This document shows positions 1-64,000 of a stretch of DNA of 64,000 nt, one piece after another (the stretch's first letter is position 1; every line of letters starts with the position of its first letter). Below the pieces are notes generated by a model, which had not been told where the DNA came from, made no database searches, and saw nothing but the letters and a program-made list of their open reading frames with translations. The position numbers and the translations under genes were made by a program. The stretch is from Fictibacillus nanhaiensis. Its GTDB lineage: Bacteria > Bacillota > Bacilli > Bacillales > Fictibacillaceae. Location: contig JAEACG010000001.1 of NCBI GenBank assembly GCA_016401345.1, positions 558,001 to 622,000 of the forward strand. The letters are read 5' to 3'.

Positions 1-1163
1 ATACGTACATCCACTTTCTTAGTTACTGTTCCGCCAACACGTTGAATCTCTTTTTCTTGAATAACTTTTAACAGTTTCACCTGAAGGTTCGACGGCATCT
101 CTCCAACTTCATCTAAAAATAATACGCCTTTATCAGCTAATTCAAACAAACCTGGTTTTCCCTGTTTGTTTGCACCTGTAAAGGCTCCCGGTGCATACCC
201 AAACAATTCAGATTCTAAGAGATCAGGAGGAATAGCACCACAATTTACTTTAACAAACGTGCCACTTCTTTTTCTCTCGCTTTTATTATAGATGTACTTT
301 GCCAGTACATCCTTACCTACCCCAGTTTCTCCTAAAATAAGTACAGTTGCCGATACATCCGCAATTCGACTCGCTGTATCGTAGATAAGTTTCATCTGAT
401 CCGCCTCAACAACTGTTTTTCCACCAAATAAAGATGCGCTCCCTTTTAAGCGTTCTATTTCTTTTTGGTAACTTTCGTTTAACTTATTCGCCTGACTAAG
501 TGCTTTTTGTAAACTGTTTAATTCAGATAGATCACGTATATTGGTAACGACACTTTCAACTTCACCGTTTTCATTAAAAACAGGATTTCCTGTAAGCAGA
601 GTTTCGCGTCCAGAATAGCTTAATTGAATGTGTGTGACACTTTTCTTCTTTTGGATGACCTTATCTGTGATCGAGTTTTCAAGAATTCCTCTTTTCACTA
701 GATCATCCACTTTTTTATTTATGTAATATTCCTTTGGTATTCCTGTTATTCGTTCAATGGCAGAGTTTGTCCGTAACGTAATTCCGTCTTTATCTGTTAT
801 ATAAATGCCATCGTATGAACTTTCAATGATAGCATCAAGGTGAAGATTCCATCTCTGAAGTTCTTTCACTTCTTCAGACTTCTTTTCCAATTCAGCAGAA
901 ACGATTCCTACGTAAACAAACCTATTACCTGATATTGATATTTTATCTTTAATAAAAATAAAGTTCTTATCCTTCAAACGAGCTTGAATTAAATTGCCTC
1001 CTGATGTTGGTTTCCACTCATCGAATACTGTTTCAATTGATTCATTTATAACAGTGTTGTTTATTTCTTCTTTCAATCGATCATTCATTATTAAGATTAC
1101 ATTGTTTAGAGTTGCTTCTATATAGAAAAAAGAAATCGTGTCCTTCTCCAATATTGCTGGCAT
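1..1163 (-). CDS. Sigma-54-dependent transcriptional activator with PAS domain (3' part cut off by window edge)
   Basis: The reading frame begins at an ATG at 1163 behind a strong AAGGAGG and runs off the window, giving 387 residues. It has an N-terminal region of unclear type, a PAS-like sensor domain (about residues 105-215), a short coiled linker, and an AAA+ domain with Walker A GETGVGKD (about 278-285) and the sigma-54 contact loop GAFTGA (about 323-328). These are the hallmarks of NtrC/RocR-type enhancer-binding proteins that drive sigma-54 promoters. The C-terminal HTH lies outside the window. The AtoE-type transporter at 1971 suggests control of fatty-acid or other carbon use. I saw no clear TGGCAC-N5-TTGC promoter between the two, so the target may lie beyond the edge. 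Confidence 0.9.
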
Positions 1164-1323
1164 GTATGTCCCTCCTTAGAAGTCGTCTGCAAACTCTTTA
1201 AAAGTAAACTAATGGTTTTCTATTAGCCGATTGTTTAATCATACTATTTTTTATTCATTATAGTTAGAAAAGTTTAATTATTCAAAAATCTATAACGTGT
1301 GGAGTGTACTAGTCGAAATAATG

Positions 1324-1350
1324 AAAGCTGCCGACCGTGTCGACAGCTTC
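1324..1350 (-). terminator. Hairpin downstream of the cotD-like gene
   Basis: An inverted repeat built on GAAGCTGTCGAC and its complement, with one mismatch and a short loop, lies just after the stop codon of the cotD-like gene. The following T-tract is weak, so this is a probable rather than certain terminator. Confidence 0.5.
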
Positions 1351-1354
1351 ACTA

Positions 1355-1795
1355 TTACTTCTTTCTCCAAGGACCACATGGAGGAGGGCAGGGCGGGGGA
1401 CAAGGTGCCATGATGGGTTGGACCGTTCCACAAAGGTTTTGCTGCGTTGCTTGGTTTACGACGTTCGTGTTCTGAGGGAAATAATGTACATATTTATAGT
1501 TCATCTGGTTGACTTGAGTCGTTTGAGTTGGATGAACCATCGGAACATATACATCTTGCTGGTTATATTGAACTTGTTGGTTCGTAGGGCTAAACTGTGC
1601 AGGCATAACTTGTGGAGGATAATATTGAGATGGTGATACTGCTGGGTATCCACATCCACCCATCTGGGGCATCTGTTGCATAGCTCCCATCGTAGGCGCC
1701 ATCTGACCCATTGCTCCCATCGTAGGTCCCATTGCACCCATATTAGGAACCATTCCCTTTTTGGCAAAAATGCCAGGGCGTTTAAATAAAGCCAA
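1355..1795 (-). CDS. cotD: CotD-family spore coat protein
   Basis: A protein of 146 residues with no catalytic motifs. The N-terminal half is rich in Met, Gly and Gln (repeated MGAM/MGQM). The middle has the B. subtilis CotD-like pattern HPTQTTQVN...VHYFPQNT. The C-terminus has three Cys-Pro-Pro-Pro type clusters ending in GPWRKK. CotD is an inner-coat component made in the mother cell. The start is a TTG at 1795, with AAAGGAG upstream across a run of T; no ATG in frame is better placed. A sigma-K-type promoter lies just upstream (1838-1864), which supports late mother-cell expression. The CotD match is from memory of the family, restricted to the HPT...HYFP core. Confidence 0.8.
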   Translation of the reverse strand: MALFKRPGIFAKKGMVPNMGAMGPTMGAMGQMAPTMGAMQQMPQMGGCGYPAVSPSQYYPPQVMPAQFSPTNQQVQYNQQDVYVPMVHPTQTTQVNQMNYKYVHYFPQNTNVVNQATQQNLCGTVQPIMAPCPPPCPPPCGPWRKK

Positions 1796-1837
1796 AAAAA
1801 TGTTCTCCTTTCAAAAACCTTATATCCTATTTCTCTA

Positions 1838-1864
1838 TATTTTATGTAGGACGACTTAAAAAGT
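1838..1864 (-). promoter_or_regulatory. Sigma-K-type promoter of the cotD-like gene
   Basis: On the minus strand the sequence reads AC, 16 bases, then CATAAAATA. This fits the sigma-K consensus (AC, about 16 bp, CATANNNTA). It ends about 43 bases before the TTG start, and B. subtilis cotD is a known sigma-K gene. Confidence 0.65.
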
Positions 1865-1970
1865 TCGTCCATTTATCAATAAGTATTAAAAGGATTTTGT
1901 AGAAATTAATCGAACTGTACTTGAAATACATACTATTCAAATATCATTTATGAGGAGAGGAAGAAGAAAT

Positions 1971-3296
1971 TTGAGACTTTTAATTTCATTTTCAAACAGA
2001 TTGATGCAAAGGTATATGCCCGATCCTTTTCTGTTGGTCATCTTACTGACATTCTTCGTATGTGGTTTAGCACTATTTGCGACTGATAGCACTCCTGTGC
2101 AAATCGTTAATTATTGGGGTACAGGTTTTTGGAGTTTATTAACGTTTTCCATGCAGATGGTGTTAATATTAGTGACCGGTCACGTTATGGCAAGCTCCCC
2201 GCTATTTAAGAAACTATTAGGTTCTTTAGCAAAAATCCCAAAAACACCTGGGCAAGCTATCATACTCGTAACGTTAGTCGCGCTCGTCGCATGCTGGATC
2301 AATTGGGGGTTCGGACTTATAATAGGTGCTCTATTCGCAAAAGAAATTGCGATGAAAGTAAAAGGTGTCGACTACCGGTTATTAATCGCAAGTGCTTATA
2401 GTGGTTTTATCATATGGTGTGGAGGTCTATCAGGATCGGTTGTCTTAACAATCGCTACACCGGGACACTTTACCGAAAACATTATGGGAGTTGTTCCGAC
2501 TAGTGAGACAATCTTTTCATCGTTCAACTTAATTATTCTAGCTGGCTTATTCATAATGGTACCGCTCATTAACAGATTAATGGTTCCTCCGGGTGAAAAA
2601 GCGTTTGTAATAGATCCCGCTTTGTTAGAGGACAAGCAATCACATGAGGCAGCAAGTAAAGAAGAAACCCTTCAAACACCTGCTGATCGACTTGAAAATA
2701 GTCAGTTATTATCTATTCTCATAGGGCTATTAGGAATCTTATACCTAGTCTATTATTTCACGAAAAATGGATTTAGCTTAAATCTAGATATCGTAAACTT
2801 TTTATTCCTTTTTATCGGTATCATCTTACATAAAACACCGCTGTTATTTTTGAAAGCGGTTACGGATGCTGTGAAAAATGCGAGCGGAATTATTATTCAG
2901 TTTCCTTTTTATGCAGGACTAATGGGAATCGTAACTTCATCGGGACTTGTGGCGGTCCTATCCAATATGCTTATTTCCTTTTCAAACGAACATACTTTTC
3001 ATTTATTTACTTTATGGAGTGCTGGCCTCGTTAACTTTTTTGTTCCGTCTGGCGGTGGACAATGGGCGGTTCAAGGACCTGTTATGTTAGAAGCAGCACA
3101 AAACTTAGGCGTTTCGTTATCAAGAACGGCTATGGCTGTAGCTTGGGGTGATGCTTGGACAAACATGATCCAACCATTCTATGCGCTTCCTGCTTTAGCT
3201 ATTGCTGGATTAAAAGCAAAAGACATCATGGGATATGGTCTTGTTATGATGATCATTACAGGGGTCTTTATCTCTGGCGTGTTTTTGCTGCTGTAA
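1971..3296 (+). CDS. atoE: AtoE-family short-chain fatty acid transporter
   Basis: An integral membrane protein of about 441 residues with some 11-12 hydrophobic segments and a charged loop near residue 220. It keeps features of the AtoE/YP_short-chain fatty acid transporter family: NWGFGLIIGALFAKE, the VPSGGGQWAVQGP motif, and the WGDAWTNMIQPFYALP motif near the C-terminus. It probably imports acetoacetate or butyrate-like acids. I chose TTG at 1971 because GAGGAGAGG lies 9 bases ahead of it; the earlier ATG at 1950 is itself in front of this RBS and has none of its own. Possible target of the sigma-54 activator upstream, but that is inference. Confidence 0.88.
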   Translation: MRLLISFSNRLMQRYMPDPFLLVILLTFFVCGLALFATDSTPVQIVNYWGTGFWSLLTFSMQMVLILVTGHVMASSPLFKKLLGSLAKIPKTPGQAIILVTLVALVACWINWGFGLIIGALFAKEIAMKVKGVDYRLLIASAYSGFIIWCGGLSGSVVLTIATPGHFTENIMGVVPTSETIFSSFNLIILAGLFIMVPLINRLMVPPGEKAFVIDPALLEDKQSHEAASKEETLQTPADRLENSQLLSILIGLLGILYLVYYFTKNGFSLNLDIVNFLFLFIGIILHKTPLLFLKAVTDAVKNASGIIIQFPFYAGLMGIVTSSGLVAVLSNMLISFSNEHTFHLFTLWSAGLVNFFVPSGGGQWAVQGPVMLEAAQNLGVSLSRTAMAVAWGDAWTNMIQPFYALPALAIAGLKAKDIMGYGLVMMIITGVFISGVFLLL

Positions 3297-3330
3297 CACA
3301 TTAAAATATAACAAAAAAAAGGATCAAAAA

Positions 3331-3354
3331 AACCTCCTTATCGCTAAGGAGGTT
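3331..3354 (-). terminator. Terminator of the tRNA-Val gene (also usable by atoE)
   Basis: A perfect 10-bp stem (AACCTCCTTA / TAAGGAGGTT) with a TCGC loop. On the minus strand it is followed by TTTTTTGATCC and another T-run, giving a strong terminator downstream of the tRNA. On the plus strand the T-tract is weak. Confidence 0.8.
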
Positions 3355-3367
3355 TGCTTATTATGTA

Positions 3368-3443
3368 TGGTGACTCGAGAGGGGTTCGAACCCCCGACCT
3401 CTACCCTGTCAAGGTAGCGCTCTCCCAGCTGAGCTATCGAATC
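3368..3443 (-). tRNA. tRNA-Val (anticodon GAC)
   Basis: A full cloverleaf can be drawn: acceptor GATTCGA / TCGAGTC, D arm GCTC...GAGC, anticodon stem CTACC / GGTAG with loop TTGACAG (anticodon GAC), T arm with GGTTCGAACCC, and an encoded CCA end. It is a single tRNA gene, not part of a cluster. Confidence 0.93.
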
Positions 3444-3552
3444 AATGCCTTTGTCTAACAAAAATTATTATATATGCTTTTTACGAGTTTTGACAACACT
3501 TTTCTTTATTGTTCAACAAAAAAATGTGTCTTCGCCTGATTATATGTAAACA

Positions 3553-3569
3553 CCGGGAGAAGATCCCGG
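3553..3569 (-). terminator. GC-rich hairpin after CotY/Z-like gene
   Basis: Stem CCGGGA / TCCCGG with loop GAAGA, 12 bases after the stop of the CotY/Z-like gene. No real T-tract follows, so termination here is likely but not strong. Confidence 0.45.
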
Positions 3570-3581
3570 CTGAGTCAACGA

Positions 3582-3947
3582 TTAGTTGAACGTACCTGCA
3601 GCAAGATCTCCGTCTTGTACACAAGTTACAGCTATGATGTCTTTACAGTTAACTAATAGATTACGAGTAGCTGTACCCGTTGCCGTCGTTACTTCATAAG
3701 AAAGCACAACACAGCACTTTGTGTGTTCCCAACGTACAAATCTGAACAACGTAGGATCTGTTGTTCCATTCAAGCTTAACGGTCCAATTCCTTTTAAGAC
3801 GATTACAAGGAAGTTGTTTAAGTTTTGGCTACAAAAATCAATGTCGTCGGATAGATCACGAAAGAAATCACATACACAGCTATCACAACCGCGTGTGTTA
3901 TCATGCTTTGTACATTTCTCTTTTCCGTGGAATAAAGAGTCACCCAT
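3582..3947 (-). CDS. CotY/CotZ-family Cys-rich spore coat (crust) protein, copy 1
   Basis: A small protein of 121 residues with nine cysteines. It has an N-terminal Cys cluster (C-D-S-C-V-C), a DFFRDL helix region, then FLVIVLKG...LFRFVRWEHTKCCVVLSYEV and a C-terminal NCKDIIAVTC. This layout matches CotY/CotZ, which self-assemble into disulfide-linked hexagonal sheets in the spore crust or exosporium basal layer. The start ATG at 3947 is chosen because GGGAGG lies 9 bases upstream; the ATG at 3968 sits before that RBS. It is transcribed divergently from the triple-repeat gene at 4193 and has a paralogue at 24305. Confidence 0.8.
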   Translation of the reverse strand: MGDSLFHGKEKCTKHDNTRGCDSCVCDFFRDLSDDIDFCSQNLNNFLVIVLKGIGPLSLNGTTDPTLFRFVRWEHTKCCVVLSYEVTTATGTATRNLLVNCKDIIAVTCVQDGDLAAGTFN

Positions 3948-4122
3948 CGTTACTGACCTCCCATCCATTTAAGAAATAAATCAATCTGTATACCAGATAC
4001 TAAATAGCATATTAATTTATTTCGAAAATGATAGGATACATGCCTATTAATCGATAAATATGTGTTTACCTATGATAAACGCAAGATAGAACACTACACA
4101 CTTTCTCACTTTATTAATAGAT

Positions 4123-4131
4123 TATAGTATG
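4123..4131 (-). promoter_or_regulatory. Possible sigma-K/sigma-E -10 element for CotY/Z-like copy 1
   Basis: CATACTATA on the minus strand fits CATANNNTA. No AC at the right distance was found, and the element is about 180 bases from the gene, so this is a weak call. Confidence 0.3.
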
Positions 4132-4192
4132 GAATCTTTATACTGGGCATCGTCTTGCTATAAAAGTTTGTTCCGGCAAGGAGGTGAATCAT

Positions 4193-4849
4193 ATGGCGAT
4201 CATCCAAAGCCGCACGCTAAGAAGCAGAATCATTCCTCTAGCTAGTGAAAATCTAGTAGATGTTTATATCACGGGGAATGCAGTAACCCCTTTTAATAGT
4301 GTTTCAATTAGAGAAGTTGGTGGTAATTTCATTCGCGTTTTCAACTTAGTTACTGGTATTAATGCATTAATCAATCTGTTTGAAATTGGAAGCATTGATA
4401 ATACACTAGGCGCGGGGGTAACTCCTGAAGTAAACAGTGCTGATTTTAGAGCTCGTGTAATTGATTTTGCAAGAGTATTCACTGTGGATATTTATGTTCC
4501 GGGTCTAGCAGCAGCATTTCTTACGAATGTGACAATAAGAGAGGTTGGATCGGATTATATTCGAGTGACAAATGCAACGGTTGATAGATATATTCCGTTC
4601 ACAACTATTGCTGCAGTAGATCAAAATTCTATATTAGTTACAACCAATACCCCGAATGTAACAAGTCGTACTATTCGTTCAGTCTTGATTACATTAGCTA
4701 ATGGAGATGTTATAGTAGATTTAATCGTAGCTGGTAGAGTGTTCAATGGCGTACAAATTGAAGAAGTACAATCAGATTACGCACGTATTAATAACGCAGC
4801 ACAAACAAAATTTCCACTCTTAGATATCGTATCTATTGATGTCTTGTAA
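4193..4849 (+). CDS. Protein of three tandem small beta-rich domains, spore-surface associated (unknown function)
   Basis: A protein of 218 residues made of three divergent copies of a domain of about 60-70 residues. Each copy has the pattern (S)R-x-R...VDVYI/VDIYV...V-x-I-R-E-V-x-x-(D/N)-(Y/F)-I-R-V...IP/F-x-x-I-x-x-ID. The same pattern occurs once in the gene at 23796. No signal peptide, cysteine or catalytic motif is seen. The alternating hydrophobic pattern suggests small barrel-like domains, but that is inference. ATG at 4193 follows AAGGAGG at 8 bases; the GTG at 4184 overlaps the RBS. It is divergent from a CotY/Z-like gene, which suggests a coat or crust role. Confidence 0.75.
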   Translation: MAIIQSRTLRSRIIPLASENLVDVYITGNAVTPFNSVSIREVGGNFIRVFNLVTGINALINLFEIGSIDNTLGAGVTPEVNSADFRARVIDFARVFTVDIYVPGLAAAFLTNVTIREVGSDYIRVTNATVDRYIPFTTIAAVDQNSILVTTNTPNVTSRTIRSVLITLANGDVIVDLIVAGRVFNGVQIEEVQSDYARINNAAQTKFPLLDIVSIDVL

Positions 4850-4864
4850 TTAATAAAAATAAAG

Positions 4865-4890
4865 AAACACGCCGAAATTATGGCGTGTTT
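4865..4890. terminator. Bidirectional terminator
   Basis: Stem AAACACGCC / GGCGTGTTT with T-tracts on both strands, between the convergent 4193 gene and yutG. Confidence 0.85.
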
Positions 4891-4902
4891 TTTGTGTAAT
4901 AC

Positions 4903-5460
4903 TTATCCTATCTTCTCTTCCTCATCACGTATTTTAATCTCTTCTACATCAAGACGCTCCTGCTTATCTCGGAGTCTGTGTGCGAGTCGGCTTGAAGCAT
5001 TAGCAGCAATGCTTGCAACAAGGTCATCCAAGAATGTATGCACTTTCCCATTTGCTATCTTCGTATCTAATTTTTGAATAATACCCATTTTAAATTTGTC
5101 TAGGTGACCAAAGGTTGTAACAGCTATGGATCCATATCCGAAAACGGCACCAAGAGCGATGGTTTCATCTACTCCAAACAATCCCTCATCTTGTTCAACG
5201 ATACTTTGAAGTGGTTCAGATAACTTTCTTTGTTCCGCTAGTATATCAAGTTCTACTCCGACTAGAATAGCATGCTGAATCTCGCGCTTCATGAGAACAG
5301 CATCGACGCTTTCTATACACTCTTCTTTCGTTAAGCCAGGTGAAAATGGGATCTGCATTTCATATACGATCTCAGCGATTTCAGGAATTGTGACGCCTCT
5401 TTCATTCAACAGCCTTCTAGCCGCTGCTTCAACTTCTCGACTGTGCACTCTATTATTCAA
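4903..5460 (-). CDS. yutG: Phosphatidylglycerophosphatase A-family protein (YutG)
   Basis: A protein of 185 residues. The core resembles the PgpA family as seen in B. subtilis YutG: PFSPGLTKEECIESVDAVLMKREIQHAILVG, then DEGLFGVDETIALGAVFGYGSIAVTTFGHLDK. PgpA members act on phosphatidylglycerol phosphate, but the Bacillus soluble members lack clear membrane segments, so the substrate is not certain. The start is TTG at 5460 with GAGGTG upstream. It points into the convergent terminator shared with the 4193 gene. Confidence 0.8.
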   Translation of the reverse strand: MNNRVHSREVEAAARRLLNERGVTIPEIAEIVYEMQIPFSPGLTKEECIESVDAVLMKREIQHAILVGVELDILAEQRKLSEPLQSIVEQDEGLFGVDETIALGAVFGYGSIAVTTFGHLDKFKMGIIQKLDTKIANGKVHTFLDDLVASIAANASSRLAHRLRDKQERLDVEEIKIRDEEEKIG

Positions 5461-5601
5461 CAGACTTCACCTCTTCTTAATGTTCGATCTCTTATGGCAA
5501 AACGATTTGATTCTTTCATTATATCATTATGTGATACAATAAAACGAGTTGAATGAAAACGCTTATAATTTAAAGATCAGTCAGCACAGGAGGTACTTTT
5601 T

Positions 5602-6333
5602 ATGGCCATACTTAAAGGTTCTATTACAGATGATAAAATATACAGCAACTACTTGGATGAGGAGATTGACTTGCTCATCTACCTGCCTTCTAAGTTTACT
5701 CCACTCGTTAAATACCCTATTCTAATCGCACAAGATGGCAGAGACTACTTTCAGTTAGGAAAGTTGGCGAAAACCGCCGATCTGCTAATGGAAGAAGAAA
5801 ATTTACAGAGCTGTATCATTGTTGGTGTAAATCATAAAGGAATCGAAGATCGAAAAGCAAAATATGACCCCACAGGAGAGAAGCACGAGAATTACATCCG
5901 ATTCATGGCTTTTGAACTTACCTCTTATCTTAATGAGAAGTTTAACACGCTCCAACTTGGTGCAGGCATGGGCTTAATCGGAGATTCTCTAGGTGGTTAC
6001 ATAGCATTTAAGCTGAGTATTCTGTATCCGAATACGTTCGGGAAAGTGATTGTACAATCTCCTTATGTTCCAGAGAGCCTTATTGAAACCGTTGAATCCA
6101 TAGAACATATGCAAACGTTAACCATCTACCACTCTATAGGTGATGAAGAAGAACAGTTTACGAATCCTGAAGGAATTACCAAAGATTTCTTAACTCCAAA
6201 CAGACAGCTGAGTAAGCTTTTAAACAATTTAGCTCTCGATTATGAATACGCTGAGTTTCAAGGAAATCATCTCTGGGTAAATTGGCAGAAAGACTTAATT
6301 CCCGCTTTAAGGTTTCTTTACAGCGACCAGTAA
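5602..6333 (+). CDS. yjcH: Alpha/beta-hydrolase (esterase D-like), YjcH
   Basis: A cytosolic protein of 243 residues in the putative esterase family. The nucleophile elbow is GDSLGG with Ser129, and the probable catalytic His lies in the C-terminal GNHLW. It begins an operon-like run yjcH-yjcG-yjcF, the same three genes that are neighbours in B. subtilis. ATG follows AGGAGG. The substrate is unknown; it resembles enterochelin-esterase-like enzymes in fold, but there are no siderophore genes nearby. Confidence 0.85.
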   Translation: MAILKGSITDDKIYSNYLDEEIDLLIYLPSKFTPLVKYPILIAQDGRDYFQLGKLAKTADLLMEEENLQSCIIVGVNHKGIEDRKAKYDPTGEKHENYIRFMAFELTSYLNEKFNTLQLGAGMGLIGDSLGGYIAFKLSILYPNTFGKVIVQSPYVPESLIETVESIEHMQTLTIYHSIGDEEEQFTNPEGITKDFLTPNRQLSKLLNNLALDYEYAEFQGNHLWVNWQKDLIPALRFLYSDQ

Positions 6334-6392
6334 CTGTGGGAAATAAATAGAATATTTGGTATACTAGTTTAAAATATGAGGGAGGAAGAAAT

Positions 6393-6908
6393 ATGAAATA
6401 CGGCATTGCAATTTTTCCATCAAAAAATCTACAAGATAAAGTGAATTCCTACCGAAAGCGTTATGATCCGCATTATGCCCTTATCGCACCTCATATCACA
6501 CTTAAGGAGCCTTATGAGGCAACAGAGGAAGAAATTCAAGAACATATCTCTTATATTTCTTCTGTTGCAAAGAACATAGACCCGTTTTCAATCATGATTA
6601 ATAAAGTAGGATCTTTCCATCCTGTTAATAATGTTATCTTTTTAAAGGTGAATGAAGCTGAAGAGATAAAATCGCTGCATGAGCAGTTATATTCCGGTCC
6701 ACTCGAACATCAGCAGCCCTACAACTTTGTACCGCACTTAACACTCGGACAAAAGCTGTCGGATGAAGAGCATTCAGACGTTTTAGAACGTTTGCGTATG
6801 ATTGATATTGAACATGAAGAACGTATCGATCGTTTTCAACTGCTCTATCAACTTGATAACGGCTCATGGACAGTCTATGAAACATTTCGACTTGGAAAAG
6901 GAGTTTAA
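6393..6908 (+). CDS. yjcG: 2'-5' RNA ligase-like phosphoesterase, YjcG
   Basis: A protein of 171 residues with the two H-x-T motifs of the 2H phosphoesterase superfamily: H34-I-T36 (APHITLKEP) and H115-L-T117 (PHLTLGQ). These residues act on 2',3'-cyclic phosphates or 2'-5' linkages in characterised relatives. The start ATG follows GGAGGAAG. It overlaps the RBS region of yjcF downstream, so the two are probably co-translated. Confidence 0.88.
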
Positions 6909-6913
6909 TTAGA

Positions 6914-7348
6914 TTGATTAAGACGTATACAACGAGCGAACAAGGATTTCAAGATGCTTTAGCTGTAAGAAAAGATGTTTTTGTTCGCGAGCAGCAGATT
7001 GATGAAAAAGAAGAAATCGACAACAACGAAGATGTCTCCCTGCATTTCGTTCTTTACGATGGAGATAAACCAATAGGTGCGGCAAGGCTTCGTGAAGTGA
7101 ACGGAGAGGGAAAAGTAGAACGAGTTTGTATATTGTCTTCACATCGTAAAAAAGGATTAGGTGAAGAACTGATGAACGCTATGGAAACAGCAGCCATCGA
7201 ACGTTCTTTACCGAGCCTTATATTATATGCACAAACACAAGCAGAAGACTTTTACAAAAAACTAGGGTACCTTACAACATCAAAGGAACCCTTCCTGGAT
7301 GCTAACATCCCGCATGTAGCTATGAAAAAAGCATTGAAATCGTCATGA
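6914..7348 (+). CDS. yjcF: GNAT-family N-acetyltransferase, YjcF
   Basis: A protein of 144 residues with GNAT features: the acetyl-CoA loop region VERVCILSSHRKKGLGEELM (R-x-x-G-x-G/A type) and the C-terminal FYKKLGY segment. The substrate is unknown. The start is TTG at 6914, 5 bases after the yjcG stop, with its RBS (AAAAGGAG) inside yjcG. The last codons and the stop lie within a perfect 42-base palindrome that acts as the operon terminator. Confidence 0.87.
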   Translation: MIKTYTTSEQGFQDALAVRKDVFVREQQIDEKEEIDNNEDVSLHFVLYDGDKPIGAARLREVNGEGKVERVCILSSHRKKGLGEELMNAMETAAIERSLPSLILYAQTQAEDFYKKLGYLTTSKEPFLDANIPHVAMKKALKSS

Positions 7349-7366
7349 CGATTTCAATGCTTTTTT
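7325..7366 (+). terminator. Perfect 42-nt palindromic terminator overlapping the yjcF stop codon
   Basis: AAAAAAGCATTG... is followed by its exact reverse complement with no unpaired loop base, centred between 7345 and 7346. The right arm ends in TTTTTT. It includes the codons for ALKSS and the stop. Confidence 0.88.
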
Positions 7367-7430
7367 GTTTATTACGATCTAATCTCGTCAAAACTGTACA
7401 ATAAAACGTACGTTGAGGAGACTAAGGTTG

Positions 7431-8126
7431 ATGAACATTCATGTTGGACAATTGACAACCGAATTAATCGTAGGGTTTATCGCCCTTTTTTTGTTAACAA
7501 AAGTTTTAGGAAAAACGCAAATTTCTCAGATAACACCTTTTGATTTTATATCGTCTATTTTTTTGGGTGAATTAGTTGGTAATGCTATGTATGATGATGA
7601 GACTTCTATATTCGTTATTTTGTATGCTATTGTAATCTGGGGTTCTATGGTCTATGTAGTTGAAATTATATCTCAGAAATTTAAAGGAACGCGAAAATTT
7701 CTGGAAGGCGCACCTACTATCGTTATTCGTAACGGACTGATCGATCGAGACATGCTCAAAAAGAGCAAGCTCGATATCAACCAACTTCAAAACTTAGTCA
7801 GACAAAAAGGATTTTTCGGTTTAAGAGAAGTTGAATATGCCATATTAGAATCTAATGGATCTTTAAGCATATTGCCTAAGTATCAATATGGGCCACCAAA
7901 CAGACAGGATTTGAACCTGCGATCTGAAGAACAGCCTGAACTCCCTGTAACTCTCATACTAGACGGTGAGCTTAATCATGATAACCTTTCAACAGCGGGA
8001 CTTTCACAAAGCGAACTTTATGAGCTGCTACAGCAACAAGGCTACTCCAATGTGGAAGGTATTGTTTATGCAGAATTCTCAGAAGGTGAACTGTTAGTCA
8101 TGCCATGTACGAAGCCGAAAAAATAA
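7431..8126 (+). CDS. DUF421 (YetF/YcaP-like) membrane protein
   Basis: A protein of 231 residues. It has three hydrophobic segments at the N-terminus (to about residue 75), then the soluble DUF421 domain with GAPTIVIRNG, the LDINQLQNLVRQKGFFGLREVEYAILESNGSLS stretch, and a second half ending in VEGIVYAEFSEGELLV. Family members are common in sporulating Bacillus and several affect spores, but the molecular job is not settled. ATG at 7431 follows GAGGAG. Its 3' end overlaps the convergent MBL gene by 29 bases. Confidence 0.85.
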   Translation: MNIHVGQLTTELIVGFIALFLLTKVLGKTQISQITPFDFISSIFLGELVGNAMYDDETSIFVILYAIVIWGSMVYVVEIISQKFKGTRKFLEGAPTIVIRNGLIDRDMLKKSKLDINQLQNLVRQKGFFGLREVEYAILESNGSLSILPKYQYGPPNRQDLNLRSEEQPELPVTLILDGELNHDNLSTAGLSQSELYELLQQQGYSNVEGIVYAEFSEGELLVMPCTKPKK

Positions 8127-9012
8127 CAGGCACTCCGTTTGTAATCTTATATGCTACACTTCCCTCCTCTAGCAATTGAATAATATGTGCAGAGATGGCC
8201 GTTCGAAACAATGAATAAGCTCCTAAGTTAGGAGGGTCCACTTCATAATTTTTTAGCATGACAGCAACTAAATTCTCTAATGATATTCCAGATCTGCTTG
8301 ATTGTTTGATCTCCTCATGTACTTTCGCAGTGATGGTTTCGTGTATAAGTAAGTTGTCTTTAATAACTTCCTGGTATCTGGTAACAAAACTTCCATGTCC
8401 AGGGACCATACCTTCCACTTCAATTTCTTTAAGTTTTTGTAATGTCTCTATATTCTGACGTGCGTCAACTATAAAAGGAATCTTATGCTTTGCAAGTACA
8501 TCTATACCTAAAAAAGCATCTGCAGCATATAAAATACCGCGGAATAAGATGCCATGTTGATTATAACTATGACCTGGAAGATGAATTAAGTGAACTTCTG
8601 GAAATCGTTCTATATATCCTTCCGAGCAAATTTCATCAACACGTATAGCTGGTGCTTCTAAAAATTTGTTCCGCATTTCCTTTAGCGGGTAATTTCCATG
8701 AGATAAGTAGATCGGTTCTAGTACAGGATTCCTCATAATTGCTTCTTCTAGAGCAGGGGCGATTGTATGTACATCATAGTTTTGTTGTATGTACAAAGCT
8801 CCTCCAAAATGGTCTGCATGTGCATGAGTAATAAATAGATGTGTTAACGGAAGCTTTTCATTTTGAAGTTGCTTTATCACTTTTTTGGCTGCTGATGTTT
8901 CCAGACCAGCATCTATTAACATTCCTTTGCTTTTATCATTATTTACAATATACCCTATGTTAACAGCACCCTTGAAGTAATAACAGTCAGTCGAAAGTTC
9001 AATAAATTCCAC
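8098..9012 (-). CDS. MBL-fold metallo-hydrolase
   Basis: A protein of 304 residues with the metallo-beta-lactamase signature H63-x-H65-x-D67-H68 (THAHADH), further ligands in LPGHSYN and VPGHGSF, and a metal Asp in the AADAFLG segment. This is the glyoxalase-II-like branch. The C-terminal ~60 residues look like the winged-helix extension seen in many Bacillus members. The start is GTG at 9012 after GGAGG. The substrate is unknown. It is convergent and overlapping with the DUF421 gene, so no terminator separates them. Confidence 0.85.
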   Translation of the reverse strand: MEFIELSTDCYYFKGAVNIGYIVNNDKSKGMLIDAGLETSAAKKVIKQLQNEKLPLTHLFITHAHADHFGGALYIQQNYDVHTIAPALEEAIMRNPVLEPIYLSHGNYPLKEMRNKFLEAPAIRVDEICSEGYIERFPEVHLIHLPGHSYNQHGILFRGILYAADAFLGIDVLAKHKIPFIVDARQNIETLQKLKEIEVEGMVPGHGSFVTRYQEVIKDNLLIHETITAKVHEEIKQSSRSGISLENLVAVMLKNYEVDPPNLGAYSLFRTAISAHIIQLLEEGSVAYKITNGVPVIFSASYMA

Positions 9013-9056
9013 TATAAAACCTCCAAGTCATATGTTATGAACAAAAAAAGAAACCA

Positions 9057-9284
9057 TCAGATGGTTTCGTTAATTATATTCCCTTTGCCTTCCATTTCAC
9101 TTAAAATCTGATCAAAAGAACGCTTTTCTTCAAATGTCAATCTCTTCTTGTGCTGAAATGAACGTACATCATCATTTTGAATTGGAGGAACACTAGCAAC
9201 AACAGGCAATCCTCTCTCAGCTTTTTCCATCCGACTAGCATATTGCAGCTGCTGAATTGGTAGGTACGGCAAGATATACCCCAT
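9057..9284 (-). CDS. Small protein of unknown function (75 aa)
   Basis: I chose ATG at 9284 because AAAGGAGAGG lies just upstream, giving a 75-residue product; upstream in-frame codons have no RBS. The N-terminus YILPYLPIQQLQYA is hydrophobic and proline-rich. The C-terminal half is charged and helical (LTFEEKRSFDQILSEMEGKG). No family recognised with certainty. It lies downstream of coat genes on the same strand, so a spore role is possible. Confidence 0.7.
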   Translation of the reverse strand: MGYILPYLPIQQLQYASRMEKAERGLPVVASVPPIQNDDVRSFQHKKRLTFEEKRSFDQILSEMEGKGNIINETI

Positions 9285-9412
9285 CGATATCCTCTCCTTT
9301 ATCATTACTTCTATATTTCTTACCCTATTCCTTCTAATTCTATGTTTTCTAAGTGTAATACTAAAAAAAAGAGCACTCTGTTGAGAGTACTCTAAAGAAA
9401 CATTTGGATTGC

Positions 9413-9772
9413 TTACACCCAAGGATCATAGTGGCAGCTATTGCTTGAGCTTGAGCTGGAAATTGAGCTTGAGCTAGAAGAAGATTCATGTTTTGAAGAA
9501 GATTCATGCTTTGAGCTAGATTCATGTTTATGACTAGATTCATGTTTATGACTAGATTCATGTTTATGACTAGATTCATGTTTAGAAGATGACTCATGTT
9601 TGTGGCTAGACTCATGTTTATGACTAGACTCCCATTTGCTAGAGCTTGATTCGCACTCTACCTTCTTTTCATGAATAATAACTTTATCTGCTTTAATGAT
9701 TACTTTATCAGCATAAACCTTCTTATGTTTTTTATGCTTCTTCTTCCTTTTACAATAATAACAATCTTCCAT
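9413..9772 (-). CDS. CotG-like low-complexity spore coat protein with ESSHKH repeats
   Basis: A protein of 119 residues. It has an N-terminal Lys/His-rich segment with a C-Y-Y-C motif, two copies of the phrase (Y)ADKVII, then eight tandem hexapeptides ES-S-(H/S)-KH (residues 48-95), a poly-Ser tail, and the end CHYDPWV. The repeat style resembles CotG/CotB-type outer coat proteins, whose Ser-rich repeats are phosphorylated by CotH kinase; no cotH gene is in this window. ATG follows AGGAGG at 9772. An imperfect sigma-K promoter is seen upstream. Direct homology to CotG is not shown. Confidence 0.8.
   Translation of the reverse strand: MEDCYYCKRKKKHKKHKKVYADKVIIKADKVIIHEKKVECESSSSKWESSHKHESSHKHESSSKHESSHKHESSHKHESSHKHESSSKHESSSKHESSSSSSSISSSSSSNSCHYDPWV
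9488..9631 (-). repeat. Eight tandem 18-bp coding repeats
   Basis: The DNA encoding ES-S-(H/S)-KH is repeated eight times. Three neighbouring units are identical at DNA level (ATTCATGTTTATGACTAG on the plus strand), which implies recent slippage and possible length variation between strains. Confidence 0.9.
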
Positions 9773-9794
9773 GTTACAACCTCCTCGTATAGTA

Positions 9795-9821
9795 CATCAT
9801 ATGCAAGTCTGACGAGTTGGT
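9795..9821 (-). promoter_or_regulatory. Imperfect sigma-K-like promoter of the repeat coat gene
   Basis: Minus strand: AC, 16 bases, CATATGATG. It deviates from CATANNNTA by one base at the end. Spacing matches the better sites at 1838 and 10761. Confidence 0.35.
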
Positions 9822-9835
9822 TATAGGCTGTCTCA

Positions 9836-10726
9836 CTAAAAATTAATAGCTATATGATTAACTGCTTTTGTTCGATAGTTTTGTTTATGAAAATAAACGA
9901 ACGCTTCTACCGTAATGTTTTCATCAATACCACTCTTAAATGGAATCTGGAAATCATCCAAAGAGAGTTTGTCACCACTTTTAAATGTGGTTTCACGTAG
10001 TGGACAGATCCACATCTCTCCACGTTCTTTTGCTTTTTCCGCCCACTCATTATCCATATACATCCAAATAGACTGCGTCATCTCTTCCTGTGAGGGTGAC
10101 GCGATCAACGATATAATTTTTCCTTTTAATGCACAAGCTTCAGCAGGTTGGAATCTGAAACAAATATAAGGATTTTCCAACGTTTCTGTTCCAGTGTTTT
10201 CGATAAAGAAGGAACCTCTAATAAAGCCCTTCTTATCTTTTGTAAAAATTACCGAATAGTCGAAATAACATGCACTATTCAAGCCTTCTTTTTTCTGTGG
10301 TTCTGATTTACTATTATCTGAATCAAGCTCTTCAAAAACCGGTTCAGAAGTGCGGTTAATGTTAATTCGCTTTTCCATACTTTTTATGCGCTGTTGATAC
10401 AGATCGATCTGTTGGTCTTTATCGTTCATTTCATCTTGTATGCTCTTCAACAATTCTTCGTAACTCTGCATCCTTTTTTCCATCTCATGTTCTTCTAGCC
10501 GTTTTAATTTCCTTGTGAGGTCTTCGACTTGTTTTCTTAGTCCTTGAAGTTCTTTTTCATTCTCTTCAATTATTTTAAGTGATCGATCATTGTTCGTCTC
10601 ATTTTCGAGTCGTTCAATGGTTTCTTCAGCAAAGACGAGCTTTTTCTCAAGATCAAGTGCTTTGTCCTTGTAATAGTCCACCCTAGAAACGAGCCGCTCA
10701 TAACTTAATTTATCCTTCGTCCCCAT
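9836..10726 (-). CDS. Coiled-coil plus beta-domain protein, spore-cluster associated (unknown function)
   Basis: A protein of 296 residues. Residues about 5-125 form a long heptad-rich coiled coil (LEKKL, ETIERLENE, LRKQVEDLTRKLKRLEE). A polar linker follows, then a beta-rich domain from about 155 to the end with FIRGSFFIENTGTETL and the closing AVNHIAINF. This looks like a dimerising scaffold with a C-terminal beta-sandwich. No signal peptide is seen. ATG at 10726 follows AAGGGGGAAG. A textbook sigma-K promoter (10761-10787) places expression in the late mother cell, so it is probably a coat or exosporium morphogenetic protein. I do not recognise a named family. Confidence 0.78.
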   Translation of the reverse strand: MGTKDKLSYERLVSRVDYYKDKALDLEKKLVFAEETIERLENETNNDRSLKIIEENEKELQGLRKQVEDLTRKLKRLEEHEMEKRMQSYEELLKSIQDEMNDKDQQIDLYQQRIKSMEKRININRTSEPVFEELDSDNSKSEPQKKEGLNSACYFDYSVIFTKDKKGFIRGSFFIENTGTETLENPYICFRFQPAEACALKGKIISLIASPSQEEMTQSIWMYMDNEWAEKAKERGEMWICPLRETTFKSGDKLSLDDFQIPFKSGIDENITVEAFVYFHKQNYRTKAVNHIAINF

Positions 10727-10760
10727 GCATCTTCCCCCTTGCATAATTAGGCTCTTTCCC

Positions 10761-10787
10761 TATTGTATGTAAGCTACAATTATTCGT
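10761..10787 (-). promoter_or_regulatory. Sigma-K-type promoter of the coiled-coil gene
   Basis: Minus strand: AC, 16 bases, CATACAATA. It is an exact fit to the AC-N16-CATANNNTA pattern, 34 bases ahead of the start codon. Confidence 0.65.
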
Positions 10788-10807
10788 TCACCTTTTTTTC
10801 ATAAACA

Positions 10808-10843
10808 AGAAAGACCTGCAGGCAAATCGCCTCAGGTCTTTCT
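10808..10843 (-). terminator. Hairpin downstream of the Cys-rich coat gene
   Basis: Stem AGAAAGACCTG / CAGGTCTTTCT continues as AGGC / GCCT after one bulged C, with loop AAATC. It is very stable but has only a weak T-tract. Confidence 0.6.
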
Positions 10844-10861
10844 GTTCTTCAGATCCATTAA

Positions 10862-11980
10862 TTATTGGTGTTGAAGGCAGTTTTCTATAGCGATTTCTCC
10901 AGAATCTGCTTTTACAACACCTGTAGTAAATACTTTAGTTCCTGCTCTGTCAATAAGTTCTACCTCAAATTGATTTCCATGCTCTGTCTCAACAATAGCC
11001 AGGTTAAACTGATACTGTTCTCCTGAAGCGTCCATTATTCCTCTTCCTGAAACAGTCAATCTTAGTCCACCAGCATACTCATCACAGCTAAGTGTTTCTT
11101 GTGTGAATTCTGTAGCTGTATATCCTGTATCGTTTAGAGATAATTGGAATCTGCTTCCTGACAGGTTGTAATTCGGACAGATTTCAACGGATATCGTTGC
11201 CCTGCCAGTTTCTGTTGCTCCATCCTCTTCACACGTTAATCCGCTAGCAGTTCCTCGTGATCTACACAGGCAGCCTGGCCTGGGATATATGTCCGGGCAT
11301 TGTTGTGGGAACACTACCTCTGGACACATTTCTCCCTCGCTTTCCTCTGCATTTAGGTCATTTTCACGAGGCGAGCAGAACTTCGCCAATACCTCTAATT
11401 TAACTTCTGCTTCAACTTGGATATCAACGCAGAATGTAATGTCTACAACGAATGAAGTTGGTGATGGACTATTCAACAACACAGTCCCTGTTGGGATTCG
11501 AGCAAAGATTTTAGTGATTCGGCAGTATAAGTCTGTTCCATCTGGATAACACAAGACGAAAGATTCAAATACTGATGCATTAACCAACTGTTCTACAACG
11601 ATTACTCCGTTACGGTCTACAACTTGAACTTTGATATCTGTTGTAAAGAGTAGCTCTACAAGCTGTGCTTCAGCAAAACCTCCGTTAAGCGCTACTGTAA
11701 CATCTCTCTTATCTCCAACTTGCTCGCATAGATATAGTTCAGGGCATGCTGCCGCTTCAGTTGTTTCACCTGTTAGCGGGAATGCTGGAGGAGTTTTAGG
11801 TACTTTCGTAACCAATCTTAACGGTCGGCGTGAAGGATCATCCAATGCTTCTTCTATAGCTGCGATTTGTTCAGGAGTAAAAGAAACGGTCTTTCTTACG
11901 TTTAGTGTATCAGTCACCCAGTCGTAAACTTTCTGAACGCGGATACACTCATCCTGCAAGTGTTTATGATTATTTCCCAT
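10862..11980 (-). CDS. Large beta-rich, Cys-containing spore coat protein (tentatively BMQ_0737-type morphogenetic coat protein)
   Basis: A protein of 372 residues from ATG 11980 (GGAAGGG upstream). The N-terminus ECIRVQKVYDWVTDTL is a pattern I associate with Bacillus spore coat proteins. Two beta-rich parts follow: about 70-220, including a SPOCS-like run VVDITFCVDIQVEAEVKL, and about 255-372, separated by a Cys/Pro-rich hinge (CPEVVFPQQCPDIYPRPGCLCR). About 15 cysteines suggest disulfide cross-linking. The upstream region has a CATA-like box but no convincing promoter. The family name is from memory and should be treated as tentative; a coat or exosporium location is better supported by context. 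Confidence 0.65.
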   Translation of the reverse strand: MGNNHKHLQDECIRVQKVYDWVTDTLNVRKTVSFTPEQIAAIEEALDDPSRRPLRLVTKVPKTPPAFPLTGETTEAAACPELYLCEQVGDKRDVTVALNGGFAEAQLVELLFTTDIKVQVVDRNGVIVVEQLVNASVFESFVLCYPDGTDLYCRITKIFARIPTGTVLLNSPSPTSFVVDITFCVDIQVEAEVKLEVLAKFCSPRENDLNAEESEGEMCPEVVFPQQCPDIYPRPGCLCRSRGTASGLTCEEDGATETGRATISVEICPNYNLSGSRFQLSLNDTGYTATEFTQETLSCDEYAGGLRLTVSGRGIMDASGEQYQFNLAIVETEHGNQFEVELIDRAGTKVFTTGVVKADSGEIAIENCLQHQ

Positions 11981-12100
11981 TGTTTCCCTTCCTTTCCTCA
12001 TCATGATCTGAAGATTCCATACATACTATGGAAATAGAGTGGGTTATGACACAAGAACGAAAGCCTATTTTTATAGATAAGCGTTAAGGAGGAAGCTATC

Positions 12101-13075
12101 ATGAGACCAATCTGGTATCAAGATCAGAAGGTATGTGAGTTATCATCCATAGAATATGAGGCTTTATGTCTTTTATTGCCTTATTGGGGATTGCAGATCT
12201 CCGAGGACGGAGAAACCATTACAGGAGCTCTTTCTACATTTATGTTTGGTATACAAGGGCTATCACAAAAGAGAGTTAAAGAACTTGATAAGCTTTTAAG
12301 CCATACAGGAATCAGAGTGACAACAGATGATCATGTAAAATGTGACCATCGTTTTTATGTGGATTTCCATAGTGGTCATCCAATGCCACTTGCTCTGAAT
12401 ACACCTGAGAAACAATTATATTACTTGAACCCTTCTCCCACTTTCAGGTTACCCGTTCAAGCTGGCATTCATAAAGGTATCACATTAAAAAGAAAAGACG
12501 GACCTCTCTTCTTAGCCGTGCAGCCTTCTTATGAAGGTAAAGTTGTAGAGTGGATCAGTTATTTAGTCATTCAAACCTTTCTGCGTGTTTCTTTTGAATC
12601 TCTTTCTTCCGTTTCAGAATCAACTTTCTTTTCTTGCGCGAATAAAATCTTAAAGATTATTAATCCTTACTTTGCAGCAGCTCAAATCCCGTTAGTAGAC
12701 GAAATTGAAGAAAGACCAAATGTAGAAGTTAAGCTAAAGTCCTCCCCTTCTTCTCCTGTACAAAACAAGAGGGAAGATCTTTTTTATGAGGCAAATGAAC
12801 AGAAGCCTGTTAATAGAAGATTAGATGCACCAAAAGCGACTGTTCCCCAAATTCGACCCTTTTCATCTGCTGGTTCGCTCATCACCAACCAGATTCCAAA
12901 ACCCTATGAGCAAAGTAAGGTTTTATCAAGAAATGCAAGTCCAATCAGTCCTTTTAAATCAAACAGCCCTACTGAAAAAACGATCCAACCGTTTAATAAG
13001 AATACTGCTGAATCAAAGAGAACTTCAGTCATTCGTCCATTTCAACCAAATAAGAACACCCCGTCCTCAGATTGA
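12101..13075 (+). CDS. Unknown protein with C-terminal I-x-P-F repeat tail, in spore-coat cluster
   Basis: A protein of 324 residues; ATG follows AAGGAGG. Residues 1-205 look like a folded domain (IWYQDQKVCELSSIEYEALCLLLPYWG...). Residues about 210-324 are low-complexity, rich in Ser/Pro/Asn/Lys, and carry four spaced copies of an I-x-P-F motif (QIRPF, PISPF, TIQPF, VIRPF). Such repeated short motifs in a disordered tail usually act as docking sites. It is divergent from the large coat gene and followed by a small CxxC protein. B. subtilis has cotO near its cotZ locus, but I cannot show homology. Confidence 0.72.
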   Translation: MRPIWYQDQKVCELSSIEYEALCLLLPYWGLQISEDGETITGALSTFMFGIQGLSQKRVKELDKLLSHTGIRVTTDDHVKCDHRFYVDFHSGHPMPLALNTPEKQLYYLNPSPTFRLPVQAGIHKGITLKRKDGPLFLAVQPSYEGKVVEWISYLVIQTFLRVSFESLSSVSESTFFSCANKILKIINPYFAAAQIPLVDEIEERPNVEVKLKSSPSSPVQNKREDLFYEANEQKPVNRRLDAPKATVPQIRPFSSAGSLITNQIPKPYEQSKVLSRNASPISPFKSNSPTEKTIQPFNKNTAESKRTSVIRPFQPNKNTPSSD

Positions 13076-13125
13076 GAATATAATGGCATTGCGCCAAGAT
13101 ATTTAATTAAGAGGAGAGATTAGAA

Positions 13126-13278
13126 GTGAATAAAGAGGATTTACAAAAGCTTTATGCTGAGATCAAAACAAAGAAACTGAACAATGCAGGGAAGAACCAA
13201 TCTCTAATTAACCCCCCTGTAAAAAAAGGCTGCAGTTCTTGCGGCAAAGTAACATGGAAACCTAATAAATCTAACTAA
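13126..13278 (+). CDS. Small CxxC protein (50 aa)
   Basis: GTG start at 13126 with GAGGAGAG upstream; 50 residues. It has a helical charged N-terminus (EDLQKLYAEIKTKKL) and one KKGCSSCGKVTWKP motif resembling half a zinc ribbon. It lies 50 bases after the I-x-P-F gene on the same strand and before a shared terminator, so it is likely in the same operon. Function unknown. Confidence 0.65.
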   Translation: MNKEDLQKLYAEIKTKKLNNAGKNQSLINPPVKKGCSSCGKVTWKPNKSN

Positions 13279-13306
13279 AAAGCTGTCACCTTAGGGTGCA
13301 GCTTTT
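13278..13306. terminator. Bidirectional terminator
   Basis: AAAAGCTG-T-CACC / GGTG-CAGCTTTT with loop TTAG, between the convergent CxxC gene and cysC. Confidence 0.8.
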
Positions 13307-13310
13307 GCCT

Positions 13311-13916
13311 TTAAGAAATATATTGATTTTCCTCCAAATATTTTATGATTTGTTCGGCACATTCTTTTACTTCCAGGTGATCTGTTTTTACAGTAATTTC
13401 AGGAGAAACTGGTGCTTCATACGGATCAGAGATACCCGTAAAATTAGTAATCAATCCTTCTCTTACCTTCTTATATAGCCCTTTTGGATCTCGTTTCTCA
13501 CATTCTATAAGACTGCAATCTATATAGACTTCAACAAATTCTTCTCTTGACAACAAACTTCTAACAGCATCTCGATCTGCAGCAATAGGAGAAATAGCTG
13601 CAACTAAAACAATCGATCCGCCTTCTACAAATAACTTTGTAACTTCTCCGACTCTTCTGATGTTTTCTGTTCTTGCTTCTTTTGAGAAAGTTAGATCTCG
13701 ATTTAATCCGTGTCTTACATTATCTCCATCAAGCAACATGGTACTGTACTGTCTTTGGTATAACATTTTCTCAACTTCGGAAGCTATCGTTGATTTTCCA
13801 GAACCCGATAGACCTGTAAACCAAAGCACAAAGCTCTTATGACCATGAAGTTTCTGTCTCATTTCCTTGGTCACATTATGCTGTTGCCATGTTATATTCT
13901 TATCTTCTTGACTCAA
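13311..13916 (-). CDS. cysC: Adenylyl-sulfate kinase (APS kinase)
   Basis: A protein of 201 residues with the P-loop GLSGSGKST and the APS kinase motifs DGDNVRHGLNRDL, FSKEARTENIRRVGEV and DPKGLYKKV. It phosphorylates APS to PAPS with ATP. I prefer TTG at 13916 (MSQEDKNITW) because GGAGG lies 8 bases ahead; the ATG at 13931 sits too close to its only RBS-like bases. It lies just after sat on the same strand, so the two enzymes convert sulfate to PAPS. There is no cysH reductase or sulfate permease beside it. Confidence 0.93.
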   Translation of the reverse strand: MSQEDKNITWQQHNVTKEMRQKLHGHKSFVLWFTGLSGSGKSTIASEVEKMLYQRQYSTMLLDGDNVRHGLNRDLTFSKEARTENIRRVGEVTKLFVEGGSIVLVAAISPIAADRDAVRSLLSREEFVEVYIDCSLIECEKRDPKGLYKKVREGLITNFTGISDPYEAPVSPEITVKTDHLEVKECAEQIIKYLEENQYIS

Positions 13917-13937
13917 ATCTTTAGCCTCCATACCTTT

Positions 13938-15068
13938 TTATTTAGCATAATAATCGCGTAATATTGAAATGACTTCACTCCTGCTAAAATTAGTTGGAAT
14001 CGGCTCGTTATTTTTTAGCATTTCTCTTACTTTCGTTCCTGATAAAGTAAGTCTGTCCATTTCGTCATGTGGACACGTTTTAATCGTGGCCATAGCTCCA
14101 CATTTCGTGCAATAAAAACTATTCTCGAAGAAGATAGGTGTAATTCCTATCTCCTCCAGATCAAACTCTGCAAAAATATGCTGCGCATCATAAGGACCAT
14201 AAAAATTTCCGACACCAGCATGATCTCTTCCTATTATAATGTGGCTGCATCCATAATTCTTTCTTATGATGGAATGAAAGATCGCCTCACGTGGACCCGC
14301 ATATCTCATCGATCCAGGAAACGCACTCAACAGGACACGATTTTTCGGGTAATAATGTTGGAGAAGCGTTTCATAAGACTCCATCCTAACTTCTGCAGGT
14401 ATGTCATCCTGTTTTGTCTCCCCTACTAAAGGATGTAATAAGAGCCCGTCCATCTGTTCAAGTGCTGTTTTTTGTAAATATTCGTGTGCACGATGAATGG
14501 GATTTCTCGTTTGGAAACCAACGATCTTTTCCCAACCATTCTTATTAAATTGTTCCCTTGTCTCTTTAGGATCTAAATAATAAGATGAACCAACTTTTCG
14601 AGGAGGTTTGTTCACCAAAGTAACTCTTCCCCCTACGTAGCAGCTTCCTCTATTCATCACATTGCGTACCCCTGGATGCGTTTGATCCTCTGTACGATAG
14701 ACATGCCTCACTTCTAGAAGTTTGTCAGGTTTGAAGATATCTGTGATTTCTATTTTTCCATATATCGTATTTTCATATTTCAGTAAAGCTTCATGTTGTT
14801 TTTTTAATTGTTTAGCATTGTCTTCAGTAACAGGTAACGTTATTGGAACACTCCAAGGAAGTCCGTTAGTTAGCCTCATATGACGTACTACAGCTTCGTA
14901 TTCCGCTTTGTTCATAAAAGAATCAAGAGGACTAAATGCACCGTTAGCAAGACATTCTAAATCAGATAAACTGATTGGATCTAATTCAATTTTAATTAGG
15001 TTTTGATTGTAATCGACGTTAGTAAACTGTCGATTGACTAAACTTCCACCATGAGGAAGAAGGAGCAT
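13938..15068 (-). CDS. sat: Sulfate adenylyltransferase (ATP sulfurylase)
   Basis: A monofunctional Sat of 376 residues. It contains the ATP-binding motif [12 protein letters not shown], the GRDHAGVG motif, and a C-x-x-C...C cluster ([13 protein letters not shown]) known in many bacterial Sats. It makes APS from sulfate and ATP. ATG at 15068 follows TTGAGGTG; the in-frame GTG at 15077 overlaps the RBS. A sporulation-type promoter lies 47 bases upstream, so the sat-cysC pair may serve the mother cell rather than cysteine synthesis. B. subtilis also has two sat/cysC sets (ylnB/C and yitA/yisZ). Confidence 0.93.
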
Positions 15069-15114
15069 CGATTTCACCTCAACTATTCATTCATTAGCCA
15101 TTGCTAATCATTAC

Positions 15115-15142
15115 TAGTGTATGAAGGTTAGACAAGTTCTGT
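15115..15142 (-). promoter_or_regulatory. Sigma-K-type promoter of sat-cysC
   Basis: Minus strand: AC, 17 bases, CATACACTA. The -10 fits CATANNNTA exactly and the -35 is one base further away than in the 1838 and 10761 sites. Confidence 0.55.
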
Positions 15143-15210
15143 GAGTAAAATCATTTACACTGCAAATGAAATTTCTCAATACCGCCTTAATTTTTTTACT
15201 TCCCTGATAA

Positions 15211-15255
15211 GTTGATTGACGTGTAAGGTGCGAGACTCCTGAAACGGAAAACAAC
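15211..15255. repeat. Decayed intergenic repeat remnant
   Basis: The run AAGGTGCGAGACTCCTG followed closely by CGGAAAACAAC resembles the two outer ends of a repeat of about 100-150 bp found in many Bacillaceae intergenic regions, here lacking its central part. This is recognised from memory; only one copy was seen in the window. Confidence 0.35.
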
Positions 15256-15424
15256 TACATTCAAGAGCACTTCAGCATGTAGACAGCATTTATTTTAGAA
15301 GCAGTCTAAACAGAAAATTTTTTTACCAAAATAACCAGTCCCATTCTTATATAAATGAATAGAATGCTTGTATCGCACTATGACATTATCAATCATAGAG
15401 AAATTGAACTTAGGAGGAACTTTA

Positions 15425-16753
15425 GTGAAAGTAGGCGTAGTACTCCCCGTTTATCACCAGGAAAGGGAGTATATTTTTGAATGTATACAATCGATGGAAA
15501 GACAAACTTTTCGTGATTATAAACTTGTAATCGTTCTTGATGGACCTAATGATGAAACGGTCACCGCAATAAAAGAAGCTAGTAAACTTTTAACCATTCC
15601 ATATGAGATCGTTGATCGAAAGGTTAATCTTGGAATTTCTCCTACTTTAAATGAGGGCTTTGAACTTGTTAAAGATTGTCCTTATCTGACATGGATCTCG
15701 AGTGATAACAGACATGATCCAAACTTTTTAGAGCGGTTAGTCGATACGATGGATCAAGCTCCAAAGGAAACCGTATTGGTGTATTCATTTTATAGGCGGA
15801 TTGATCAACATGGTACACCAATCACTTATACAAAAGCATGGTACGAATATGTTGAGCATTTTATGACGAGAAAACGAGAAGACATTTTCCAGAATTGTTT
15901 TATTGGAGCATCTTTCATGTTTACGAGTGAAGCTTTTTCAAAAGCTGGGGGCTATCGGGTAGATTTCCCTAACGTACAAGACCATGATTTTTGGATCCGC
16001 TTGCTTCAGCATGGCGATTTTGTACTGCTCCGGGAATATATTATGGAATATCGTTTTAATGGACGATTTGCACTTACAACAAACATCCCACCCGAACAGC
16101 TGACGATGGAAAGTATGGCTAGCAGTATCGATATACAAAAAAGTATCGGAAAGGTACCAAAAGTAAGTGTTGTCCTTTATTCACACAATCATGTGAAAAC
16201 GATCGATCTTGCATTGAACAGCATTCTTCAACAAACGTTGAGCGATTTTCAGATTGTTATTGTGGATGATGGTTCGACCGATTTTACTCCTGATTCAATT
16301 CATCGAACACACGACTTTAGAATGATTCCATTGTTGCTAAATCATCGCGGAAAAGCGGAAACCATTGAAATAGCTCTTGATTATTGCATTGGAGATTATG
16401 TTCTTTTTATGACAGGTGAAGACTGGCTTGATCCACAAGCGCTAGAACAGATGGTGTTAAAAATGGAATCCTTACCGTCAGAAACAGATCTGTTGGTAAC
16501 GAATCATAAAATTTGGTACGACCGTCGAGGACGTTTGACTTCAGGACCAATTATTAGAGGTACTCGGTATGTTAAATCCTCGTTAAATAAAACCATTCAA
16601 CCATACGCCGTTTTGTATCGATTAAGATCTCTTCATAAAAGTTTGAGTGGCGTCTCAAACAATCAAGTTGAGACTCACTTTTATAGCCAGCATATTAAGC
16701 CTGGAAATACACATTGGATGAATATGGCTCTATACCATAAGCGAATGAAATAA
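15425..16753 (+). CDS. Glycosyltransferase with two tandem GT2 domains
   Basis: A protein of 442 residues. The first GT2 (GT-A) domain spans about 1-235 with VVLPVYHQ, NLGISPTLNEG and an acidic SSDNRHDP motif. The second spans about 250-380 with VSVVLYSHN, VDDGSTD and TGEDWLDP in the DxD position. Such double-headed enzymes can add two sugars or alternate. GTG at 15425 is preferred, as TAGGAGG lies 7 bases upstream; a longer reading frame has no RBS. It has no membrane segments, so acts in the cytosol of the mother cell, probably on the spore-surface glycan. Neighbouring sugar genes support this. Confidence 0.85.
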   Translation: MKVGVVLPVYHQEREYIFECIQSMERQTFRDYKLVIVLDGPNDETVTAIKEASKLLTIPYEIVDRKVNLGISPTLNEGFELVKDCPYLTWISSDNRHDPNFLERLVDTMDQAPKETVLVYSFYRRIDQHGTPITYTKAWYEYVEHFMTRKREDIFQNCFIGASFMFTSEAFSKAGGYRVDFPNVQDHDFWIRLLQHGDFVLLREYIMEYRFNGRFALTTNIPPEQLTMESMASSIDIQKSIGKVPKVSVVLYSHNHVKTIDLALNSILQQTLSDFQIVIVDDGSTDFTPDSIHRTHDFRMIPLLLNHRGKAETIEIALDYCIGDYVLFMTGEDWLDPQALEQMVLKMESLPSETDLLVTNHKIWYDRRGRLTSGPIIRGTRYVKSSLNKTIQPYAVLYRLRSLHKSLSGVSNNQVETHFYSQHIKPGNTHWMNMALYHKRMK

Positions 16754-16757
16754 ATAG

Positions 16758-16782
16758 AGCGTCCCCATGAATGAGGGACGCT
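16758..16782 (+). terminator. Terminator of the double GT2 gene
   Basis: Stem AGCGTCCC / GGGACGCT followed by TTTTT. Confidence 0.85.
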
Positions 16783-16806
16783 TTTTTAGTGTATTAACTT
16801 GTTACA

Positions 16807-17676
16807 TTACCTGATTGATCTGTAAAATGTAAGAGTTTGCTGTATCGAAATTTCTAATGGGTATTTTTTCTGCCAAAGGAGTTCTTGTAAGAGTTTTGAA
16901 TCCATGACATTGGGACTTTTTTCTGGAGAAGCGGCTGTCTCTAACAAAGTCAGTTTTTCTTTCGTAAACGTTTGAAAGATATCAGCTATCTCTAACAGTG
17001 TTGTCATCTTTCCTGATCCTATTTCGTAGGTCTTATTATGATGGCCTTTCTTCAACAGAACTTCATAAGCAGATATCGCATCTCTTACATCTAAGAACTC
17101 TCGCTTGTTTCCAAGATGACTGATATTAATAGCACTTACATCACCCGTATTCTCCCTGTGGATAATACGCTTTGCTAAAAAAGAAACGAAACCAGGTGAT
17201 GTGCCTGGTCCGATTAAATTACATGGTTTTGCTACCATAACTTGAAGATCAAACAGATGCGTCCAGTCCATCACTAGGTTTTGTTGAAGCTGTTTACTCA
17301 CTCCATACGGATGATCCTTTCCCGAAAGTGCTGAGGTAACAATTACTGTTCGGCACGATGGGACTGATGAACGAATAGCTTCAAGTAAATAAAGTGTTCC
17401 TAGAACATTTGCTTCAATCGTCGAGATCGGGTCTTCCCATGAATGAGGTACAGAATTCACACCTGCCAAATGAAGGCAGAAGTTAGGTTTATGCTTGTTT
17501 AGGATTTCCGAAATACTTGCTTTGTTTAAAAGATCACATGTTTCTGCATGCACCTTCGAAATAGAAAAGGAACTTCTTGAAATGCCTATTACTTCATATC
17601 CTTTATCCACAAAGTACTGACAGGCATGAAGCCCTGTAAATCCAGTTGCACCTGTTATTACGATCTTTTTTTTCAT
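16807..17676 (-). CDS. NAD(P)-dependent sugar epimerase/reductase (extended SDR)
   Basis: A protein of 289 residues with the cofactor motif GATGFTGLHA near the N-terminus and the SDR pair Y-G-V-S-K preceded by TSALSG. Overall similarity in my reading is to GDP-4-keto-6-deoxymannose reductase and related 4-keto-sugar reductases. It is the last gene of a four-gene operon; ATG at 17676 overlaps the previous stop (ATGA), so the two are coupled. It may finish a 6-deoxy-hexosamine or make a second sugar. The exact substrate cannot be read from the sequence. Confidence 0.82.
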   Translation of the reverse strand: MKKKIVITGATGFTGLHACQYFVDKGYEVIGISRSSFSISKVHAETCDLLNKASISEILNKHKPNFCLHLAGVNSVPHSWEDPISTIEANVLGTLYLLEAIRSSVPSCRTVIVTSALSGKDHPYGVSKQLQQNLVMDWTHLFDLQVMVAKPCNLIGPGTSPGFVSFLAKRIIHRENTGDVSAINISHLGNKREFLDVRDAISAYEVLLKKGHHNKTYEIGSGKMTTLLEIADIFQTFTKEKLTLLETAASPEKSPNVMDSKLLQELLWQKKYPLEISIQQTLTFYRSIR

Positions 17677-18488
17677 TTTAACCAATCTTTTAAATCTTGT
17701 ACCTGTTTTTCATAAGATGCGACCTTAAATGTTGAATCTGTCCTTGTGTTAAAGAGTGTTCGATCTAATCGTGGCTCGGTATGCGGGATAATATCAACAT
17801 CACCCTTCTGATAGATATCCTTGATAATCTTTAAAAGTTCATACTTTGAAAGAACTTCTGGAGCGGTTAAATGATAAAGACCTGATATTGGATTAGTCGT
17901 GGTATGATCAATAAATTTAGCAAGTTCTAATGTTGTAACACCGTTCCATTTCACATGAGTAAAACCTTTAATGATTCCCTTTTGCTGAATAAACCAATTA
18001 AAAAGGCCGATACCATTTTTTAACTCGGGACCAATAATAGATGTTCGAATCGTTAGATGAGGTTCTGTTTTTATTTCTCCAAGCTGTTTAGTTTTAGCAT
18101 ACATCGATAATCCATCTGGTACCGATTCTTCATTGTAATTACCTTGATGTCCACTAAACACGCAATCTGTACTAATGTGGATCAACTTGCCTCCATACCC
18201 ATTGAGTTGTTTAGCTAATTCGTGTGGAAGTAAGCTGTTTACAAGGATTGCGTCTCTTTGATGGATGGCAGCATATTCGTTTAATAGACCGATGCCATTA
18301 ATAATAAGATCTGGTTTATAATGCTGAACAACTTCTGCAATCTGCGTTAAATTCGTTGCATCCAGCAGGATATGGCCCTCCGTTCCATCTCTAGAAGTCA
18401 GAAGGAGCTCATGTGTTGTCTTTGTTTTGAAATAGGAGGCGATCATATGACCAGCCATCCCATTCGCCCCTAAAATCATGATCTTCAA
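17673..18488 (-). CDS. RmlD-like nucleotide-sugar 4-keto reductase
   Basis: A protein of 271 residues with GANGMAGHM (cofactor), ISTDCVFSG and the catalytic Y-A-K-T-K. It belongs to the RmlD branch, like WbvR, which reduces UDP-4-keto-6-deoxy-L-HexNAc to the L-rhamno form on the way to UDP-L-QuiNAc. It lacks the C-terminal cupin domain of CapF (about 370 residues), which argues for the QuiNAc-type rather than FucNAc-type route. The start TTG overlaps the stop of the dehydratase gene by four bases. Confidence 0.83.
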   Translation of the reverse strand: MKIMILGANGMAGHMIASYFKTKTTHELLLTSRDGTEGHILLDATNLTQIAEVVQHYKPDLIINGIGLLNEYAAIHQRDAILVNSLLPHELAKQLNGYGGKLIHISTDCVFSGHQGNYNEESVPDGLSMYAKTKQLGEIKTEPHLTIRTSIIGPELKNGIGLFNWFIQQKGIIKGFTHVKWNGVTTLELAKFIDHTTTNPISGLYHLTAPEVLSKYELLKIIKDIYQKGDVDIIPHTEPRLDRTLFNTRTDSTFKVASYEKQVQDLKDWLK

Positions 18489-19471
18489 GACAGAAATCCA
18501 CCTTCAACGAGCATCTGATGAATCTCTTTTTTCGTCATTAAATCCGTCTCAGAACTATAGCTTTCAAGCTCTACTTTATCGAAAGATGCATAGTGTTCAT
18601 TCAATCCGTCTATATCAATAGTAGGTAGAATTACAAAGTATTCATTATCAAAAAGGACTGTCGTTGTACTTTCATATTCAGATAATAGGATTTCATGAAG
18701 CTTCTCTCCTGGACGTTTTCCAAGTTCGATCATCTTTACCCCTTTTTCTCCTGAAGCATCAATAAGAACTTGTGCTAGATCTGTAATCTTGCACGTAGGC
18801 ATCTTCATAACAAAGATCTCACCACCTACACTTTCATAAGTGGCTTTAAATAATAGACTGATTGCTTCTTCTAAGGTTAAGAAGAAACGTGTCATTTCAA
18901 AGTCAGTAATGCCCACTTGTCCTTTGTTCTTGATCTGACTTTTAAACACGTGAATAACACTACCATTTGTGCCTAAAACATTACCGCCTCTTACGCAGAC
19001 AAATCGTGTATGCTTACTTAATAGGTTTGCATGAATGATTAACTTTTCACCGATCGCTTTCGTCATTCCGTAAAGATTAGAAGGGTTCGCTGCTTTGTCA
19101 GTTGAAATATAGATCACTTTCGTCACCTTATGATGAATGGCTGTTTCGATTACGTTTTGTGTTCCTTGAATATTGCTTTTCAATGCTTCATAAGGTTGGA
19201 GCTCACAGATGGGTACATGCTTTAATGCTGCAAGATGATAGATATAATCGATGCCTTCGCTCGCTCTCATTAAGGAATCTTTATCTCTGATATCACCAAT
19301 CATAAAGGTAAGCTTGGGATTATAATCAAACTGTCTTTGCATAGCTACTTGACTTGCTTCATTACGCGAGAGAACGATTATTTCTTTCGGTTCTTTTGGC
19401 AGAAGCTGTTTGACTAGCTCATGACCCCAAGATCCCGTGCCCCCCGTAATTAAAATTCTTTTATTAAACAA
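18485..19471 (-). CDS. UDP-GlcNAc 4,6-dehydratase/5-epimerase (CapE/WbjB-like)
   Basis: A protein of 328 residues with the cofactor motif TGGTGSWGHE, the active-site run STDKAANPSNLYGMTKAIGEK, and a downstream MTRFFLT segment. These are typical of the CapE/FlaA1 soluble dehydratases that turn UDP-GlcNAc into a 4-keto-6-deoxy-L-sugar. It overlaps the 2-epimerase gene by 8 bases (TTG start, GGAGG upstream). First committed step of the local amino-sugar pathway. Sequence alone does not tell inverting from retaining enzyme with certainty. Confidence 0.87.
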   Translation of the reverse strand: MFNKRILITGGTGSWGHELVKQLLPKEPKEIIVLSRNEASQVAMQRQFDYNPKLTFMIGDIRDKDSLMRASEGIDYIYHLAALKHVPICELQPYEALKSNIQGTQNVIETAIHHKVTKVIYISTDKAANPSNLYGMTKAIGEKLIIHANLLSKHTRFVCVRGGNVLGTNGSVIHVFKSQIKNKGQVGITDFEMTRFFLTLEEAISLLFKATYESVGGEIFVMKMPTCKITDLAQVLIDASGEKGVKMIELGKRPGEKLHEILLSEYESTTTVLFDNEYFVILPTIDIDGLNEHYASFDKVELESYSSETDLMTKKEIHQMLVEGGFLS

Positions 19472-20555
19472 TACTATTTCCTCCTAAAATAAACTTTACG
19501 ACTCGATCTGAAACATCTAAATCTCCATAGCCTTCGGGAATGGACCATTGCTTCTTCTGATTTGTCATTACTTTTACTGAAGCTAAAATTTGTGTGGCTG
19601 AAACACCTGATACACAATTGCTGCCACACTCAACGGTTTCTGGCCGTTCGGTACTATTTCTCATCGTTACAGTCGGCACTTGGAATAAACAACATTCCTC
19701 TTGAACGGTCCCACTATCTGTTAGTGCACAAAATGCGTGCTTTTCTAACTTTACAAAGTCAAAGAATCCAAATGGTTCATGAAATTGTACGAATGGGTTC
19801 ATCTGTACCGTGCTGCTTTCTAGAATCCTTGATTTTGTGCGTGGGTGGATAGAGCAGATAATCGGCATTTTAAAATGTTCTGCAACTAAATTTAAACCTG
19901 TTAAAATCTCTTTTAAATGAACGTGATTGTCCACGTTCTCAGCACGATGGGCTGTGACTAACATATACTTTCCTTTTGAAACATTTAATTTTTCTAGAAT
20001 TCTGCTATTATCAATCTGTTCTGCAAATTGAGTTAACACTTCATAGATCGGGTTACCTGAAACCATGATTCGGTTAACAGGGACACCTTCTCTAATTAAG
20101 TTCTCTCTGCTGTATTTGGTATACGGCAGATTAAAGGTAGAGATGGCGTCGATTACTTTTCTGTTTTTCTCTTCTGGTACATTTAGGTCAAAACATCGGT
20201 TACCCGCTTCCATATGAACGACTGGTATGTTCAACCTTTCTGTTACGATAGAAGAAAGAGCACTATTCGTGTCACCAAGAACCAAAACTTTATCAGGTTT
20301 CTCATGTAACAATATTTTCTCTAGCTCTGAAAACAGATGTGCAATTTGATTTCCGAAAGAAAATTGTTGTTTCATTAAAATATAGTCTGGCTTTCTAAGT
20401 TGAAACTCTTGGAAAAACACGTCATTTAATGAAGGTGTGAAGTTTTGACCTGTGTGAATCAAAACATGTTGATCTGCTAATTGATCTAGTTTTTTGATGA
20501 TCAAACTTAGTCGTATGATCTCAGGACGTGTTCCAAGAATAGTTACTATTTTCAA
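19464..20555 (-). CDS. UDP-N-acetyl-amino-sugar 2-epimerase (WecB/CapG/WbvD-like)
   Basis: A protein of 363 residues of the non-hydrolysing UDP-GlcNAc 2-epimerase family: GTRPEIIRL at the N-terminus, VLGDTNSALSS, HMEAGNRCFD, TAHRAENVDN and LTDSGTVQEECC. It opens a four-gene operon with overlapping or closely spaced genes. With a CapE-like dehydratase and an RmlD-like reductase, it fits the last step to UDP-L-QuiNAc (or UDP-L-FucNAc). The TTG start follows AAGGAGAG. A CATANNNTA element lies 40 bases upstream. Confidence 0.88.
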   Translation of the reverse strand: MKIVTILGTRPEIIRLSLIIKKLDQLADQHVLIHTGQNFTPSLNDVFFQEFQLRKPDYILMKQQFSFGNQIAHLFSELEKILLHEKPDKVLVLGDTNSALSSIVTERLNIPVVHMEAGNRCFDLNVPEEKNRKVIDAISTFNLPYTKYSRENLIREGVPVNRIMVSGNPIYEVLTQFAEQIDNSRILEKLNVSKGKYMLVTAHRAENVDNHVHLKEILTGLNLVAEHFKMPIICSIHPRTKSRILESSTVQMNPFVQFHEPFGFFDFVKLEKHAFCALTDSGTVQEECCLFQVPTVTMRNSTERPETVECGSNCVSGVSATQILASVKVMTNQKKQWSIPEGYGDLDVSDRVVKFILGGNSIV

Positions 20556-20594
20556 TGAAACTCTCCTTCCATAATTAAAATTAAAACTTTATAT

Positions 20595-20603
20595 TAAACT
20601 ATG
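20595..20603 (-). promoter_or_regulatory. Sporulation-type -10 element of the amino-sugar operon
   Basis: CATAGTTTA on the minus strand fits CATANNNTA (sigma-K or sigma-E). An AC occurs 14 bases upstream, slightly close for sigma-K. Confidence 0.45.
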
Positions 20604-20696
20604 ATTGTATTCCCAATGTGGACTAGACCCCTACCCTGTACAAACAAAAAAGGCACCCCTTCAGAGTGAGTGTTTAGAACATCTTTTCTATGAATT

Positions 20697-20704
20697 CATA
20701 CAAT
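20697..20704 (+). promoter_or_regulatory. Sigma-E-like -10 element of GT4 gene
   Basis: CATACAAT, an exact match to the sigma-E -10 consensus CATACAnT, 30 bases before the GT4 start. The -35 region is poor. Confidence 0.35.
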
Positions 20705-20733
20705 GGCTTATAGAATTTAAAAGGAGCTACTGT

Positions 20734-21792
20734 ATGATCACAGCTAAAATATTGTTTGTTTTTTATTTACCTAGCGGCGGCATGGAAACATTGAACCGTC
20801 AACGCTGTAAAGCCCTTAAGAACCACGGCATCGACTGTCATCTTCTCTACCTTCAGAATGGTACAGGCATGCAAAACATTTCTGAGATTACTACTTATAT
20901 CACAAATAATGATGAAGAGATTAAAAGAATAATAATGGATGATTTTGATGCCATCTTCGTTTGCTCAGACATTAACTTACTTCACCGTATAAGAAAGCTT
21001 GGGTTTACAGGTAAACTTATATATGAGGTGCAAGGGTTAGGTAGTTACCAAAACGCTGAAAAAATTTTGCTTCAGGCAAAGCCGAACGTGGAAACATATT
21101 CTAACGGAATCCTTTTTCCTAATACACCTCATCTAATCAACTTGATTCAAGCCTACTATCCTTCCACACCTAAATATTGCTTTCATAATTGTTTTGATAA
21201 AGATGAATTTTGTTATGTTTCAATGGAAAAACCGAGCTTTCCGATCGTTGGCTGGGTTGGGAGAATTGAAGAGAATAAAAATTGGAAAGATTATTTAGAG
21301 TTTTCCTTTCGCTTCTTAAAGCATAGACCTGACACTCAATTTTGGATGTTCATAGACGATACACTAGGCGATCAAAAGGAGCGAATGAAGTTTAATAGAC
21401 TGGTGACTCAGATGGGGTTAAGCACTTCATTAAAGCTGCATGCGAACATCCCTCATAAACAGATGGCCAACTACTTTTCCATGATCGGGGATTCTGGAGG
21501 ATTCTTATTATCGACTTCTATAGTAGAAGGATTCGGGTACGCAGTCATTGAGGCGATGAGCTGCAGATGCCCTGTTCTCTCTTCTGATTCAGATGGTGTA
21601 AAAGCATTCATCGCTCATAATCAAACTGGTAAATTTTACACGAATGCTAGAATTGAAACGGCTGTTCCGGAAGCATTAGAACTGGTTAACAATGTGGTGT
21701 TACGTTCTAGTATTATAGATCAAGCATACAATCACTTAGATGTATTTAACCTGGATACGTATGCCCAAGAATTTATGAATATTTTAAAATAA
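20734..21792 (+). CDS. Family 4-type glycosyltransferase
   Basis: A GT-B protein of 352 residues. The C-terminal domain contains VGWVGRIEENKNW and the E-x7-E signature (VEGFGYAVIEAMSCRCPVLS). The N-terminal domain has a G-G-M-E-T motif typical of the acceptor-side loop. Retaining GT4 enzymes transfer sugar from UDP/GDP donors. ATG at 20734 follows AAAGGAG; an upstream in-frame extension has no RBS. It is divergent from the amino-sugar operon, so both may be switched on together in the mother cell. Confidence 0.87.
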   Translation: MITAKILFVFYLPSGGMETLNRQRCKALKNHGIDCHLLYLQNGTGMQNISEITTYITNNDEEIKRIIMDDFDAIFVCSDINLLHRIRKLGFTGKLIYEVQGLGSYQNAEKILLQAKPNVETYSNGILFPNTPHLINLIQAYYPSTPKYCFHNCFDKDEFCYVSMEKPSFPIVGWVGRIEENKNWKDYLEFSFRFLKHRPDTQFWMFIDDTLGDQKERMKFNRLVTQMGLSTSLKLHANIPHKQMANYFSMIGDSGGFLLSTSIVEGFGYAVIEAMSCRCPVLSSDSDGVKAFIAHNQTGKFYTNARIETAVPEALELVNNVVLRSSIIDQAYNHLDVFNLDTYAQEFMNILK

Positions 21793-21819
21793 AATACAGA
21801 TATCCTAAGTTTGTTCACA

Positions 21820-21846
21820 AAAAAAGCTCCTAAAGAGGGCTTTTTT
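21820..21846. terminator. Bidirectional terminator
   Basis: AAAAAAGC...GCTTTTTT hairpin between the convergent GT4 and GT2 genes; the right arm touches the GT2 stop codon. Confidence 0.7.
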
Positions 21847-22564
21847 ATGTGCCTTTAATTCGTTTAACGATCTGTTGAGTCATCATTCTTTTATATCTTT
21901 TAGAGACAAGCTTAACTTCTTTTCCTATCGACGGTTTACGTACCTGTGAACCCATTTCACTGTGCACGCGATAATGGGTTAACGGCTGATTGTAGTGAAA
22001 AAATAGGATGTCCGAACAGATCACTCGTAACCAATAATCATAATCTTGCGTACTCGGAAGCTCTTCATCAAAGTATCCTATTTGCTGAATGAGTTTTTTA
22101 TCCATCATAACTGTACATCCATTGATCACACAGCTTCTTCTCATCACTTTTAGAAATGCCAAATAATCAGTGTTATCGAAACCGAGTGTTGAACTTGTAA
22201 GAACATTATCCTCATTCATAAGTCTGAAGTTCGTACTGCTGATCAGCGCGCCTACTTCTTTCATAAATGCAATCTGACGTTCTACTTTGTATGGAAGAAA
22301 CATGTCATCTGAACTTAACCAACATATAAAGTCACCACTTGCAGCTTTTATGCCGGCATTTAATGCACTTGCAGTTCCACCATTTGGTTTTGAGAGGATC
22401 GTAACCTGATCTCTAAAAGCGTCTAATTTCTCGTTATGTTGAAACGATCCATCATTTACGACAATAATTTCAATATGTTTGTACGTTTGATTCAACGCAC
22501 TTTGTATAGCGTGTGTGACATAAGTACAGTTGTAAAATGGGATAATAATAGATACTTTATCCAT
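21845..22564 (-). CDS. Family 2 glycosyltransferase
   Basis: A GT-A protein of 239 residues. It has VSIIIPFYN at the start, VVNDGS, KPNGGTASALNAGI and the metal-binding SSDDMF, plus the acceptor-side QDYDYWLRV. It is short, with no membrane segment. ATG at 22564 comes directly after the stop of the CgeB-like gene, with AAAGGAAAC as RBS, so the two are co-translated. It likely works on the same glycan as its partner. Confidence 0.87.
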   Translation of the reverse strand: MDKVSIIIPFYNCTYVTHAIQSALNQTYKHIEIIVVNDGSFQHNEKLDAFRDQVTILSKPNGGTASALNAGIKAASGDFICWLSSDDMFLPYKVERQIAFMKEVGALISSTNFRLMNEDNVLTSSTLGFDNTDYLAFLKVMRRSCVINGCTVMMDKKLIQQIGYFDEELPSTQDYDYWLRVICSDILFFHYNQPLTHYRVHSEMGSQVRKPSIGKEVKLVSKRYKRMMTQQIVKRIKGT

Positions 22565-23497
22565 TCAAAGTTTCCTTTCAATAATTGTTTGTATTTTGTG
22601 TATCATTTCAAGAGCTCTTTTGCTTGAGATATGTCTCTCGTGAACCATCTTATATCCTTGTCTAGCGATAACATTCCGTTCTATTTCGTTAGCAAGGTAA
22701 TAAGTGATCTTTTCTTTATAATTATTGAGATCAATTTGTACGAAAGTTTGACCATCAATAAATCCAAGTTCATATAATTCTGGTGAACCTGGAGCTAGCA
22801 ACAATGTTTTTGAGGCTAATACTTCGAAATACTTCAAAAGTGGATAATGATAGATCGAATCACATGTAATAAATATCTTGGCAGCATTTATTTCTTTTGC
22901 ATATTCTGCGCCTGAGATAATTTCTTTCTCATGCGCTTTTATATCACGGTATCCAGGATGCTTGAAGGTTTTAAAACCACTAAAAGTTTTCATCTCTTGC
23001 ATGATCTTGGCTCTAAGAGGATAAAGATGCGGATAGTTTGCACCTACCATTAAAACGTCTGTTTCTTTTGTAATCTGGTAATCTTTGAAAACATTTTCGT
23101 TCACATGATGAGGGAACCAATGTACCTTATCTGATAGTGAAGGAAAAGTTTGGATAAAAGCTTCTTTATAATGAGGAAATAAAACTTTAATACAACTTAA
23201 TTTCATAATCCTCTCACGTAATTTTGGGTTGTAATGCAAATCGTGAACGATCATCCCAGATGGTACGTTCAATGTCTCGAGTCCATTTATAAAAGGACTA
23301 TAGTTTTTGTGAATATCATTAAATAATATGAAATCAGGTTTCCTTTGAACACGTGAAAGAATATATTGAATAGAAGCATGTTCGCTCCACACTTCAACAT
23401 TCACATGTTTTTGAAGTTCTTGGTATAAATAATGACTTGATTTATCAATAAATTGGCTAGTGTTTTTTGATATAAAGAGTATATTTAACTTGCTCAT
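22565..23497 (-). CDS. CgeB-like glycosyltransferase (spore maturation/crust glycosylation)
   Basis: A GT-B protein of 310 residues. The C-terminal part (SIYHYPLLKYFEVLASKTLLLAPGSPELYELGF) is the pattern of the CgeB-type glycosyltransferase 1 family. In B. subtilis CgeB helps build the polysaccharide on the outermost spore layer. The N-terminal half has VNVEVWSEHAS and HDLHYNPKLRERI. The start follows AAAGGG. It sits just downstream of two small beta-domain genes after a hairpin, on the same strand. Confidence 0.8.
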   Translation of the reverse strand: MSKLNILFISKNTSQFIDKSSHYLYQELQKHVNVEVWSEHASIQYILSRVQRKPDFILFNDIHKNYSPFINGLETLNVPSGMIVHDLHYNPKLRERIMKLSCIKVLFPHYKEAFIQTFPSLSDKVHWFPHHVNENVFKDYQITKETDVLMVGANYPHLYPLRAKIMQEMKTFSGFKTFKHPGYRDIKAHEKEIISGAEYAKEINAAKIFITCDSIYHYPLLKYFEVLASKTLLLAPGSPELYELGFIDGQTFVQIDLNNYKEKITYYLANEIERNVIARQGYKMVHERHISSKRALEMIHKIQTIIERKL

Positions 23498-23524
23498 CTA
23501 TTAACCCTTTCTAAATAAATTGAA

Positions 23525-23550
23525 AAGACTTCATGTAAACATGAAGTCTT
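23525..23550 (-). terminator. Hairpin between beta-domain gene and cgeB-like gene
   Basis: A perfect 11-bp stem AAGACTTCATG / CATGAAGTCTT with loop TAAA. On the minus strand only a moderate T-rich tract follows, so read-through into the CgeB-like gene is possible. Confidence 0.7.
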
Positions 23551-23557
23551 CGTTGAA

Positions 23558-23767
23558 TTAAATTTCGATACCAAGAATATCGTTAAGACGAATATAATAA
23601 ACAGATCCGGCACCTGAACCCGCACCTGCAAAAATCACAAAATTTTCTTGTACAGATACGACAGTTACTCCAAAAAGGTTTGTCTCTTCACATGATGTAA
23701 ACACTTGTGTGATAACTGTATTCTGTCCCTGCATGTTTCTTAACATGCTTCTAAATAATAATCCCAC
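23558..23767 (-). CDS. Small single beta-domain protein (69 aa), spore-surface associated
   Basis: GTG start at 23767 after AAAGGAG. The core ITQVFTSCEETNLFGVTVVSVQENFVIFAG...YYIRLNDILGIEI has the strand pattern of small Sm/DUF2642-like domains in Bacillus. It follows a related single-domain gene by 28 bases, so the two are an operon. Function unknown. Confidence 0.7.
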   Translation of the reverse strand: MGLLFRSMLRNMQGQNTVITQVFTSCEETNLFGVTVVSVQENFVIFAGAGSGAGSVYYIRLNDILGIEI

Positions 23768-23795
23768 TATTCCAACTCCTTTCTTATTTTCTAAA

Positions 23796-24029
23796 TTAGA
23801 TTACTGCTGTGTCTTGGATTGTGATAATCTTGTCAATTGGTACAAGGTAATTTGTAGTACCATCATTAACGATAATAAAATCTGCTTGTACTTCAGTAAT
23901 TGTAACTGCCTCTAAAGCAGGAGCAGCCACAACTTGTGTTGATGGTACATAAATAACATCAATATTTGTAGCCAATCTTGCATTTTGAATTAATCTCGCT
24001 CTTAAGTTTTGTGTTCCAAAAATCGCCAT
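23796..24029 (-). CDS. Single-copy version of the beta-rich domain (77 aa)
   Basis: A protein of 77 residues, ATG after GGGAGAAAG. It reads NLRARLIQNARLATNIDVIYVPS...VTITEVQADFIIVNDG...VPIDKIITI, which aligns by eye with each of the three repeats in the 4193 gene. It is divergent from the CotY/Z-like gene at 24305, the same layout as the left-hand module. No enzymatic residues. Probably a structural coat component. Confidence 0.75.
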   Translation of the reverse strand: MAIFGTQNLRARLIQNARLATNIDVIYVPSTQVVAAPALEAVTITEVQADFIIVNDGTTNYLVPIDKIITIQDTAVI

Positions 24030-24235
24030 ATAAATCTTTCTCCCTTCAGGAATAAAACAAGCTAGCTAAAATTTGTACTAGCTTTATATATAGATATGAA
24101 AAATTACAACTTGTGCATAGATGAATCGACTAGTAAATGAGCGGAAATTTAAGAAGTTTAGAAGAAAGGGCTAAAACCTATTTATAGAAGATTGGGCATT
24201 AACTAGGTACATGTCTCATGCAAATAATAGCCTCC

Positions 24236-24254
24236 GTTAATATAGTATATTAAC
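24236..24254. promoter_or_regulatory. 19-bp perfect palindrome upstream of CotY/Z-like copy 2
   Basis: GTTAATATA-G-TATATTAAC, a 9+1+9 inverted repeat with symmetric arms, 50 bases before the CotY/Z-like start. It looks like a dimer operator or overlaps the promoter. No known factor assigned. Confidence 0.45.
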
Positions 24255-24304
24255 CCTGATGAAACGTTCAGGTACATGTATCTAATCTATAAGGAGGCAA
24301 TTTA

Positions 24305-24685
24305 ATGTCTAGCCTATTTAAAGGATCTTGCTGTGGCGGAAATGGAGAAGCTGCAGGTGGATCACGGTCAAGAAACAAGTCTTGTGTATGTGAGTTGTTA
24401 AACAACATCGCAAACACAAACGGTAATTTCTGCAGCATGGCTGCTCAGCAAAGACTTCTAATCGTATTGAAAGGTGCTTCTACACCTCTTTCTCTTGGTG
24501 GAGAAACTACACCTACTATCTTTACATTAGTTCGTTTTGACGACGACAGCAGCTGTGCAGTATTCTCTTACTTGGATGCAACGACTGGTTTAAACCAAAC
24601 GTTTGTAATCGACTGTCGCTGCATTTGTGGTATCGTATGCGTACCACAAACTACTAACGGAAACGGCGCAGGAGCTCTAGGTTAA
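24305..24685 (+). CDS. CotY/CotZ-family Cys-rich spore coat (crust) protein, copy 2
   Basis: A protein of 126 residues with ten cysteines. It has an N-terminal CCGG, C-V-C-E-L-L, FCSMAAQQRLLIVLKG, FTLVRFDDDSSCAVFSYLDA, and the C-terminal DCRCICGIVCV. The same order of motifs as in copy 1 (3582), but distant sequence. CotY/Z proteins form the paracrystalline crust or exosporium base layer by disulfide cross-linking. ATG follows AAGGAGG. Two strong hairpins end the transcript. It lies next to fabI as cotZ does in B. subtilis. Confidence 0.85.
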   Translation: MSSLFKGSCCGGNGEAAGGSRSRNKSCVCELLNNIANTNGNFCSMAAQQRLLIVLKGASTPLSLGGETTPTIFTLVRFDDDSSCAVFSYLDATTGLNQTFVIDCRCICGIVCVPQTTNGNGAGALG

Positions 24686-24704
24686 TAGAGACTGCAATTA
24701 CCAA

Positions 24705-24786
24705 ACGTTTTACCTTCCCATTGAGAGCAAGGTAAAACGTCAAAAAACCCCTTCGGAGCCCATTGTGAGCCTTCGAAGGGGTTTTT
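24705..24786 (+). terminator. Two tandem terminator-like hairpins
   Basis: Hairpin 1: ACGTTTTACCTT / AAGGTAAAACGT (24705-24716, 24729-24740). Hairpin 2: AAAAACCCCTTCG / CGAAGGGGTTTTT (24743-24755, 24774-24786), with T-tracts in both directions, so it also serves fabI. The loops share an 11-of-12 match. Confidence 0.85.
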
Positions 24787-24798
24787 ATTATCATTTAA

Positions 24799-25578
24799 TT
24801 ATCTAGCGATTGTGTTATAACCACTATCCACGTGAAGAATTTCTCCCGTGATTCCACGAGCCAAGTCACTCATCAAGAACAGTGCAGCATCGCCTACTTC
24901 TTCTTGTGTATTTGCTTTACGAAGTGGTGATTTTTCTTCGATCTCTTTTAGTACAGAGTTAAAGTCGCCGATTCCTTTAGCAGCAAGGGTACGAATCGGT
25001 CCAGCTGAAATGGCGTTCACGCGAATTCCGTCTTTACCTACGTCACTTGCAAGATACTTCACACTTGCGTCTAATGATGCTTTCGCTACACCCATAACAT
25101 TGTAGTTAGAAACTACTCTTTCTCCTCCAAGATACGTTAGCGTAACGATACTTCCACCTTCTGTCATTAGTGGACGAGCTTCTTTAACTACAGCAGTCAA
25201 GGAATACGATGAAATATTATGAGCAAGAAGGAACCCTTCGCGAGTTGTGTTTAAATACTCGCCTTTTAATTCTTCTGTGTTCGCAAAAGCGATACAATGA
25301 GCAAGTCCGTGAATCACTCCTACTTCTTCTTTTAATGTAGCAAAAGTCTTTTTAATTTCTTCATCATTCGTAATATCACATGGAAGTACGATTGAATCGT
25401 TTCTTCCAAGTGATTCTGCTAGATCTCGAACATTCTTCTCTAATCTTTCGCCTGCATATGTAAATACTAGGCGGGCACCTGCGTTTGAAAGAGATTGTGC
25501 AATACCCCAAGCAATACTTCTCTTATTTGCAACACCCATTACAACAAACGTTTTGTTTTCTAATGATAGTTGATACAT
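24799..25578 (-). CDS. fabI: Enoyl-[acyl-carrier-protein] reductase (NADH)
   Basis: A protein of 259 residues of the FabI type. It has GVANKRSIAWGIA (cofactor), the Y-N-V-M-G-V-A-K catalytic Tyr-x6-Lys, and C-terminal GEILHVDSGY. It reduces the trans-2-enoyl-ACP in the last step of fatty acid elongation. ATG at 25578 after GGGAGGAAGC. A FapR-like site lies 50-70 bases upstream, matching B. subtilis regulation. It is a single-gene unit. Triclosan-type inhibitors act on this family. Confidence 0.96.
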   Translation of the reverse strand: MYQLSLENKTFVVMGVANKRSIAWGIAQSLSNAGARLVFTYAGERLEKNVRDLAESLGRNDSIVLPCDITNDEEIKKTFATLKEEVGVIHGLAHCIAFANTEELKGEYLNTTREGFLLAHNISSYSLTAVVKEARPLMTEGGSIVTLTYLGGERVVSNYNVMGVAKASLDASVKYLASDVGKDGIRVNAISAGPIRTLAAKGIGDFNSVLKEIEEKSPLRKANTQEEVGDAALFLMSDLARGITGEILHVDSGYNTIAR

Positions 25579-25629
25579 ATAAAGCTTCCTCCCCATCAAT
25601 CTGTTCATTTTATTTATTAGTAATTGTTA

Positions 25630-25646
25630 TTAGTACCAAGTCCTAA
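25630..25646 (-). promoter_or_regulatory. FapR operator of fabI
   Basis: TTAGTACCAAGTCCTAA matches the FapR consensus TTAGTACCTGGTACTAA at 14 of 17 positions. FapR represses fatty acid genes until malonyl-CoA binds. Confidence 0.75.
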
Positions 25647-25679
25647 TTAGTATAACAGAAGTAGAGAGGATTTTCACTA

Positions 25680-25826
25680 TTAACCTTTACTCGTCTGAAT
25701 ATCTTTCACTTCAAAACCGCATGAATCACAGCGATAAATCACATTTTGATTCGATTGAGCGATTAAGACCTCTCCATTAAGATCATGTTCTTTTCCGCAT
25801 TTTGGACAATGAACAACTGGCATCAT
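25680..25826 (-). CDS. Small zinc-ribbon protein (48 aa)
   Basis: ATG at 25826 with AGGGAG upstream. It has two Cys pairs: CPKCGKEHD and CDSCGFEV, spaced by about 23 residues, the layout of a zinc ribbon. No other domain. Function unknown; small zinc ribbons of this type are common in Bacillus genomes. Confidence 0.7.
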   Translation of the reverse strand: MMPVVHCPKCGKEHDLNGEVLIAQSNQNVIYRCDSCGFEVKDIQTSKG

Positions 25827-25910
25827 ATCATTTCAACTCCCTATATTTTATCTTTACGCTTAGCATGCTCATTTTTATAGTAATTTAGGACTTATCTTTT
25901 TATAGGCAAC

Positions 25911-25942
25911 AAAAAGCACTGACTTAAAAGCCAGTGCTTTTT
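25911..25942. terminator. Terminator of yjbQ
   Basis: AAAAAGCACTG / CAGTGCTTTTT with T/A runs on both sides. Confidence 0.85.
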
Positions 25943-25945
25943 GAA

Positions 25946-27790
25946 TTAACCTAATATTTGTCTCATCTGCAGCACTTGTTGCTTACTGCCCGTCACAACC
26001 ATTTTATCTCCTAATAAAATCTCGGTATCACCGTGCGGAACGATTGACTCTTTTCCTCGGTAGATACGAACGATAATGCTATCCCCAAGAAAAGGAAAGT
26101 TTCTTAAAGCTGTTCTGTGGTAAGCACTGTTTTCGACAAGAATTTCATTCAGACTATTATCTGACGTTGTAAGGATATCCACTACCGCAGGATTTTCGAT
26201 TAACGCTTTTAGTAACACTTGAGAAGAAAAGTAAACAGAATATACTTCAATCCCTTTGTCTTTAAGTGCATCCCTCTTTAGTGGATCCTCAATACGAGCA
26301 ACAACTCGTTCCACCCCTTCCTCTTTTGCAATCAGAGCAAGGTTTTCATTTGTTTCATCGCTTCCTGTTGCTAATACAATAATATCTGTATCAAAAACAT
26401 TTGCCTGCATTAATGTTGTTGTTTCGTAATCATCAAGCTCTTGTATTTTAAAGCTATCCAGTTGTTTTTGGTCTTTTTCTTCTTGTTTCGTGTGATATAG
26501 TCGATATTCAAAACGAGTTTGATCAAGCTCTGTCGTTAACGGCAGTGTAAATTGATTGGCACCAACAAATACAAGTTGTTCTTTACCCGCTTCCGCTTCC
26601 TCTTTTTTCGGAAACAGTTTTTTAAAGAATATAGGTGTAATGATTGCGCTAATAACAGCCGTTAAGATTAATGCTGATGATGTTCGAGCATCAATTACAT
26701 TGATTCGTTCTCCAATTTTAGCAGCAGCGATCACCAACGACAGTGTAGAAGTTAATAAGAACCCTGCAGCCGTTACCGTTTTCCAGTCATACCACTTTCG
26801 AAGGTACAAAATAGGCAAAAACTTAGAAATAAGCAACGCGATCAATAATAACGGTATCAGTGCTAATGCTTTAGGATCAGCAAATATCGAACGAATATCC
26901 AGTTCAACCCCTACCATTACAAAAAAGATAGGTATTAGAAATCCATATCCAAAAGAATCGAGTTTATGAACCAGTTGTTTATTGGGTGAAAGGAGAGAAA
27001 CGAGAACCCCTGCTAAGAAAGCGCCTAATATGTTCTCTGCCCCAACCGATTCAGAAAGTCCGACCAAAACGATGATTAATGTAAAGACAGCCCGTGTATC
27101 TAGCTGTATCGTTCCTTTTGACATCGTGTCGAGAAATGATCTATGTCTCATTTGTTTCCCGACAAAATATAATAGAACTCCTGCGGCAAAAAGGATAAGT
27201 AACAGCCACATTCTGCTTGGATCTCCTGATTCCATTGAAACAAAAAGAGCAAGTAAAATCATGGTTACAAGATCAGCAATTACCGCAACTAATAAGATGA
27301 TTTGACCAATGGTTGTCTTTGATAACTTTTCTTCTTTTAATGTTGGGACAACTACGCCTAGTGAGATGGTTGAGATAACAAGCGTCATAAAGAACGCACT
27401 TTCTGTAAAGCCACCCCAAACAAAAAGAAGAGATAATCCGTATGACAGGATCAGTATGAAGAGAAAAATGATGCTTGAAACGAATATACGATTCGGTTCT
27501 TTCTTCTCTGCTTTCTTTTTCTTAGAATTGGACTCGCCTGCAAAGATACTAAAATCAATTTCTAGGCCACTTAAAAACATTAAGAAAATAAAACCGAGTA
27601 CGGATAAGATCTCAAGCCATGCGTCAGAATGGACGACATCAAAGCCGCTCTTTCCTAGAATAATACCTACAATGATTTCCGCTACAACAACAGGTATTAC
27701 TCGCAACCTAAATTTGTTTAGCAGAATAGGAACGAAAAATGCTGTAAGAATGACTAATACTAATGAAGTAAACGATGCATGTTCTTCCAT
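25946..27790 (-). CDS. yjbQ: CPA2-family cation:proton antiporter with RCK domain (YjbQ)
   Basis: A protein of 614 residues. The N-terminal ~390 residues form about 12 membrane segments of the Kef/CPA2 type (GLEIDF, NILGAFLAGV, GVELDIRSI). The C-terminal soluble part holds a TrkA-N/RCK domain (LVFVGAN..., VARIEDPLKRDALKDKGIEVYS) and a TrkA-C-like domain to the end. This is the layout of K+/H+ antiporters gated by cytosolic ligands. The gene matches B. subtilis YjbQ in size and neighbourhood. Confidence 0.9.
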   Translation of the reverse strand: MEEHASFTSLVLVILTAFFVPILLNKFRLRVIPVVVAEIIVGIILGKSGFDVVHSDAWLEILSVLGFIFLMFLSGLEIDFSIFAGESNSKKKKAEKKEPNRIFVSSIIFLFILILSYGLSLLFVWGGFTESAFFMTLVISTISLGVVVPTLKEEKLSKTTIGQIILLVAVIADLVTMILLALFVSMESGDPSRMWLLLILFAAGVLLYFVGKQMRHRSFLDTMSKGTIQLDTRAVFTLIIVLVGLSESVGAENILGAFLAGVLVSLLSPNKQLVHKLDSFGYGFLIPIFFVMVGVELDIRSIFADPKALALIPLLLIALLISKFLPILYLRKWYDWKTVTAAGFLLTSTLSLVIAAAKIGERINVIDARTSSALILTAVISAIITPIFFKKLFPKKEEAEAGKEQLVFVGANQFTLPLTTELDQTRFEYRLYHTKQEEKDQKQLDSFKIQELDDYETTTLMQANVFDTDIIVLATGSDETNENLALIAKEEGVERVVARIEDPLKRDALKDKGIEVYSVYFSSQVLLKALIENPAVVDILTTSDNSLNEILVENSAYHRTALRNFPFLGDSIIVRIYRGKESIVPHGDTEILLGDKMVVTGSKQQVLQMRQILG

Positions 27791-27939
27791 AAAACCTCCG
27801 TCGTTTCTTTATATTATTGGTTTACTATAGTAAAGCAGAAAAAGAAATGTCAAACGATTATACTCAAAATGATTTGCAAACACTTTATTTTTAGGTAAGA
27901 TAATACATGTTATTGTTTTACTTTAAGGAGTCGATCCAC

Positions 27940-29097
27940 ATGCAGAATAACCACAAGTCACCATGGCAGCAACTCGATTACAATCTTTTGTTTCTTTTGT
28001 TCTTAATGGTCATCACGAGCTGTGTTGCCATCTATAGCGCGCAGATGATGGATCAATACGGCAGCAACTTCGTCATAAAGCAGCTCGTTTGGTACGTTAT
28101 CGGTGGAATTGCTGTAGTCGGTGTTATGGTATTAGATTTTGATCAGTTTAGAAAATTATCTTGGTACGTATATGGGTTCGGTATCCTGTTACTGCTTGGT
28201 ATTCTAGTCGCTCCTGAGAGCATCGTTCCAAATATCAATGGTGCGCAGAGCTGGTACAGATTTGGTCCTTTCGCCTTGCAGCCTTCAGAACTTGTAAAAG
28301 TGGCTCTAGTCATAGCCATCGCCAATACAATTGCTACTCACAATGAAAAGTATATTGTTCGCACATTGCATGAAGACCTGTTATTGCTTGGTAAAATTGC
28401 GTTAATTGCTGGTTTCCCTACACTGCTTGTCCTTATGCAGCCTGACCTAGGTACGAGTCTTGTATTTATGGCGATCACAGGAAGTCTTTTATTAGTATCC
28501 GGAATTAGATGGAGAATTATTGTTATCCTTATTCTTTCCTTTATCTTGTTCATATCAATCCTAGTTTGGATATATTTTACCTTTCCACAATTTTTTGTGG
28601 ATCATATTCTCGATCAGTATCAGCTTAATCGCTTCTACGCTTGGCTTGAACCGTATGAACATAAAGATGCGGGATATCATACAAGAAACGCACTACTCGC
28701 GATCGGCAGCGGAATGCTTTTTGGTAAAGGTTTCACAGAAGGTTCTGTTTATCTGCCAGAAGCACAAACTGATTTTATTTTCTCGATCATCGGTGAAGAA
28801 TTTGGTTTCTTCGGAACAAGTATCGTTATTTCTCTATTCTTCTTGATGGTTTACAGAATGATCAATACCGCTCTTGAGAGTAATGAAGCTTTTGGAAGTT
28901 ACTTATGTGCAGGAGTAATTGGTATGCTTACTTTCCAAGTGTTCCAGAACATTGGAATGAACATTCAAGTTATGCCGATCACAGGTATTCCCCTACCGTT
29001 CATCAGTTATGGAGGAAGTTCGATACTCGCATACATGATTGCCTTTGGGCTCGTATTAAACGTTCGATCGAGAACGACTAAATATATGTTTGAATAG
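27940..29097 (+). CDS. SEDS-family protein (RodA/FtsW/SpoVE type)
   Basis: A protein of 385 residues with about ten membrane segments. It has the SEDS motifs QSWYRFGPFALQPSELVKVAL, LMQPDLGTSLVF, FSIIGEEFGFFG and PLPFISYGGSS. SEDS proteins are peptidoglycan glycosyltransferases that pair with a class B PBP. No PBP gene is adjacent, and B. subtilis has no SEDS gene at this site. ATG at 27940 follows AAGGAG. Similar to RodA-type paralogues of Bacillus; the exact subtype (rod growth or spore cortex) cannot be told here. Confidence 0.88.
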   Translation: MQNNHKSPWQQLDYNLLFLLFLMVITSCVAIYSAQMMDQYGSNFVIKQLVWYVIGGIAVVGVMVLDFDQFRKLSWYVYGFGILLLLGILVAPESIVPNINGAQSWYRFGPFALQPSELVKVALVIAIANTIATHNEKYIVRTLHEDLLLLGKIALIAGFPTLLVLMQPDLGTSLVFMAITGSLLLVSGIRWRIIVILILSFILFISILVWIYFTFPQFFVDHILDQYQLNRFYAWLEPYEHKDAGYHTRNALLAIGSGMLFGKGFTEGSVYLPEAQTDFIFSIIGEEFGFFGTSIVISLFFLMVYRMINTALESNEAFGSYLCAGVIGMLTFQVFQNIGMNIQVMPITGIPLPFISYGGSSILAYMIAFGLVLNVRSRTTKYMFE

Positions 29098-29117
29098 CAC
29101 CTGATATTTATCAGGTG
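29098..29117 (+). terminator. Terminator of SEDS gene
   Basis: CACCTGATA / TATCAGGTG stem followed by TTTTTC. Confidence 0.82.
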
Positions 29118-29164
29118 TTTTTCTTTTGACTTTGAAGTATCCTAATGTTTATGAGGTGATGGAC

Positions 29165-29905
29165 ATGAAATATGATATTATCGGTGACATTCATGGATGT
29201 TTTAAGGAATACGAAGAACTTGTAACGAAGCTGGGATATCAATGGAATAACAACCTTCCTGTACATAAAGACAACCGAAAACTCGTATTTTTAGGTGACT
29301 TGATGGATCGTGGCCCAGAATCAATAAAAGTAATGGAACATGTATATGAACTTGTACAAAATGATCTAGCCCTATACTCACCAGGCAATCATTGTAACAA
29401 GCTGTATCGATACTTTTTAGGACGCAACGTTCAGATTAAACATGGACTCGAAACAACTGTTGCGGAACTTAACGCGCTCAATCCTGTTGAAAGACAAAAA
29501 GTCAGAGATCATTTTTGTACCCTTTACGAAAGTGCTCCTCTTTATCTGCATCTCGATCACGGTAAGTTAGTCGTTGCTCATGCAGGAATACGAGAAGATT
29601 ATGTTGGCCAAACTCATGATAAAGTAAAAACATTCGTTCTATATGGAGATATAACAGGGAAGTCAAACCCTGATGGAACCCCCGTAAGAAGAGATTGGGC
29701 AAGAACTCACTCTGGAAAAATCACCATCGTTTATGGACATACACCTGTTGAAGAAGTGCGTCATATTCAAAATACGTGGAATATTGATACAGGATGCGTC
29801 TTCGGTGGTAAGCTTAGCGCCCTTCGTTATCCTGAAATGGAGACAATTAGCGTACCGTCAGCCATGCCATATGTTCCTGAAAAGTTTCGGTCTTTTCACG
29901 ATTAA
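29165..29905 (+). CDS. prpE: Bis(5'-nucleosyl)-tetraphosphatase PrpE
   Basis: A protein of 246 residues of the PPP phosphoesterase family. Motifs: [24 protein letters not shown] and AHAGI, with H-T-P-V near 215. PrpE of B. subtilis cleaves Ap4A-type nucleotides and dephosphorylates phosphotyrosine peptides, and affects spore germination. ATG at 29165 follows GAGGTG. It sits next to yjbO and nadK as in B. subtilis, though here transcribed towards them. Confidence 0.9.
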
Positions 29906-29945
29906 AAAAGAGGAGTGACGAGCCTATGGGCAACACTCCTCTTTT
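29906..29945. terminator. Bidirectional terminator
   Basis: AAAAGAGGAGTG / CACTCCTCTTTT, between convergent prpE and yjbO. Confidence 0.85.
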
Positions 29946-29965
29946 ACCGTTTTAGCGCGTATTTA

Positions 29966-30862
29966 TCATTGATTCCAAAGATTTTTCATGTCTAAAGGTA
30001 AATCAGCTTTTAACGTAATGAGCTTCTCTGAAAATGGATGGATAAATGAGGTTTTCTCACTATGTAAAGCCTGTCGTTGAATCAGTTCTAATGAACCACC
30101 ATATAAGTCATCTCCAAGTAGAGGGTGACCGATTGAAGACATATGTACTCTGATTTGGTGTGTTCTGCCTGTTTCTAATCGTAATGAGACAACGGTAAAG
30201 TTTGTTTCTTCCACATAATCTATTGTTTCATAATGAGTGATTGATCGCTGGCCATCTCCACTTACCATTCTTTCAATAATACTCTCTGGATTTCTTGCGA
30301 TCGGACGATCCACCGTTCCTCTTTCATCCTTTAACTCTCCGTGAACAAATGCAATATATTCCCTCTTTATCACTTTATCTTTTTGCTGTTTAGACATGAG
30401 CGAATGGGCGAATCGGTGTTTCGCTATTAATACAATACCTGATGTATCTTTGTCTAAGCGGTTTACCGCATGAAATGTACCCGGGATATCATGTTGCTGA
30501 TAATAGTATAAAACGGCTGAAGCTAGAGACCCGTTTGGCTGATAAAGCGAAGGAATCGTTGGCATTCCAGCTGGTTTATGAACAGCAATAAAATGTTGAT
30601 CTTCAAAAATAATGTCTAATGGTATATCTTCCGCTTCCATTGAAGAGCTTTTTGTTTCTGGAGGAAACCTTACTGTGACCTCATCACCACCATTAAGAGC
30701 GGTTCTGACTGTTACTTCTTTTTTGTTAACAAAAAGAGCGCCGCCGTGAAACTTAATATCGGTCAGCGCTGCTTTGGAAATCTGTTTGTTTTTTAAATAC
30801 TCCCGTAAAAGAATGGGAGCTTCTTCATTTTGCACATACCATGTAATTGTAAATTTATTCAT
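29966..30862 (-). CDS. yjbO: RluD-family pseudouridine synthase (YjbO)
   Basis: A protein of 298 residues. It has a short N-terminal S4-like part (ILLREYLKNKQISKAAL), then the RluD catalytic domain with HAVNRLDKDTSG (catalytic Asp137), and RTHQIRVHMSSIGHPLLGD. It turns uridine into pseudouridine in rRNA or tRNA. ATG at 30862 lies directly after the nadK stop with GGAGAATA as RBS, so the two are translationally linked. The site modified is not known for this branch. Confidence 0.9.
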   Translation of the reverse strand: MNKFTITWYVQNEEAPILLREYLKNKQISKAALTDIKFHGGALFVNKKEVTVRTALNGGDEVTVRFPPETKSSSMEAEDIPLDIIFEDQHFIAVHKPAGMPTIPSLYQPNGSLASAVLYYYQQHDIPGTFHAVNRLDKDTSGIVLIAKHRFAHSLMSKQQKDKVIKREYIAFVHGELKDERGTVDRPIARNPESIIERMVSGDGQRSITHYETIDYVEETNFTVVSLRLETGRTHQIRVHMSSIGHPLLGDDLYGGSLELIQRQALHSEKTSFIHPFSEKLITLKADLPLDMKNLWNQ

Positions 30863-30863
30863 A

Positions 30864-31658
30864 TTATTCTCCGACGAATGATTCTTTAACTCTTTTCCAG
30901 AATGGAAAAGGACGAAAACGAGCAAAACGAATTTTCTCTTCAGCTACTCGATATTGTATCGACTTCACTTTTTTCTGAACTAAGAATCGATGGTCAATCG
31001 TTATATGAAAATCTACATCGTTTACTGGTTTCAATATACAAGTATGATGCTGTGGAAGAACAAGCGGCGAGCCTATCGTTCGGAATACACGATTGTTGAT
31101 AGAAGCCATTTCTGATAATTGAATAGATGCAAGAGACGGGTGGATGATCGCTCCACCTAATGCTTTATTGTAAGCCGTACTTCCTGAAGGAGTTGAAATA
31201 CAAAGACCATCGCCTCTGAACGTTTCAAATTTTTCTCCTTTGATCTCAACATCCATAACGAGGGATCCTTCAACACTTTTCACCGTACATTCGTTAACAG
31301 CAAGATATCTTTTTTCATCTAAACCATCAATATATCTTACTGTAACCTCAAGTAATGGATATTCAACAATTTGAAAAGGTGTTTTTGCGATATGTATAAC
31401 GAGCTTTTCCACCTCTTCAGGCAGCCAGTCTGCAAAAAAGCCAAGGTGACCGGTATGAACACCAACAAAAGCAGTCTTGTCAATGCGATGCACATAATGA
31501 TGGAATGCATGAAGCAAAGTACCGTCTCCACCAACTGTTATTACAATCTCTGGTTCTTTTTCTTCATAAACCAATTCAAATTCTTCCAAATATGCCCGGA
31601 TTTTTTCCGTTAAAATATTTGATTTGTTATCTCCTTTTGATACGATGGCAAATTTCAT
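30864..31658 (-). CDS. nadK: NAD kinase
   Basis: A protein of 264 residues with the kinase motif GGDGT (43-47), the N-E-C-T motif near 121, and [21 protein letters not shown]. It makes NADP from NAD. It corresponds to B. subtilis PpnKA/NadF (YjbN) by size and place. It is third in the operon yjbL-relQ-nadK-yjbO. Confidence 0.95.
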
Positions 31659-31672
31659 TCTCTCTCCATCCT

Positions 31673-32320
31673 TTATGATCCTAAATTAGTTTCATTGGAT
31701 TTATCATTGCGTTCCAAAAACACAAGCTGAGCTTCTTGAATTTCCCCTTTGATTTGAGACATTTCTTCATCTAGTCTATTTGCAGCTTCTGCAGCCCTTT
31801 GCAACCTTTGACGGATATCTTCGGGAATTTGTCCCTGATACTTATAGTTCATAGAGTGTTCGATTGTAGCCCAAAAATTCATAGCCAGTGTGCGGACTTG
31901 AACTTCTACAAGAATCTTTTTTTCCCCATCTAGTACTTGAACAGGGTATTCGATAACGATATGATACGACCGATATCCACTTGGCTTCTTATGTGTGATA
32001 TAGTCTCGTTCTTCAACAATAGTAAAATCATTGCGTTGACGTAACAAGTTAATCACTGTGGTAATATCGTCGGTGAACTGACACATGATCCTAAGTCCCG
32101 CTAAATCTTGAATTTCCGTTTCTAGATGTTGATCGGGAATGTTTTTTTGATAAGCTTTGTTCACGATTGACTTAATGGGTTTCACTCTTCCCGTAACGAA
32201 CTCAATCGGACAATGCTGATTTGACTTTTCAAATTGCTCCCGCATACCTCTAAATTTTATTTTAAGCTCATCAACTGCTTGCTTGTACGGAATTAATAGC
32301 GCTTCCCAGTCCATGTTCAT
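31673..32320 (-). CDS. relQ: Small alarmone synthetase RelQ/SasB (YjbM)
   Basis: A protein of 215 residues made of a (p)ppGpp synthetase domain only: [21 protein letters not shown], and [22 protein letters not shown]. No HD hydrolase or TGS domains, as in RelQ. B. subtilis SasB is a tetramer stimulated by pppGpp. ATG at 32320 overlaps the yjbL stop (ATGA). Coupling of alarmone and NADP synthesis genes is conserved with B. subtilis. Confidence 0.94.
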
Positions 32321-32715
32321 TGGGCTTTTTCCTCAGTTCCAAAAATCTTGATCACTTCGTCTTCCATCTGTTGACCATAGTTAGCATTTCCTTGTATATT
32401 GTCTGTCAAAAAGTCCATTTCTCTAGAGAAAGCAGTAAGTTCAAGCTCTTCTCTCTTTTCATTTTGAACAACGAAAACCGCATCTTTTTGGAGTGCACTC
32501 TTCACTTCGTTCCAATGATTATTATCAATTGAGATATAAATGAATCCTTCTTCATCCTCAAGAACATAGATGAATGCTAACCCATCAGAATCTACTAGCA
32601 TTCTTTCACTGTCTTTCCAGTCAGAAATTCCTTTGTTTGATTCATTTTGAATAAGCAAAATCAGCTTATTTTCATTCCATGCAGTTGACTGCACATTCAA
32701 TCGTCGTGGCATCAT
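32317..32715 (-). CDS. yjbL: UPF0738 family protein (YjbL)
   Basis: A protein of 132 residues, ATG at 32715 after AGGAGG. No known motifs; an acidic protein with beta-rich stretches (ERMLVDSDGLAFIYVLEDEEGFIYISIDNN). It matches B. subtilis YjbL in place and size. It starts the operon that leads into relQ. Function unknown. Confidence 0.8.
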   Translation of the reverse strand: MMPRRLNVQSTAWNENKLILLIQNESNKGISDWKDSERMLVDSDGLAFIYVLEDEEGFIYISIDNNHWNEVKSALQKDAVFVVQNEKREELELTAFSREMDFLTDNIQGNANYGQQMEDEVIKIFGTEEKAQ

Positions 32716-32841
32716 GTTAACAACCTCCTGTTTCTTCTTGTTTAGTGTAACACAAAATAGCAGTTTAATAAGAAATTGAGATGCAGTAATCGCTATGAGA
32801 TAATAAGTTAACTTAAGTATAGCTATAGGGGGATAAACCAA

Positions 32842-33423
32842 GTGTCTCAAGAAATTGAAATTGAGTTTAAGAATTTGCTAACACAGCTTGAATTCTTAAA
32901 ACTTATCGATGAGTTTGATGTTCAGCAAGAAGATTTTCATAAACAGACCAACTATTATTTTGATACCCAATACTTTGAACTTAAAAAGCAGAAAAGTGCT
33001 TTACGAGTTCGAACAAAAAATAATGAAAACACGCTAACGCTTAAACAAAAATTAGACAAACATATTCTTGAAACCCACCAAAATGTTTCTAAGCATATTT
33101 TTGAAGAATTATTAAAAGGAGAACCGCTGCCCTCAGGAGAAGTCTCTGATCAAATTAGTAAAATGAATATCGATGCAAAGAAAATTACATATTTAGGAGA
33201 GCTCACTACATTTCGTGTTGAGTTTCCGTATAAAGATGGCCTTCTTGTTTTAGATGAAAATCATTATTTAGGTAAAATCGACTATGAAATAGAATACGAA
33301 TCTGCCGATTATACTAGTGGACTAAATACTTTTAATGAATTGCTTTCTATTAAACAGATTCCTGTTAGAGATACAGAAAGCAAAATTGCTCGATTCTTTA
33401 ATGAGAGCCGTAGAAATAAGTAA
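32842..33423 (+). CDS. yjbK: CYTH-domain protein (YjbK)
   Basis: A protein of 193 residues beginning with the CYTH signature E-I-E-I-E-F-K. Further conserved charged residues: [44 protein letters not shown] (triphosphate tunnel) enzymes act on inorganic triphosphate or nucleotides with Mg2+. GTG at 32842 follows AGGGGG. It is divergent from yjbL. Confidence 0.87.
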
Positions 33424-33451
33424 AACGTTAATCCATTTAGGAGGATATCTC

Positions 33452-34123
33452 TTGAATATTCAGTCATATAAGGCACTTATGGAAATTCAAGCACTTCAGC
33501 AGTTGAATGTAAATGCTTCGTCTTCTTCTTTCTCTAGTTTGCAAAATACATCAGCAAGTCCTTTTGCAGCATTGTTGCAAGAAGCCTATTCACATGTTGG
33601 AGGCACAAGTGATCTGGAAACTAATGTTAAGCCCAACTTTGGACAAACGCTTCAACCTTTCACTGCGTATACAAGTACACCTTACTCATTACCAGTACCA
33701 CCAGCATTACCGACTTCAAGTGAAAAGTTAAGCATACCTTCTAAAAACCTAGATGAGCTGATTGAAAACACAGCTAAGAAATTTGAAGTGGATCCTAACC
33801 TTATTCGTTCAGTCATTAAACACGAATCTAATTTTAAAACAACTGCAGAAAGCCATGCAGGTGCTCAAGGGCTGATGCAACTGATGCCTGCAACGGCAAG
33901 GTCGTTAGGAGTTACTAACCCATTCGACCCTATACAAAACGTGGAAGCCGGAACAAAGTATTTAAAGATGATGCTTGATAAATATGATGGCAATCAGAAA
34001 CTTGCACTTGCCGCTTATAATGCTGGTCCTGGAAACGTAGCAAAATATAAAGGTATTCCCCCTTTTAAAGAAACGATTTCTTACGTTAATAAAATTATGA
34101 ATACGTATCAATCACTCGTATAA
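33452..34123 (+). CDS. yjbJ: Lytic transglycosylase-like SLT domain protein (YjbJ/CwlQ)
   Basis: A protein of 223 residues. About 95 low-complexity residues precede an SLT domain with the catalytic Glu in [19 protein letters not shown], and [21 protein letters not shown]. subtilis CwlQ (YjbJ) has both transglycosylase and muramidase-type activity. No N-terminal signal peptide is obvious from the TTG at 33452 (TTAGGAGG upstream); the longer reading frame starts inside yjbK and has no RBS. Confidence 0.88.
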
Positions 34124-34141
34124 CCCTCAAATTCTGAGGGT
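34123..34141 (+). terminator. Terminator of yjbJ
   Basis: ACCCTCA / TGAGGGT stem followed by a run of T. Confidence 0.85.
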
Positions 34142-34289
34142 TTTTTTATTGGGTTCGATACTCCATTTTATAGCGGCATTACGGAGATTTACAAACTTAC
34201 GAACATCCTTCTCTATTCATATTGTTTGCTTACTATTCATGAACCTTGCTACAATAAAATTACAAATTGACGCAAGGAGCTTTTGGACC

Positions 34290-34703
34290 ATGTTTGACGA
34301 ATCAAAAACACCATATGATCTGTTAGGAGAAAAGGAAGGTATTGAAAAACTTGTTACTACTTTTTACAATCTAGTCAGTCAAGATTCATTGCTTTCTCCA
34401 CTTTTTCCTGACGACTTAACAGAGACTGCCTATAAACAAACTCAATTTTTAAGCCAGTTTTTTGGCGGGCCGCCACTATATACTGAGGAACATGGACATC
34501 CTATGCTTAGAGCGCGTCACATGCCTTTTCCCATAACAAATGTGCACGCAAAAGCATGGATAACCTGTATGGAAAAAGCGATGACGATTCAAAAAATAGA
34601 ACCTGAATTGCAAAACATACTGTTAAGCCGATTAAAAATGACTGCTTTTCATATGGTTAATACGGAGGATTCAGAAAGGGGCGAGAATGCTGACACTGTA
34701 TAA
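34290..34703 (+). CDS. yjbI: Truncated (2/2) hemoglobin (YjbI)
   Basis: A protein of 137 residues of the group II truncated globins: TPYDLLGEKEGIEKLVTTFY, FFGGPPLYTEEHGHPMLRARHMPFPI (proximal His in LRARHMPF), and ITNVHAKAWITCM. These bind O2 at haem and, in B. subtilis, cluster with spxH. ATG at 34290 with CAAGGAGC; the longer reading frame has no RBS. It overlaps spxH by 17 bases. Confidence 0.93.
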   Translation: MFDESKTPYDLLGEKEGIEKLVTTFYNLVSQDSLLSPLFPDDLTETAYKQTQFLSQFFGGPPLYTEEHGHPMLRARHMPFPITNVHAKAWITCMEKAMTIQKIEPELQNILLSRLKMTAFHMVNTEDSERGENADTV

Positions 34704-35589
34704 TTCCAATTCCTTTTATGACGAACAAGAGAACAACAAAAACCATGCCTGTCAAAAGCCATTGGAAATCTATTCTGTCATCGATCCGCTATGCCCAGAA
34801 TGCTGGTCATTAGAGCCTGTTATTAAAAAATTACAAGTCCAATACGGCCACTATTTCACATTACGCCATTTTGTTAGTGGCAGCCTGGAATCACTCAATA
34901 CGTACGTTCCTCGAAAAAAGGGGATTAATACCGCTGAACAAATTGCTGAGAAGTGGGAAAAAACAGCTTCCCTTTCTGGTATGAGCTGTGATGGAGATGT
35001 ATGGTTGGAAAACCCCATTTCTGCCCCTCATAAAGCAACGCTAGCTATCAAAGCTGCTGAGTTACAAGGAAAGCAGCAAGGAATGAAGTTCTTAAGAAAG
35101 CTCAGAGAAAACTTATTCTTAAACAAACAAAACATTGGAAACGATGACGTATTATTAGATATAGCTCGCTCTGTTAACTTAGACGAAGATGAATTTTTAA
35201 GTGATCTTTCATCTGAAGCTACGATTAAAGCTCTTCGCTGTGATTTAAAATTTTCACAAGAAATGGATGTTACTCAAATCCCAACACTCATTGTTTTTAA
35301 TGACAAAACAGATGATGATGGAATTAAAATATCTGGCTGTTATTCCTATGATGTTTATGTGCAGATCCTTAAAGAAATGACTGAGGTTCCATTGGAGCCT
35401 TCACCGCTTCCTGAATTAGAAGACTTTCTTTCTTCTTACTCATTTGTAGCTACAAAAGAGGTTTCAGTTGTATATCAGATTAGTTGTGAAGAAGCAGAAA
35501 AGAGATTAAAACGTCTCGTACTGCAGCAAAAAGTTGAACGAGTCCCTGTAAAGTACGGAACATTTTGGAGATACCTCCCCAACCGCTGA
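34687..35589 (+). CDS. spxH: SpxH, adaptor for ClpXP degradation of Spx (YjbH)
   Basis: A DsbA-fold protein of 300 residues with C36-P-E-C39 in an IDPLCPECW motif. The C-terminal half has the QIPTLIVFND motif of thioredoxin-like folds. SpxH binds Spx and hands it to ClpXP; its activity responds to oxidation. spxA itself lies at 41068, so adaptor and target are in the same neighbourhood. The start is ATG at 34687 inside the end of yjbI. Confidence 0.92.
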   Translation: MLTLYNSNSFYDEQENNKNHACQKPLEIYSVIDPLCPECWSLEPVIKKLQVQYGHYFTLRHFVSGSLESLNTYVPRKKGINTAEQIAEKWEKTASLSGMSCDGDVWLENPISAPHKATLAIKAAELQGKQQGMKFLRKLRENLFLNKQNIGNDDVLLDIARSVNLDEDEFLSDLSSEATIKALRCDLKFSQEMDVTQIPTLIVFNDKTDDDGIKISGCYSYDVYVQILKEMTEVPLEPSPLPELEDFLSSYSFVATKEVSVVYQISCEEAEKRLKRLVLQQKVERVPVKYGTFWRYLPNR

Positions 35590-35604
35590 TCATGTTCAGC
35601 GGTT
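35581..35604 (+). terminator. Terminator of spxH
   Basis: AACCGCTGA / TCAGCGGTT plus seven T; the first arm overlaps the stop codon. Confidence 0.85.
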
Positions 35605-35843
35605 TTTTTATTTGAGTTACTCTTGCTTGTCGAGACTGAACGAGCCACTTCCTCATTTCAAACTGATCGCTCGATCCATATAGGAGTCGGCAACCTTGCG
35701 CTTTAATCAACTTGCATAGGAAGAGAATTGAAAAATACCTAGAGGAAAGCAACAGTTTGTGGAGAAGAGCCTTTAATATCCGGACACGCTTTGCATATAC
35801 TTCCCCTACATGAATAAACATGTACAAAGGGAGGGAGAATTTT

Positions 35844-36020
35844 ATGTATTTGATTATGATTTTGGTGAGTTTACTTTCACTTGCAGGGAGTTTTTATTTC
35901 TTTGTGCTCTCTCTGTTAAACATGGCACCAAAAATTTTAGCGATTCCGGGACTCTTTATCGCCGTACTTTTAACAACACTGTGTTATAACTACCGATCAA
36001 AACTAAGAAGAATAGGCTAG
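35844..36020 (+). CDS. yizD: Small membrane protein YizD-like (58 aa)
   Basis: ATG at 35844 after GGGAGGGAG. Two hydrophobic segments (YLIMILVSLLSLAGSFYFFVLSLL and KILAIPGLFIAVLLTTLC) and a basic tail. In B. subtilis a small membrane protein gene, yizD, lies at this place between yjbH and pepF. Function unknown. About 240 bases ahead of it hold no gene that I can see. Confidence 0.7.
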   Translation: MYLIMILVSLLSLAGSFYFFVLSLLNMAPKILAIPGLFIAVLLTTLCYNYRSKLRRIG

Positions 36021-36032
36021 AACAAACATAAC

Positions 36033-36064
36033 AAAATCCTGCCCAGAGTTCTGGACAGGATTTT
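36033..36064. terminator. Bidirectional terminator
   Basis: AAAATCCTG / CAGGATTTT with an inner CCAGA / TCTGG stem, between yizD and pepF. Confidence 0.85.
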
Positions 36065-36070
36065 TTGTGT

Positions 36071-37888
36071 TTACTTCTCAAAAAGCAGTTCTTCCATCTC
36101 ATCAAGAATGGATTCAAAAACTTTAAGAGCATTTTCAATTGGTTCTGGTGTAGTCATATCCACACCAGCTTTTTTCAATACTTCGATCGGATAATCAGAG
36201 CTTCCTGCTTTTAAGAAATCTAGGTAACGATCAACAGCTGGTTTTCCTTCATCTAGTATCTGTTTAGACAAGGAAGCTGCCGCGCTAAATCCAGTTGCGT
36301 ATTGATAAACATAGAAATTGTAATAGAAATGAGGAATTCTAGCCCACTCTAGACCAATCTCTTTATCAATCACTAGATCATCACCGAAATATTTAACATT
36401 TAGATCGTAATAGATTTTCGTTAATAGTTCTGGCGTTAGCGGCTCACCATTCGCTGCACGAACATGAATCTCTTGTTCGAATTCTGCAAACATCGTCTGA
36501 CGGAAAACAGTACCTCTAAAGCCTTCTAAATGGTGGTTCAACAAGTACAACTTTTCTTTTTTATCAGATGTTTTCTCTAACATATAATGATTCAACAAAG
36601 CTTCATTACAAGTAGACGCAACCTCTGCAACAAAGATTGAGTAATCCGCATAAGGATAAGGTTGATTCTCACGTGTGTAGTAACTATGAACAGAATGTCC
36701 GATCTCATGCGTGAGTGTGAACAAGTTGTTTACGTTATCTTGCCAGTTCATTAGGATATAAGGCATTGTTCCATAAGCACCAGATGAATAGGCACCACTT
36801 CGTTTACCTGCGTTCTCATGTACATCGATCCAACGCTTCTCATAGCCCTCTTTTACGATCTCTTTATACTCATCACCCATCGGATCTAAACTGTCTAATA
36901 CAAGCTGCTGAGCCTCTTTAAAGCTCACTTCCATCTTTGCATCTTTTACAAGTGGCGTATAAAGATCATACATATGAAGTTCATCAAGTCCAAGCGCTTT
37001 TTTACGCAAACGAACATAACGATGCAATAATCCAAGGTTATCATTTACTGTCTTTACTAAATTATCATAAACTGCTTCAGGGATGTTATTGTTGTTCAAT
37101 GCTGCTTCACGAGCTGAACTAAACTTTCTAGTTTTTGCAAAGAAATTATCTCGCTTTACCGTTCCTGCAAGAGTGCTTGCAAATGTATTTTTGTAAGAAT
37201 CATATGTGCCATATACAGCTTTGAAAGCATCTTCTCTTACTCTACGATCTGAGCTTTCTAAAAAGCGGATATAACGTCCATGTGTTACTTCGATTTCTTC
37301 CCCGTTCTCGTCTTGAATGACCGGGAATTTAAGGTCAGCGTTATTCAGCATACCGAATGTATTGCTTGAAGTATTAGCTACTTCTCTAACATCTGCTAAG
37401 AGTGCTTCTTCTTCTTTCGAAAGTACGTGAGGACGCTGACGATTAATCTCATCTAACGCTTGTTTATATAACTTCAATGGTTCGTGACTTTGTAAGAATT
37501 GAACCAACGCGTCCTCAGATAGAGATAGAATTTCTGGTACTGCAAATGAGACTGTACTGCTTACTTGAGTTGCTAAGTTCGAAGCACGGTCATTCAAACC
37601 TTGGTACATGGAGTTCGTTGTATCTTGATCGTATCTCATATGAGCATATGTATAAAGTTTACCAAGCTTTTTCGTTACTTCGTCTTGTTTTTGAAGATAT
37701 GAAAAAAGGGTTTCCGCCGATTCTCCAAGTTTTCCTTGAAAAGATTTTAGTTCAGGCAACAGGTTTTTCGTTTCATTGAATTCTTTTTCCCATACATCAT
37801 CTGACGCATATATTGCTTCTAAATCCCACGTATCTGAAACAGGGACTTCATTACGTTTTGGCAATGATTTCGTTTTAGTTTGAGACAT
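36071..37888 (-). CDS. pepF: Oligoendopeptidase F (M3 metallopeptidase)
   Basis: A protein of 605 residues with the zinc site H-E-I-G-H (THEIGHSVHSYY), a downstream Glu in the EVASTCNEALL segment, and the N-terminal PepF domain. It cleaves oligopeptides in the cytosol. In B. subtilis the homologue YjbG lies in the same place and overproduction blocks sporulation initiation, by acting on peptides such as PhrA. The opp peptide-import genes lie 9 kb away. Confidence 0.94.
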   Translation of the reverse strand: MSQTKTKSLPKRNEVPVSDTWDLEAIYASDDVWEKEFNETKNLLPELKSFQGKLGESAETLFSYLQKQDEVTKKLGKLYTYAHMRYDQDTTNSMYQGLNDRASNLATQVSSTVSFAVPEILSLSEDALVQFLQSHEPLKLYKQALDEINRQRPHVLSKEEEALLADVREVANTSSNTFGMLNNADLKFPVIQDENGEEIEVTHGRYIRFLESSDRRVREDAFKAVYGTYDSYKNTFASTLAGTVKRDNFFAKTRKFSSAREAALNNNNIPEAVYDNLVKTVNDNLGLLHRYVRLRKKALGLDELHMYDLYTPLVKDAKMEVSFKEAQQLVLDSLDPMGDEYKEIVKEGYEKRWIDVHENAGKRSGAYSSGAYGTMPYILMNWQDNVNNLFTLTHEIGHSVHSYYTRENQPYPYADYSIFVAEVASTCNEALLNHYMLEKTSDKKEKLYLLNHHLEGFRGTVFRQTMFAEFEQEIHVRAANGEPLTPELLTKIYYDLNVKYFGDDLVIDKEIGLEWARIPHFYYNFYVYQYATGFSAAASLSKQILDEGKPAVDRYLDFLKAGSSDYPIEVLKKAGVDMTTPEPIENALKVFESILDEMEELLFEK

Positions 37889-37984
37889 ACATACACCTCC
37901 AAGTAAATTAAAGAGAATAGTAGGAATACTTTCTCCTTATGTATATCTACATATTACCAGAAAATGCTTAAGCAAAGTCAAAAA

Positions 37985-39157
37985 TTACGACTTTTCACTG
38001 AAAATTTCGTCTAGTTTAAACGCCTCATCCAAAGTTTTAGGATAATGAACACGCTGCAGCTTTCTAAATGTTCCTTCTGACACTTTTTCTATGAGCAGAT
38101 GGTCGACTAAAAAATCTAAGTAGCCATGGATGGCATCTTTCCAAGATTCATTAAGATAAGGAAAATCTCTATTTTGCAGAATTCGTTTATGCAGCAATCT
38201 TTGAAATTCCAAGTGTATAAAGTTTAAGGAGAATAGTGAAGGCGGCAACTGTTCAATCAAGAACAGCATATACGTTTGCCACAAGTAAGATGATGTTTCG
38301 ATGTGATAGTAATCTTTTGAAGGGATACCCGCAATAGAGGGAAACAAAGTTAAGGAACGGTGATTAAAATATAAAACTTTTTTAAAATACATAACACCAG
38401 GAGAATTATTCTTAAAAGCCGTCATTCTCCATGTCTTTTTTTGTTTATTCCATAAAGCGTTATAATTTAAGTTATCCTGTTTTAAATTCGTAAATGTTTT
38501 TGATAAACATTGTATATCCGTGAAATTTTTCGTTGAGAACGCATGTGCATGAGCAGCAGCTTTTGTTTGTGAAAGAGGAATTATATTTCTAAGCAGCAGA
38601 AATTGTTCTTTAAGGGGACAATAGTAATTGAGATATAAGTGGCCATTGTCATCCTTTTTTGCTGCGGATAGATCAGAGCTTTGAATATAGAATAAATTTG
38701 GTCCTTTTTGCTTTATACGTTTCATACCAAAAATCCAGTCGGATTCCATATTTAGAGACTCAAATCCTGCTATTCTTTTTCTCAGATCATTGCCTGTGAC
38801 TGTTGCACATTGAAACTCAATAGCATGCTGATATTTTTCGAGAAACAAATCTGGACGCTGATGAATATCCCGTAAATAATATTCAAGAATTGGTTCTTCA
38901 TCTACATTAATAAGCCATTTATATAATCCTTTTTTTCCTAGCAGATGATAATCGGTTTCTCCTTCATGATATCCGTTACATTCTCTAAAAGAATGATGAG
39001 CAAAATGCCATGTCTTTTTGGTTCCACATTTCGGTATGACTTTATTTTGACAGACTGGACAGCGTAAATTTCCAGACTTATTTTTTTGATACCATTCTTC
39101 CTTCGTCGTTTCTCCAACCATATCAACATACTGATCATTAAAAAGAGCGACTAACAA
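37985..39157 (-). CDS. coiA: Competence protein CoiA
   Basis: A protein of 390 residues. The N-terminus has a zinc-finger-like C-P-V-C...C...H-F-A-H. A nuclease-like core (RPDLFLEKYQHAIEFQCA, with the E-F-Q in place of E-x-K) follows, then a long C-terminal helical region. In B. subtilis and Streptococcus it promotes recombination of incoming DNA during transformation. TTG at 39157 after GAGGTGAG. comZ and mecA, both competence regulators, are also in the window. Confidence 0.9.
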   Translation of the reverse strand: MLVALFNDQYVDMVGETTKEEWYQKNKSGNLRCPVCQNKVIPKCGTKKTWHFAHHSFRECNGYHEGETDYHLLGKKGLYKWLINVDEEPILEYYLRDIHQRPDLFLEKYQHAIEFQCATVTGNDLRKRIAGFESLNMESDWIFGMKRIKQKGPNLFYIQSSDLSAAKKDDNGHLYLNYYCPLKEQFLLLRNIIPLSQTKAAAHAHAFSTKNFTDIQCLSKTFTNLKQDNLNYNALWNKQKKTWRMTAFKNNSPGVMYFKKVLYFNHRSLTLFPSIAGIPSKDYYHIETSSYLWQTYMLFLIEQLPPSLFSLNFIHLEFQRLLHKRILQNRDFPYLNESWKDAIHGYLDFLVDHLLIEKVSEGTFRKLQRVHYPKTLDEAFKLDEIFSEKS

Positions 39158-39280
39158 TCCGTCTCACCTCCACAATCATCATGATGAACGAAGATTGTAG
39201 AAACTTCACATCTTCATTTTCTCTAATCGGTTATGAATCTCTATCATTTTTGTTCAAAACTTCCTATTAAAAAAACAAAA

Positions 39281-39307
39281 ACCGATTTCAAAATAGCTGA
39301 AATCGGT
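39281..39307 (-). terminator. Terminator of mecA
   Basis: ACCGATTTCA / TGAAATCGGT followed on the minus strand by TTTTTGTTTTTTT. Confidence 0.88.
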
Positions 39308-39313
39308 GATCTC

Positions 39314-39982
39314 TTATAATTTAAAATATTGTTGTACGTGATCTAATGCCTCTTCTGCAACAATCGTCTTTCCATACTCTTGTATGCGGTAAACAGATAG
39401 ATCAGAGTCGTTACCGTATTCCAATAGTTGCGCTAATAAATCGTCTTGTTCGCGATCTGAAGTTTCTACATTAAATGTCACATACAAATAATATTTACCC
39501 TCGAAATGAAACAGCGAATTCTCAAAAGACGAAGAATCAATGGTATGACTTAAAGAGATAACATCTTCAAAATCTCCAAAAGAAATGAGGAAGGATAAAT
39601 AGTCTTCTTCTGTTTCTTCTAATTCATCAAAGTCTTCTTCCGCTTGAAACTGTTGATCCAATATTTGTTCAATATTTTGATCAACCGGTAAATCCAATTT
39701 ATCATCGCCTATAGGAAGCTCAATTTTTTTACCGTCTTTGGACATTTGAGCACGAGTTACAATAATTTCGAGACCTTTATCCAGAGCCTGAACTTGAATC
39801 CACAGTGGACCTTCTAATGGAAACTGCTCTTGCTGATGTGCTTCGTCCATCATTTCCCAAAAGAGTTCTTCTCCTCTTTCGCGATCAGACCATATTTCTT
39901 CACGATCGAAACCGCGATCTTCAATATCTCTGTACGTAATGAAAAATTTAATGGTGAACTCATTCACTCTTTCAATTTCCAT
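39314..39982 (-). CDS. mecA: Adaptor protein MecA
   Basis: A protein of 222 residues. The N-terminal ~80 residues (MEIERVNEFTIKFFITYRDIEDRGFDREEIW) bind targets such as ComK; the linker is acidic (EDFDELEETEED); the C-terminal domain (EDVISLSHTID to QQYFKL) binds ClpC. It delivers proteins to ClpCP. ATG at 39982 after AAGGGAG. Sits next to spxA/yjbE as in B. subtilis. Confidence 0.94.
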   Translation of the reverse strand: MEIERVNEFTIKFFITYRDIEDRGFDREEIWSDRERGEELFWEMMDEAHQQEQFPLEGPLWIQVQALDKGLEIIVTRAQMSKDGKKIELPIGDDKLDLPVDQNIEQILDQQFQAEEDFDELEETEEDYLSFLISFGDFEDVISLSHTIDSSSFENSLFHFEGKYYLYVTFNVETSDREQDDLLAQLLEYGNDSDLSVYRIQEYGKTIVAEEALDHVQQYFKL

Positions 39983-40203
39983 CCTGCTTCTCTCCCTTCT
40001 CTCCGGTTTGTTCGTGAAGGGATAAATACCCCTAGAAAAAAGCAAATCTTATTTCCAAATGTTCTCCGTCGAAAATTACATCAATCACAATTAAACCTCT
40101 TGTACCTTATTCTATGACAAAACGGAAAATATGGAAATAAAAAAGGCCTGTATAAACTGCCCTTTTTTGAACCTGTTCACGCGATGAATCTCAAGCTCTC
40201 AAC

Positions 40204-40233
40204 TTGACGGAGCAGGTCAAGCTGGACTATAAT
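40204..40233 (+). promoter_or_regulatory. Sigma-A promoter of yjbE
   Basis: TTGACG, 18 bases, TATAAT. Expected leader is about 65 bases. Confidence 0.75.
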
Positions 40234-40305
40234 TCAAAGGTCTTTAAGGTTAACATATTGTACCATAACACAAGTGAAATTTCATTATTTACGGGGGGTT
40301 TACGT

Positions 40306-40974
40306 TTGGAAACAGAATTTCTGATATCACTGTTGCAGATCATCGCAATTGATATCCTTCTCGGCGGAGACAACGCTATAGTAATTGCCCTTGCCAGTAG
40401 AAACTTACCAGAAGCTCAAAGAAATAAAGCTATTTTCTTAGGAACTGGACTTGCTATTGTTGTTCGTGTAGTACTAACCATTGTAGCTGTTTATTTATTA
40501 AATATTCCTTTCTTATATTTAGCAGGAGGAATTTTACTTCTAATTATTGCTTATAAGCTAATCCTAGAAGAAGATGATGAGCTTGATGTCAAAGCCGGCA
40601 ATAACTTATCTGACGCTGTAAAAACCATCGTTTTTGCTGATATTGCAATGGGTCTTGATAATGTACTAGCCGTTGCAGGTGCTGCACATGGGAATATCGT
40701 TTTGGTTGTAATCGGTCTGTTAGTATCTGTTCCTATTATTATATGGGGAAGTAAAATAATATTGCACTTTATGGAAAGATTCCCTGTTTTAATTTACATT
40801 GGTGCTGGAGTACTTGCCTTTACATCAGCAGGAATGATCGTAGAAGAGCGGATGATTCATTCTGTATTTGAAGGAAATGATATACTGAAATACGGCTTAT
40901 ACGTATTTTTAGTTGTTGGAGTAATTCTTGCAGGAATTCTGACGAATACGTTTAAAAAGAAACGTGCAAGTTAA
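40306..40974 (+). CDS. yjbE: TerC-family integral membrane protein (YjbE)
   Basis: A protein of 222 residues with seven hydrophobic segments. It has the TerC signature DILLGGDNAIVIALASRNLPE and a second acidic motif FADIAMGLDNVLAVAGAA; the acidic residues in the membrane probably bind metal. TerC proteins of Bacillus export Mn2+ or metallate exoenzymes. TTG at 40306 follows GGGGGG. I found no yybP-ykoY manganese riboswitch in the short leader. Confidence 0.88.
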   Translation: METEFLISLLQIIAIDILLGGDNAIVIALASRNLPEAQRNKAIFLGTGLAIVVRVVLTIVAVYLLNIPFLYLAGGILLLIIAYKLILEEDDELDVKAGNNLSDAVKTIVFADIAMGLDNVLAVAGAAHGNIVLVVIGLLVSVPIIIWGSKIILHFMERFPVLIYIGAGVLAFTSAGMIVEERMIHSVFEGNDILKYGLYVFLVVGVILAGILTNTFKKKRAS

Positions 40975-40980
40975 GTAAAT

Positions 40981-41012
40981 AGGAAGTCCTTGCTATAGCG
41001 CACGGACTTCCT
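40981..41012 (+). terminator. Terminator of yjbE
   Basis: AGGAAGTCC / GGACTTCCT plus T-run. Confidence 0.85.
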
Positions 41013-41032
41013 TTTTTGGAACAAAACAATAA

Positions 41033-41062
41033 AAAACTCCCACTATAAGATAGTGGAAGTTT
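41033..41062 (-). terminator. Terminator of spxA
   Basis: AAAACT...CCACTAT / ATAGTGG...AGTTTT with T-run on the minus strand. Confidence 0.82.
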
Positions 41063-41067
41063 TTCTA

Positions 41068-41466
41068 TTATTCATTAACAAGACGCTGTGCTTCCATAAG
41101 CTGAAATGTACGTACACGTCTTGGTAAGAAACGACGAATTTCGTCTTCGTTATATCCAACTTGCAAACGTTTTTCATCCAAGATAATAGGTCTGCGTAAT
41201 AATCCAGGATGATCTGCAATCAATTGGTATAAGTCTTGCAAAGGCATGGATTCGAGATTGATGTTAAGTTCCTGGAACGTTTTAGAACGAGTAGAAATAA
41301 TCTCGTCAGTACCGTCCTCTGTCATTCTCAAGATTTGTTTAACTTCTTCTATTGATAAAGGTTCTGAAAAGATATTTCTTTCTTGATAAGGAATGTCATT
41401 CTCTTTTAACCATGCTTTTGCTTTACGGCATGATGTACAGCTCGGCGAAGTAAATAGTGTGACCAT
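41068..41466 (-). CDS. spxA: Transcriptional regulator SpxA
   Basis: A protein of 132 residues of the ArsC/Spx fold with the redox switch C10-T-S-C13 and the RRPII segment used to contact the RNA polymerase alpha C-terminal domain. It activates thiol-stress genes under oxidation and is degraded by ClpXP with SpxH. ATG follows AAGGAGAG. The long upstream region has an ECF sigma promoter (41661-41686), as for B. subtilis spx. Confidence 0.96.
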
Positions 41467-41660
41467 AGTGGAACTCTCCTTCCCCTCTCTCTGATTTAGG
41501 TACTTTAAAAAAGTTATTAAATCATCATTAATAGTATACTACACATTTTACATTTTCGGTAGAGGTTATACAGACTTTTGTACATTTTTACGAATTTGTC
41601 ATACAAATGTAATACATCTACAAATATTCTACACAACTTTTCCGTTTCAACATATATATA

Positions 41661-41686
41661 GACGTATTACCCAAGAATAAGTTTCA
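41661..41686 (-). promoter_or_regulatory. ECF sigma (sigma-M/W/X type) promoter of spxA
   Basis: Minus strand: TGAAAC, 16 bases, CGTC. This is the canonical ECF pattern, and B. subtilis spx is known to have a sigma-M promoter. Confidence 0.75.
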
Positions 41687-41803
41687 TAAAACATAAAAAA
41701 AGAATAAGTTTTATGAATTAATATTTCGAATGTTTACTTAAGATGAGTTTAATACTAATCTCAGTAGAAATAGAAAAAACTTAATCATTCATATAAAAAA
41801 ATG

Positions 41804-41844
41804 AGGGCTGTTAGAAGAAAGTTTACCTTCTTTCTAACAGCCCT
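41804..41844 (-). terminator. Terminator of the small lysine-rich gene
   Basis: AGGGCTGTTAGAA / TTCTAACAGCCCT, followed on the minus strand by CATTTTTTT. Confidence 0.85.
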
Positions 41845-41847
41845 ATC

Positions 41848-41982
41848 TTATGCGATCGTTTTTTTTACTTGTGATGCTGGGCCTTTTCTAGAAATGCTTG
41901 GTTTGAATCTCTTAAGATTTTTCTTAAGCATTTCTTTCCATAGTTCTCGTTTTGTTTTTTTCTTTTTGTCCTTTTGTTTCAT
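41848..41982 (-). CDS. Small Lys-rich protein (44 aa), unknown function
   Basis: ATG at 41982 after GGAGGATGAGG. 44 residues, about 17 of them Lys or Arg (KQKDKKKKTKRELWKEMLKK). No family recognised. It follows yjbC by 34 bases on the same strand and ends in its own strong terminator, so it is a real transcript end. It may bind RNA or nucleic acid by charge, but that is a guess. Confidence 0.65.
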   Translation of the reverse strand: MKQKDKKKKTKRELWKEMLKKNLKRFKPSISRKGPASQVKKTIA

Positions 41983-42016
41983 AACGCCTCATCCTCCTTC
42001 AAAAAGGAAAATATTA

Positions 42017-42631
42017 TTACTCGGAAGCAGGTTTTCCTGAAACATCTGATGACTCATCATCAACGATCTCAGGTTTAGGTACTGAATTCTCTGTATCTAA
42101 AGTTAGCACTTCACTTGCAGGCTGATAGGACTTACCGTACAATTCACTATCCTTGTACGTGTGTATTTCATTATACGTCTTTTTCATGTTTTCATAAATA
42201 GTTTCTTCAGATTCTTCTGTTGGTGTCCAATAAAGGATCTCCATCTCATTTACTTCATTCGTAGCAAGTGAACGTCTTCTATATCCAATGCTAGAGGCAT
42301 GTTCAAATCCTTCACGTGTGTAGAATCGCAATCTCTTTTCTGTATCCGTATCTTCATAATCGACTGGCTCAACTTCTAAAATGATTGGTTTTCCCTTTTC
42401 TTTTAACTTTTCAATAAGCTTATGACCGAGTCCTTGCCCTCTAGCATCTTTTGACACAAATAAATAATCAATAAATACAAAGTCAGCTAATTCAACATAC
42501 ATCAATACGTGATACTGACCTTCATCTTTGTGATAAATGTCACTCTTTTCGTCTAATAATAATTCCATATGCTCTTTAGATTTCATCTCTTCAATCGGAA
42601 AATATTGATTTAACTTCTCATACCAGTTCAT
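42017..42631 (-). CDS. yjbC: GNAT-family protein YjbC
   Basis: A protein of 204 residues. An acetyltransferase core (FIDYLFVSKDARGQGLGHKLIEKL with R-G-Q-G-L-G, and RLRFYTREGFEHAS) is followed by an acidic tail with repeated Ser/Glu. It corresponds to B. subtilis YjbC, a member of the yjbC-spx operon involved in thiol-stress resistance. ATG at 42631. Confidence 0.87.
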   Translation of the reverse strand: MNWYEKLNQYFPIEEMKSKEHMELLLDEKSDIYHKDEGQYHVLMYVELADFVFIDYLFVSKDARGQGLGHKLIEKLKEKGKPIILEVEPVDYEDTDTEKRLRFYTREGFEHASSIGYRRRSLATNEVNEMEILYWTPTEESEETIYENMKKTYNEIHTYKDSELYGKSYQPASEVLTLDTENSVPKPEIVDDESSDVSGKPASE

Positions 42632-42761
42632 TTTTTCCCCATCAGCTCCTTAAATTTTTGGTGATATTATATAGTTTTCCCTCTTTCTTCCTTTGTTATC
42701 ATGAGATACAATAAAGAAAGAAGTACGTGGTGAACTCGTTGCGAAAAGGAGGAGTCCTCAT

Positions 42762-42941
42762 TTGATTTCATTCTTTACCGATTTAACGTTGCTGGCACTT
42801 TGTGTAGTTGGAATCACAGCACTCATGGGAAGCATCTCCCAATTCATTGCTGTAAAATTGTTCGGCGGTAAAAAAGTTTTTCATTTTGTGGATAAATCGA
42901 AGTCTTTTCAAGAAAACTGGAGACCTGTTAAAAGAAGATAA
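42762..42941 (+). CDS. Small membrane protein (59 aa), unknown function
   Basis: TTG at 42762 after AAAGGAGGAG. One hydrophobic segment (TLLALCVVGITALMGSISQF) and a basic C-terminus. The start, RBS and terminator downstream support a real gene. No family recognised. Confidence 0.65.
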   Translation: MISFFTDLTLLALCVVGITALMGSISQFIAVKLFGGKKVFHFVDKSKSFQENWRPVKRR

Positions 42942-42947
42942 AATGCG

Positions 42948-42972
42948 AACAACCCGTGAATTTTGGGTTGTT
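42948..42972 (+). terminator. Terminator of small membrane protein gene
   Basis: AACAACCC / GGGTTGTT then T-run. Confidence 0.85.
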
Positions 42973-43036
42973 TTTTACATTTCAAGTCCGAACTACTTTA
43001 TAATATAAGGGTAGCATACATAATAGAGGTGTTCAA

Positions 43037-44797
43037 ATGCATAAAAACCTTAGAACTTTCATCAACCAGTTAAGAGCTGAAAAAGAAATTGTAGAAATTC
43101 ATACAGAAGTTGATCCTTATTTAGAAATCCCTGAAATCCATAGACGTGTGATCTCAGAAGAAGGACCAGCTCTTCTGTTTACAAATGTTAAAGGTAAGAA
43201 TATTCCTGTTGTAACAAATCTTTTTGGAACAATAAAACGAGTAGACATGGCTTTTGGTCCAAAACCAGAGCAGTTAGTAAAAGAACTAGTAGGGTCGATC
43301 GATGAGTTAATGCCTCCCTCCCCTTCTGTCTTATGGAAGAAAAAAGGCATGATTAAAGATGTATTATCACTTGGCACGAAAGCAGTGAACAAAAATAAAG
43401 CTCCTTTATTAGAAACTTTTACGACAAATGTTAACATGCAAGACTTGCCTGCATTAACTGGCTGGCATTTAGATAGTAATCCGTTCGTAACTCTGCCACT
43501 CGTGTATACGGAACATCCAGATAAACATGAGCATAATCTCGGTATGTACAGAATTGAGATCAAAGAGAAAAACAAAACGGGGATTCACTGGCAGATTCAT
43601 AAAGGTGGAGGCTTCCACCATTATGCCGCTGAACAAAAAAACGAGGCATTACCTGTTACACTGTTTCTAGGCGGACCTCCTTCATTAATGATTTCAGCCA
43701 TCGCTCCACTTCCTGAAGCAGTTCCTGAACTTATGTTTTCTTCGATGTTAATGGGAGAGAAGTTAAGTCTTGCGCATGTTGATGGCCATCCGCATCCTTT
43801 AATTGCAGAGGCTGAGTTTGCGTTTGGAGGAGTTGTTCCACCACATGTTCGAGAACCTGAAGGACCATTCGGAGATCATTATGGCTACTATTCATGGGCA
43901 CATGATTTTCCAGTATTCAATGTTGATAAGATGTGGAAGCGAAAAGATGCCATCTATCCTGCAACGGTAGTTGGAAAACCAAAACAAGAAGATTATTTTA
44001 TCGGAGAATATCTGCAAAGATTGATGAGTCCATTATTCCCTGTTGTTATGAACGGTGTAAAAGATCTTTGGACGTATGCAGAAACAGGCTTTCATGCACT
44101 TGCAGGAGCTGTCGTGCGCGAATCTTATTATAAAGAAGGTTTAGCTCACGCGTTTCGTATTATGGGTGAAGGACAACTAACACTTACAAAGTTCTTGATG
44201 GTAACAAATAAGCCTGTAAACCTTCAAAATTTTGCAGAACTTGCAGAAGGGGTACTGGAGAGGTTTCTTCCTGAACGCGATCTCTTAATTATCCATGATA
44301 CTTCTATGGATACTCTTGATTATACCGGCCGTAAGTTCAATACAGGTTCAAAAGCAATTATGACGGGGCTAGGAGAACCTGTGCGAGAACTAAAACGCAC
44401 CTATGAAGGTGGAACTATTTCAGGCATCGGTGACGTAGGCGTATTTTGTGGTGGCTGTTTAACGGTAAGTGGACCATCGTTTGAGGAAGCACCTGACTTT
44501 GCAGAAAAACTACTTGTTAATGGTCACGATTCTTTCATAGACTGGCCATTAGTTTTCCTTGTAGATGATGCATCCATTGCTGCAACGCAGGCTGAATTCT
44601 TATGGACAACCTTTACACGGTTTGATCCAGCTTATGATGTTTATGCAAAAAGCACGATAGACAGAAATCGTATTAAATATGAAGGCACAATTATTATTGA
44701 TGCGCGAATGAAGCCATTCTATCCGGATGTGGTTGAAACTCGTGAAGATATTGATAAATTAGTGACAGATCGTTGGGATGAGTACTTTAAAAAGTAA
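43037..44797 (+). CDS. UbiD-family decarboxylase
   Basis: A protein of 586 residues of the UbiD family. It has IHWQIHKGGG (cofactor-binding Arg/Lys region), E-A-E-F-A-F-G-G-V-V-P, REPEGPFGDHYGYYS with the catalytic acidic/Arg residues, and a C-terminal IIIDARMKP. UbiD enzymes need prenylated FMN made by UbiX; no ubiX is nearby. The substrate could be an aromatic acid or a menaquinone intermediate. ATG follows AGAGGTG. B. subtilis does not have a UbiD gene at this position. Confidence 0.85.
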   Translation: MHKNLRTFINQLRAEKEIVEIHTEVDPYLEIPEIHRRVISEEGPALLFTNVKGKNIPVVTNLFGTIKRVDMAFGPKPEQLVKELVGSIDELMPPSPSVLWKKKGMIKDVLSLGTKAVNKNKAPLLETFTTNVNMQDLPALTGWHLDSNPFVTLPLVYTEHPDKHEHNLGMYRIEIKEKNKTGIHWQIHKGGGFHHYAAEQKNEALPVTLFLGGPPSLMISAIAPLPEAVPELMFSSMLMGEKLSLAHVDGHPHPLIAEAEFAFGGVVPPHVREPEGPFGDHYGYYSWAHDFPVFNVDKMWKRKDAIYPATVVGKPKQEDYFIGEYLQRLMSPLFPVVMNGVKDLWTYAETGFHALAGAVVRESYYKEGLAHAFRIMGEGQLTLTKFLMVTNKPVNLQNFAELAEGVLERFLPERDLLIIHDTSMDTLDYTGRKFNTGSKAIMTGLGEPVRELKRTYEGGTISGIGDVGVFCGGCLTVSGPSFEEAPDFAEKLLVNGHDSFIDWPLVFLVDDASIAATQAEFLWTTFTRFDPAYDVYAKSTIDRNRIKYEGTIIIDARMKPFYPDVVETREDIDKLVTDRWDEYFKK

Positions 44798-44823
44798 TCC
44801 TCTCTATAGCTTAGCAACAAAAG

Positions 44824-44843
44824 AAGAAGCGATTTCGCTTCTT
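44824..44843 (+). terminator. Terminator of ubiD-like gene
   Basis: AAGAAGCGA / TCGCTTCTT plus T-run. Confidence 0.85.
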
Positions 44844-44859
44844 TTTTTGGTTGTTTTAG

Positions 44860-44888
44860 TTGATAAATTGTCCAAATGGTGTTATTGT
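44860..44888 (+). promoter_or_regulatory. Sigma-A promoter of HD-domain gene
   Basis: TTGATA, 17 bases, TATTGT; about 38 bases before the start codon. Confidence 0.6.
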
Positions 44889-44926
44889 ATATAACAATAT
44901 ACATTTTTAGAGAAAGGAGAAATCAT

Positions 44927-45466
44927 ATGCGAAATATTAGCTTACTTGATCTATATAATCATCCTCATGTTCAAAAATATGTAAAGCGGTCAGGAATGGT
45001 TCATGCCATCTCAACAGCTTATCATGCATACCGTTTGTCTCAAAAATATGGTGTGAATCCTGATTTAGCGACAAAGGCTGCTTTTCTTCATGATATCGGT
45101 CACTATACATGGTACAAGAATGGTCATTGGGACTATGACATGTACAAAGAAAATGATATTCATGCGATTAAAGGTGCAGAACGCGCACATCGTATATTAG
45201 TATCTTTAGGTGAAGACCGTAAAAATGCAAAGGAAATTGCTCTTGCCATTTTACTGCACACCGATTCTTATCTCCCTGCTGGCTCGCTAAACCTTAATCC
45301 GTTGCAAAAAGTTGTTGCATTAGCTGACGAAGCAGATGAAGAACCAGGCGGAAGCCACCACTATCGTACGATTAGTGATATGAAAGCTATAACCATGATC
45401 AAAAAATTAGATGAAATGGTAGATGAATATCATGAAGAAGAAAAAGTAAAACACTCTGTTTCCTAA
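44927..45466 (+). CDS. HD-domain phosphohydrolase
   Basis: A protein of 179 residues with the HD signature: H in MVHAISTAYHAYRLS, then FLHDIGHY, AILLHTDSYLP and LADEADEEPG. These supply metal ligands for cleavage of phosphate esters or nucleotides. Substrate unknown. ATG at 44927 after AAAGGAG. Its stop codon lies inside the terminator hairpin. Confidence 0.85.
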   Translation: MRNISLLDLYNHPHVQKYVKRSGMVHAISTAYHAYRLSQKYGVNPDLATKAAFLHDIGHYTWYKNGHWDYDMYKENDIHAIKGAERAHRILVSLGEDRKNAKEIALAILLHTDSYLPAGSLNLNPLQKVVALADEADEEPGGSHHYRTISDMKAITMIKKLDEMVDEYHEEEKVKHSVS

Positions 45467-45485
45467 GAAAGGAAAAGAGTGTTTT
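45448..45485. terminator. Bidirectional terminator overlapping the HD stop codon
   Basis: AAAACACTCT-G-TTTCC / GGAAA-AGAGTGTTTT between the convergent HD and degV genes. Confidence 0.85.
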
Positions 45486-45506
45486 TAACATTCTTACATA
45501 TTATTT

Positions 45507-46358
45507 TTAGTAAGCTACAAATCCAATAGCCTTTTCACTCGAATATGTTCCGATCGTGCTTCCAAATCGAGTATAGATCACTTTTGGGAAACTAGATAAT
45601 GAGAATAATTCTTCAAATTCCTTTATCACTTCATCAGTAGAAGGAAAACTATGAATGAGGTAAAGTGTTTTCTCAGGATTTTCTGCTTTCCATTCAGAAA
45701 TATATTCTTTCATTTTCGAAAGACCCTTCTTACTTCCTCTAAACTTCCCAATGGTTTCAACAACGCCATCAATGATTGAAATCATCGGTTTAATATTTAA
45801 CATTCCTGCGATAGCACCTTGAACAGCAGATATTCTTCCACCTTTTTTCAAGTTTTCTAACGTTTCAAGCAGTACATACGCTTTAATGCCCGACTTCGTC
45901 TTCTCTAAGTTACTAACGATTTCAGTTAAAGCTTTTCCTTCACGTGCTAATTCAATCGCTTCATTTAGTAAAATTTGTACACCGCCTGAAGCGATACCGG
46001 AATCTAGAATGATCACTTTTTCTTGTTCTTCTTCAGTTAACATGCTCTTTCCGATCGTAGCACTTTGAACCGTTCCACTTAAGTTAGATGAGATGCCGAT
46101 GTATAGGACATCATGCCCTTTATCTACTTCTTTTTGAAAGGCTTCATAAAAAGATTGTGGAGAGGGCTGACTTGTTTTAGGAAGTTCTGGTTCCATACTC
46201 ATACGTTTATAAAATTCATCTTCAGTAATGTTCACGCCATCTAAATAATGGTCTTCTCCAAATTGTACATTCAAAGGTACAACGGTTAACGAATAATCCA
46301 GTTTCTCAAGATCTATTTTAAGGTCACTTGCGCTATCTACTATAAAACTAAGGTTCAT
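45507..46358 (-). CDS. degV: DegV-family fatty-acid-binding protein
   Basis: A protein of 283 residues with the DegV pattern: N-terminal FIVDSASDL, TSQPSPQSFYEAF, GISSNLSGTVQSA (the Thr/Ser-rich fatty acid pocket) and C-terminal RFGSTIGTYSSEKAIGFVAY. DegV (FakB) proteins bind fatty acids and present them to FakA kinase. The gene starts at ATG 46358. FakA is not in the window. Confidence 0.9.
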   Translation of the reverse strand: MNLSFIVDSASDLKIDLEKLDYSLTVVPLNVQFGEDHYLDGVNITEDEFYKRMSMEPELPKTSQPSPQSFYEAFQKEVDKGHDVLYIGISSNLSGTVQSATIGKSMLTEEEQEKVIILDSGIASGGVQILLNEAIELAREGKALTEIVSNLEKTKSGIKAYVLLETLENLKKGGRISAVQGAIAGMLNIKPMISIIDGVVETIGKFRGSKKGLSKMKEYISEWKAENPEKTLYLIHSFPSTDEVIKEFEELFSLSSFPKVIYTRFGSTIGTYSSEKAIGFVAY

Positions 46359-46447
46359 ATTGTTCTACCCCATTTCTGCTTCTCGATCAATTATTAGGGA
46401 TGTATAAAGAATTGTATACGCTTTACACACTTCTATTAGTTTAACAT

Positions 46448-46481
46448 AAAAACGACCTCCTGTATTATAGGAGATCGTTTT
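46448..46481 (-). terminator. Terminator of opp operon
   Basis: AAAACGA-C-CTCCT / AGGAG-A-TCGTTTT stem after oppF, with a T-rich tract. Confidence 0.8.
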
Positions 46482-46488
46482 AAATGTG

Positions 46489-47487
46489 TTAATTCTGTTG
46501 CTTTACAGCTTCTTCATCATAAAGGTGACATGCTACCCAATGACCTTCTCTAGCTTCTTGCCATTTAGGTTTAACTGCTGCACACACATCCATTGCATGT
46601 GGGCAACGAGTACGGAAACGGCAGCCACTTGGAGGATTGATCGGACTCGGAACATCTCCCTCTAAGATGATACGTTCACGGCTTCTTTCAAGTTCAGGAT
46701 CCGGAACTGGAATCGCTGATAAAAGAGCTTGTGTATACGGGTGAAGCGGCTCTTCATAAAGCTCATCACTTGTTGTAAGCTCTACGATATTACCTAGGTA
46801 CATTACACCTACACGATCAGAAATATGTTTAACCATAGATAGATCATGGGCAATAAATAGGTAAGTAAGTCCACGTTCTTTTTGCAGTTCCATCATCAAG
46901 TTAACAACTTGCGCTTGAATGGATACGTCTAGAGCTGAAATCGGCTCATCGGCAATAATAAAGTCCGGATCTACGGCTAGTGCACGAGCAATACCGATAC
47001 GTTGACGCTGTCCACCTGAGAATTCATGCGGGTAGCGGTTTGCGTGTTCTTTATTTAATCCTACTGTTTCAAGTAGTTCATAAACTCGATTTTCACGGTC
47101 TTTCTTTGTTTTCGCCAATCCGTGGATATCGATACCTTCAGCAATAATATCCTTAACGGTCATACGCGGATTAAGAGAAGCGTATGGATCTTGGAAGATC
47201 ATTTGCATTTTGCGGTTAAATTTCTTTAACTCAGAACGAGACTTTTTATCATGAACATCATCGCCTTCGTAAAAAACTTCACCATCAGTAGCATCATATA
47301 GACGAATAATTGTACGTCCAGTTGTAGATTTACCACAACCTGACTCACCTACAAGTCCAAGTGTTTCTCCTTTATAAATATCAAAGGAAACATCATCTAC
47401 AGCTTTTAGTACGCCCTTTTTTCCAGCTGGGAAATACTTTTTAAGATTTTTTACTTCTAATAATTTTTCTCTTTCTACTACTGCCAT
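46489..47487 (-). CDS. oppF: Oligopeptide ABC transporter ATP-binding protein OppF
   Basis: A protein of 332 residues with Walker A GESGCGKS, signature LSGG-type [15 protein letters not shown], Walker [12 protein letters not shown], and a C-terminal oligo_HPY extension (CPHAMDVC...) that can bind an Fe-S cluster. Last gene of oppABCDF. Its ATG overlaps the oppD stop. Confidence 0.95.
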
Positions 47488-48506
47488 TATCGAGCACCCC
47501 CAACTAATGCCTCTTCCGGCGGTTCAACTTTTGGCGCTCGCTCATCTAATAACCAGCAAGCTGCTTTGTGAGAAGAAGATACATCTGTAGCTTCAGGCAT
47601 ATTCTCCAAACAAACTTCCATTGCATATGGACAACGCGCTGCAAACGGACATCCCTTTGGAGGATTCATTAGATCAGGCGGTGTTCCTGGAATCGCTAAA
47701 AGTTCTTTTGATTCTGCATTTATCTTCGGCATTGAAGCCAATAATCCCCAAGTGTACGGGTGTTTCGGCTTATAAAAGATTTCATCAACTGTTCCAGTCT
47801 CAACGATCATACCACCGTACATTACAGCTACACGTTGAGCTAAGTTAGCTACAACTCCAAGATCATGTGTGATCAAGATAATCGCTGTACCTGTTTTATC
47901 TTGTAGATCACGCATCAAGTCAAGAATCTGTGCTTGGATAGTAACATCTAGCGCTGTTGTAGGTTCATCAGCGATTAATACTTTTGGGTTACAAGATAGT
48001 GCAATTGCGATAACTACACGCTGACGCATTCCACCTGAAAATTGATGAGGATATTCATCCACACGAAGCTCAGGATTAGGAATACCAACAAGTTTTAGTA
48101 AGTTGATAGAACGTTCTTTTGCTTCACTCTTGCTCATGTTTTGGTGCTTACGTAGACCTTCCATAATCTGTTTACCGATTGTCATCGTCGGGTTAAGAGA
48201 TGTCATAGGATCTTGGAAGATCATCGAGATTTCAGCACCACGAATTTTTTCCATCTCACGTTCTGATGCTTTTGCAAGGTCTTTCCCTTGAAACTTAATC
48301 GACCCTTGCTTGATCGAACCAATTTTATTTGGTAACAGTCTCATGATTGATTTAGATGTTACTGATTTACCTGAACCAGATTCACCAACGATAGCAAGTG
48401 ATTCACCTTTATCTAATGTAAAGCTAACGCCACGAACGGCCTTAACTTCTCCCCCATACGTCTGGAAGGAGACATGTATGTTTTCTAACTCTAATAGTTT
48501 TTCCAT
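47487..48506 (-). CDS. oppD: Oligopeptide ABC transporter ATP-binding protein OppD
   Basis: A protein of 339 residues with [34 protein letters not shown] and the C-terminal Cys cluster [14 protein letters not shown]. OppD and OppF together power peptide uptake. Start ATG 48506, 16 bases after the oppC stop. Confidence 0.95.
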
Positions 48507-48522
48507 TTATATAATCCCCTTC

Positions 48523-49545
48523 CTATCTTCTCATCTTAGGATCAAGCGCGTCACGAAGACCATCACCAAGAAGGTTAAAGCTGATCATCAGTATACATAA
48601 TACTGAAGCAGGATAGATTGCTAAGTGAGGATAGATTCTAATGGATCTAAACCCATCCGCAATCAACGATCCTAGGGAAGCGATCGGCGGCTGAATTCCT
48701 AAACCGATAAAGCTTAAGAACGATTCAAAGAATATTGCCCCAGGAATAGTGAACGTACTTGTAACGATAATTGCACCTAGTGTGTTTGGTAATAGATGCT
48801 TAGAAATTAATCTACCATTAGTTGATCCGAGTGTTCTGGATGCTAAAACAAACTCACGATTCTTTAATGATATGATCTGTGCCCGTACGATACGTGACAT
48901 ACCTATCCAACCTGTAATTACTAATGCGAGTGTTATAGAGAGTATCCCTGGGTCTAGTATGATGATGAACAAGATGATTACCACCAAGTTAGGAATACCA
49001 TATAAAATTTCTACGATACGCTGCATGATGTCATCTGTTCTTCCACCGTAAAATGCAGAAACCCCACCATAAACAACTCCGATAATTAATTCAATTGCTG
49101 ATGCTAAAAATGCAATGTATAAAGAAATCTGCGTCCCTTTCCAAACCCTAGTCCACTGATCTCGTCCTAAGCTATCTGTACCGAACCAGAAGTAGTCATC
49201 TTTCGGAACATTCTTCATTTCATATTGATTCACATCTCTAATGTCTACACCATTTACTCCAAGAAACTCAATTTTTTCAAGCCCAGGAATTTTGGGTGGT
49301 AAGTTAGATCTCATTAGTTCTTGATCATCTATTCCATACTTTGTAAATGTAGGTGCAATCAATGAAAACACTATGATGAACACGATAGCGAAAAGGCCTA
49401 ACATTGCACCTTTGTTTTGTTTAAGACGTCTAAAGGCATCTTGCCAAAAGCTTAAGCTTGGTTTAGAAATTTCTTCTGCTTTGTCTGAATTAAGATTCGC
49501 TGGGCGGAATAAATCTGGTGTTAGTTTGCGTTCTGACATACTCAT
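48523..49545 (-). CDS. oppC: Oligopeptide ABC transporter permease OppC
   Basis: A protein of 340 residues. A cytosolic N-terminus (about 40 residues) leads to six membrane segments; the coupling-helix loop is in SRTLGSTNGRLISKHLLPNTLGAIIV. Start ATG 49545 overlaps the oppB stop. Overlaps indicate coupled translation. Confidence 0.93.
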   Translation of the reverse strand: MSMSERKLTPDLFRPANLNSDKAEEISKPSLSFWQDAFRRLKQNKGAMLGLFAIVFIIVFSLIAPTFTKYGIDDQELMRSNLPPKIPGLEKIEFLGVNGVDIRDVNQYEMKNVPKDDYFWFGTDSLGRDQWTRVWKGTQISLYIAFLASAIELIIGVVYGGVSAFYGGRTDDIMQRIVEILYGIPNLVVIILFIIILDPGILSITLALVITGWIGMSRIVRAQIISLKNREFVLASRTLGSTNGRLISKHLLPNTLGAIIVTSTFTIPGAIFFESFLSFIGLGIQPPIASLGSLIADGFRSIRIYPHLAIYPASVLCILMISFNLLGDGLRDALDPKMRR

Positions 49546-50474
49546 TATGATTTACCTCCTGCTACACGAATACGTGGATCAATGATGCCGTATAAGATAT
49601 CTACAATTAAAATAATGGAAACGATTAAGAAACTATAAAAAATAGTAGTACCCATAATTACTGGGTAATCATTTACCGTGATAGCTTTAACAAACTGTTC
49701 TCCAATACCAGGTATCGCAAAAATATTTTCAATTACTAAAGATCCTGTAATTAGACCGATTGCCATTGGCCCGAGAATTGTTACGATAGGTATTAAACTA
49801 TTTCTTACTGAGTGTTTAAATATTACAGCGGATTTGCTTACTCCTTTTGAACGTGCCATAAGGATGTAATCTGTTCCTAGTATCTCTAGCATTTCAGTAC
49901 GCATGAAACGAGCTACTGTAGCAATAACTCCAACGGATAAAGAGAATGCTGGCATGATGTGGTATTCCGGACCGTTCCAGAATGCAACTGGAAGCCATCC
50001 AAGTTTAACACCTACGTAGTATTGCAAAAGCCCTGCAAATACAAACGATGGTATTGCTATTCCGAATACAGCTATAACCATAGCCCCGTAATCCAAGAAT
50101 GTATTATGCCTTAACGCAGCCAAAATACCCAGCAACAGTCCGACAATAGTCCCGAACAATAACGCTTCAAAACCAACAGTAGCTGATGGTCCCATACCAT
50201 TGACAATCAATGAATTGACGGTACGTCCATCAAACTGAAACGTATATCCTAAATCACCCTGTGCCAATTTCGTAATATAGTTGATGTACTGAACAGGCAC
50301 CGGGTCATTTAACCCGTATTTTTCATTTAATGCGTACCTTTGAGTTTCCGTTAACTTATCTTGATTGTTAAATGGAGAACCCGGTAACAGCTTCATTAAA
50401 AAGAATGTAATCGTTGCAATGATCAGCAAAGTTAAAAGCATATATAGAATTCGCTGTGTAATATAGCGCAACAT
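49545..50474 (-). CDS. oppB: Oligopeptide ABC transporter permease OppB
   Basis: A protein of 309 residues, start ATG 50474 after GGGGGAGG (a longer frame without RBS was rejected). Six membrane segments and the permease loop ARSKGVSKSAVIFKHSVRNSLIPI. It forms the channel with OppC. Confidence 0.93.
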   Translation of the reverse strand: MLRYITQRILYMLLTLLIIATITFFLMKLLPGSPFNNQDKLTETQRYALNEKYGLNDPVPVQYINYITKLAQGDLGYTFQFDGRTVNSLIVNGMGPSATVGFEALLFGTIVGLLLGILAALRHNTFLDYGAMVIAVFGIAIPSFVFAGLLQYYVGVKLGWLPVAFWNGPEYHIMPAFSLSVGVIATVARFMRTEMLEILGTDYILMARSKGVSKSAVIFKHSVRNSLIPIVTILGPMAIGLITGSLVIENIFAIPGIGEQFVKAITVNDYPVIMGTTIFYSFLIVSIILIVDILYGIIDPRIRVAGGKS

Positions 50475-50644
50475 TACAAACACCTCCCCCAAATGTTTCA
50501 AGCCTTAATATTTTGAAATCTTTCTGTAATATCTATCTTAAGGGACAAAATATTTTATATCAATAGAAAATATTCTTTTTTCGACATTTTCTGATTTCTT
50601 TTTACATTATAAAAATTCCCAACTGCCCTTTTCATGGCAAAAAA

Positions 50645-50675
50645 GAGAGTACATGTCAGGAACACATGTACTCTC
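50645..50675 (-). terminator. Intercistronic hairpin between oppA and oppB
   Basis: A perfect 12-bp stem GAGAGTACATGT / ACATGTACTCTC with T-run on the minus strand, in the gap between oppA and oppB. It should stop most transcripts after oppA, leaving OppA in excess over the membrane parts. Confidence 0.85.
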
Positions 50676-50714
50676 CTGAGAAAAACTATTTACTATTTTT
50701 CAATAGTACAATTA

Positions 50715-52397
50715 TTACTGTTTACCATCGATATAGATCCACTTGTAAGAAACATCTGCACCAAATAAGTGGTTAACTACACCTTTTACATAAGGTTTAC
50801 GAAGTCCAGTTACACCTCTTTGGTAAATTGGAGAGATTGCTTGATCTTCAAAAAGTACTTTTTCTGCTTCAAGCATCATATCCCAACGCTTGTTAACGTC
50901 AGTTTCTTTCTTCGCGTTATTAACTAGCTCGTCATACTTAGGGTTAGAATATTCCATTTGGTTATGAGCTCCACCAGTTACGAACATGTCGATGAAAGTC
51001 ATTGGATCTTGATAGTCAGGACCCCAACCAGCATAAGAAATGTCATACTCACCTTTAGACTCTAGCTCAAGTTTTTGCTTGAACGGTTGAGCTTTAATAG
51101 AAACTTTCAAACCAGGTAGGTTCTTTTCTAATTGGTTCTTAATGTATTCTCCGTCTTTCTTAGCACCATCAGAATCATAGTTCAAGAACTCAATAGCAAC
51201 TTCTTTCTTACCAATTTCTTTAAGTCCTTTTTCCCAAAGCTTTTTCGCTTCTTCAGGATCAAATTTACCAAAGTCTCCGTTCGTTTTACGGAAATCTTCG
51301 TTACCTTCAGGGCTGAACGTGAACTCACCAGGTACTAAGTAGTAAGCTGGAGTAGATCCGTTGTTAAGTAATACATCAACTAGAGCTTTTTTATCGTAAG
51401 CCATATCAATTGCCTTACGGATATTTACGTTTTTAAGTTCTTCTCTTTTTTGGTTGATACGTAGGAAGAACACAGTTGCTTCACCACGAGTGTAAAGATC
51501 TTCGTTACCTTGGAACTGATCAACAAACTCAGAGTTTAATCCAACCGTATCGACTTGACCTGTTTCATATAAGTTAACACCTGTAGCTACGTCTTTAACG
51601 ATTTTTACGTTAACTTCGTCAAGCTTCACAGTGTCTTTGTCCCAATATTGATCGTTCTTCTTCATTTGCCATCCTTCGTTATGCTTCCACTCAGAAAGAA
51701 CGAAAGGACCATTGTAGATCATTGTGTTAGCTTCAAGGGAGAACTTATCACCTTGAGATTTAACATATTCTTCTTTTTGCGGGTAGAACGTTGCAAATCC
51801 AGTTAGTCCTAGGAAATAAGGAGCTGGAGCTTCAAGAGTTACTTCAAGAGTCGTTTCATCAACTGCTTTAACACCTAACTCTTCTACTTTACCGTATAAT
51901 GGGTCACCATCAGTTTGGATCGCGTTTGCGTTCTTAACAGGTCCCATGATGTAAGCATACTCAGAAAGAGTATCTGGGTGTAATGCTTTTTGCCAAGCGT
52001 AAACGAAATCTTTCGCTACTACTTGAGAACCATCGCTCCATTTAGCGTCTGGATTTAATTTGAACGTGTAAACTGTGCCATCTTCGTTTACTTTGTGACT
52101 TTCAGCAACACCTTCAGTTGGTTGATTGTCTTTATCAAGACGATATAATCCTTCGAACACGTTGTTCATTACTTCAAATGAAACTGCATCTGTTGCTTGT
52201 GAAGAATCCATTGATGGAATCTCCGTTGAATCAACAAGATTAAGTACTTGTGGCTCATTTGGCTTTTCAGTTGCTTTCTCGCCTTCGCCGCCTTTAGAAT
52301 CGCTTGCCTTGTCTTTGTCTCCGCCACTACATGCAGCTAAGAACATGCTTAGTACAAGTACTAATGTAAGAAGCAATGACCATTTTGACTTCTTCAT
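50715..52397 (-). CDS. oppA: Oligopeptide-binding lipoprotein OppA
   Basis: A protein of 560 residues of SBP family 5. N-terminal signal with lipobox L-A-A-C23 followed by SGGDKDKA. Domain motifs include YAWQKALHPDTLSEYA, and the C-terminal QAISPIYQRG. It captures peptides on the outside of the membrane; in B. subtilis it is needed for Phr/competence and sporulation signalling. It heads the opp operon; the other four genes follow after the hairpin. Confidence 0.95.
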   Translation of the reverse strand: MKKSKWSLLLTLVLVLSMFLAACSGGDKDKASDSKGGEGEKATEKPNEPQVLNLVDSTEIPSMDSSQATDAVSFEVMNNVFEGLYRLDKDNQPTEGVAESHKVNEDGTVYTFKLNPDAKWSDGSQVVAKDFVYAWQKALHPDTLSEYAYIMGPVKNANAIQTDGDPLYGKVEELGVKAVDETTLEVTLEAPAPYFLGLTGFATFYPQKEEYVKSQGDKFSLEANTMIYNGPFVLSEWKHNEGWQMKKNDQYWDKDTVKLDEVNVKIVKDVATGVNLYETGQVDTVGLNSEFVDQFQGNEDLYTRGEATVFFLRINQKREELKNVNIRKAIDMAYDKKALVDVLLNNGSTPAYYLVPGEFTFSPEGNEDFRKTNGDFGKFDPEEAKKLWEKGLKEIGKKEVAIEFLNYDSDGAKKDGEYIKNQLEKNLPGLKVSIKAQPFKQKLELESKGEYDISYAGWGPDYQDPMTFIDMFVTGGAHNQMEYSNPKYDELVNNAKKETDVNKRWDMMLEAEKVLFEDQAISPIYQRGVTGLRKPYVKGVVNHLFGADVSYKWIYIDGKQ

Positions 52398-52828
52398 GAG
52401 TCGACCTCCCCTTTTTATCCTGTTAAATTGTTAGCAGATAAAAGCATCAAGAATTATCAGACATTTTCATCTACAAGTTCGATTATACAAGTTTTCAAAC
52501 AATTGTGCATTTATTTTTTTTAAGAGTTTTACAAAAAGCCCATTATATTTACTTTTCCTTAACAAAAAATAGGTATATATACCTATTACTAAATAGGGTT
52601 TATTTTCTGATAATTCTACAAATTTTACCAAAATTATGTGTAAACTAGCATGAATATTACATTCTCGATTTTTTGTGAGGATAAGACATGCTTCACTTTG
52701 TAAGATAATTCGTCATTTTTATATTTCATTTGTTACAATGGGAGTAAAGTCTGACGGTATAATTCAAAAAATATGGTACATTTCTTTATGTTTATGGTGT
52801 AATTCTTACTAGATGGAGGCTTCTACAG
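52398..52828. other. 431-base intergenic region, oppA and DUF3899-like gene, divergent
   Basis: AT-rich, without an ORF that has an RBS. On the minus strand a TATAAT (52482-52487) with a weak -35 sixteen to seventeen bases upstream is the best oppA promoter. On the plus strand TATAAT at about 52760 may serve the next gene. Nothing else seen. Confidence 0.5.
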
Positions 52829-53200
52829 ATGAACATACTTTTTAAGAGAATCCTGATCATATCAGCGTTCCCTGTCGTGATAGCATTTGGTGTTAGTTTA
52901 ATATCTTCCGGACCTTTTACCCTTGAAAAATACGTAAATACTTTATTTTATTTTTCATTATCGATTGCGCTTATTGGCATTGCTTTATACGTAGCAAAAG
53001 GTGGATTCTTTGATTTTATAACGTACAGCTTTAAAAAAGTGGCTCGATCATTATCAAGACATCCAGAGATCGATGATGTGGTTTCATTTAAGACAAACTT
53101 TCAAGTATCAGAGCGAATAAATGTCTCATATATGAAGTCGTTTTTATACAGTGGCCTTCTTTTAACTTTCATCACGATTGCCGTTGCATATCTTCTATAA
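52829..53200 (+). CDS. DUF3899-like membrane protein
   Basis: A protein of 123 residues with three hydrophobic segments (about 5-28, 37-60, 103-123) and a charged loop of about 35 residues between the second and third. This is the usual layout of DUF3899 proteins that precede trpS in Bacillus. The family name is from memory. Function unknown. ATG follows GGAGG. The promoter of trpS lies inside its 3' end. Confidence 0.65.
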   Translation: MNILFKRILIISAFPVVIAFGVSLISSGPFTLEKYVNTLFYFSLSIALIGIALYVAKGGFFDFITYSFKKVARSLSRHPEIDDVVSFKTNFQVSERINVSYMKSFLYSGLLLTFITIAVAYLL

Positions 53201-53212
53201 TTTGTGTATACT
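53184..53212 (+). promoter_or_regulatory. Sigma-A promoter of the T-box-trpS unit
   Basis: TTGCAT, 17 bases, TATACT, overlapping the end of the DUF3899-like gene and lying a few bases ahead of the T-box leader. Confidence 0.75.
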
Positions 53213-53218
53213 ACAAAA

Positions 53219-53503
53219 AATAAATGTTATATGCGATGAGAAAGAAGAGTACATGATGTGAAGCTCTCAGAGAGCCTGTGGTTGGTGAGAACAGGTAGTG
53301 AATCATAATGGAATGGGCTTTTGAGCATTCTGACCGAACCTTACTAGTAGGCTCAGGCGTGTAGATGTCCGCACGATATAATGGACAGCGTATCGGTACT
53401 TTACCTGTACGTGTCAAAGTGATTTTCAGTATGTATGAAAATTATAAGGGTGGCACCGCGGTCCATTCGTCCCTTGCATGAGGCGACGAGTGGGCCTTTT
53501 TAT
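53219..53503 (+). ncRNA. T-box leader of trpS
   Basis: A leader of about 285 bases that contains the T-box AAGGGTGGCACCGCGG (53446-53461) and an antiterminator/terminator fold that ends in GGGCCTTTTT. Stem I with a GAGAA-type terminal region is readable at 53270-53300. TGG codons at 53309-53311 and 53314-53316 are candidates for the specifier of tRNA-Trp. Uncharged tRNA-Trp binding should allow read-through into trpS. Confidence 0.93.
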
Positions 53504-53532
53504 ATTGATTTTTAAAAACAAAGGAGAGATGA

Positions 53533-54525
<993 letters not shown>

Positions 54526-54566
54526 TTTTATCGATTTTTCGAACTCTATAAAAAATTGAACACACA

Positions 54567-54610
54567 AAAAAACCAGCAGAACTGATTCTTTGATCAACTG
54601 CTGGTTTTTC
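54567..54610. terminator. Bidirectional terminator between trpS and yjbA
   Basis: AACCAGCAG / CTGCTGGTT with A- and T-runs on both sides. Confidence 0.85.
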
Positions 54611-54628
54611 TTATTTTAGAAACGATAC

Positions 54629-55375
54629 CTAGTTCACTTGTGTACCGTTCTCAAGCTCCCAGATCTTTTCAAAATACGGTTGTCCTTTTACTAGCCTCTC
54701 ACACATATCCACATGTTGTTTGGACCATCCGCTTTTTAATTCACAGTATAAAGCATCCCATGCTTCGTCAAAATCCATCCTTTGAATTCTACCGTATTGC
54801 TCTGGCATCCACTCTGTACACCAATATCTCATCTCAGCGACATTTTTTGTTGAATGAAGCTGATCTAAAGCCATGAATAAGAGTTGCTTCAACTGTCTCT
54901 CTTTACGAGTTAAGCCTCGCATGCTGTCTGGATTCGGAGATAGGATGTGATATTCCTTACTTAACTGCTTCTCACTGAACGTATAGACGTTTGTCTCCGT
55001 CTGCTCTGCCATCTCAAATACTAGCTGTTCTTGTCTTGGTATGAGTCTGCTCTTACGGATTGGTATTCTATAACCCATCGTATCTATGATGAGAGATTTC
55101 TTTTCATCCGTGATGATAAAGCAATGTTCGAGTTGCACCCTTTGGTTGTTCTTTCTAACGTAAGCTTTCTGGTGTACCTCTTCAAGCAGGGAATCCGGCA
55201 GATCATTCAAATCATTCTCGATATAATGAAAGAGTGTGGATTCTATTTTAATAATGGGTACTTGATCCAATAATTCAATATAGTCGTCTTTTCTCCATTC
55301 ATGAAACTCACAAACGTTATAGCCGTTCTCTTCTCCTTCAAACCAGTTGACCCAAACATCACGTAAATATAACAT
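54629..55375 (-). CDS. yjbA: UPF0736 family protein YjbA
   Basis: A protein of 248 residues. No catalytic motif seen; mostly helical with a beta-rich middle ([32 protein letters not shown]). It matches YjbA in place (next to trpS) and size. Function unknown. GTG/TTG/ATG starts: reads from codon at 55375. Confidence 0.8.
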
Positions 55376-55473
55376 CTGTACCCCTCACTTCTTTGCCGAT
55401 TTGTATTTAAAATCAGTATAGTCAGAGGTTGTCCTTTTTATTCTAAATTAAGGTAATTAACTCGAAGTATGCA

Positions 55474-55503
55474 AAACCCCGCTTTCAAAAGAAAACGGGG
55501 TTT
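55474..55503 (-). terminator. Terminator of fabHA-fabF operon
   Basis: AAACCCCG / CGGGGTTT stem with A/T tracts. Confidence 0.8.
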
Positions 55504-55512
55504 GACAACGAA

Positions 55513-56751
55513 TTATTCTTCTATTTTTTTAAAGACTAATGATGCATTATGTCCACCGAAACCTAGTGAGTTACTAAGAACAGCTTTCACTTCTGCCTGT
55601 CTTGCCGTATTTGGAACATAATCAAGATCGCACTCTTCATCTGGTGTTTCATAGTTAATTGTTGGAGGAAGAATACTTTCCTGAATCGCTTTTACAGAGA
55701 AGATTGCTTCAATTCCACCTGCAGCTCCTAATAAGTGGCCGGTCATTGATTTTGTAGAGCTGACCGGAATCTTATAAGCATGCTCGTTAAACACAGCTTT
55801 AATGGCCGCTGTTTCAAACTTATCGTTGTAATCCGTACTTGTACCATGCGCGTTAATGTAAGAGATTTCTTCTGGAGCTAGACCGCTATCTTCAACAGCT
55901 TGTCTCATGGCACGTGCTCCGCCTTCACCGCCTGGAGCAGGTTGAGTGATATGATAAGCATCACCTGTAGCTCCGTACCCTACGATTTCTGCGTAAATTT
56001 TAGCTCCCCGTTTTTTCGCAAATTCGTATTCTTCTAGAACTAGAATCCCAGCTCCTTCACCGATGATAAATCCAGTTCTGTCTTTATCGAACGGACGGCT
56101 AGCTGTTTTTGGATCTGGATTCGTTGATAGTGCTCCTGCTTGGCAGAATCCTGCTAGTGCCATGTCTGTGATCGGTGCTTCTGTTCCACCTGTAACCATT
56201 ACATCTGCATCTCCGCGCTGGATCACTTTGAATGCATCTCCGATTGAGTTTGCACCTGATGCACAAGCCGTTACGGTACATGAGTTCATACCTTTAGCAC
56301 CAATTGTAATCGAAACTTGACCAGATGCCATATCCGGAATCATCATCGGTACGAAAAATGGACTAACGCGTCTTACACCTTTCGCTTCAAAAATACGGAA
56401 TTGTTCTTCATGAGTATCCATTCCACCAATACCAGAACCAATCCATACTCCTACGCGAGGTGCAATTTCTTCCGTGATATCTAAATTCGCATCTTTAACA
56501 GCCATAATAGATGCTGCTACCGCAAACTGCGTAAAACGATCCATACGGCGTGCTTCTCTTTTATCCATAAAATCTTCCGGATTAAATTCTGTTGCTTCTG
56601 CAGCAACTTTAACCGGAAACTTTTCTTTATCTCTTCTTGTAAGTGGACCTACACCACTTTGACCTTCAACAATCTTTTTCCATGTTTCTTCTACGCTGTT
56701 TCCAAGAGGTGTTACGGCTCCTAGACCGGTTACGACTACTCTCTTTTTCAT
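55513..56751 (-). CDS. fabF: Beta-ketoacyl-ACP synthase II
   Basis: A protein of 412 residues. Catalytic Cys in [11 protein letters not shown], the two His in [11 protein letters not shown] and [13 protein letters not shown]. It extends acyl-ACP chains. ATG at 56751 with AAAGGAG, though with a long spacer. It follows fabH by about 44 bases, so is in the same FapR-controlled operon. A longer frame upstream has no RBS. Confidence 0.96.
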
Positions 56752-56795
56752 TGTAAAACCAACTCTCCTTTGTACACATTGTTGTAATTGATGAT

Positions 56796-57728
56796 TTATC
56801 GTCCCCAACGAAGCGCAACAGCACCCCAGGTTAGTCCTCCACCAAATCCAACAAGTACGATTGTATGATCTTCTTTTATTCTACCATCTTTCAGGGCTTC
56901 TTTTAATGCCATTGGTATTGAAGCAGATGATGTATTACCAAACTTGTCAATCGTCATGACCATTTTTTCTTTCGGAAGCTCTAAACGTTCTCGTGAAGCT
57001 TCCATGATTCTTATATTCGCTTGATGCGGAATTAAGAAATCAACGTCTTCTTTCGTCAAACCTGCTTTATGAACAACATTTAATGAAGTCTCACCCATTT
57101 GACGCACAGCAAATTTAAAAACTTCTCTGCCATTCATATGGATAAATTCGTCTTGGTACAAATGTTTTGCTCCTGTTCCGTCTGAACCAAGCTCAAATGA
57201 AAGGATGCCTCTACCTTCACTAACATTTGAAAGGATAGCCGCTCCAGCTCCGTCTCCGAAAAGCACAGCTGTATTACGATCTTTCCAATCTGTTATCTTA
57301 GATAGCTTTTCAGCACCAACGACTAGAACATTTTTATATGTTCCCGTTTCAATAAATTGCTTTCCTACCACCAAACCATAAATAAATCCTGCACAAGCTG
57401 CACTTACATCCATACCTACGGCGTTCTTCGCACCTAGTGATTCTTGTAATTGACATGCAACTGATGGAAAAGGATTATCTGGTGTCACCGTCGCAACAAC
57501 GATAAGATCAATTTCTTCTGCAGAGATGCCAGCATCTTTTATCGCTTCTTCCGCTGCATATCTAGCCATATGAGACGTTTTTACCGATTCCTCCGCAATT
57601 CTACGTTCTACGATTCCTGTTCGAGTTCGAATCCACTCGTCACTTGTATCAACCATCTTTTCCAGGTCGGAGTTCGCTAGAATTTTTTCAGGGATATAAC
57701 TTCCCATCCCTATGATTCCTGCATTCAT
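56796..57728 (-). CDS. fabH: Beta-ketoacyl-ACP synthase III
   Basis: A protein of 310 residues with catalytic Cys in ACAGFIYG, His in [10 protein letters not shown], and Asn in [11 protein letters not shown]. It starts fatty acid synthesis with branched or straight acyl-CoA primers. Equivalent to B. subtilis FabHA by position. A FapR site lies upstream. Confidence 0.96.
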
Positions 57729-57864
57729 AACATTACCCCTTTGGCTTTAGTTTATTTTCAATGAAAATCTTTTCCATCGCTCCTGTTTAGGTGAGCAACT
57801 TGCCACTTCAATTTATTACTTCCTAAAAGGAAAGAAATAATTGTAAAATCTTTATAATCAAATA

Positions 57865-57881
57865 TTATGACCTGGTACTAA
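57865..57881 (-). promoter_or_regulatory. FapR operator of fabH-fabF
   Basis: TTATGACCTGGTACTAA, an inverted repeat matching the FapR consensus TTAGTACCTGGTACTAA at 14 to 15 of 17 bases. It lies about 140 bases upstream of fabH, so the leader is long. Confidence 0.8.
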
Positions 57882-58008
57882 TTTTATGATATCTCTTATA
57901 TTTTGTCTAGTTAAAGTTCTTTTCTTTTCACCAATATAAGCCGTAGGGCATATCCTGTATGGAAGAAAAATGTAAGTTTAGTGAAATTGATATTAGGAGT
58001 GGTTCAAC

Positions 58009-58311
58009 ATGCATAATCCTCAAGCTAGACAGCAACCAATGTATCCTCCGCAGTTTCCTGGACGTTTTCCAATGGGCCAAAACCAGCAGCATATGCAGCA
58101 AGGGTTTCCACCACCTCAACATTTTGGCGGCCCTGGATTCAGAGGCATGCCGGCACCACCGTTTCATCAACCGATGCCTCGACCATTTCTACATTCTTTT
58201 CGAACGCAGGAAGGTTCTCTAGACTATAATAAAATTTTTGCTGTTATCGACCAATCAGTAAAAGTCGCACAACAGATCTCACCTATCTTTTCTGCGTTTA
58301 AGAAGAAGTAA
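58009..58311 (+). CDS. YppG-like Pro/Gln/Met-rich protein (100 aa)
   Basis: A protein of 100 residues rich in Pro, Gln, Phe, Met and His in its first 70 residues (PQFPGRFPMGQNQQHMQQG), with a short helical tail YNKIFAVIDQSVKVAQQISPIFSAFKKK. Such composition and tail are seen in YppG-type spore proteins; the match is by pattern. ATG after TAGGAG. A CATATCCTG element with AC 17 bases ahead is a one-mismatch sigma-K site. Confidence 0.6.
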   Translation: MHNPQARQQPMYPPQFPGRFPMGQNQQHMQQGFPPPQHFGGPGFRGMPAPPFHQPMPRPFLHSFRTQEGSLDYNKIFAVIDQSVKVAQQISPIFSAFKKK

Positions 58312-58312
58312 A

Positions 58313-58340
58313 AAAAGCCAACCCGAGCTGGTTGGCTTTT
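58313..58340. terminator. Bidirectional terminator
   Basis: AAAAGCCAACC / GGTTGGCTTTT between the YppG-like gene and comZ. Confidence 0.85.
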
Positions 58341-58346
58341 CTTTGT

Positions 58347-58526
58347 TTACTTACCCTCTTCTTTTCCGAGTTCGTATGCATCGTTCATTACGTTCATCAA
58401 AAGCTGAAGCATCGGCTGCACATCCTCCATGCCAAGCTCAATTCCTTTTTTCTCTAAAAAAGCTTGTGCTTCTGGCAGATGTGACATAGCGATCTGCATA
58501 AATTTCATATTGCGTTCTGTATCCAT
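58347..58526 (-). CDS. comZ: ComG operon repressor ComZ
   Basis: A protein of 59 residues: KFMQIAMSHLPEAQAFLEKKGIELGMEDVQPMLQLLMNVMNDAYELGK, closely like B. subtilis ComZ in length and pattern. ComZ lowers comG transcription in competence. ATG at 58526; GGGAGG lies about 11 bases ahead. Followed by fabH as in B. subtilis, though the med gene is not seen. Confidence 0.9.
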   Translation of the reverse strand: MDTERNMKFMQIAMSHLPEAQAFLEKKGIELGMEDVQPMLQLLMNVMNDAYELGKEEGK

Positions 58527-58768
58527 CTTCTTAAGTTCCTCCCTTACATTATGTAAACGGCTTTTAACCCATTTTCTATTATAAAGAAAAATGTTCGGTG
58601 GATAAAACGTTTTGTGATTAATTTTAAAGCCAACTAGAAATGTGGAACTTATTCCGGTAGTTTTTTTCATTTACTGGCGAAGCGACATACCTCGCCATTG
58701 ATAAACTACAAAATAGCCTATCCCCCACTACGATCCATTTAGTCCGTAAACTTCCCTAAAACATCTAA

Positions 58769-58805
58769 AAAGGTGCTCCCGAAAATCTTCAGGACCACCT
58801 TTTTT
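58769..58805 (-). terminator. Terminator of the SDR gene
   Basis: AAAAAGGTG...CACCTTTTTT hairpin right after the stop. Confidence 0.8.
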
Positions 58806-58807
58806 AG

Positions 58808-59719
58808 CTAAATCTCTTTAGAATTTGGCTTTGATTTTTTATTTCTATTTCTAAAATGCATTATTTGTTTCATGATGCCTTCTTTTATTTTCGTTTTCGC
58901 ACGAAACCCGAGCTCAGTCTCCGCTTTTTCGCCTTTAATCCGCATCTTTCTTTTTTCTTTAAATGTTAATTGATCTGCTTTTAATTCTGTTAATCCTTCT
59001 AGCCATTGGTTCTGGTTGCCACTAGATATGTTATAGATCTCATTTTTCGCGTTTGATTTACCTGCCAAGAATAATGCCTCAGCTGCGTCATCAACGAACA
59101 ATACGTCCTCTGTAACAGAATCTTTGGAGATCGAATCATTCCTATTCTGGTCTTCGTCCTCTATTGAAATCACCTGTTGGTACGTATGATGTTCGGGCTG
59201 TCCGGGTCCATAGACAGTAGGAAGTCTCATGATTACGAACGGAAAATCATGCTGTTCAGCAAGTTGTTTTACGATATTTTCTTCCGTTAACTTTATTAGA
59301 CCAAAAAGGGATTCTGGATTTTTTGGTGAAGTCTCCAAAACATCACCCTGTCTTTTACCATATACATCATAGGAAGATACATAAATTAATTTTGTTTCAC
59401 TATTAGCTAAAGAAGCGACTTTTTTAAGAACGGATACGTTTCTTTGCACTTCATCTTCAATATTCGCCCACGGTGCTGTTGGTTTGACTGAGCAAGCTAG
59501 GTGGAAAATAACATCGCAGCCGTTTGTATGTGGTTGAAGATCCGTTTCATTAATATCATAAGGAAGATATTGAAATCCGGCATGACGTGCAATAAAATCA
59601 ATCCGGTCTGGAGATTCTGCCATATCAATGCCGACGACGTCCACTTCTTCATCCAACAAACGGCTGCACAAATGGTAACCGATAAACCCTGCCGCTCCTG
59701 TTACAAATGCCTTTTTCAT
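58808..59719 (-). CDS. NAD-dependent epimerase/dehydratase-like SDR with Phe in place of catalytic Tyr
   Basis: A protein of 303 residues with GAAGFIGYHL (cofactor), VIFHLACS, YVSSYDVYG and VMRLPTVYGPG. The expected catalytic Y-x3-K reads F-G-L-I-K (TTT codon), so the usual proton donor is lost. The enzyme may be inactive, bind NAD for structure, or use Tyr nearby. ATG at 59719 after GGAGG. Neighbours are comZ and a hydrolase-like gene, at the place where B. subtilis has yjaU/yjaV. Confidence 0.8.
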   Translation of the reverse strand: MKKAFVTGAAGFIGYHLCSRLLDEEVDVVGIDMAESPDRIDFIARHAGFQYLPYDINETDLQPHTNGCDVIFHLACSVKPTAPWANIEDEVQRNVSVLKKVASLANSETKLIYVSSYDVYGKRQGDVLETSPKNPESLFGLIKLTEENIVKQLAEQHDFPFVIMRLPTVYGPGQPEHHTYQQVISIEDEDQNRNDSISKDSVTEDVLFVDDAAEALFLAGKSNAKNEIYNISSGNQNQWLEGLTELKADQLTFKEKRKMRIKGEKAETELGFRAKTKIKEGIMKQIMHFRNRNKKSKPNSKEI

Positions 59720-59832
59720 GTAAGAGCCTCCAGTCCATTTTTCTCCTCTTACTATCCTATGGTGATACTCGAGAGAATACGATACTTTTTTTGCACACAA
59801 AAACCCCATCACGTACTACGGTAATGGAGTTT

Positions 59833-60570
59833 CTATAACACTTTTTCATGGTTTTTAAAATATTCTTGAAAGGCCCTTGCCGGATTAAACGTAGCTTCAG
59901 GTACATGAATAGATAATGATATAGGCGCATCAATCTCTTGTCTTCTCTTCTCATATGGCCTGCTGTGTTCTTTAAAATTAAATGCAACACCGCGTGCCGC
60001 ATGCCATATCTGAACAGGAGTTTTCGCTGTAAGTTGTTCTGTTTGAGGTAGTTTATCTATAAATGAATCAATATCTTCTTCGGAGTTGTAAGCAGAAATA
60101 ATTTCTCTTTTCAGCCGTTTAAAAAATAACCGGTTCTGTCTTTCATGATTAAAATGATGCTGCAGGTCTATACAAGGGTTTATAAATAAGGCGGAGCGAA
60201 TATTTTTTTCCATATCCTCCATTAGCTGCAGTGCAACAAGTGATCCCATACCCTCTGCGATCAAATGAATATTCGGGTTTAATATTTCATGCTTCATAAC
60301 ATAGTGGTATAGTCGCTTTGCAAGAATGACTGCTCTCGGACTGCCCCAATGTCTTCCGTATAAGTTAGAATAAAAGATGGTATATCCTTGATTTTTGAGG
60401 GCTTGAATGAGATTTGCACGTTCTGTGTTTTGTTTCCAAAGACTTGTATGCTCATCAACATAATGACTGCAATCGCCGATGATCATGACGCCAAAACCGT
60501 TCGGCTGCTTCGGTAGGTGTATAATATTCCATTGATTGTCTATCTGGAAAGTGCGTTTGTCGATACTCAC
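59833..60570 (-). CDS. Alpha/beta-hydrolase-fold protein lacking the Ser nucleophile
   Basis: A protein of 245 residues. GTG at 60570 follows GAGGGGAG. The fold-typical elbow IHLIAEGMGSLVAL has Gly (GGT codon) where the G-x-S-x-G Ser should be. Other hydrolase features remain (VMIIGDCSH, NLYGRHWGS, FINPCID, IHVPEATFNP). It could be a non-catalytic member or use another nucleophile. Same neighbourhood as yjaU in B. subtilis. Terminator-like hairpin between it and the SDR gene. Confidence 0.75.
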   Translation of the reverse strand: MSIDKRTFQIDNQWNIIHLPKQPNGFGVMIIGDCSHYVDEHTSLWKQNTERANLIQALKNQGYTIFYSNLYGRHWGSPRAVILAKRLYHYVMKHEILNPNIHLIAEGMGSLVALQLMEDMEKNIRSALFINPCIDLQHHFNHERQNRLFFKRLKREIISAYNSEEDIDSFIDKLPQTEQLTAKTPVQIWHAARGVAFNFKEHSRPYEKRRQEIDAPISLSIHVPEATFNPARAFQEYFKNHEKVL

Positions 60571-60640
60571 ATTTCTCCCCTCGAATTCGCTTTTCTTAAC
60601 CAATGTATGCAGGGGAAACAAATTAGCTAAAGTTATCTGC

Positions 60641-60751
60641 CTAAGAATTAAGTTCTTTTTTCAATTGTTCTAACGTTTGTTTTCCTTCAGAAGTCAAATT
60701 CTTTTCTTCTTGTTCTTCTAACGCTTTCAATTCATCCAACTTTTCTTCCAT
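60641..60751 (-). CDS. Small charged helical protein (36 aa)
   Basis: ATG at 60751 after GGAGGG. 36 residues, almost wholly helical and charged (EEKLDELKALEEQEEKN). Just upstream of the hydrolase-like gene on the same strand. No family recognised; could be a small regulator or a leader peptide. Confidence 0.5.
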   Translation of the reverse strand: MEEKLDELKALEEQEEKNLTSEGKQTLEQLKKELNS

Positions 60752-60963
60752 CTTTCATCCCTCCGAATATTAATGTCTATTTTATATGTACTTTCTTCTT
60801 CGTACTCATTCCTTATCCTGTTAAGCTTGAACAATTTATGAAAATTTCTAACATTTATGGATTATTGATCGATTATTTACACAAAGAATCTTTCCCTTTA
60901 TCTCAACTTTTGTTACTATACAGAAGGGTAAAGAATTCGTTTACATAAAGAGGTGAATGTGGC

Positions 60964-61143
60964 ATGCGTTATATTTGGACGTTAATCTGGTCTTTATTAT
61001 TAAGTAATATGATTTTTTATGTGCTCGTTTCAATGCAAGGCGGAACATTCGATTTCGTAACAGCTTGTATTTTTGGAGTAGTATTTACAGTCATTATTTC
61101 TATTCTTGGTGAGTTATTACCAGCAAAAAGCGAAGAAATATAA
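60964..61143 (+). CDS. yjzD: YjzD-like DUF2929 membrane protein (59 aa)
   Basis: ATG at 60964 after AGAGGTG. Two hydrophobic helices (IWTLIWSLLLSNMIFYVLVSM and ACIFGVVFTVIISILGELL). Matches the size and place of B. subtilis YjzD beside yjzC. Function unknown. Confidence 0.75.
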   Translation: MRYIWTLIWSLLLSNMIFYVLVSMQGGTFDFVTACIFGVVFTVIISILGELLPAKSEEI

Positions 61144-61146
61144 AAT

Positions 61147-61174
61147 AAAAACCCGGGTTAGTTACCGGGTTTTT
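61147..61174. terminator. Bidirectional terminator
   Basis: AAAAACCCGG / CCGGGTTTTT between yjzD and yjzC. Confidence 0.88.
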
Positions 61175-61181
61175 ATTTTTG

Positions 61182-61361
61182 CTATGGCTTTCTTTTATAT
61201 GTCCAAACTCTGTTATGATTCGTTGTCTCTGGAAATCGGTCACCGGCTGATAAATGGACCTGCTGCGGATCATTTACCATACTTCCTGTTTCACCAATTT
61301 CTACATACATCCCGTTATTTGGTGCTTTCTGGCCATGTTTGAAATGTTTATTTTGCCCCAT
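61182..61361 (-). CDS. yjzC: YjzC-like protein (59 aa)
   Basis: ATG at 61361, GAGGGT upstream. 59 residues: GQNKHFKHGQKAPNNG...EIGETGSMV...VHLSAGDRFPETTNHNRVW. This is the YjzC-like pattern of small Bacillus proteins. Function unknown. Confidence 0.78.
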   Translation of the reverse strand: MGQNKHFKHGQKAPNNGMYVEIGETGSMVNDPQQVHLSAGDRFPETTNHNRVWTYKRKP

Positions 61362-61451
61362 ACGTTGATGTACCCTCCTTTCTTCTATAGGTTACCCGCG
61401 CTTACACTGATAACTCTTGCTAAAAAAAGAAGGATTCCATCAAAATTTCCC

Positions 61452-61775
61452 TTAAAATGCTCCGTTTACTCCTGCCACAGCATGAAGCGGAAACATACAT
61501 CGATAGATCTGATATCCTCTTACATCATATTGCGCTTCTGAGTTACGATTTTCTTGAGCTTCTTCTACATAAGGGATAGCAAAATAAACGTTTTGTTGGT
61601 CGACATATTCAATAAATCCTGTATATGTTGCACCATCCATCAACATTAATTGCACATGCTGATTTCTGTTTTTTAAGCATGTTTTATACATTTTTTTAAA
61701 TGGGGATCGACCCATTCCCGCCGATTGCCCACCAAAATTTTGTGATCCTCCATACGGATATGGTTGCGGATACAT
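61452..61775 (-). CDS. Sm-like beta-domain protein with a Pro/Tyr/Gly-rich N-terminus (107 aa)
   Basis: ATG at 61775 after GGAGGGGG. The first ~30 residues are Pro/Tyr/Gly-rich (PQPYPYGGSQNFGG); the rest (NQHVQLMLMDGATYTGFIEYVDQQNVYFAI...FPLHAVAGV) has the strand order and D-G-x-x-x-x-G turn of Sm-like domains. Low-complexity plus Sm-like organisation recalls spore-surface small proteins, and another gene family of this type lies at 4193 and 23.6-24.0 kb. Function unknown. Confidence 0.7.
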   Translation of the reverse strand: MYPQPYPYGGSQNFGGQSAGMGRSPFKKMYKTCLKNRNQHVQLMLMDGATYTGFIEYVDQQNVYFAIPYVEEAQENRNSEAQYDVRGYQIYRCMFPLHAVAGVNGAF

Positions 61776-61872
61776 ATTACCCCCTCCTTCTACCACATCC
61801 TATTCAAAGGAAAAGAAGATGGTACATATATCTATAGACAGATATTATAAGTTGAAGGGATTGTGAAAAACC

Positions 61873-62166
61873 TTGGAGAAAGGTACATGTGAGCTTTGTA
61901 GAAGAGAACCACTAGAATTAACCGTTCATCACCTAATACCTAAAGAAGAAGGCGGCAGATTCTCTGCCACCGCAAACCTATGTATCCCTTGTCATAAACA
62001 GATTCACTTTTTGTATACAAATTCTGAGCTAGCGTCACTATACAACACCGTTGAAAAGTTAAGGAATGCTCCAGAACTAAAAAAATTCTTAAAATGGCTG
62101 CGTAAACAGCCCTCATCAGCGTTACCTCGAATGAAAAAATCAAACCGTTTAAAGCGAAGGAGATGA
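61873..62166 (+). CDS. HNH-type nuclease-like protein
   Basis: A protein of 97 residues. C-E-L-C, then VHHLIPKEEGGRFS, then C-I-P-C-H-K-Q-I-H: the HNH fold with two Cys pairs for structural zinc and His-His catalytic core. Similar to B. subtilis YisB in pattern. TTG start at 61873 with a distant GAAGGGA. It is followed at once by a small CxxC gene. No methylase or restriction gene nearby. Confidence 0.78.
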   Translation: MEKGTCELCRREPLELTVHHLIPKEEGGRFSATANLCIPCHKQIHFLYTNSELASLYNTVEKLRNAPELKKFLKWLRKQPSSALPRMKKSNRLKRRR

Positions 62167-62170
62167 AGGA

Positions 62171-62311
62171 ATGAAGGAACTTGTAGGGATCTGTGCAATC
62201 TGCGCTAAAAATTTATATTGTGTGGACGGTTTTTTTCAAGGTCACATCGTAAATAATCAAAATCTCTGTATATCTTGTTTTGAACAAAACAAAAAGGAAC
62301 CTACAGAGTGA
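62171..62311 (+). CDS. Small protein with two CxxC motifs (46 aa)
   Basis: ATG at 62171 behind AAGGAG, which lies in the end of the HNH gene. 46 residues with C-A-I-C and C-I-S-C, a likely zinc-binding pair. Transcribed with the HNH gene. Function unknown. Confidence 0.68.
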   Translation: MKELVGICAICAKNLYCVDGFFQGHIVNNQNLCISCFEQNKKEPTE

Positions 62312-62330
62312 CGAGTCAGGCAGGTTCCTT
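62294..62330 (+). terminator. Terminator of the HNH unit
   Basis: AAGGAACCT / AGGTTCCTT followed by CATTTTTT; the left arm overlaps the end of the CxxC gene. Confidence 0.75.
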
Positions 62331-62452
62331 CATTTTTTCTATAAGTTTTTTTGCTTTTGCATGTTTCTAGTTCTCTACATATGCAAATTGGTTTTCGTCA
62401 AAATCAACTACTTTCAAAATAATACTTCTCGGTTTTTAACAATCACTAGTCA

Positions 62453-62695
62453 TTAACCCCCACTAACAGGTGGTATGAAAGCAACCGTGTCCCCATCGTT
62501 TACTTGATCCGTTAAATCTACATACTCCTCATTTACAGCAACGAGTGCATTTTCGATTCCAGATAGTTTTCCGATTTGATTTTGAAGCATGTTTCTTACT
62601 TCTTCTACAGAAAGAGGAGATTTTACTTCAATAGAAACTCTTTCTGTTTCGGCTTGCTGCGCCAAATTTGCAAACAATAAGATTTTTATCATCAT
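62453..62695 (-). CDS. moaD: Molybdopterin synthase small subunit MoaD
   Basis: A ubiquitin-fold protein of 80 residues ending in Gly-Gly (PPVSGG), which carries the thiocarboxylate sulfur. The ATG at 62695 overlaps the moaE stop (ATGA). Confidence 0.94.
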   Translation of the reverse strand: MMIKILLFANLAQQAETERVSIEVKSPLSVEEVRNMLQNQIGKLSGIENALVAVNEEYVDLTDQVNDGDTVAFIPPVSGG

Positions 62696-63153
62696 TTCTT
62701 CACTCCCTCTGGGTGTCCAGCAGGATAAGTTTTTGTACCTTTTTGGTTGCCTACCCACTCTTCTCCATCTGCATAATGCTCTTTTTTCCAAATGGGCACT
62801 ATTTCCTTGATACGCTCAATTGCATATCGACTTGCTTCAAATGCATCTTGCCGATGAGGAGTAGATACAGCAATCGAAACCGCGATATCAGATATTTGGA
62901 GGGTTCCGATTCGATGTGTTATAGCCGTGATCGCATTCGGCCATTTTTCTTGAATCTCGATTCCGATTTTTTCAAGCTGCTTTTCTGCCATCGGTACATA
63001 TGCTTCATAATGAAGAAACTTCGTTTGTTTTTCTCCAGTCATTTCCCTAACCGTACCGATAAAGACAGAAATGGCACCTGCATTGTGATGGACCACTTGA
63101 TCAATGACTTCTTGATTGTTTATAGACTTCTCCGTGATATTAAATCTTTTCAT
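62692..63153 (-). CDS. moaE: Molybdopterin synthase large subunit MoaE
   Basis: A protein of 153 residues: GAISVFIGTVRE, LHYEAYVPMAEKQ, HRIGTLQISDIAV, and PIWKKEHYADGEEWVG with the catalytic Lys. With MoaD it converts precursor Z to molybdopterin. ATG at 63153 overlaps the mobB stop. Confidence 0.95.
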   Translation of the reverse strand: MKRFNITEKSINNQEVIDQVVHHNAGAISVFIGTVREMTGEKQTKFLHYEAYVPMAEKQLEKIGIEIQEKWPNAITAITHRIGTLQISDIAVSIAVSTPHRQDAFEASRYAIERIKEIVPIWKKEHYADGEEWVGNQKGTKTYPAGHPEGVKK

Positions 63154-63704
63154 GACCCACTCTCCTTGCGATGTTCTTGAATGATGTATGTTACTATACA
63201 ATCCATCCACTTCTTTTCATCATCCCTTGTAAATCTGGGACTAGGACTGCCTGTTCTCTGAATTGGTGTTGCTAAAGACTTGTTCAAATGGATCGTTGCG
63301 ATCACATCACGAGAATGAATCAATAGATCAATATCTTCTGCATCGTTTCGTAAAAGTACGACTCGCGGAAATTGTATATTTTTATAACCTTCTATTAGAA
63401 TACAGTCCATTTCAAGGGTTTCGTATATAGCGATCGCTTTATTCAATGGTAATTCTGAATTCATAGTCAATATTGAGTTCTCAGATGAAATCACACATGT
63501 TACATGCGCACCGGCGTTTCGATGTTGCTCTGTATCTTTTCCAGAATCATTATGGTCTACCCGAACTCCGTGACCATGATGCTTAATCACTCCTGTTTGT
63601 AGATGGAGTTCCGCCAACCTTTTGAGCAATTTTTTTATTAGTGTTGTTTTTCCACTGTTTTGATAACCGACGACTTGGAGAATAACGGGTGATCCCACGG
63701 CCAT
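63150..63704 (-). CDS. mobB: Molybdopterin-guanine dinucleotide biosynthesis adaptor MobB
   Basis: A P-loop GTPase of 184 residues (GYQNSGKTTLIKKLL). It assists MobA in guanylation of Mo cofactor. ATG at 63704 with AAGGGAG lies inside the end of moeA, giving an overlap of 67 bases; a GTG shortly after is another option. Confidence 0.88.
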   Translation of the reverse strand: MAVGSPVILQVVGYQNSGKTTLIKKLLKRLAELHLQTGVIKHHGHGVRVDHNDSGKDTEQHRNAGAHVTCVISSENSILTMNSELPLNKAIAIYETLEMDCILIEGYKNIQFPRVVLLRNDAEDIDLLIHSRDVIATIHLNKSLATPIQRTGSPSPRFTRDDEKKWMDCIVTYIIQEHRKESGS

Positions 63705-64000
63705 TCGCTCCCTTCGCCGTGCCATGTGATTACACCAACCTCGTTTCCTTTTTCCCAACCTCTTGTACCTCCAGGCAAAACAATTAGACAGTTTGCCTCA
63801 ACTAAAGAGGAAACAGAGCTTGATTTATCAAGACCAGCAGGCGTTACGATTTTTCCACCGCCTACTTCAGTTATTACAGCTCTAACAAATCGAGTAAACG
63901 GATTAGGCTTTGGAAAATCACTCGAAAGTATTGCTTTTGTAACTGTGCAGTGTGGTTTTAACATGTTCATTCCTTTTAAAATTACAGGTCTTATAAAAAG
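63638..64000 (-). CDS. moeA: Molybdopterin molybdenumtransferase MoeA (C-terminal part only; rest outside window)
   Basis: The frame is open across the window edge (RPVILKGMN... read upstream of an internal ATG). What is seen is the C-terminal domain IV of MoeA, ending in SSLVEANCLIVLPGG. The full gene lies beyond 64000. It inserts Mo into molybdopterin. First gene seen in the moeA-mobB-moaE-moaD operon. Confidence 0.88.
   Translation of the reverse strand, partial: LFIRPVILKGMNMLKPHCTVTKAILSSDFPKPNPFTRFVRAVITEVGGGKIVTPAGLDKSSSVSSLVEANCLIVLPGGTRGWEKGNEVGVITWHGEGSEWPWDHPLFSKSSVIKTVEKQH

Follow-up and report, generated by a model that had tools for sequence, protein, structure and literature searches.

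Published work describes the spore protein CotY as forming hexameric rings and two-dimensional crystals (PMC4950064), and states, as of 2022, that the lattice protein had no crystal structure (PMC9562818); our own search of solved structures for this protein found none. A further report identifies CgeA as a glycoprotein that initiates the assembly of polysaccharide on the spore (PMC11708026). The CotY/Z lattice, the CgeA glycan anchor and CgeC have so far been treated separately. Here, they appear to be joined in one recurrent gene arrangement, which bears on the attachment of spore polysaccharide to the protein shell and on the role of CgeC.

The arrangement lies in a 64,000-nucleotide stretch of the Fictibacillus nanhaiensis genome (contig JAEACG010000001.1, positions 558,001 to 622,000), hereafter the window. 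With moderate confidence we read its module 2 (22565–24685) as a cge-type module that anchors glycan on the spore surface. This reading rests on homologies, of which the link to CgeA is probable, on gene arrangement and its conservation, and on predicted folds.

Two unequal divergent modules

Module 1 consists of CZ1 (3582–3968, minus strand), a short CotY/Z-like protein of 128 aa with 9 Cys, and the divergent B3 (4193–4849, plus strand; 218 aa), which contains three tandem CgeC-like domains, here called beta domains. The two genes are separated by an intergenic region at 3969–4192, and the ATG of B3 at 4193 is preceded by an AAGGAGG-type site. Module 2 pairs CZ2 (24305–24685, plus strand; 126 aa, 10 Cys), which adjoins fabI, with the divergent B1a (23796–24029, minus strand; 77 aa) across an intergenic region at 24030–24304. 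B1a and B1b (23558–23767, minus strand; 69 aa), each with one beta domain, are followed as third gene by a CgeB-type glycosyltransferase of 310 aa (22565–23497, minus strand; PF13524, E=6e-15; conserved family A7), directly 5′ of which B1b is located.

An earlier note on this DNA had described the two CotZ-like/beta pairs as mirrored modules, overlooking the PF13524 glycosyltransferase that lies directly 3′ of beta in module 2 and its relatives. ORF calls and the sequence reproduce all five of its gene positions, and both divergent pairs are found where it placed them, CZ1 and CZ2 aligning with z=24 (300 shuffles, as for each pair below). It was also right that the gene at 4193 holds three copies of one domain, as the repeats of B3 match each other with z=9–14, and that the gene at 23796 shares the pattern, B1a matching the three repeats with z=6–12. 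Its caution over the gene at 23558 fits the z-scores of B1b against the other four beta domains, which range from −0.6 to 2.5 and are not significant alone; its link to the family runs via intermediate sequences of further Fictibacillus genomes (A3, an alignment of which B1b was itself a row when scored).

The two modules are unequal copies, and it is module 2 whose form is conserved widely. No glycosyltransferase lies alongside module 1, and a three-domain B3 is present in 4 of 60 genomes (G000, G003, G004 and G015), with the same divergent arrangement in all three that are not the window's own. Within the favoured reading, module 1 would be a lineage-limited accessory pair, with expansion of the beta gene to three domains. 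A simple, recent origin of module 1 by copying of module 2 is not supported: CZ1 groups with a tandem gene, T1 (85/88, long branches), and B3 groups only weakly with B1a (21/97).

Sugar-nucleotide and transferase genes adjoin module 2. A GT2 glycosyltransferase (21845–22564, minus strand; PF00535) follows the CgeB-type enzyme and is matched by tblastn in 38 of 72 related loci, with only ~30% identity at the weakest. Then come a GT4 glycosyltransferase (20605–21792, plus strand; PF00534; 27/72 loci), a WecB-family UDP-GlcNAc 2-epimerase (19464–20555, minus strand; TIGR00236 above cut-off; 32/72), a PseB/FnlA-type UDP-GlcNAc 4,6-dehydratase (18485–19471, minus strand; TIGR03589 E=2e-95 and TIGR04130 E=3e-70, both below cut-off; 37/72), an RmlD-type reductase (17673–18488, minus strand; PF04321, with TIGR01214 below cut-off) and an NAD-dependent epimerase/dehydratase (16807–17685, minus strand; PF01370). 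The 72 loci were drawn by the module 2 transferase, so transferase counts among them are biased. Other spore genes, CotD-like and BMQ_0737, are also found in the region.

Relationships and predicted folds of the two protein families

CZ1 matches no family of Pfam or NCBIfam at E≤1, and neither CZ1 nor CZ2 has a Pfam match over cut-off. PF10612, the CotY/CotZ/ExsY model, matches neither protein at E≤1, exceeds its curated cut-off nowhere in their own genome, gives no match at E≤0.001 in 34 panel genomes from the window's family, and finds one of 25 members of the CotZ-like alignment A4 (E 0.0012). Compared as families, the short CotZ-like proteins align with canonical CotY/Z at hhalign probabilities of 92–95% (0/150 column shuffles equal) and 94–96% (0/100) with two alignments, the best shuffle reaching 5.3%, in agreement with the earlier assignment of the Cys-rich genes. 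By profile comparison, then, CZ1 and CZ2 are short, unannotated CotY/CotZ relatives. CotZ-like matches were obtained in 27 genomes, a count that includes G034, a weak match to canonical CotZ. The domain is also fused to beta-propellers and to the end of giant repeat proteins; the analysis names an unannotated family of short CotZ-like proteins, fusions included, that Pfam's CotZ model misses.

The earlier note had proposed an HHpred search of each repeat. Carried out instead as a whole-family comparison, the profile check matched beta to CgeC at 96% (hhalign 95.7–96.0% over 63–64 columns, 0/150 shuffles equal); with the intermediate G265 row removed the value is 88–91% (0/80 shuffles equal), and with the narrower alignment A3, again minus that row, 14–33%. 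The NCBIfam CgeC model (NF041485) matches the beta genes of G316 (1.9e-5), G357 (1.4e-4) and G298 (8.2e-4) at 21–26 bits, and repeat 3 of B3 at E=0.0035 and 17.4 bits, none of which reaches the model's cut-off of 110 bits. Conversely, the beta profile A9 matches CgeC of L325 (8e-5) and L329 (7.5e-7), and those of L326, L327 and L331 at E 0.36–0.79 only. On these profile matches the beta domain is homologous to CgeC. DUF2642 (PF10842), which matched 3 of the 17 members at a best E of 0.0065, was not adopted as its home, and beta and CotZ-like proteins as a single sequence family were rejected (hhalign 0.1%, 22/60 shuffles equal).

The CgeA core aligns with the short CotZ-like alignment A13 at 88.5% (0/150 shuffles equal; reversed control 0.2%). 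This link is rated weaker because the value falls to 68–74% (0/80 shuffles equal) once the G265 row is removed; with the wider alignment A4 it is 72%, or 8–20% without that row, and against canonical CotY/Z it is 0.2%. The CgeA core is thus probably a cysteine-free short CotZ-like domain, a result that varies with the alignments chosen. We take the O-glycosylated Thr of CgeA to be T112, in a hairpin. A Thr is found at residue 112 in three CgeA-type proteins of 133 aa, and the hairpins of CZ2 (DATTGLNQT) and CZ1 (VTTATGTAT) contain Thr, while those of some Pseudalkalibacillus CotZ-like proteins lack Thr/Ser.

The AlphaFold2 model of B1a (pLDDT 71) has Hfq as its top Foldseek match (prob 1.00, best E 0.012); 40 of the 50 rows listed are Hfq, the others designed SH3-like barrels and retroviral integrase chains. 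For CZ2 (pLDDT 74, with blocks of 85–93 over residues 51–110), an Sm-like Gemin6/7 chain ranks first (best E 0.014), followed by mostly ribosomal, SH3 and lectin chains. Neither model gave an E below 0.001. Sequence searches of solved structures with CZ2, A5, A8 and A9 gave chance-level matches only (best E 0.062), two of them reaching no better than E 1.6 and 0.45. From the models, an Hfq/Sm-like fold is predicted for beta and, with less certainty, for the core of the CotZ-like protein. A bolder extension, which we put forward only tentatively, is that CotY/CotZ/ExsY lattice proteins, CgeA and the CgeC-type partner may all be Hfq/Sm-like barrels, the hexagonal crust or exosporium lattice being a two-dimensional extension of Sm-type rings. 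CgeA would then be a lattice member that lacks cysteine and is specialised for accepting glycan, the CgeC-like protein a second ring-former (three-domain B3 supplying half of a six-part ring), and the CotZ-like domain a general tag by which giant repeat proteins and beta-propellers are docked onto the spore.

Gene order across genomes and the place of the CgeC-like protein

Of the 34 genomes with a beta match, 29 have a CotY/Z gene, short or canonical, divergent from beta, in five families; the 34 still include A3 matches in G283, G115 and G245 that are other proteins away from the module. As the A3 seeds were partly chosen for adjoining a CotZ-like gene, the 26 non-seed genomes were counted apart, and 21 show the pairing. 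A beta match occurs in 10 of 60 genomes, each with a divergent CotZ-like match, after removal of G052, where, by eye, most of the match runs antisense to a gene for a membrane protein. When loci were sampled by the transferase, 25 of the 29 beta genes had a CotY/Z partner; the genome and locus samples overlap and are not independent. The refuting case named in the earlier note, genomes in which beta regularly lacks CotY/Z, did not arise. The 22 divergent regions scanned for sigma-K motifs (the window's two and 20 of the 25 paired loci, with long-gap L244, L245, L261, L280 and L285 omitted) are related sequences, and the shuffled sets keep single-base content only; on that footing, CATAnnnTA was found cotZ-ward in 10/22 (expected 3.7; top of 300 shuffled sets 9) and beta-ward in 6/22 (expected 3.5), and the full sigma-K-type motif cotZ-ward in 1/22 (expected 0.7) and beta-ward in 4/22 (expected 0.6, highest 3).

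The pairing of beta with CotY/Z genes described in the earlier note is borne out, and the beta proteins prove to be CgeC relatives, not a new class of partner. The same note suggested that beta is perhaps a linker or co-crystallising subunit; on such a reading it would be a structural part of the lattice, and the glycosyltransferase a mere neighbour. Beta is indeed strongly paired with both short and canonical CotY/Z, module 1 has the pair with no transferase, and L289 (Pullulanibacillus) keeps an intact pair, with its transferase ~1.4 kb away, beyond the CotZ-like gene; tandem triplication of beta would also suit a ring-forming part. We nevertheless consider this reading unlikely, as 24 of the 27 stretches retrieved by their beta matches have a PF13524 transferase directly 3′ of beta (gap up to 432 bp), and CotZ-like and transferase genes occur with no space for an intervening beta gene in L246, L257, L266, L270 and G048. 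These latter loci we read as pointing to glycosylation. That beta and CotZ-like proteins have no sequence relation is neutral for the co-subunit idea.

The spacing between beta and transferase is operon-like, 22–170 bp in 26 of 29 cases (transferase-drawn sample), and a B. subtilis-group genome has a cgeA-type gene likewise directly 5′ of a PF13524 transferase. Both would suit a scheme in which beta itself bears the glycan, with the downstream transferase modifying it and the CotZ-like lattice carrying it. Beta is homologous to CgeC, however, with no detectable homology to CgeA, and the transferase is retained where beta is absent, so we regard this scheme as still less probable than that of a lattice co-subunit.

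The neighbours of the pair vary. fabI adjoins it in Fictibacillus and was matched in 20 of the 72 related loci, a GalU-like gene (by eye) adjoins it in G053, and L289 has no fabI match. This recurrence in different settings, the pairing with canonical CotY/Z in other families and the similar layout of the cge locus make it very improbable that unrelated spore-surface genes are merely held together in a late-sporulation region with no direct functional contact, even though other spore genes and the glycan cluster share the region.

In the favoured reading, a glycan-anchoring cge-type module, lattice membership and the acceptor and adaptor roles are what we infer. CZ2, a structural protein of short CotY/CotZ type with a core probably related by homology to that of the B. 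subtilis spore-polysaccharide anchor CgeA, would most likely enter the disulfide-linked surface lattice and most likely offer its Thr-containing hairpin as glycan acceptor. The CgeB-type transferase would start or extend the glycan, made by products of the adjoining sugar-nucleotide and transferase genes (16807–22564), while beta, predicted to be a small Hfq/Sm-like barrel, would most likely connect the lattice with the glycosylation machinery as an adaptor. Counting against this reading are the absence of a transferase from module 1, the loci with CotZ-like and transferase genes but no beta, the Pseudalkalibacillus hairpins free of Thr and Ser, and the dependence of the CgeA link on the choice of alignments. 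The module supplies a candidate acceptor hairpin and a testable fold for the lattice protein.

Comparison with known spore-surface systems

The closest described system is B. subtilis cgeAB-cgeCDE, which functions in spore crust maturation. There, cgeC, homologous to beta, is divergent from cgeA, the core of which probably shares homology with the short CotZ-like domain, and PF13524 and GT2-type transferases lie alongside; cgeC is divergent from cgeA-cgeB in B. subtilis-group stretches, with a minimal form in G265. By contrast, the window's structural partner is Cys-rich, its PF13524 enzyme follows the CgeC-like gene rather than cgeA, and it contains two modules with five beta domains. The L325 protein at the CgeB position is a PF13524 protein as well, and the transferase profile A7 matches CgeB of L329 weakly (6e-5), but at 1e-3 it does not find those of L325–L328 and L331. 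Given this and the different position of the transferase, we make no claim of orthology to CgeB.

The CotY/CotZ/ExsY proteins share N-terminal CxC[DE], central CCA-type and C-terminal DC-type motifs with the CotZ-like family, and canonical PF10612-type genes occupy the CotZ-like slot of the module in several families; the window's proteins are shorter, at 126–128 aa. The likeness of beta to Hfq/Sm-like small barrels lies in its predicted helix and five strands, and RNA binding is not claimed. Finally, the CotZ-like domain at the end of giant proteins recalls F-Anchor-3 of Clostridium aceticum, described in a preprint as a long surface protein with a CsxA-like lattice domain and a proposed anchor (PMC11952670), although the lattice protein there is a different one and the appendage domains differ from those of the giant CotZ-like fusions.

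Two divergent modules and the short CotZ-like family

The earlier note placed five genes in two divergent modules, and all five were confirmed at its positions: the short Cys-rich CotY/Z-like genes CZ1 (3582-3968, minus strand) and CZ2 (24305-24685, plus strand), B3 (4193-4849, plus strand), which encodes three copies of a beta-rich domain, and the single-domain genes B1a (23796-24029, minus strand) and B1b (23558-23767, minus strand). Shuffle comparisons revealed a clear relationship between CZ1 and CZ2 (z = 24) and linked the three B3 repeats with one another as well as with B1a (z of 6-14); the similarity of B1b alone to the other beta domains was below significance. Pfam and NCBIfam gave no over-cut-off match for any of the five genes, the weak database leads being DUF2642 and the NCBI CgeC model.

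The family of CZ1 and CZ2 was examined in a panel of 60 genomes, 34 from the window's taxonomic family and 26 others, with the own genome counted in. The canonical CotZ model, PF10612, matched none of the 34 genomes of the window's family and 12 of the 26 from other families. The short CotZ-like family had matches in 27 of the 60, that of G034 being a weak match to canonical CotZ. Profile alignment of the short family with canonical CotY/Z (hhalign) gave 92-96% across the conserved frame, with shuffles reaching at most 5.3%, and by this measure the short Cys-rich proteins are distant homologues of CotY/Z that escape the PF10612 model.

Five CotZ-like matches are present in the own genome. Besides CZ1 and CZ2 they comprise the two genes of a tandem pair (L009:6316-7020) and the C-terminal end of a giant protein (L008:7601-17950). 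The tandem pair lies on the same contig as the window with no adjoining beta match, and its first gene clusters with CZ1 in a tree with long branches. The giant protein (contig C24, ~3450 aa) contains 28 carboxypeptidase-regulatory-like (CarboxypepD_reg) stretches and ends in a Cys-poor CotZ-like domain. A CotZ-like domain terminates the giant protein in all three loci where the end was read (L008, L234 and L315), and frames over 2700 aa (2700-3500 aa) with a CotZ-like match occur in 12 of the 60 panel genomes. Elsewhere the domain is N-terminal to beta-propeller repeats (L311:2632-3834, L313:1284-2426 and L316:1354-2475) or to a proprotein-convertase P-domain (L312:2255-2980), or opens a 252-aa protein without an over-cut-off Pfam family (L314). 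These fusions, together with the precedent of the CsxA-like domain of F-Anchor-3 from Clostridium aceticum, suggest that the CotZ-like domain is a docking module.

Four further genes in the window are likely spore-coat genes: a CotD-like gene (1355-1795, PF11122), a His/Ser-rich repeat protein recognised by eye (9413-9772), a BMQ_0737-family morphogenetic protein (10862-12004, NF052457) and a YppG-like gene (58009-58311, PF14179).

Association of the beta domain with CotY/Z and a transferase

A profile of 17 beta domains, searched against 397 genomes of the order at E ≤ 0.001, matched 34. An upstream, divergent CotY/Z gene accompanied the beta gene in 29 of these (22 short, 7 canonical); the pairs span five families, with 249-3875 bp separating the matches. 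The profile seeds came from 8 of the 34 genomes, and 21 of the 26 non-seed genomes were paired. Among the five without a divergent CotY/Z gene, the Tuberibacillus genome G316 has only beta and the transferase, the matches in G283, G115 and G245 are other proteins, and G157 carries at the CotY/Z place a divergent gene (L259:7038-7466) in which, by eye, most conserved cysteines of the CotZ-like domain are replaced.

A second sample comprised 72 named loci drawn by the transferase, of which 28 carry beta, with 29 beta genes in all. A divergent CotY/Z gene lay within 4 kb of 25 of the 29 (20 short, 5 canonical); the unpaired loci were L250, L259 and L241, the last, from F. gelatini, having two beta genes and no CotY/Z. 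The reverse association was looser: four loci (L246, L257, L266 and L270) have CotZ-like and transferase genes without beta, and a beta match was found in 22 of the 48 genomes having a short CotZ-like match.

The transferase gene (22565-23497), which encodes a PF13524 domain, lies behind B1b. Its family is well conserved, with a mean column identity of 58% across 22 sequences. Twenty-seven stretches (L112-L138) were drawn around beta matches rather than by the transferase; in 24 of them the transferase follows beta on the same strand, with a gap of at most 432 bp, and it is missing from those of G283, G115 and G245. In the transferase-drawn sample it lies within 300 bp behind 26 of the 29 beta genes. 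The transferase family is also present in Clostridia-type records, including Syntrophomonas and Oceanirhabdus (L262, L264, L271, L281, L291, L303 and L308); no CotY/Z or beta match was found in the stretches fetched from these records, some of which are short.

Past the transferase, the window contains GT2, GT4 and sugar-nucleotide genes. For four of these genes, tblastn at 1e-8 gave matches in between 27 and 38 of the 72 loci, some of them to distant members of the family. APS kinase and sulfate adenylyltransferase genes are located at 13311-15077, within the spore-coat and glycan region, and a PF00685 sulfotransferase gene (L259:6108-6902) adjoins the CotZ-like gene of L259, with tblastn matches in 17 of the 72 related loci, L259 included. 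These sulfation genes and the sulfotransferase may point to sulfated spore-surface glycans.

Relationship to the cge locus

The NCBI CgeC model matched 15 of the same 397 genomes at E ≤ 0.001. Eight of these, which belong to a single genus, exceeded its cut-off; B. subtilis was the sole positive among 14 controls. Matches below the cut-off include the beta genes of G316, G357 and G298, and there is a weak match in G413 (stretch L330). The CgeC and beta profiles aligned at 95.7% over 64 columns (hhalign; 0 of 150 shuffles equal). Removal of the G265 row, an intermediate sequence, left 88-91% (0 of 80 shuffles equal), and 14-33% with the narrower beta alignment A3.

The CgeA alignment drew on six genomes. 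The CgeA core scored 88.5% across 58 columns against A13, the alignment of the short CotZ-like family (hhalign; reversed control 0.2%, maximum of 150 shuffles 18.9%), and 68-74% without the G265 row (0 of 80 shuffles equal); the full CgeA alignment gave 58-66% (0 of 80). Against the wider CotZ-like alignment A4 the core gave 72%, or 8-20% without the G265 row, against beta 4.6%, and against canonical CotY/Z 0.2%. Because of these alignment values and the row-removal tests, we regard homology between CgeC and the beta domain as well supported and homology between the CgeA core and the short CotZ-like domain as probable, both at the level of sequence profiles. The cysteine loss in L259:7038-7466 possibly parallels the cysteine-free CgeA. 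No statement of this link to the cge locus was found in the open-access literature searched.

Seven stretches were fetched for comparison of gene order. In the four of the B. subtilis group with intact cgeC (L325, L326, L327 and L331), a frame of 133-155 aa lies divergent to this gene and precedes a transferase-sized gene, a cgeA-cgeB-like layout in which these two names were assigned by position and size with the help of the protein list in PMC8005191. The transferase-sized gene of L325, the only one scanned, contains PF13524 and DUF3880. The layout recurs in L328, where the cgeC frame is broken. L329 (G265) displays a minimal form in which the CgeC-like gene, of 70 aa, is divergent from two others, one CgeA-like (78 aa) and one CgeB-like.

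Predicted folds and a proposed mechanism

The AlphaFold2 model of CZ2 (pLDDT 74) has a low-confidence N-terminus, a helix from the CxC motif and five strands, with pLDDT blocks of 85-93 across residues 51-110; that of B1a (pLDDT 71) consists of a helix and five strands. For B1a the top Foldseek match was Hfq (prob 1.00, best E 0.012), and Hfq made up 40 of the 50 matches listed (query TM 0.51-0.71). For CZ2 a Sm-like Gemin6/Gemin7 chain came first (prob 1.00, E 0.014; TM 0.37 by query, 0.54 by target), followed by a mixed list. As neither search gave a match at E 0.001, a common Sm-like fold of the predicted beta and CotZ-like structures is a lead only; sequence similarity between the two was undetectable.

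The CgeA-type hairpin has a Thr at residue 112 in the three 133-aa sequences. Thr112 was reportedly identified as the attachment site by Nakaya et al. in 2023. The hairpins of CZ1 and CZ2 are Thr-rich, and several short Pseudalkalibacillus-type proteins have a hairpin without Thr or Ser. CgeA is reported to be the glycoprotein at which polysaccharide assembly on spores begins (PMC11708026). CotY assembles hexameric rings and crystalline sheets (PMC4950064, PMC12630357). We infer that CZ2 would unite two roles, as a lattice member through its cysteines and as a glycan acceptor at the hairpin that joins strands three and four. The beta domain might serve as an adaptor, the most tentative step of the mechanism. 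The divergent arrangement that had led to the beta proteins being cast as partners of a CotZ-like lattice, perhaps linkers or co-crystallising subunits, is real and conserved, and that interpretation holds in part only. The locus is probably a variant of the cge-type module with an unannotated CotZ-like family, and its interest lies mainly in the one arrangement that would link a lattice, a glycan anchor and CgeC.
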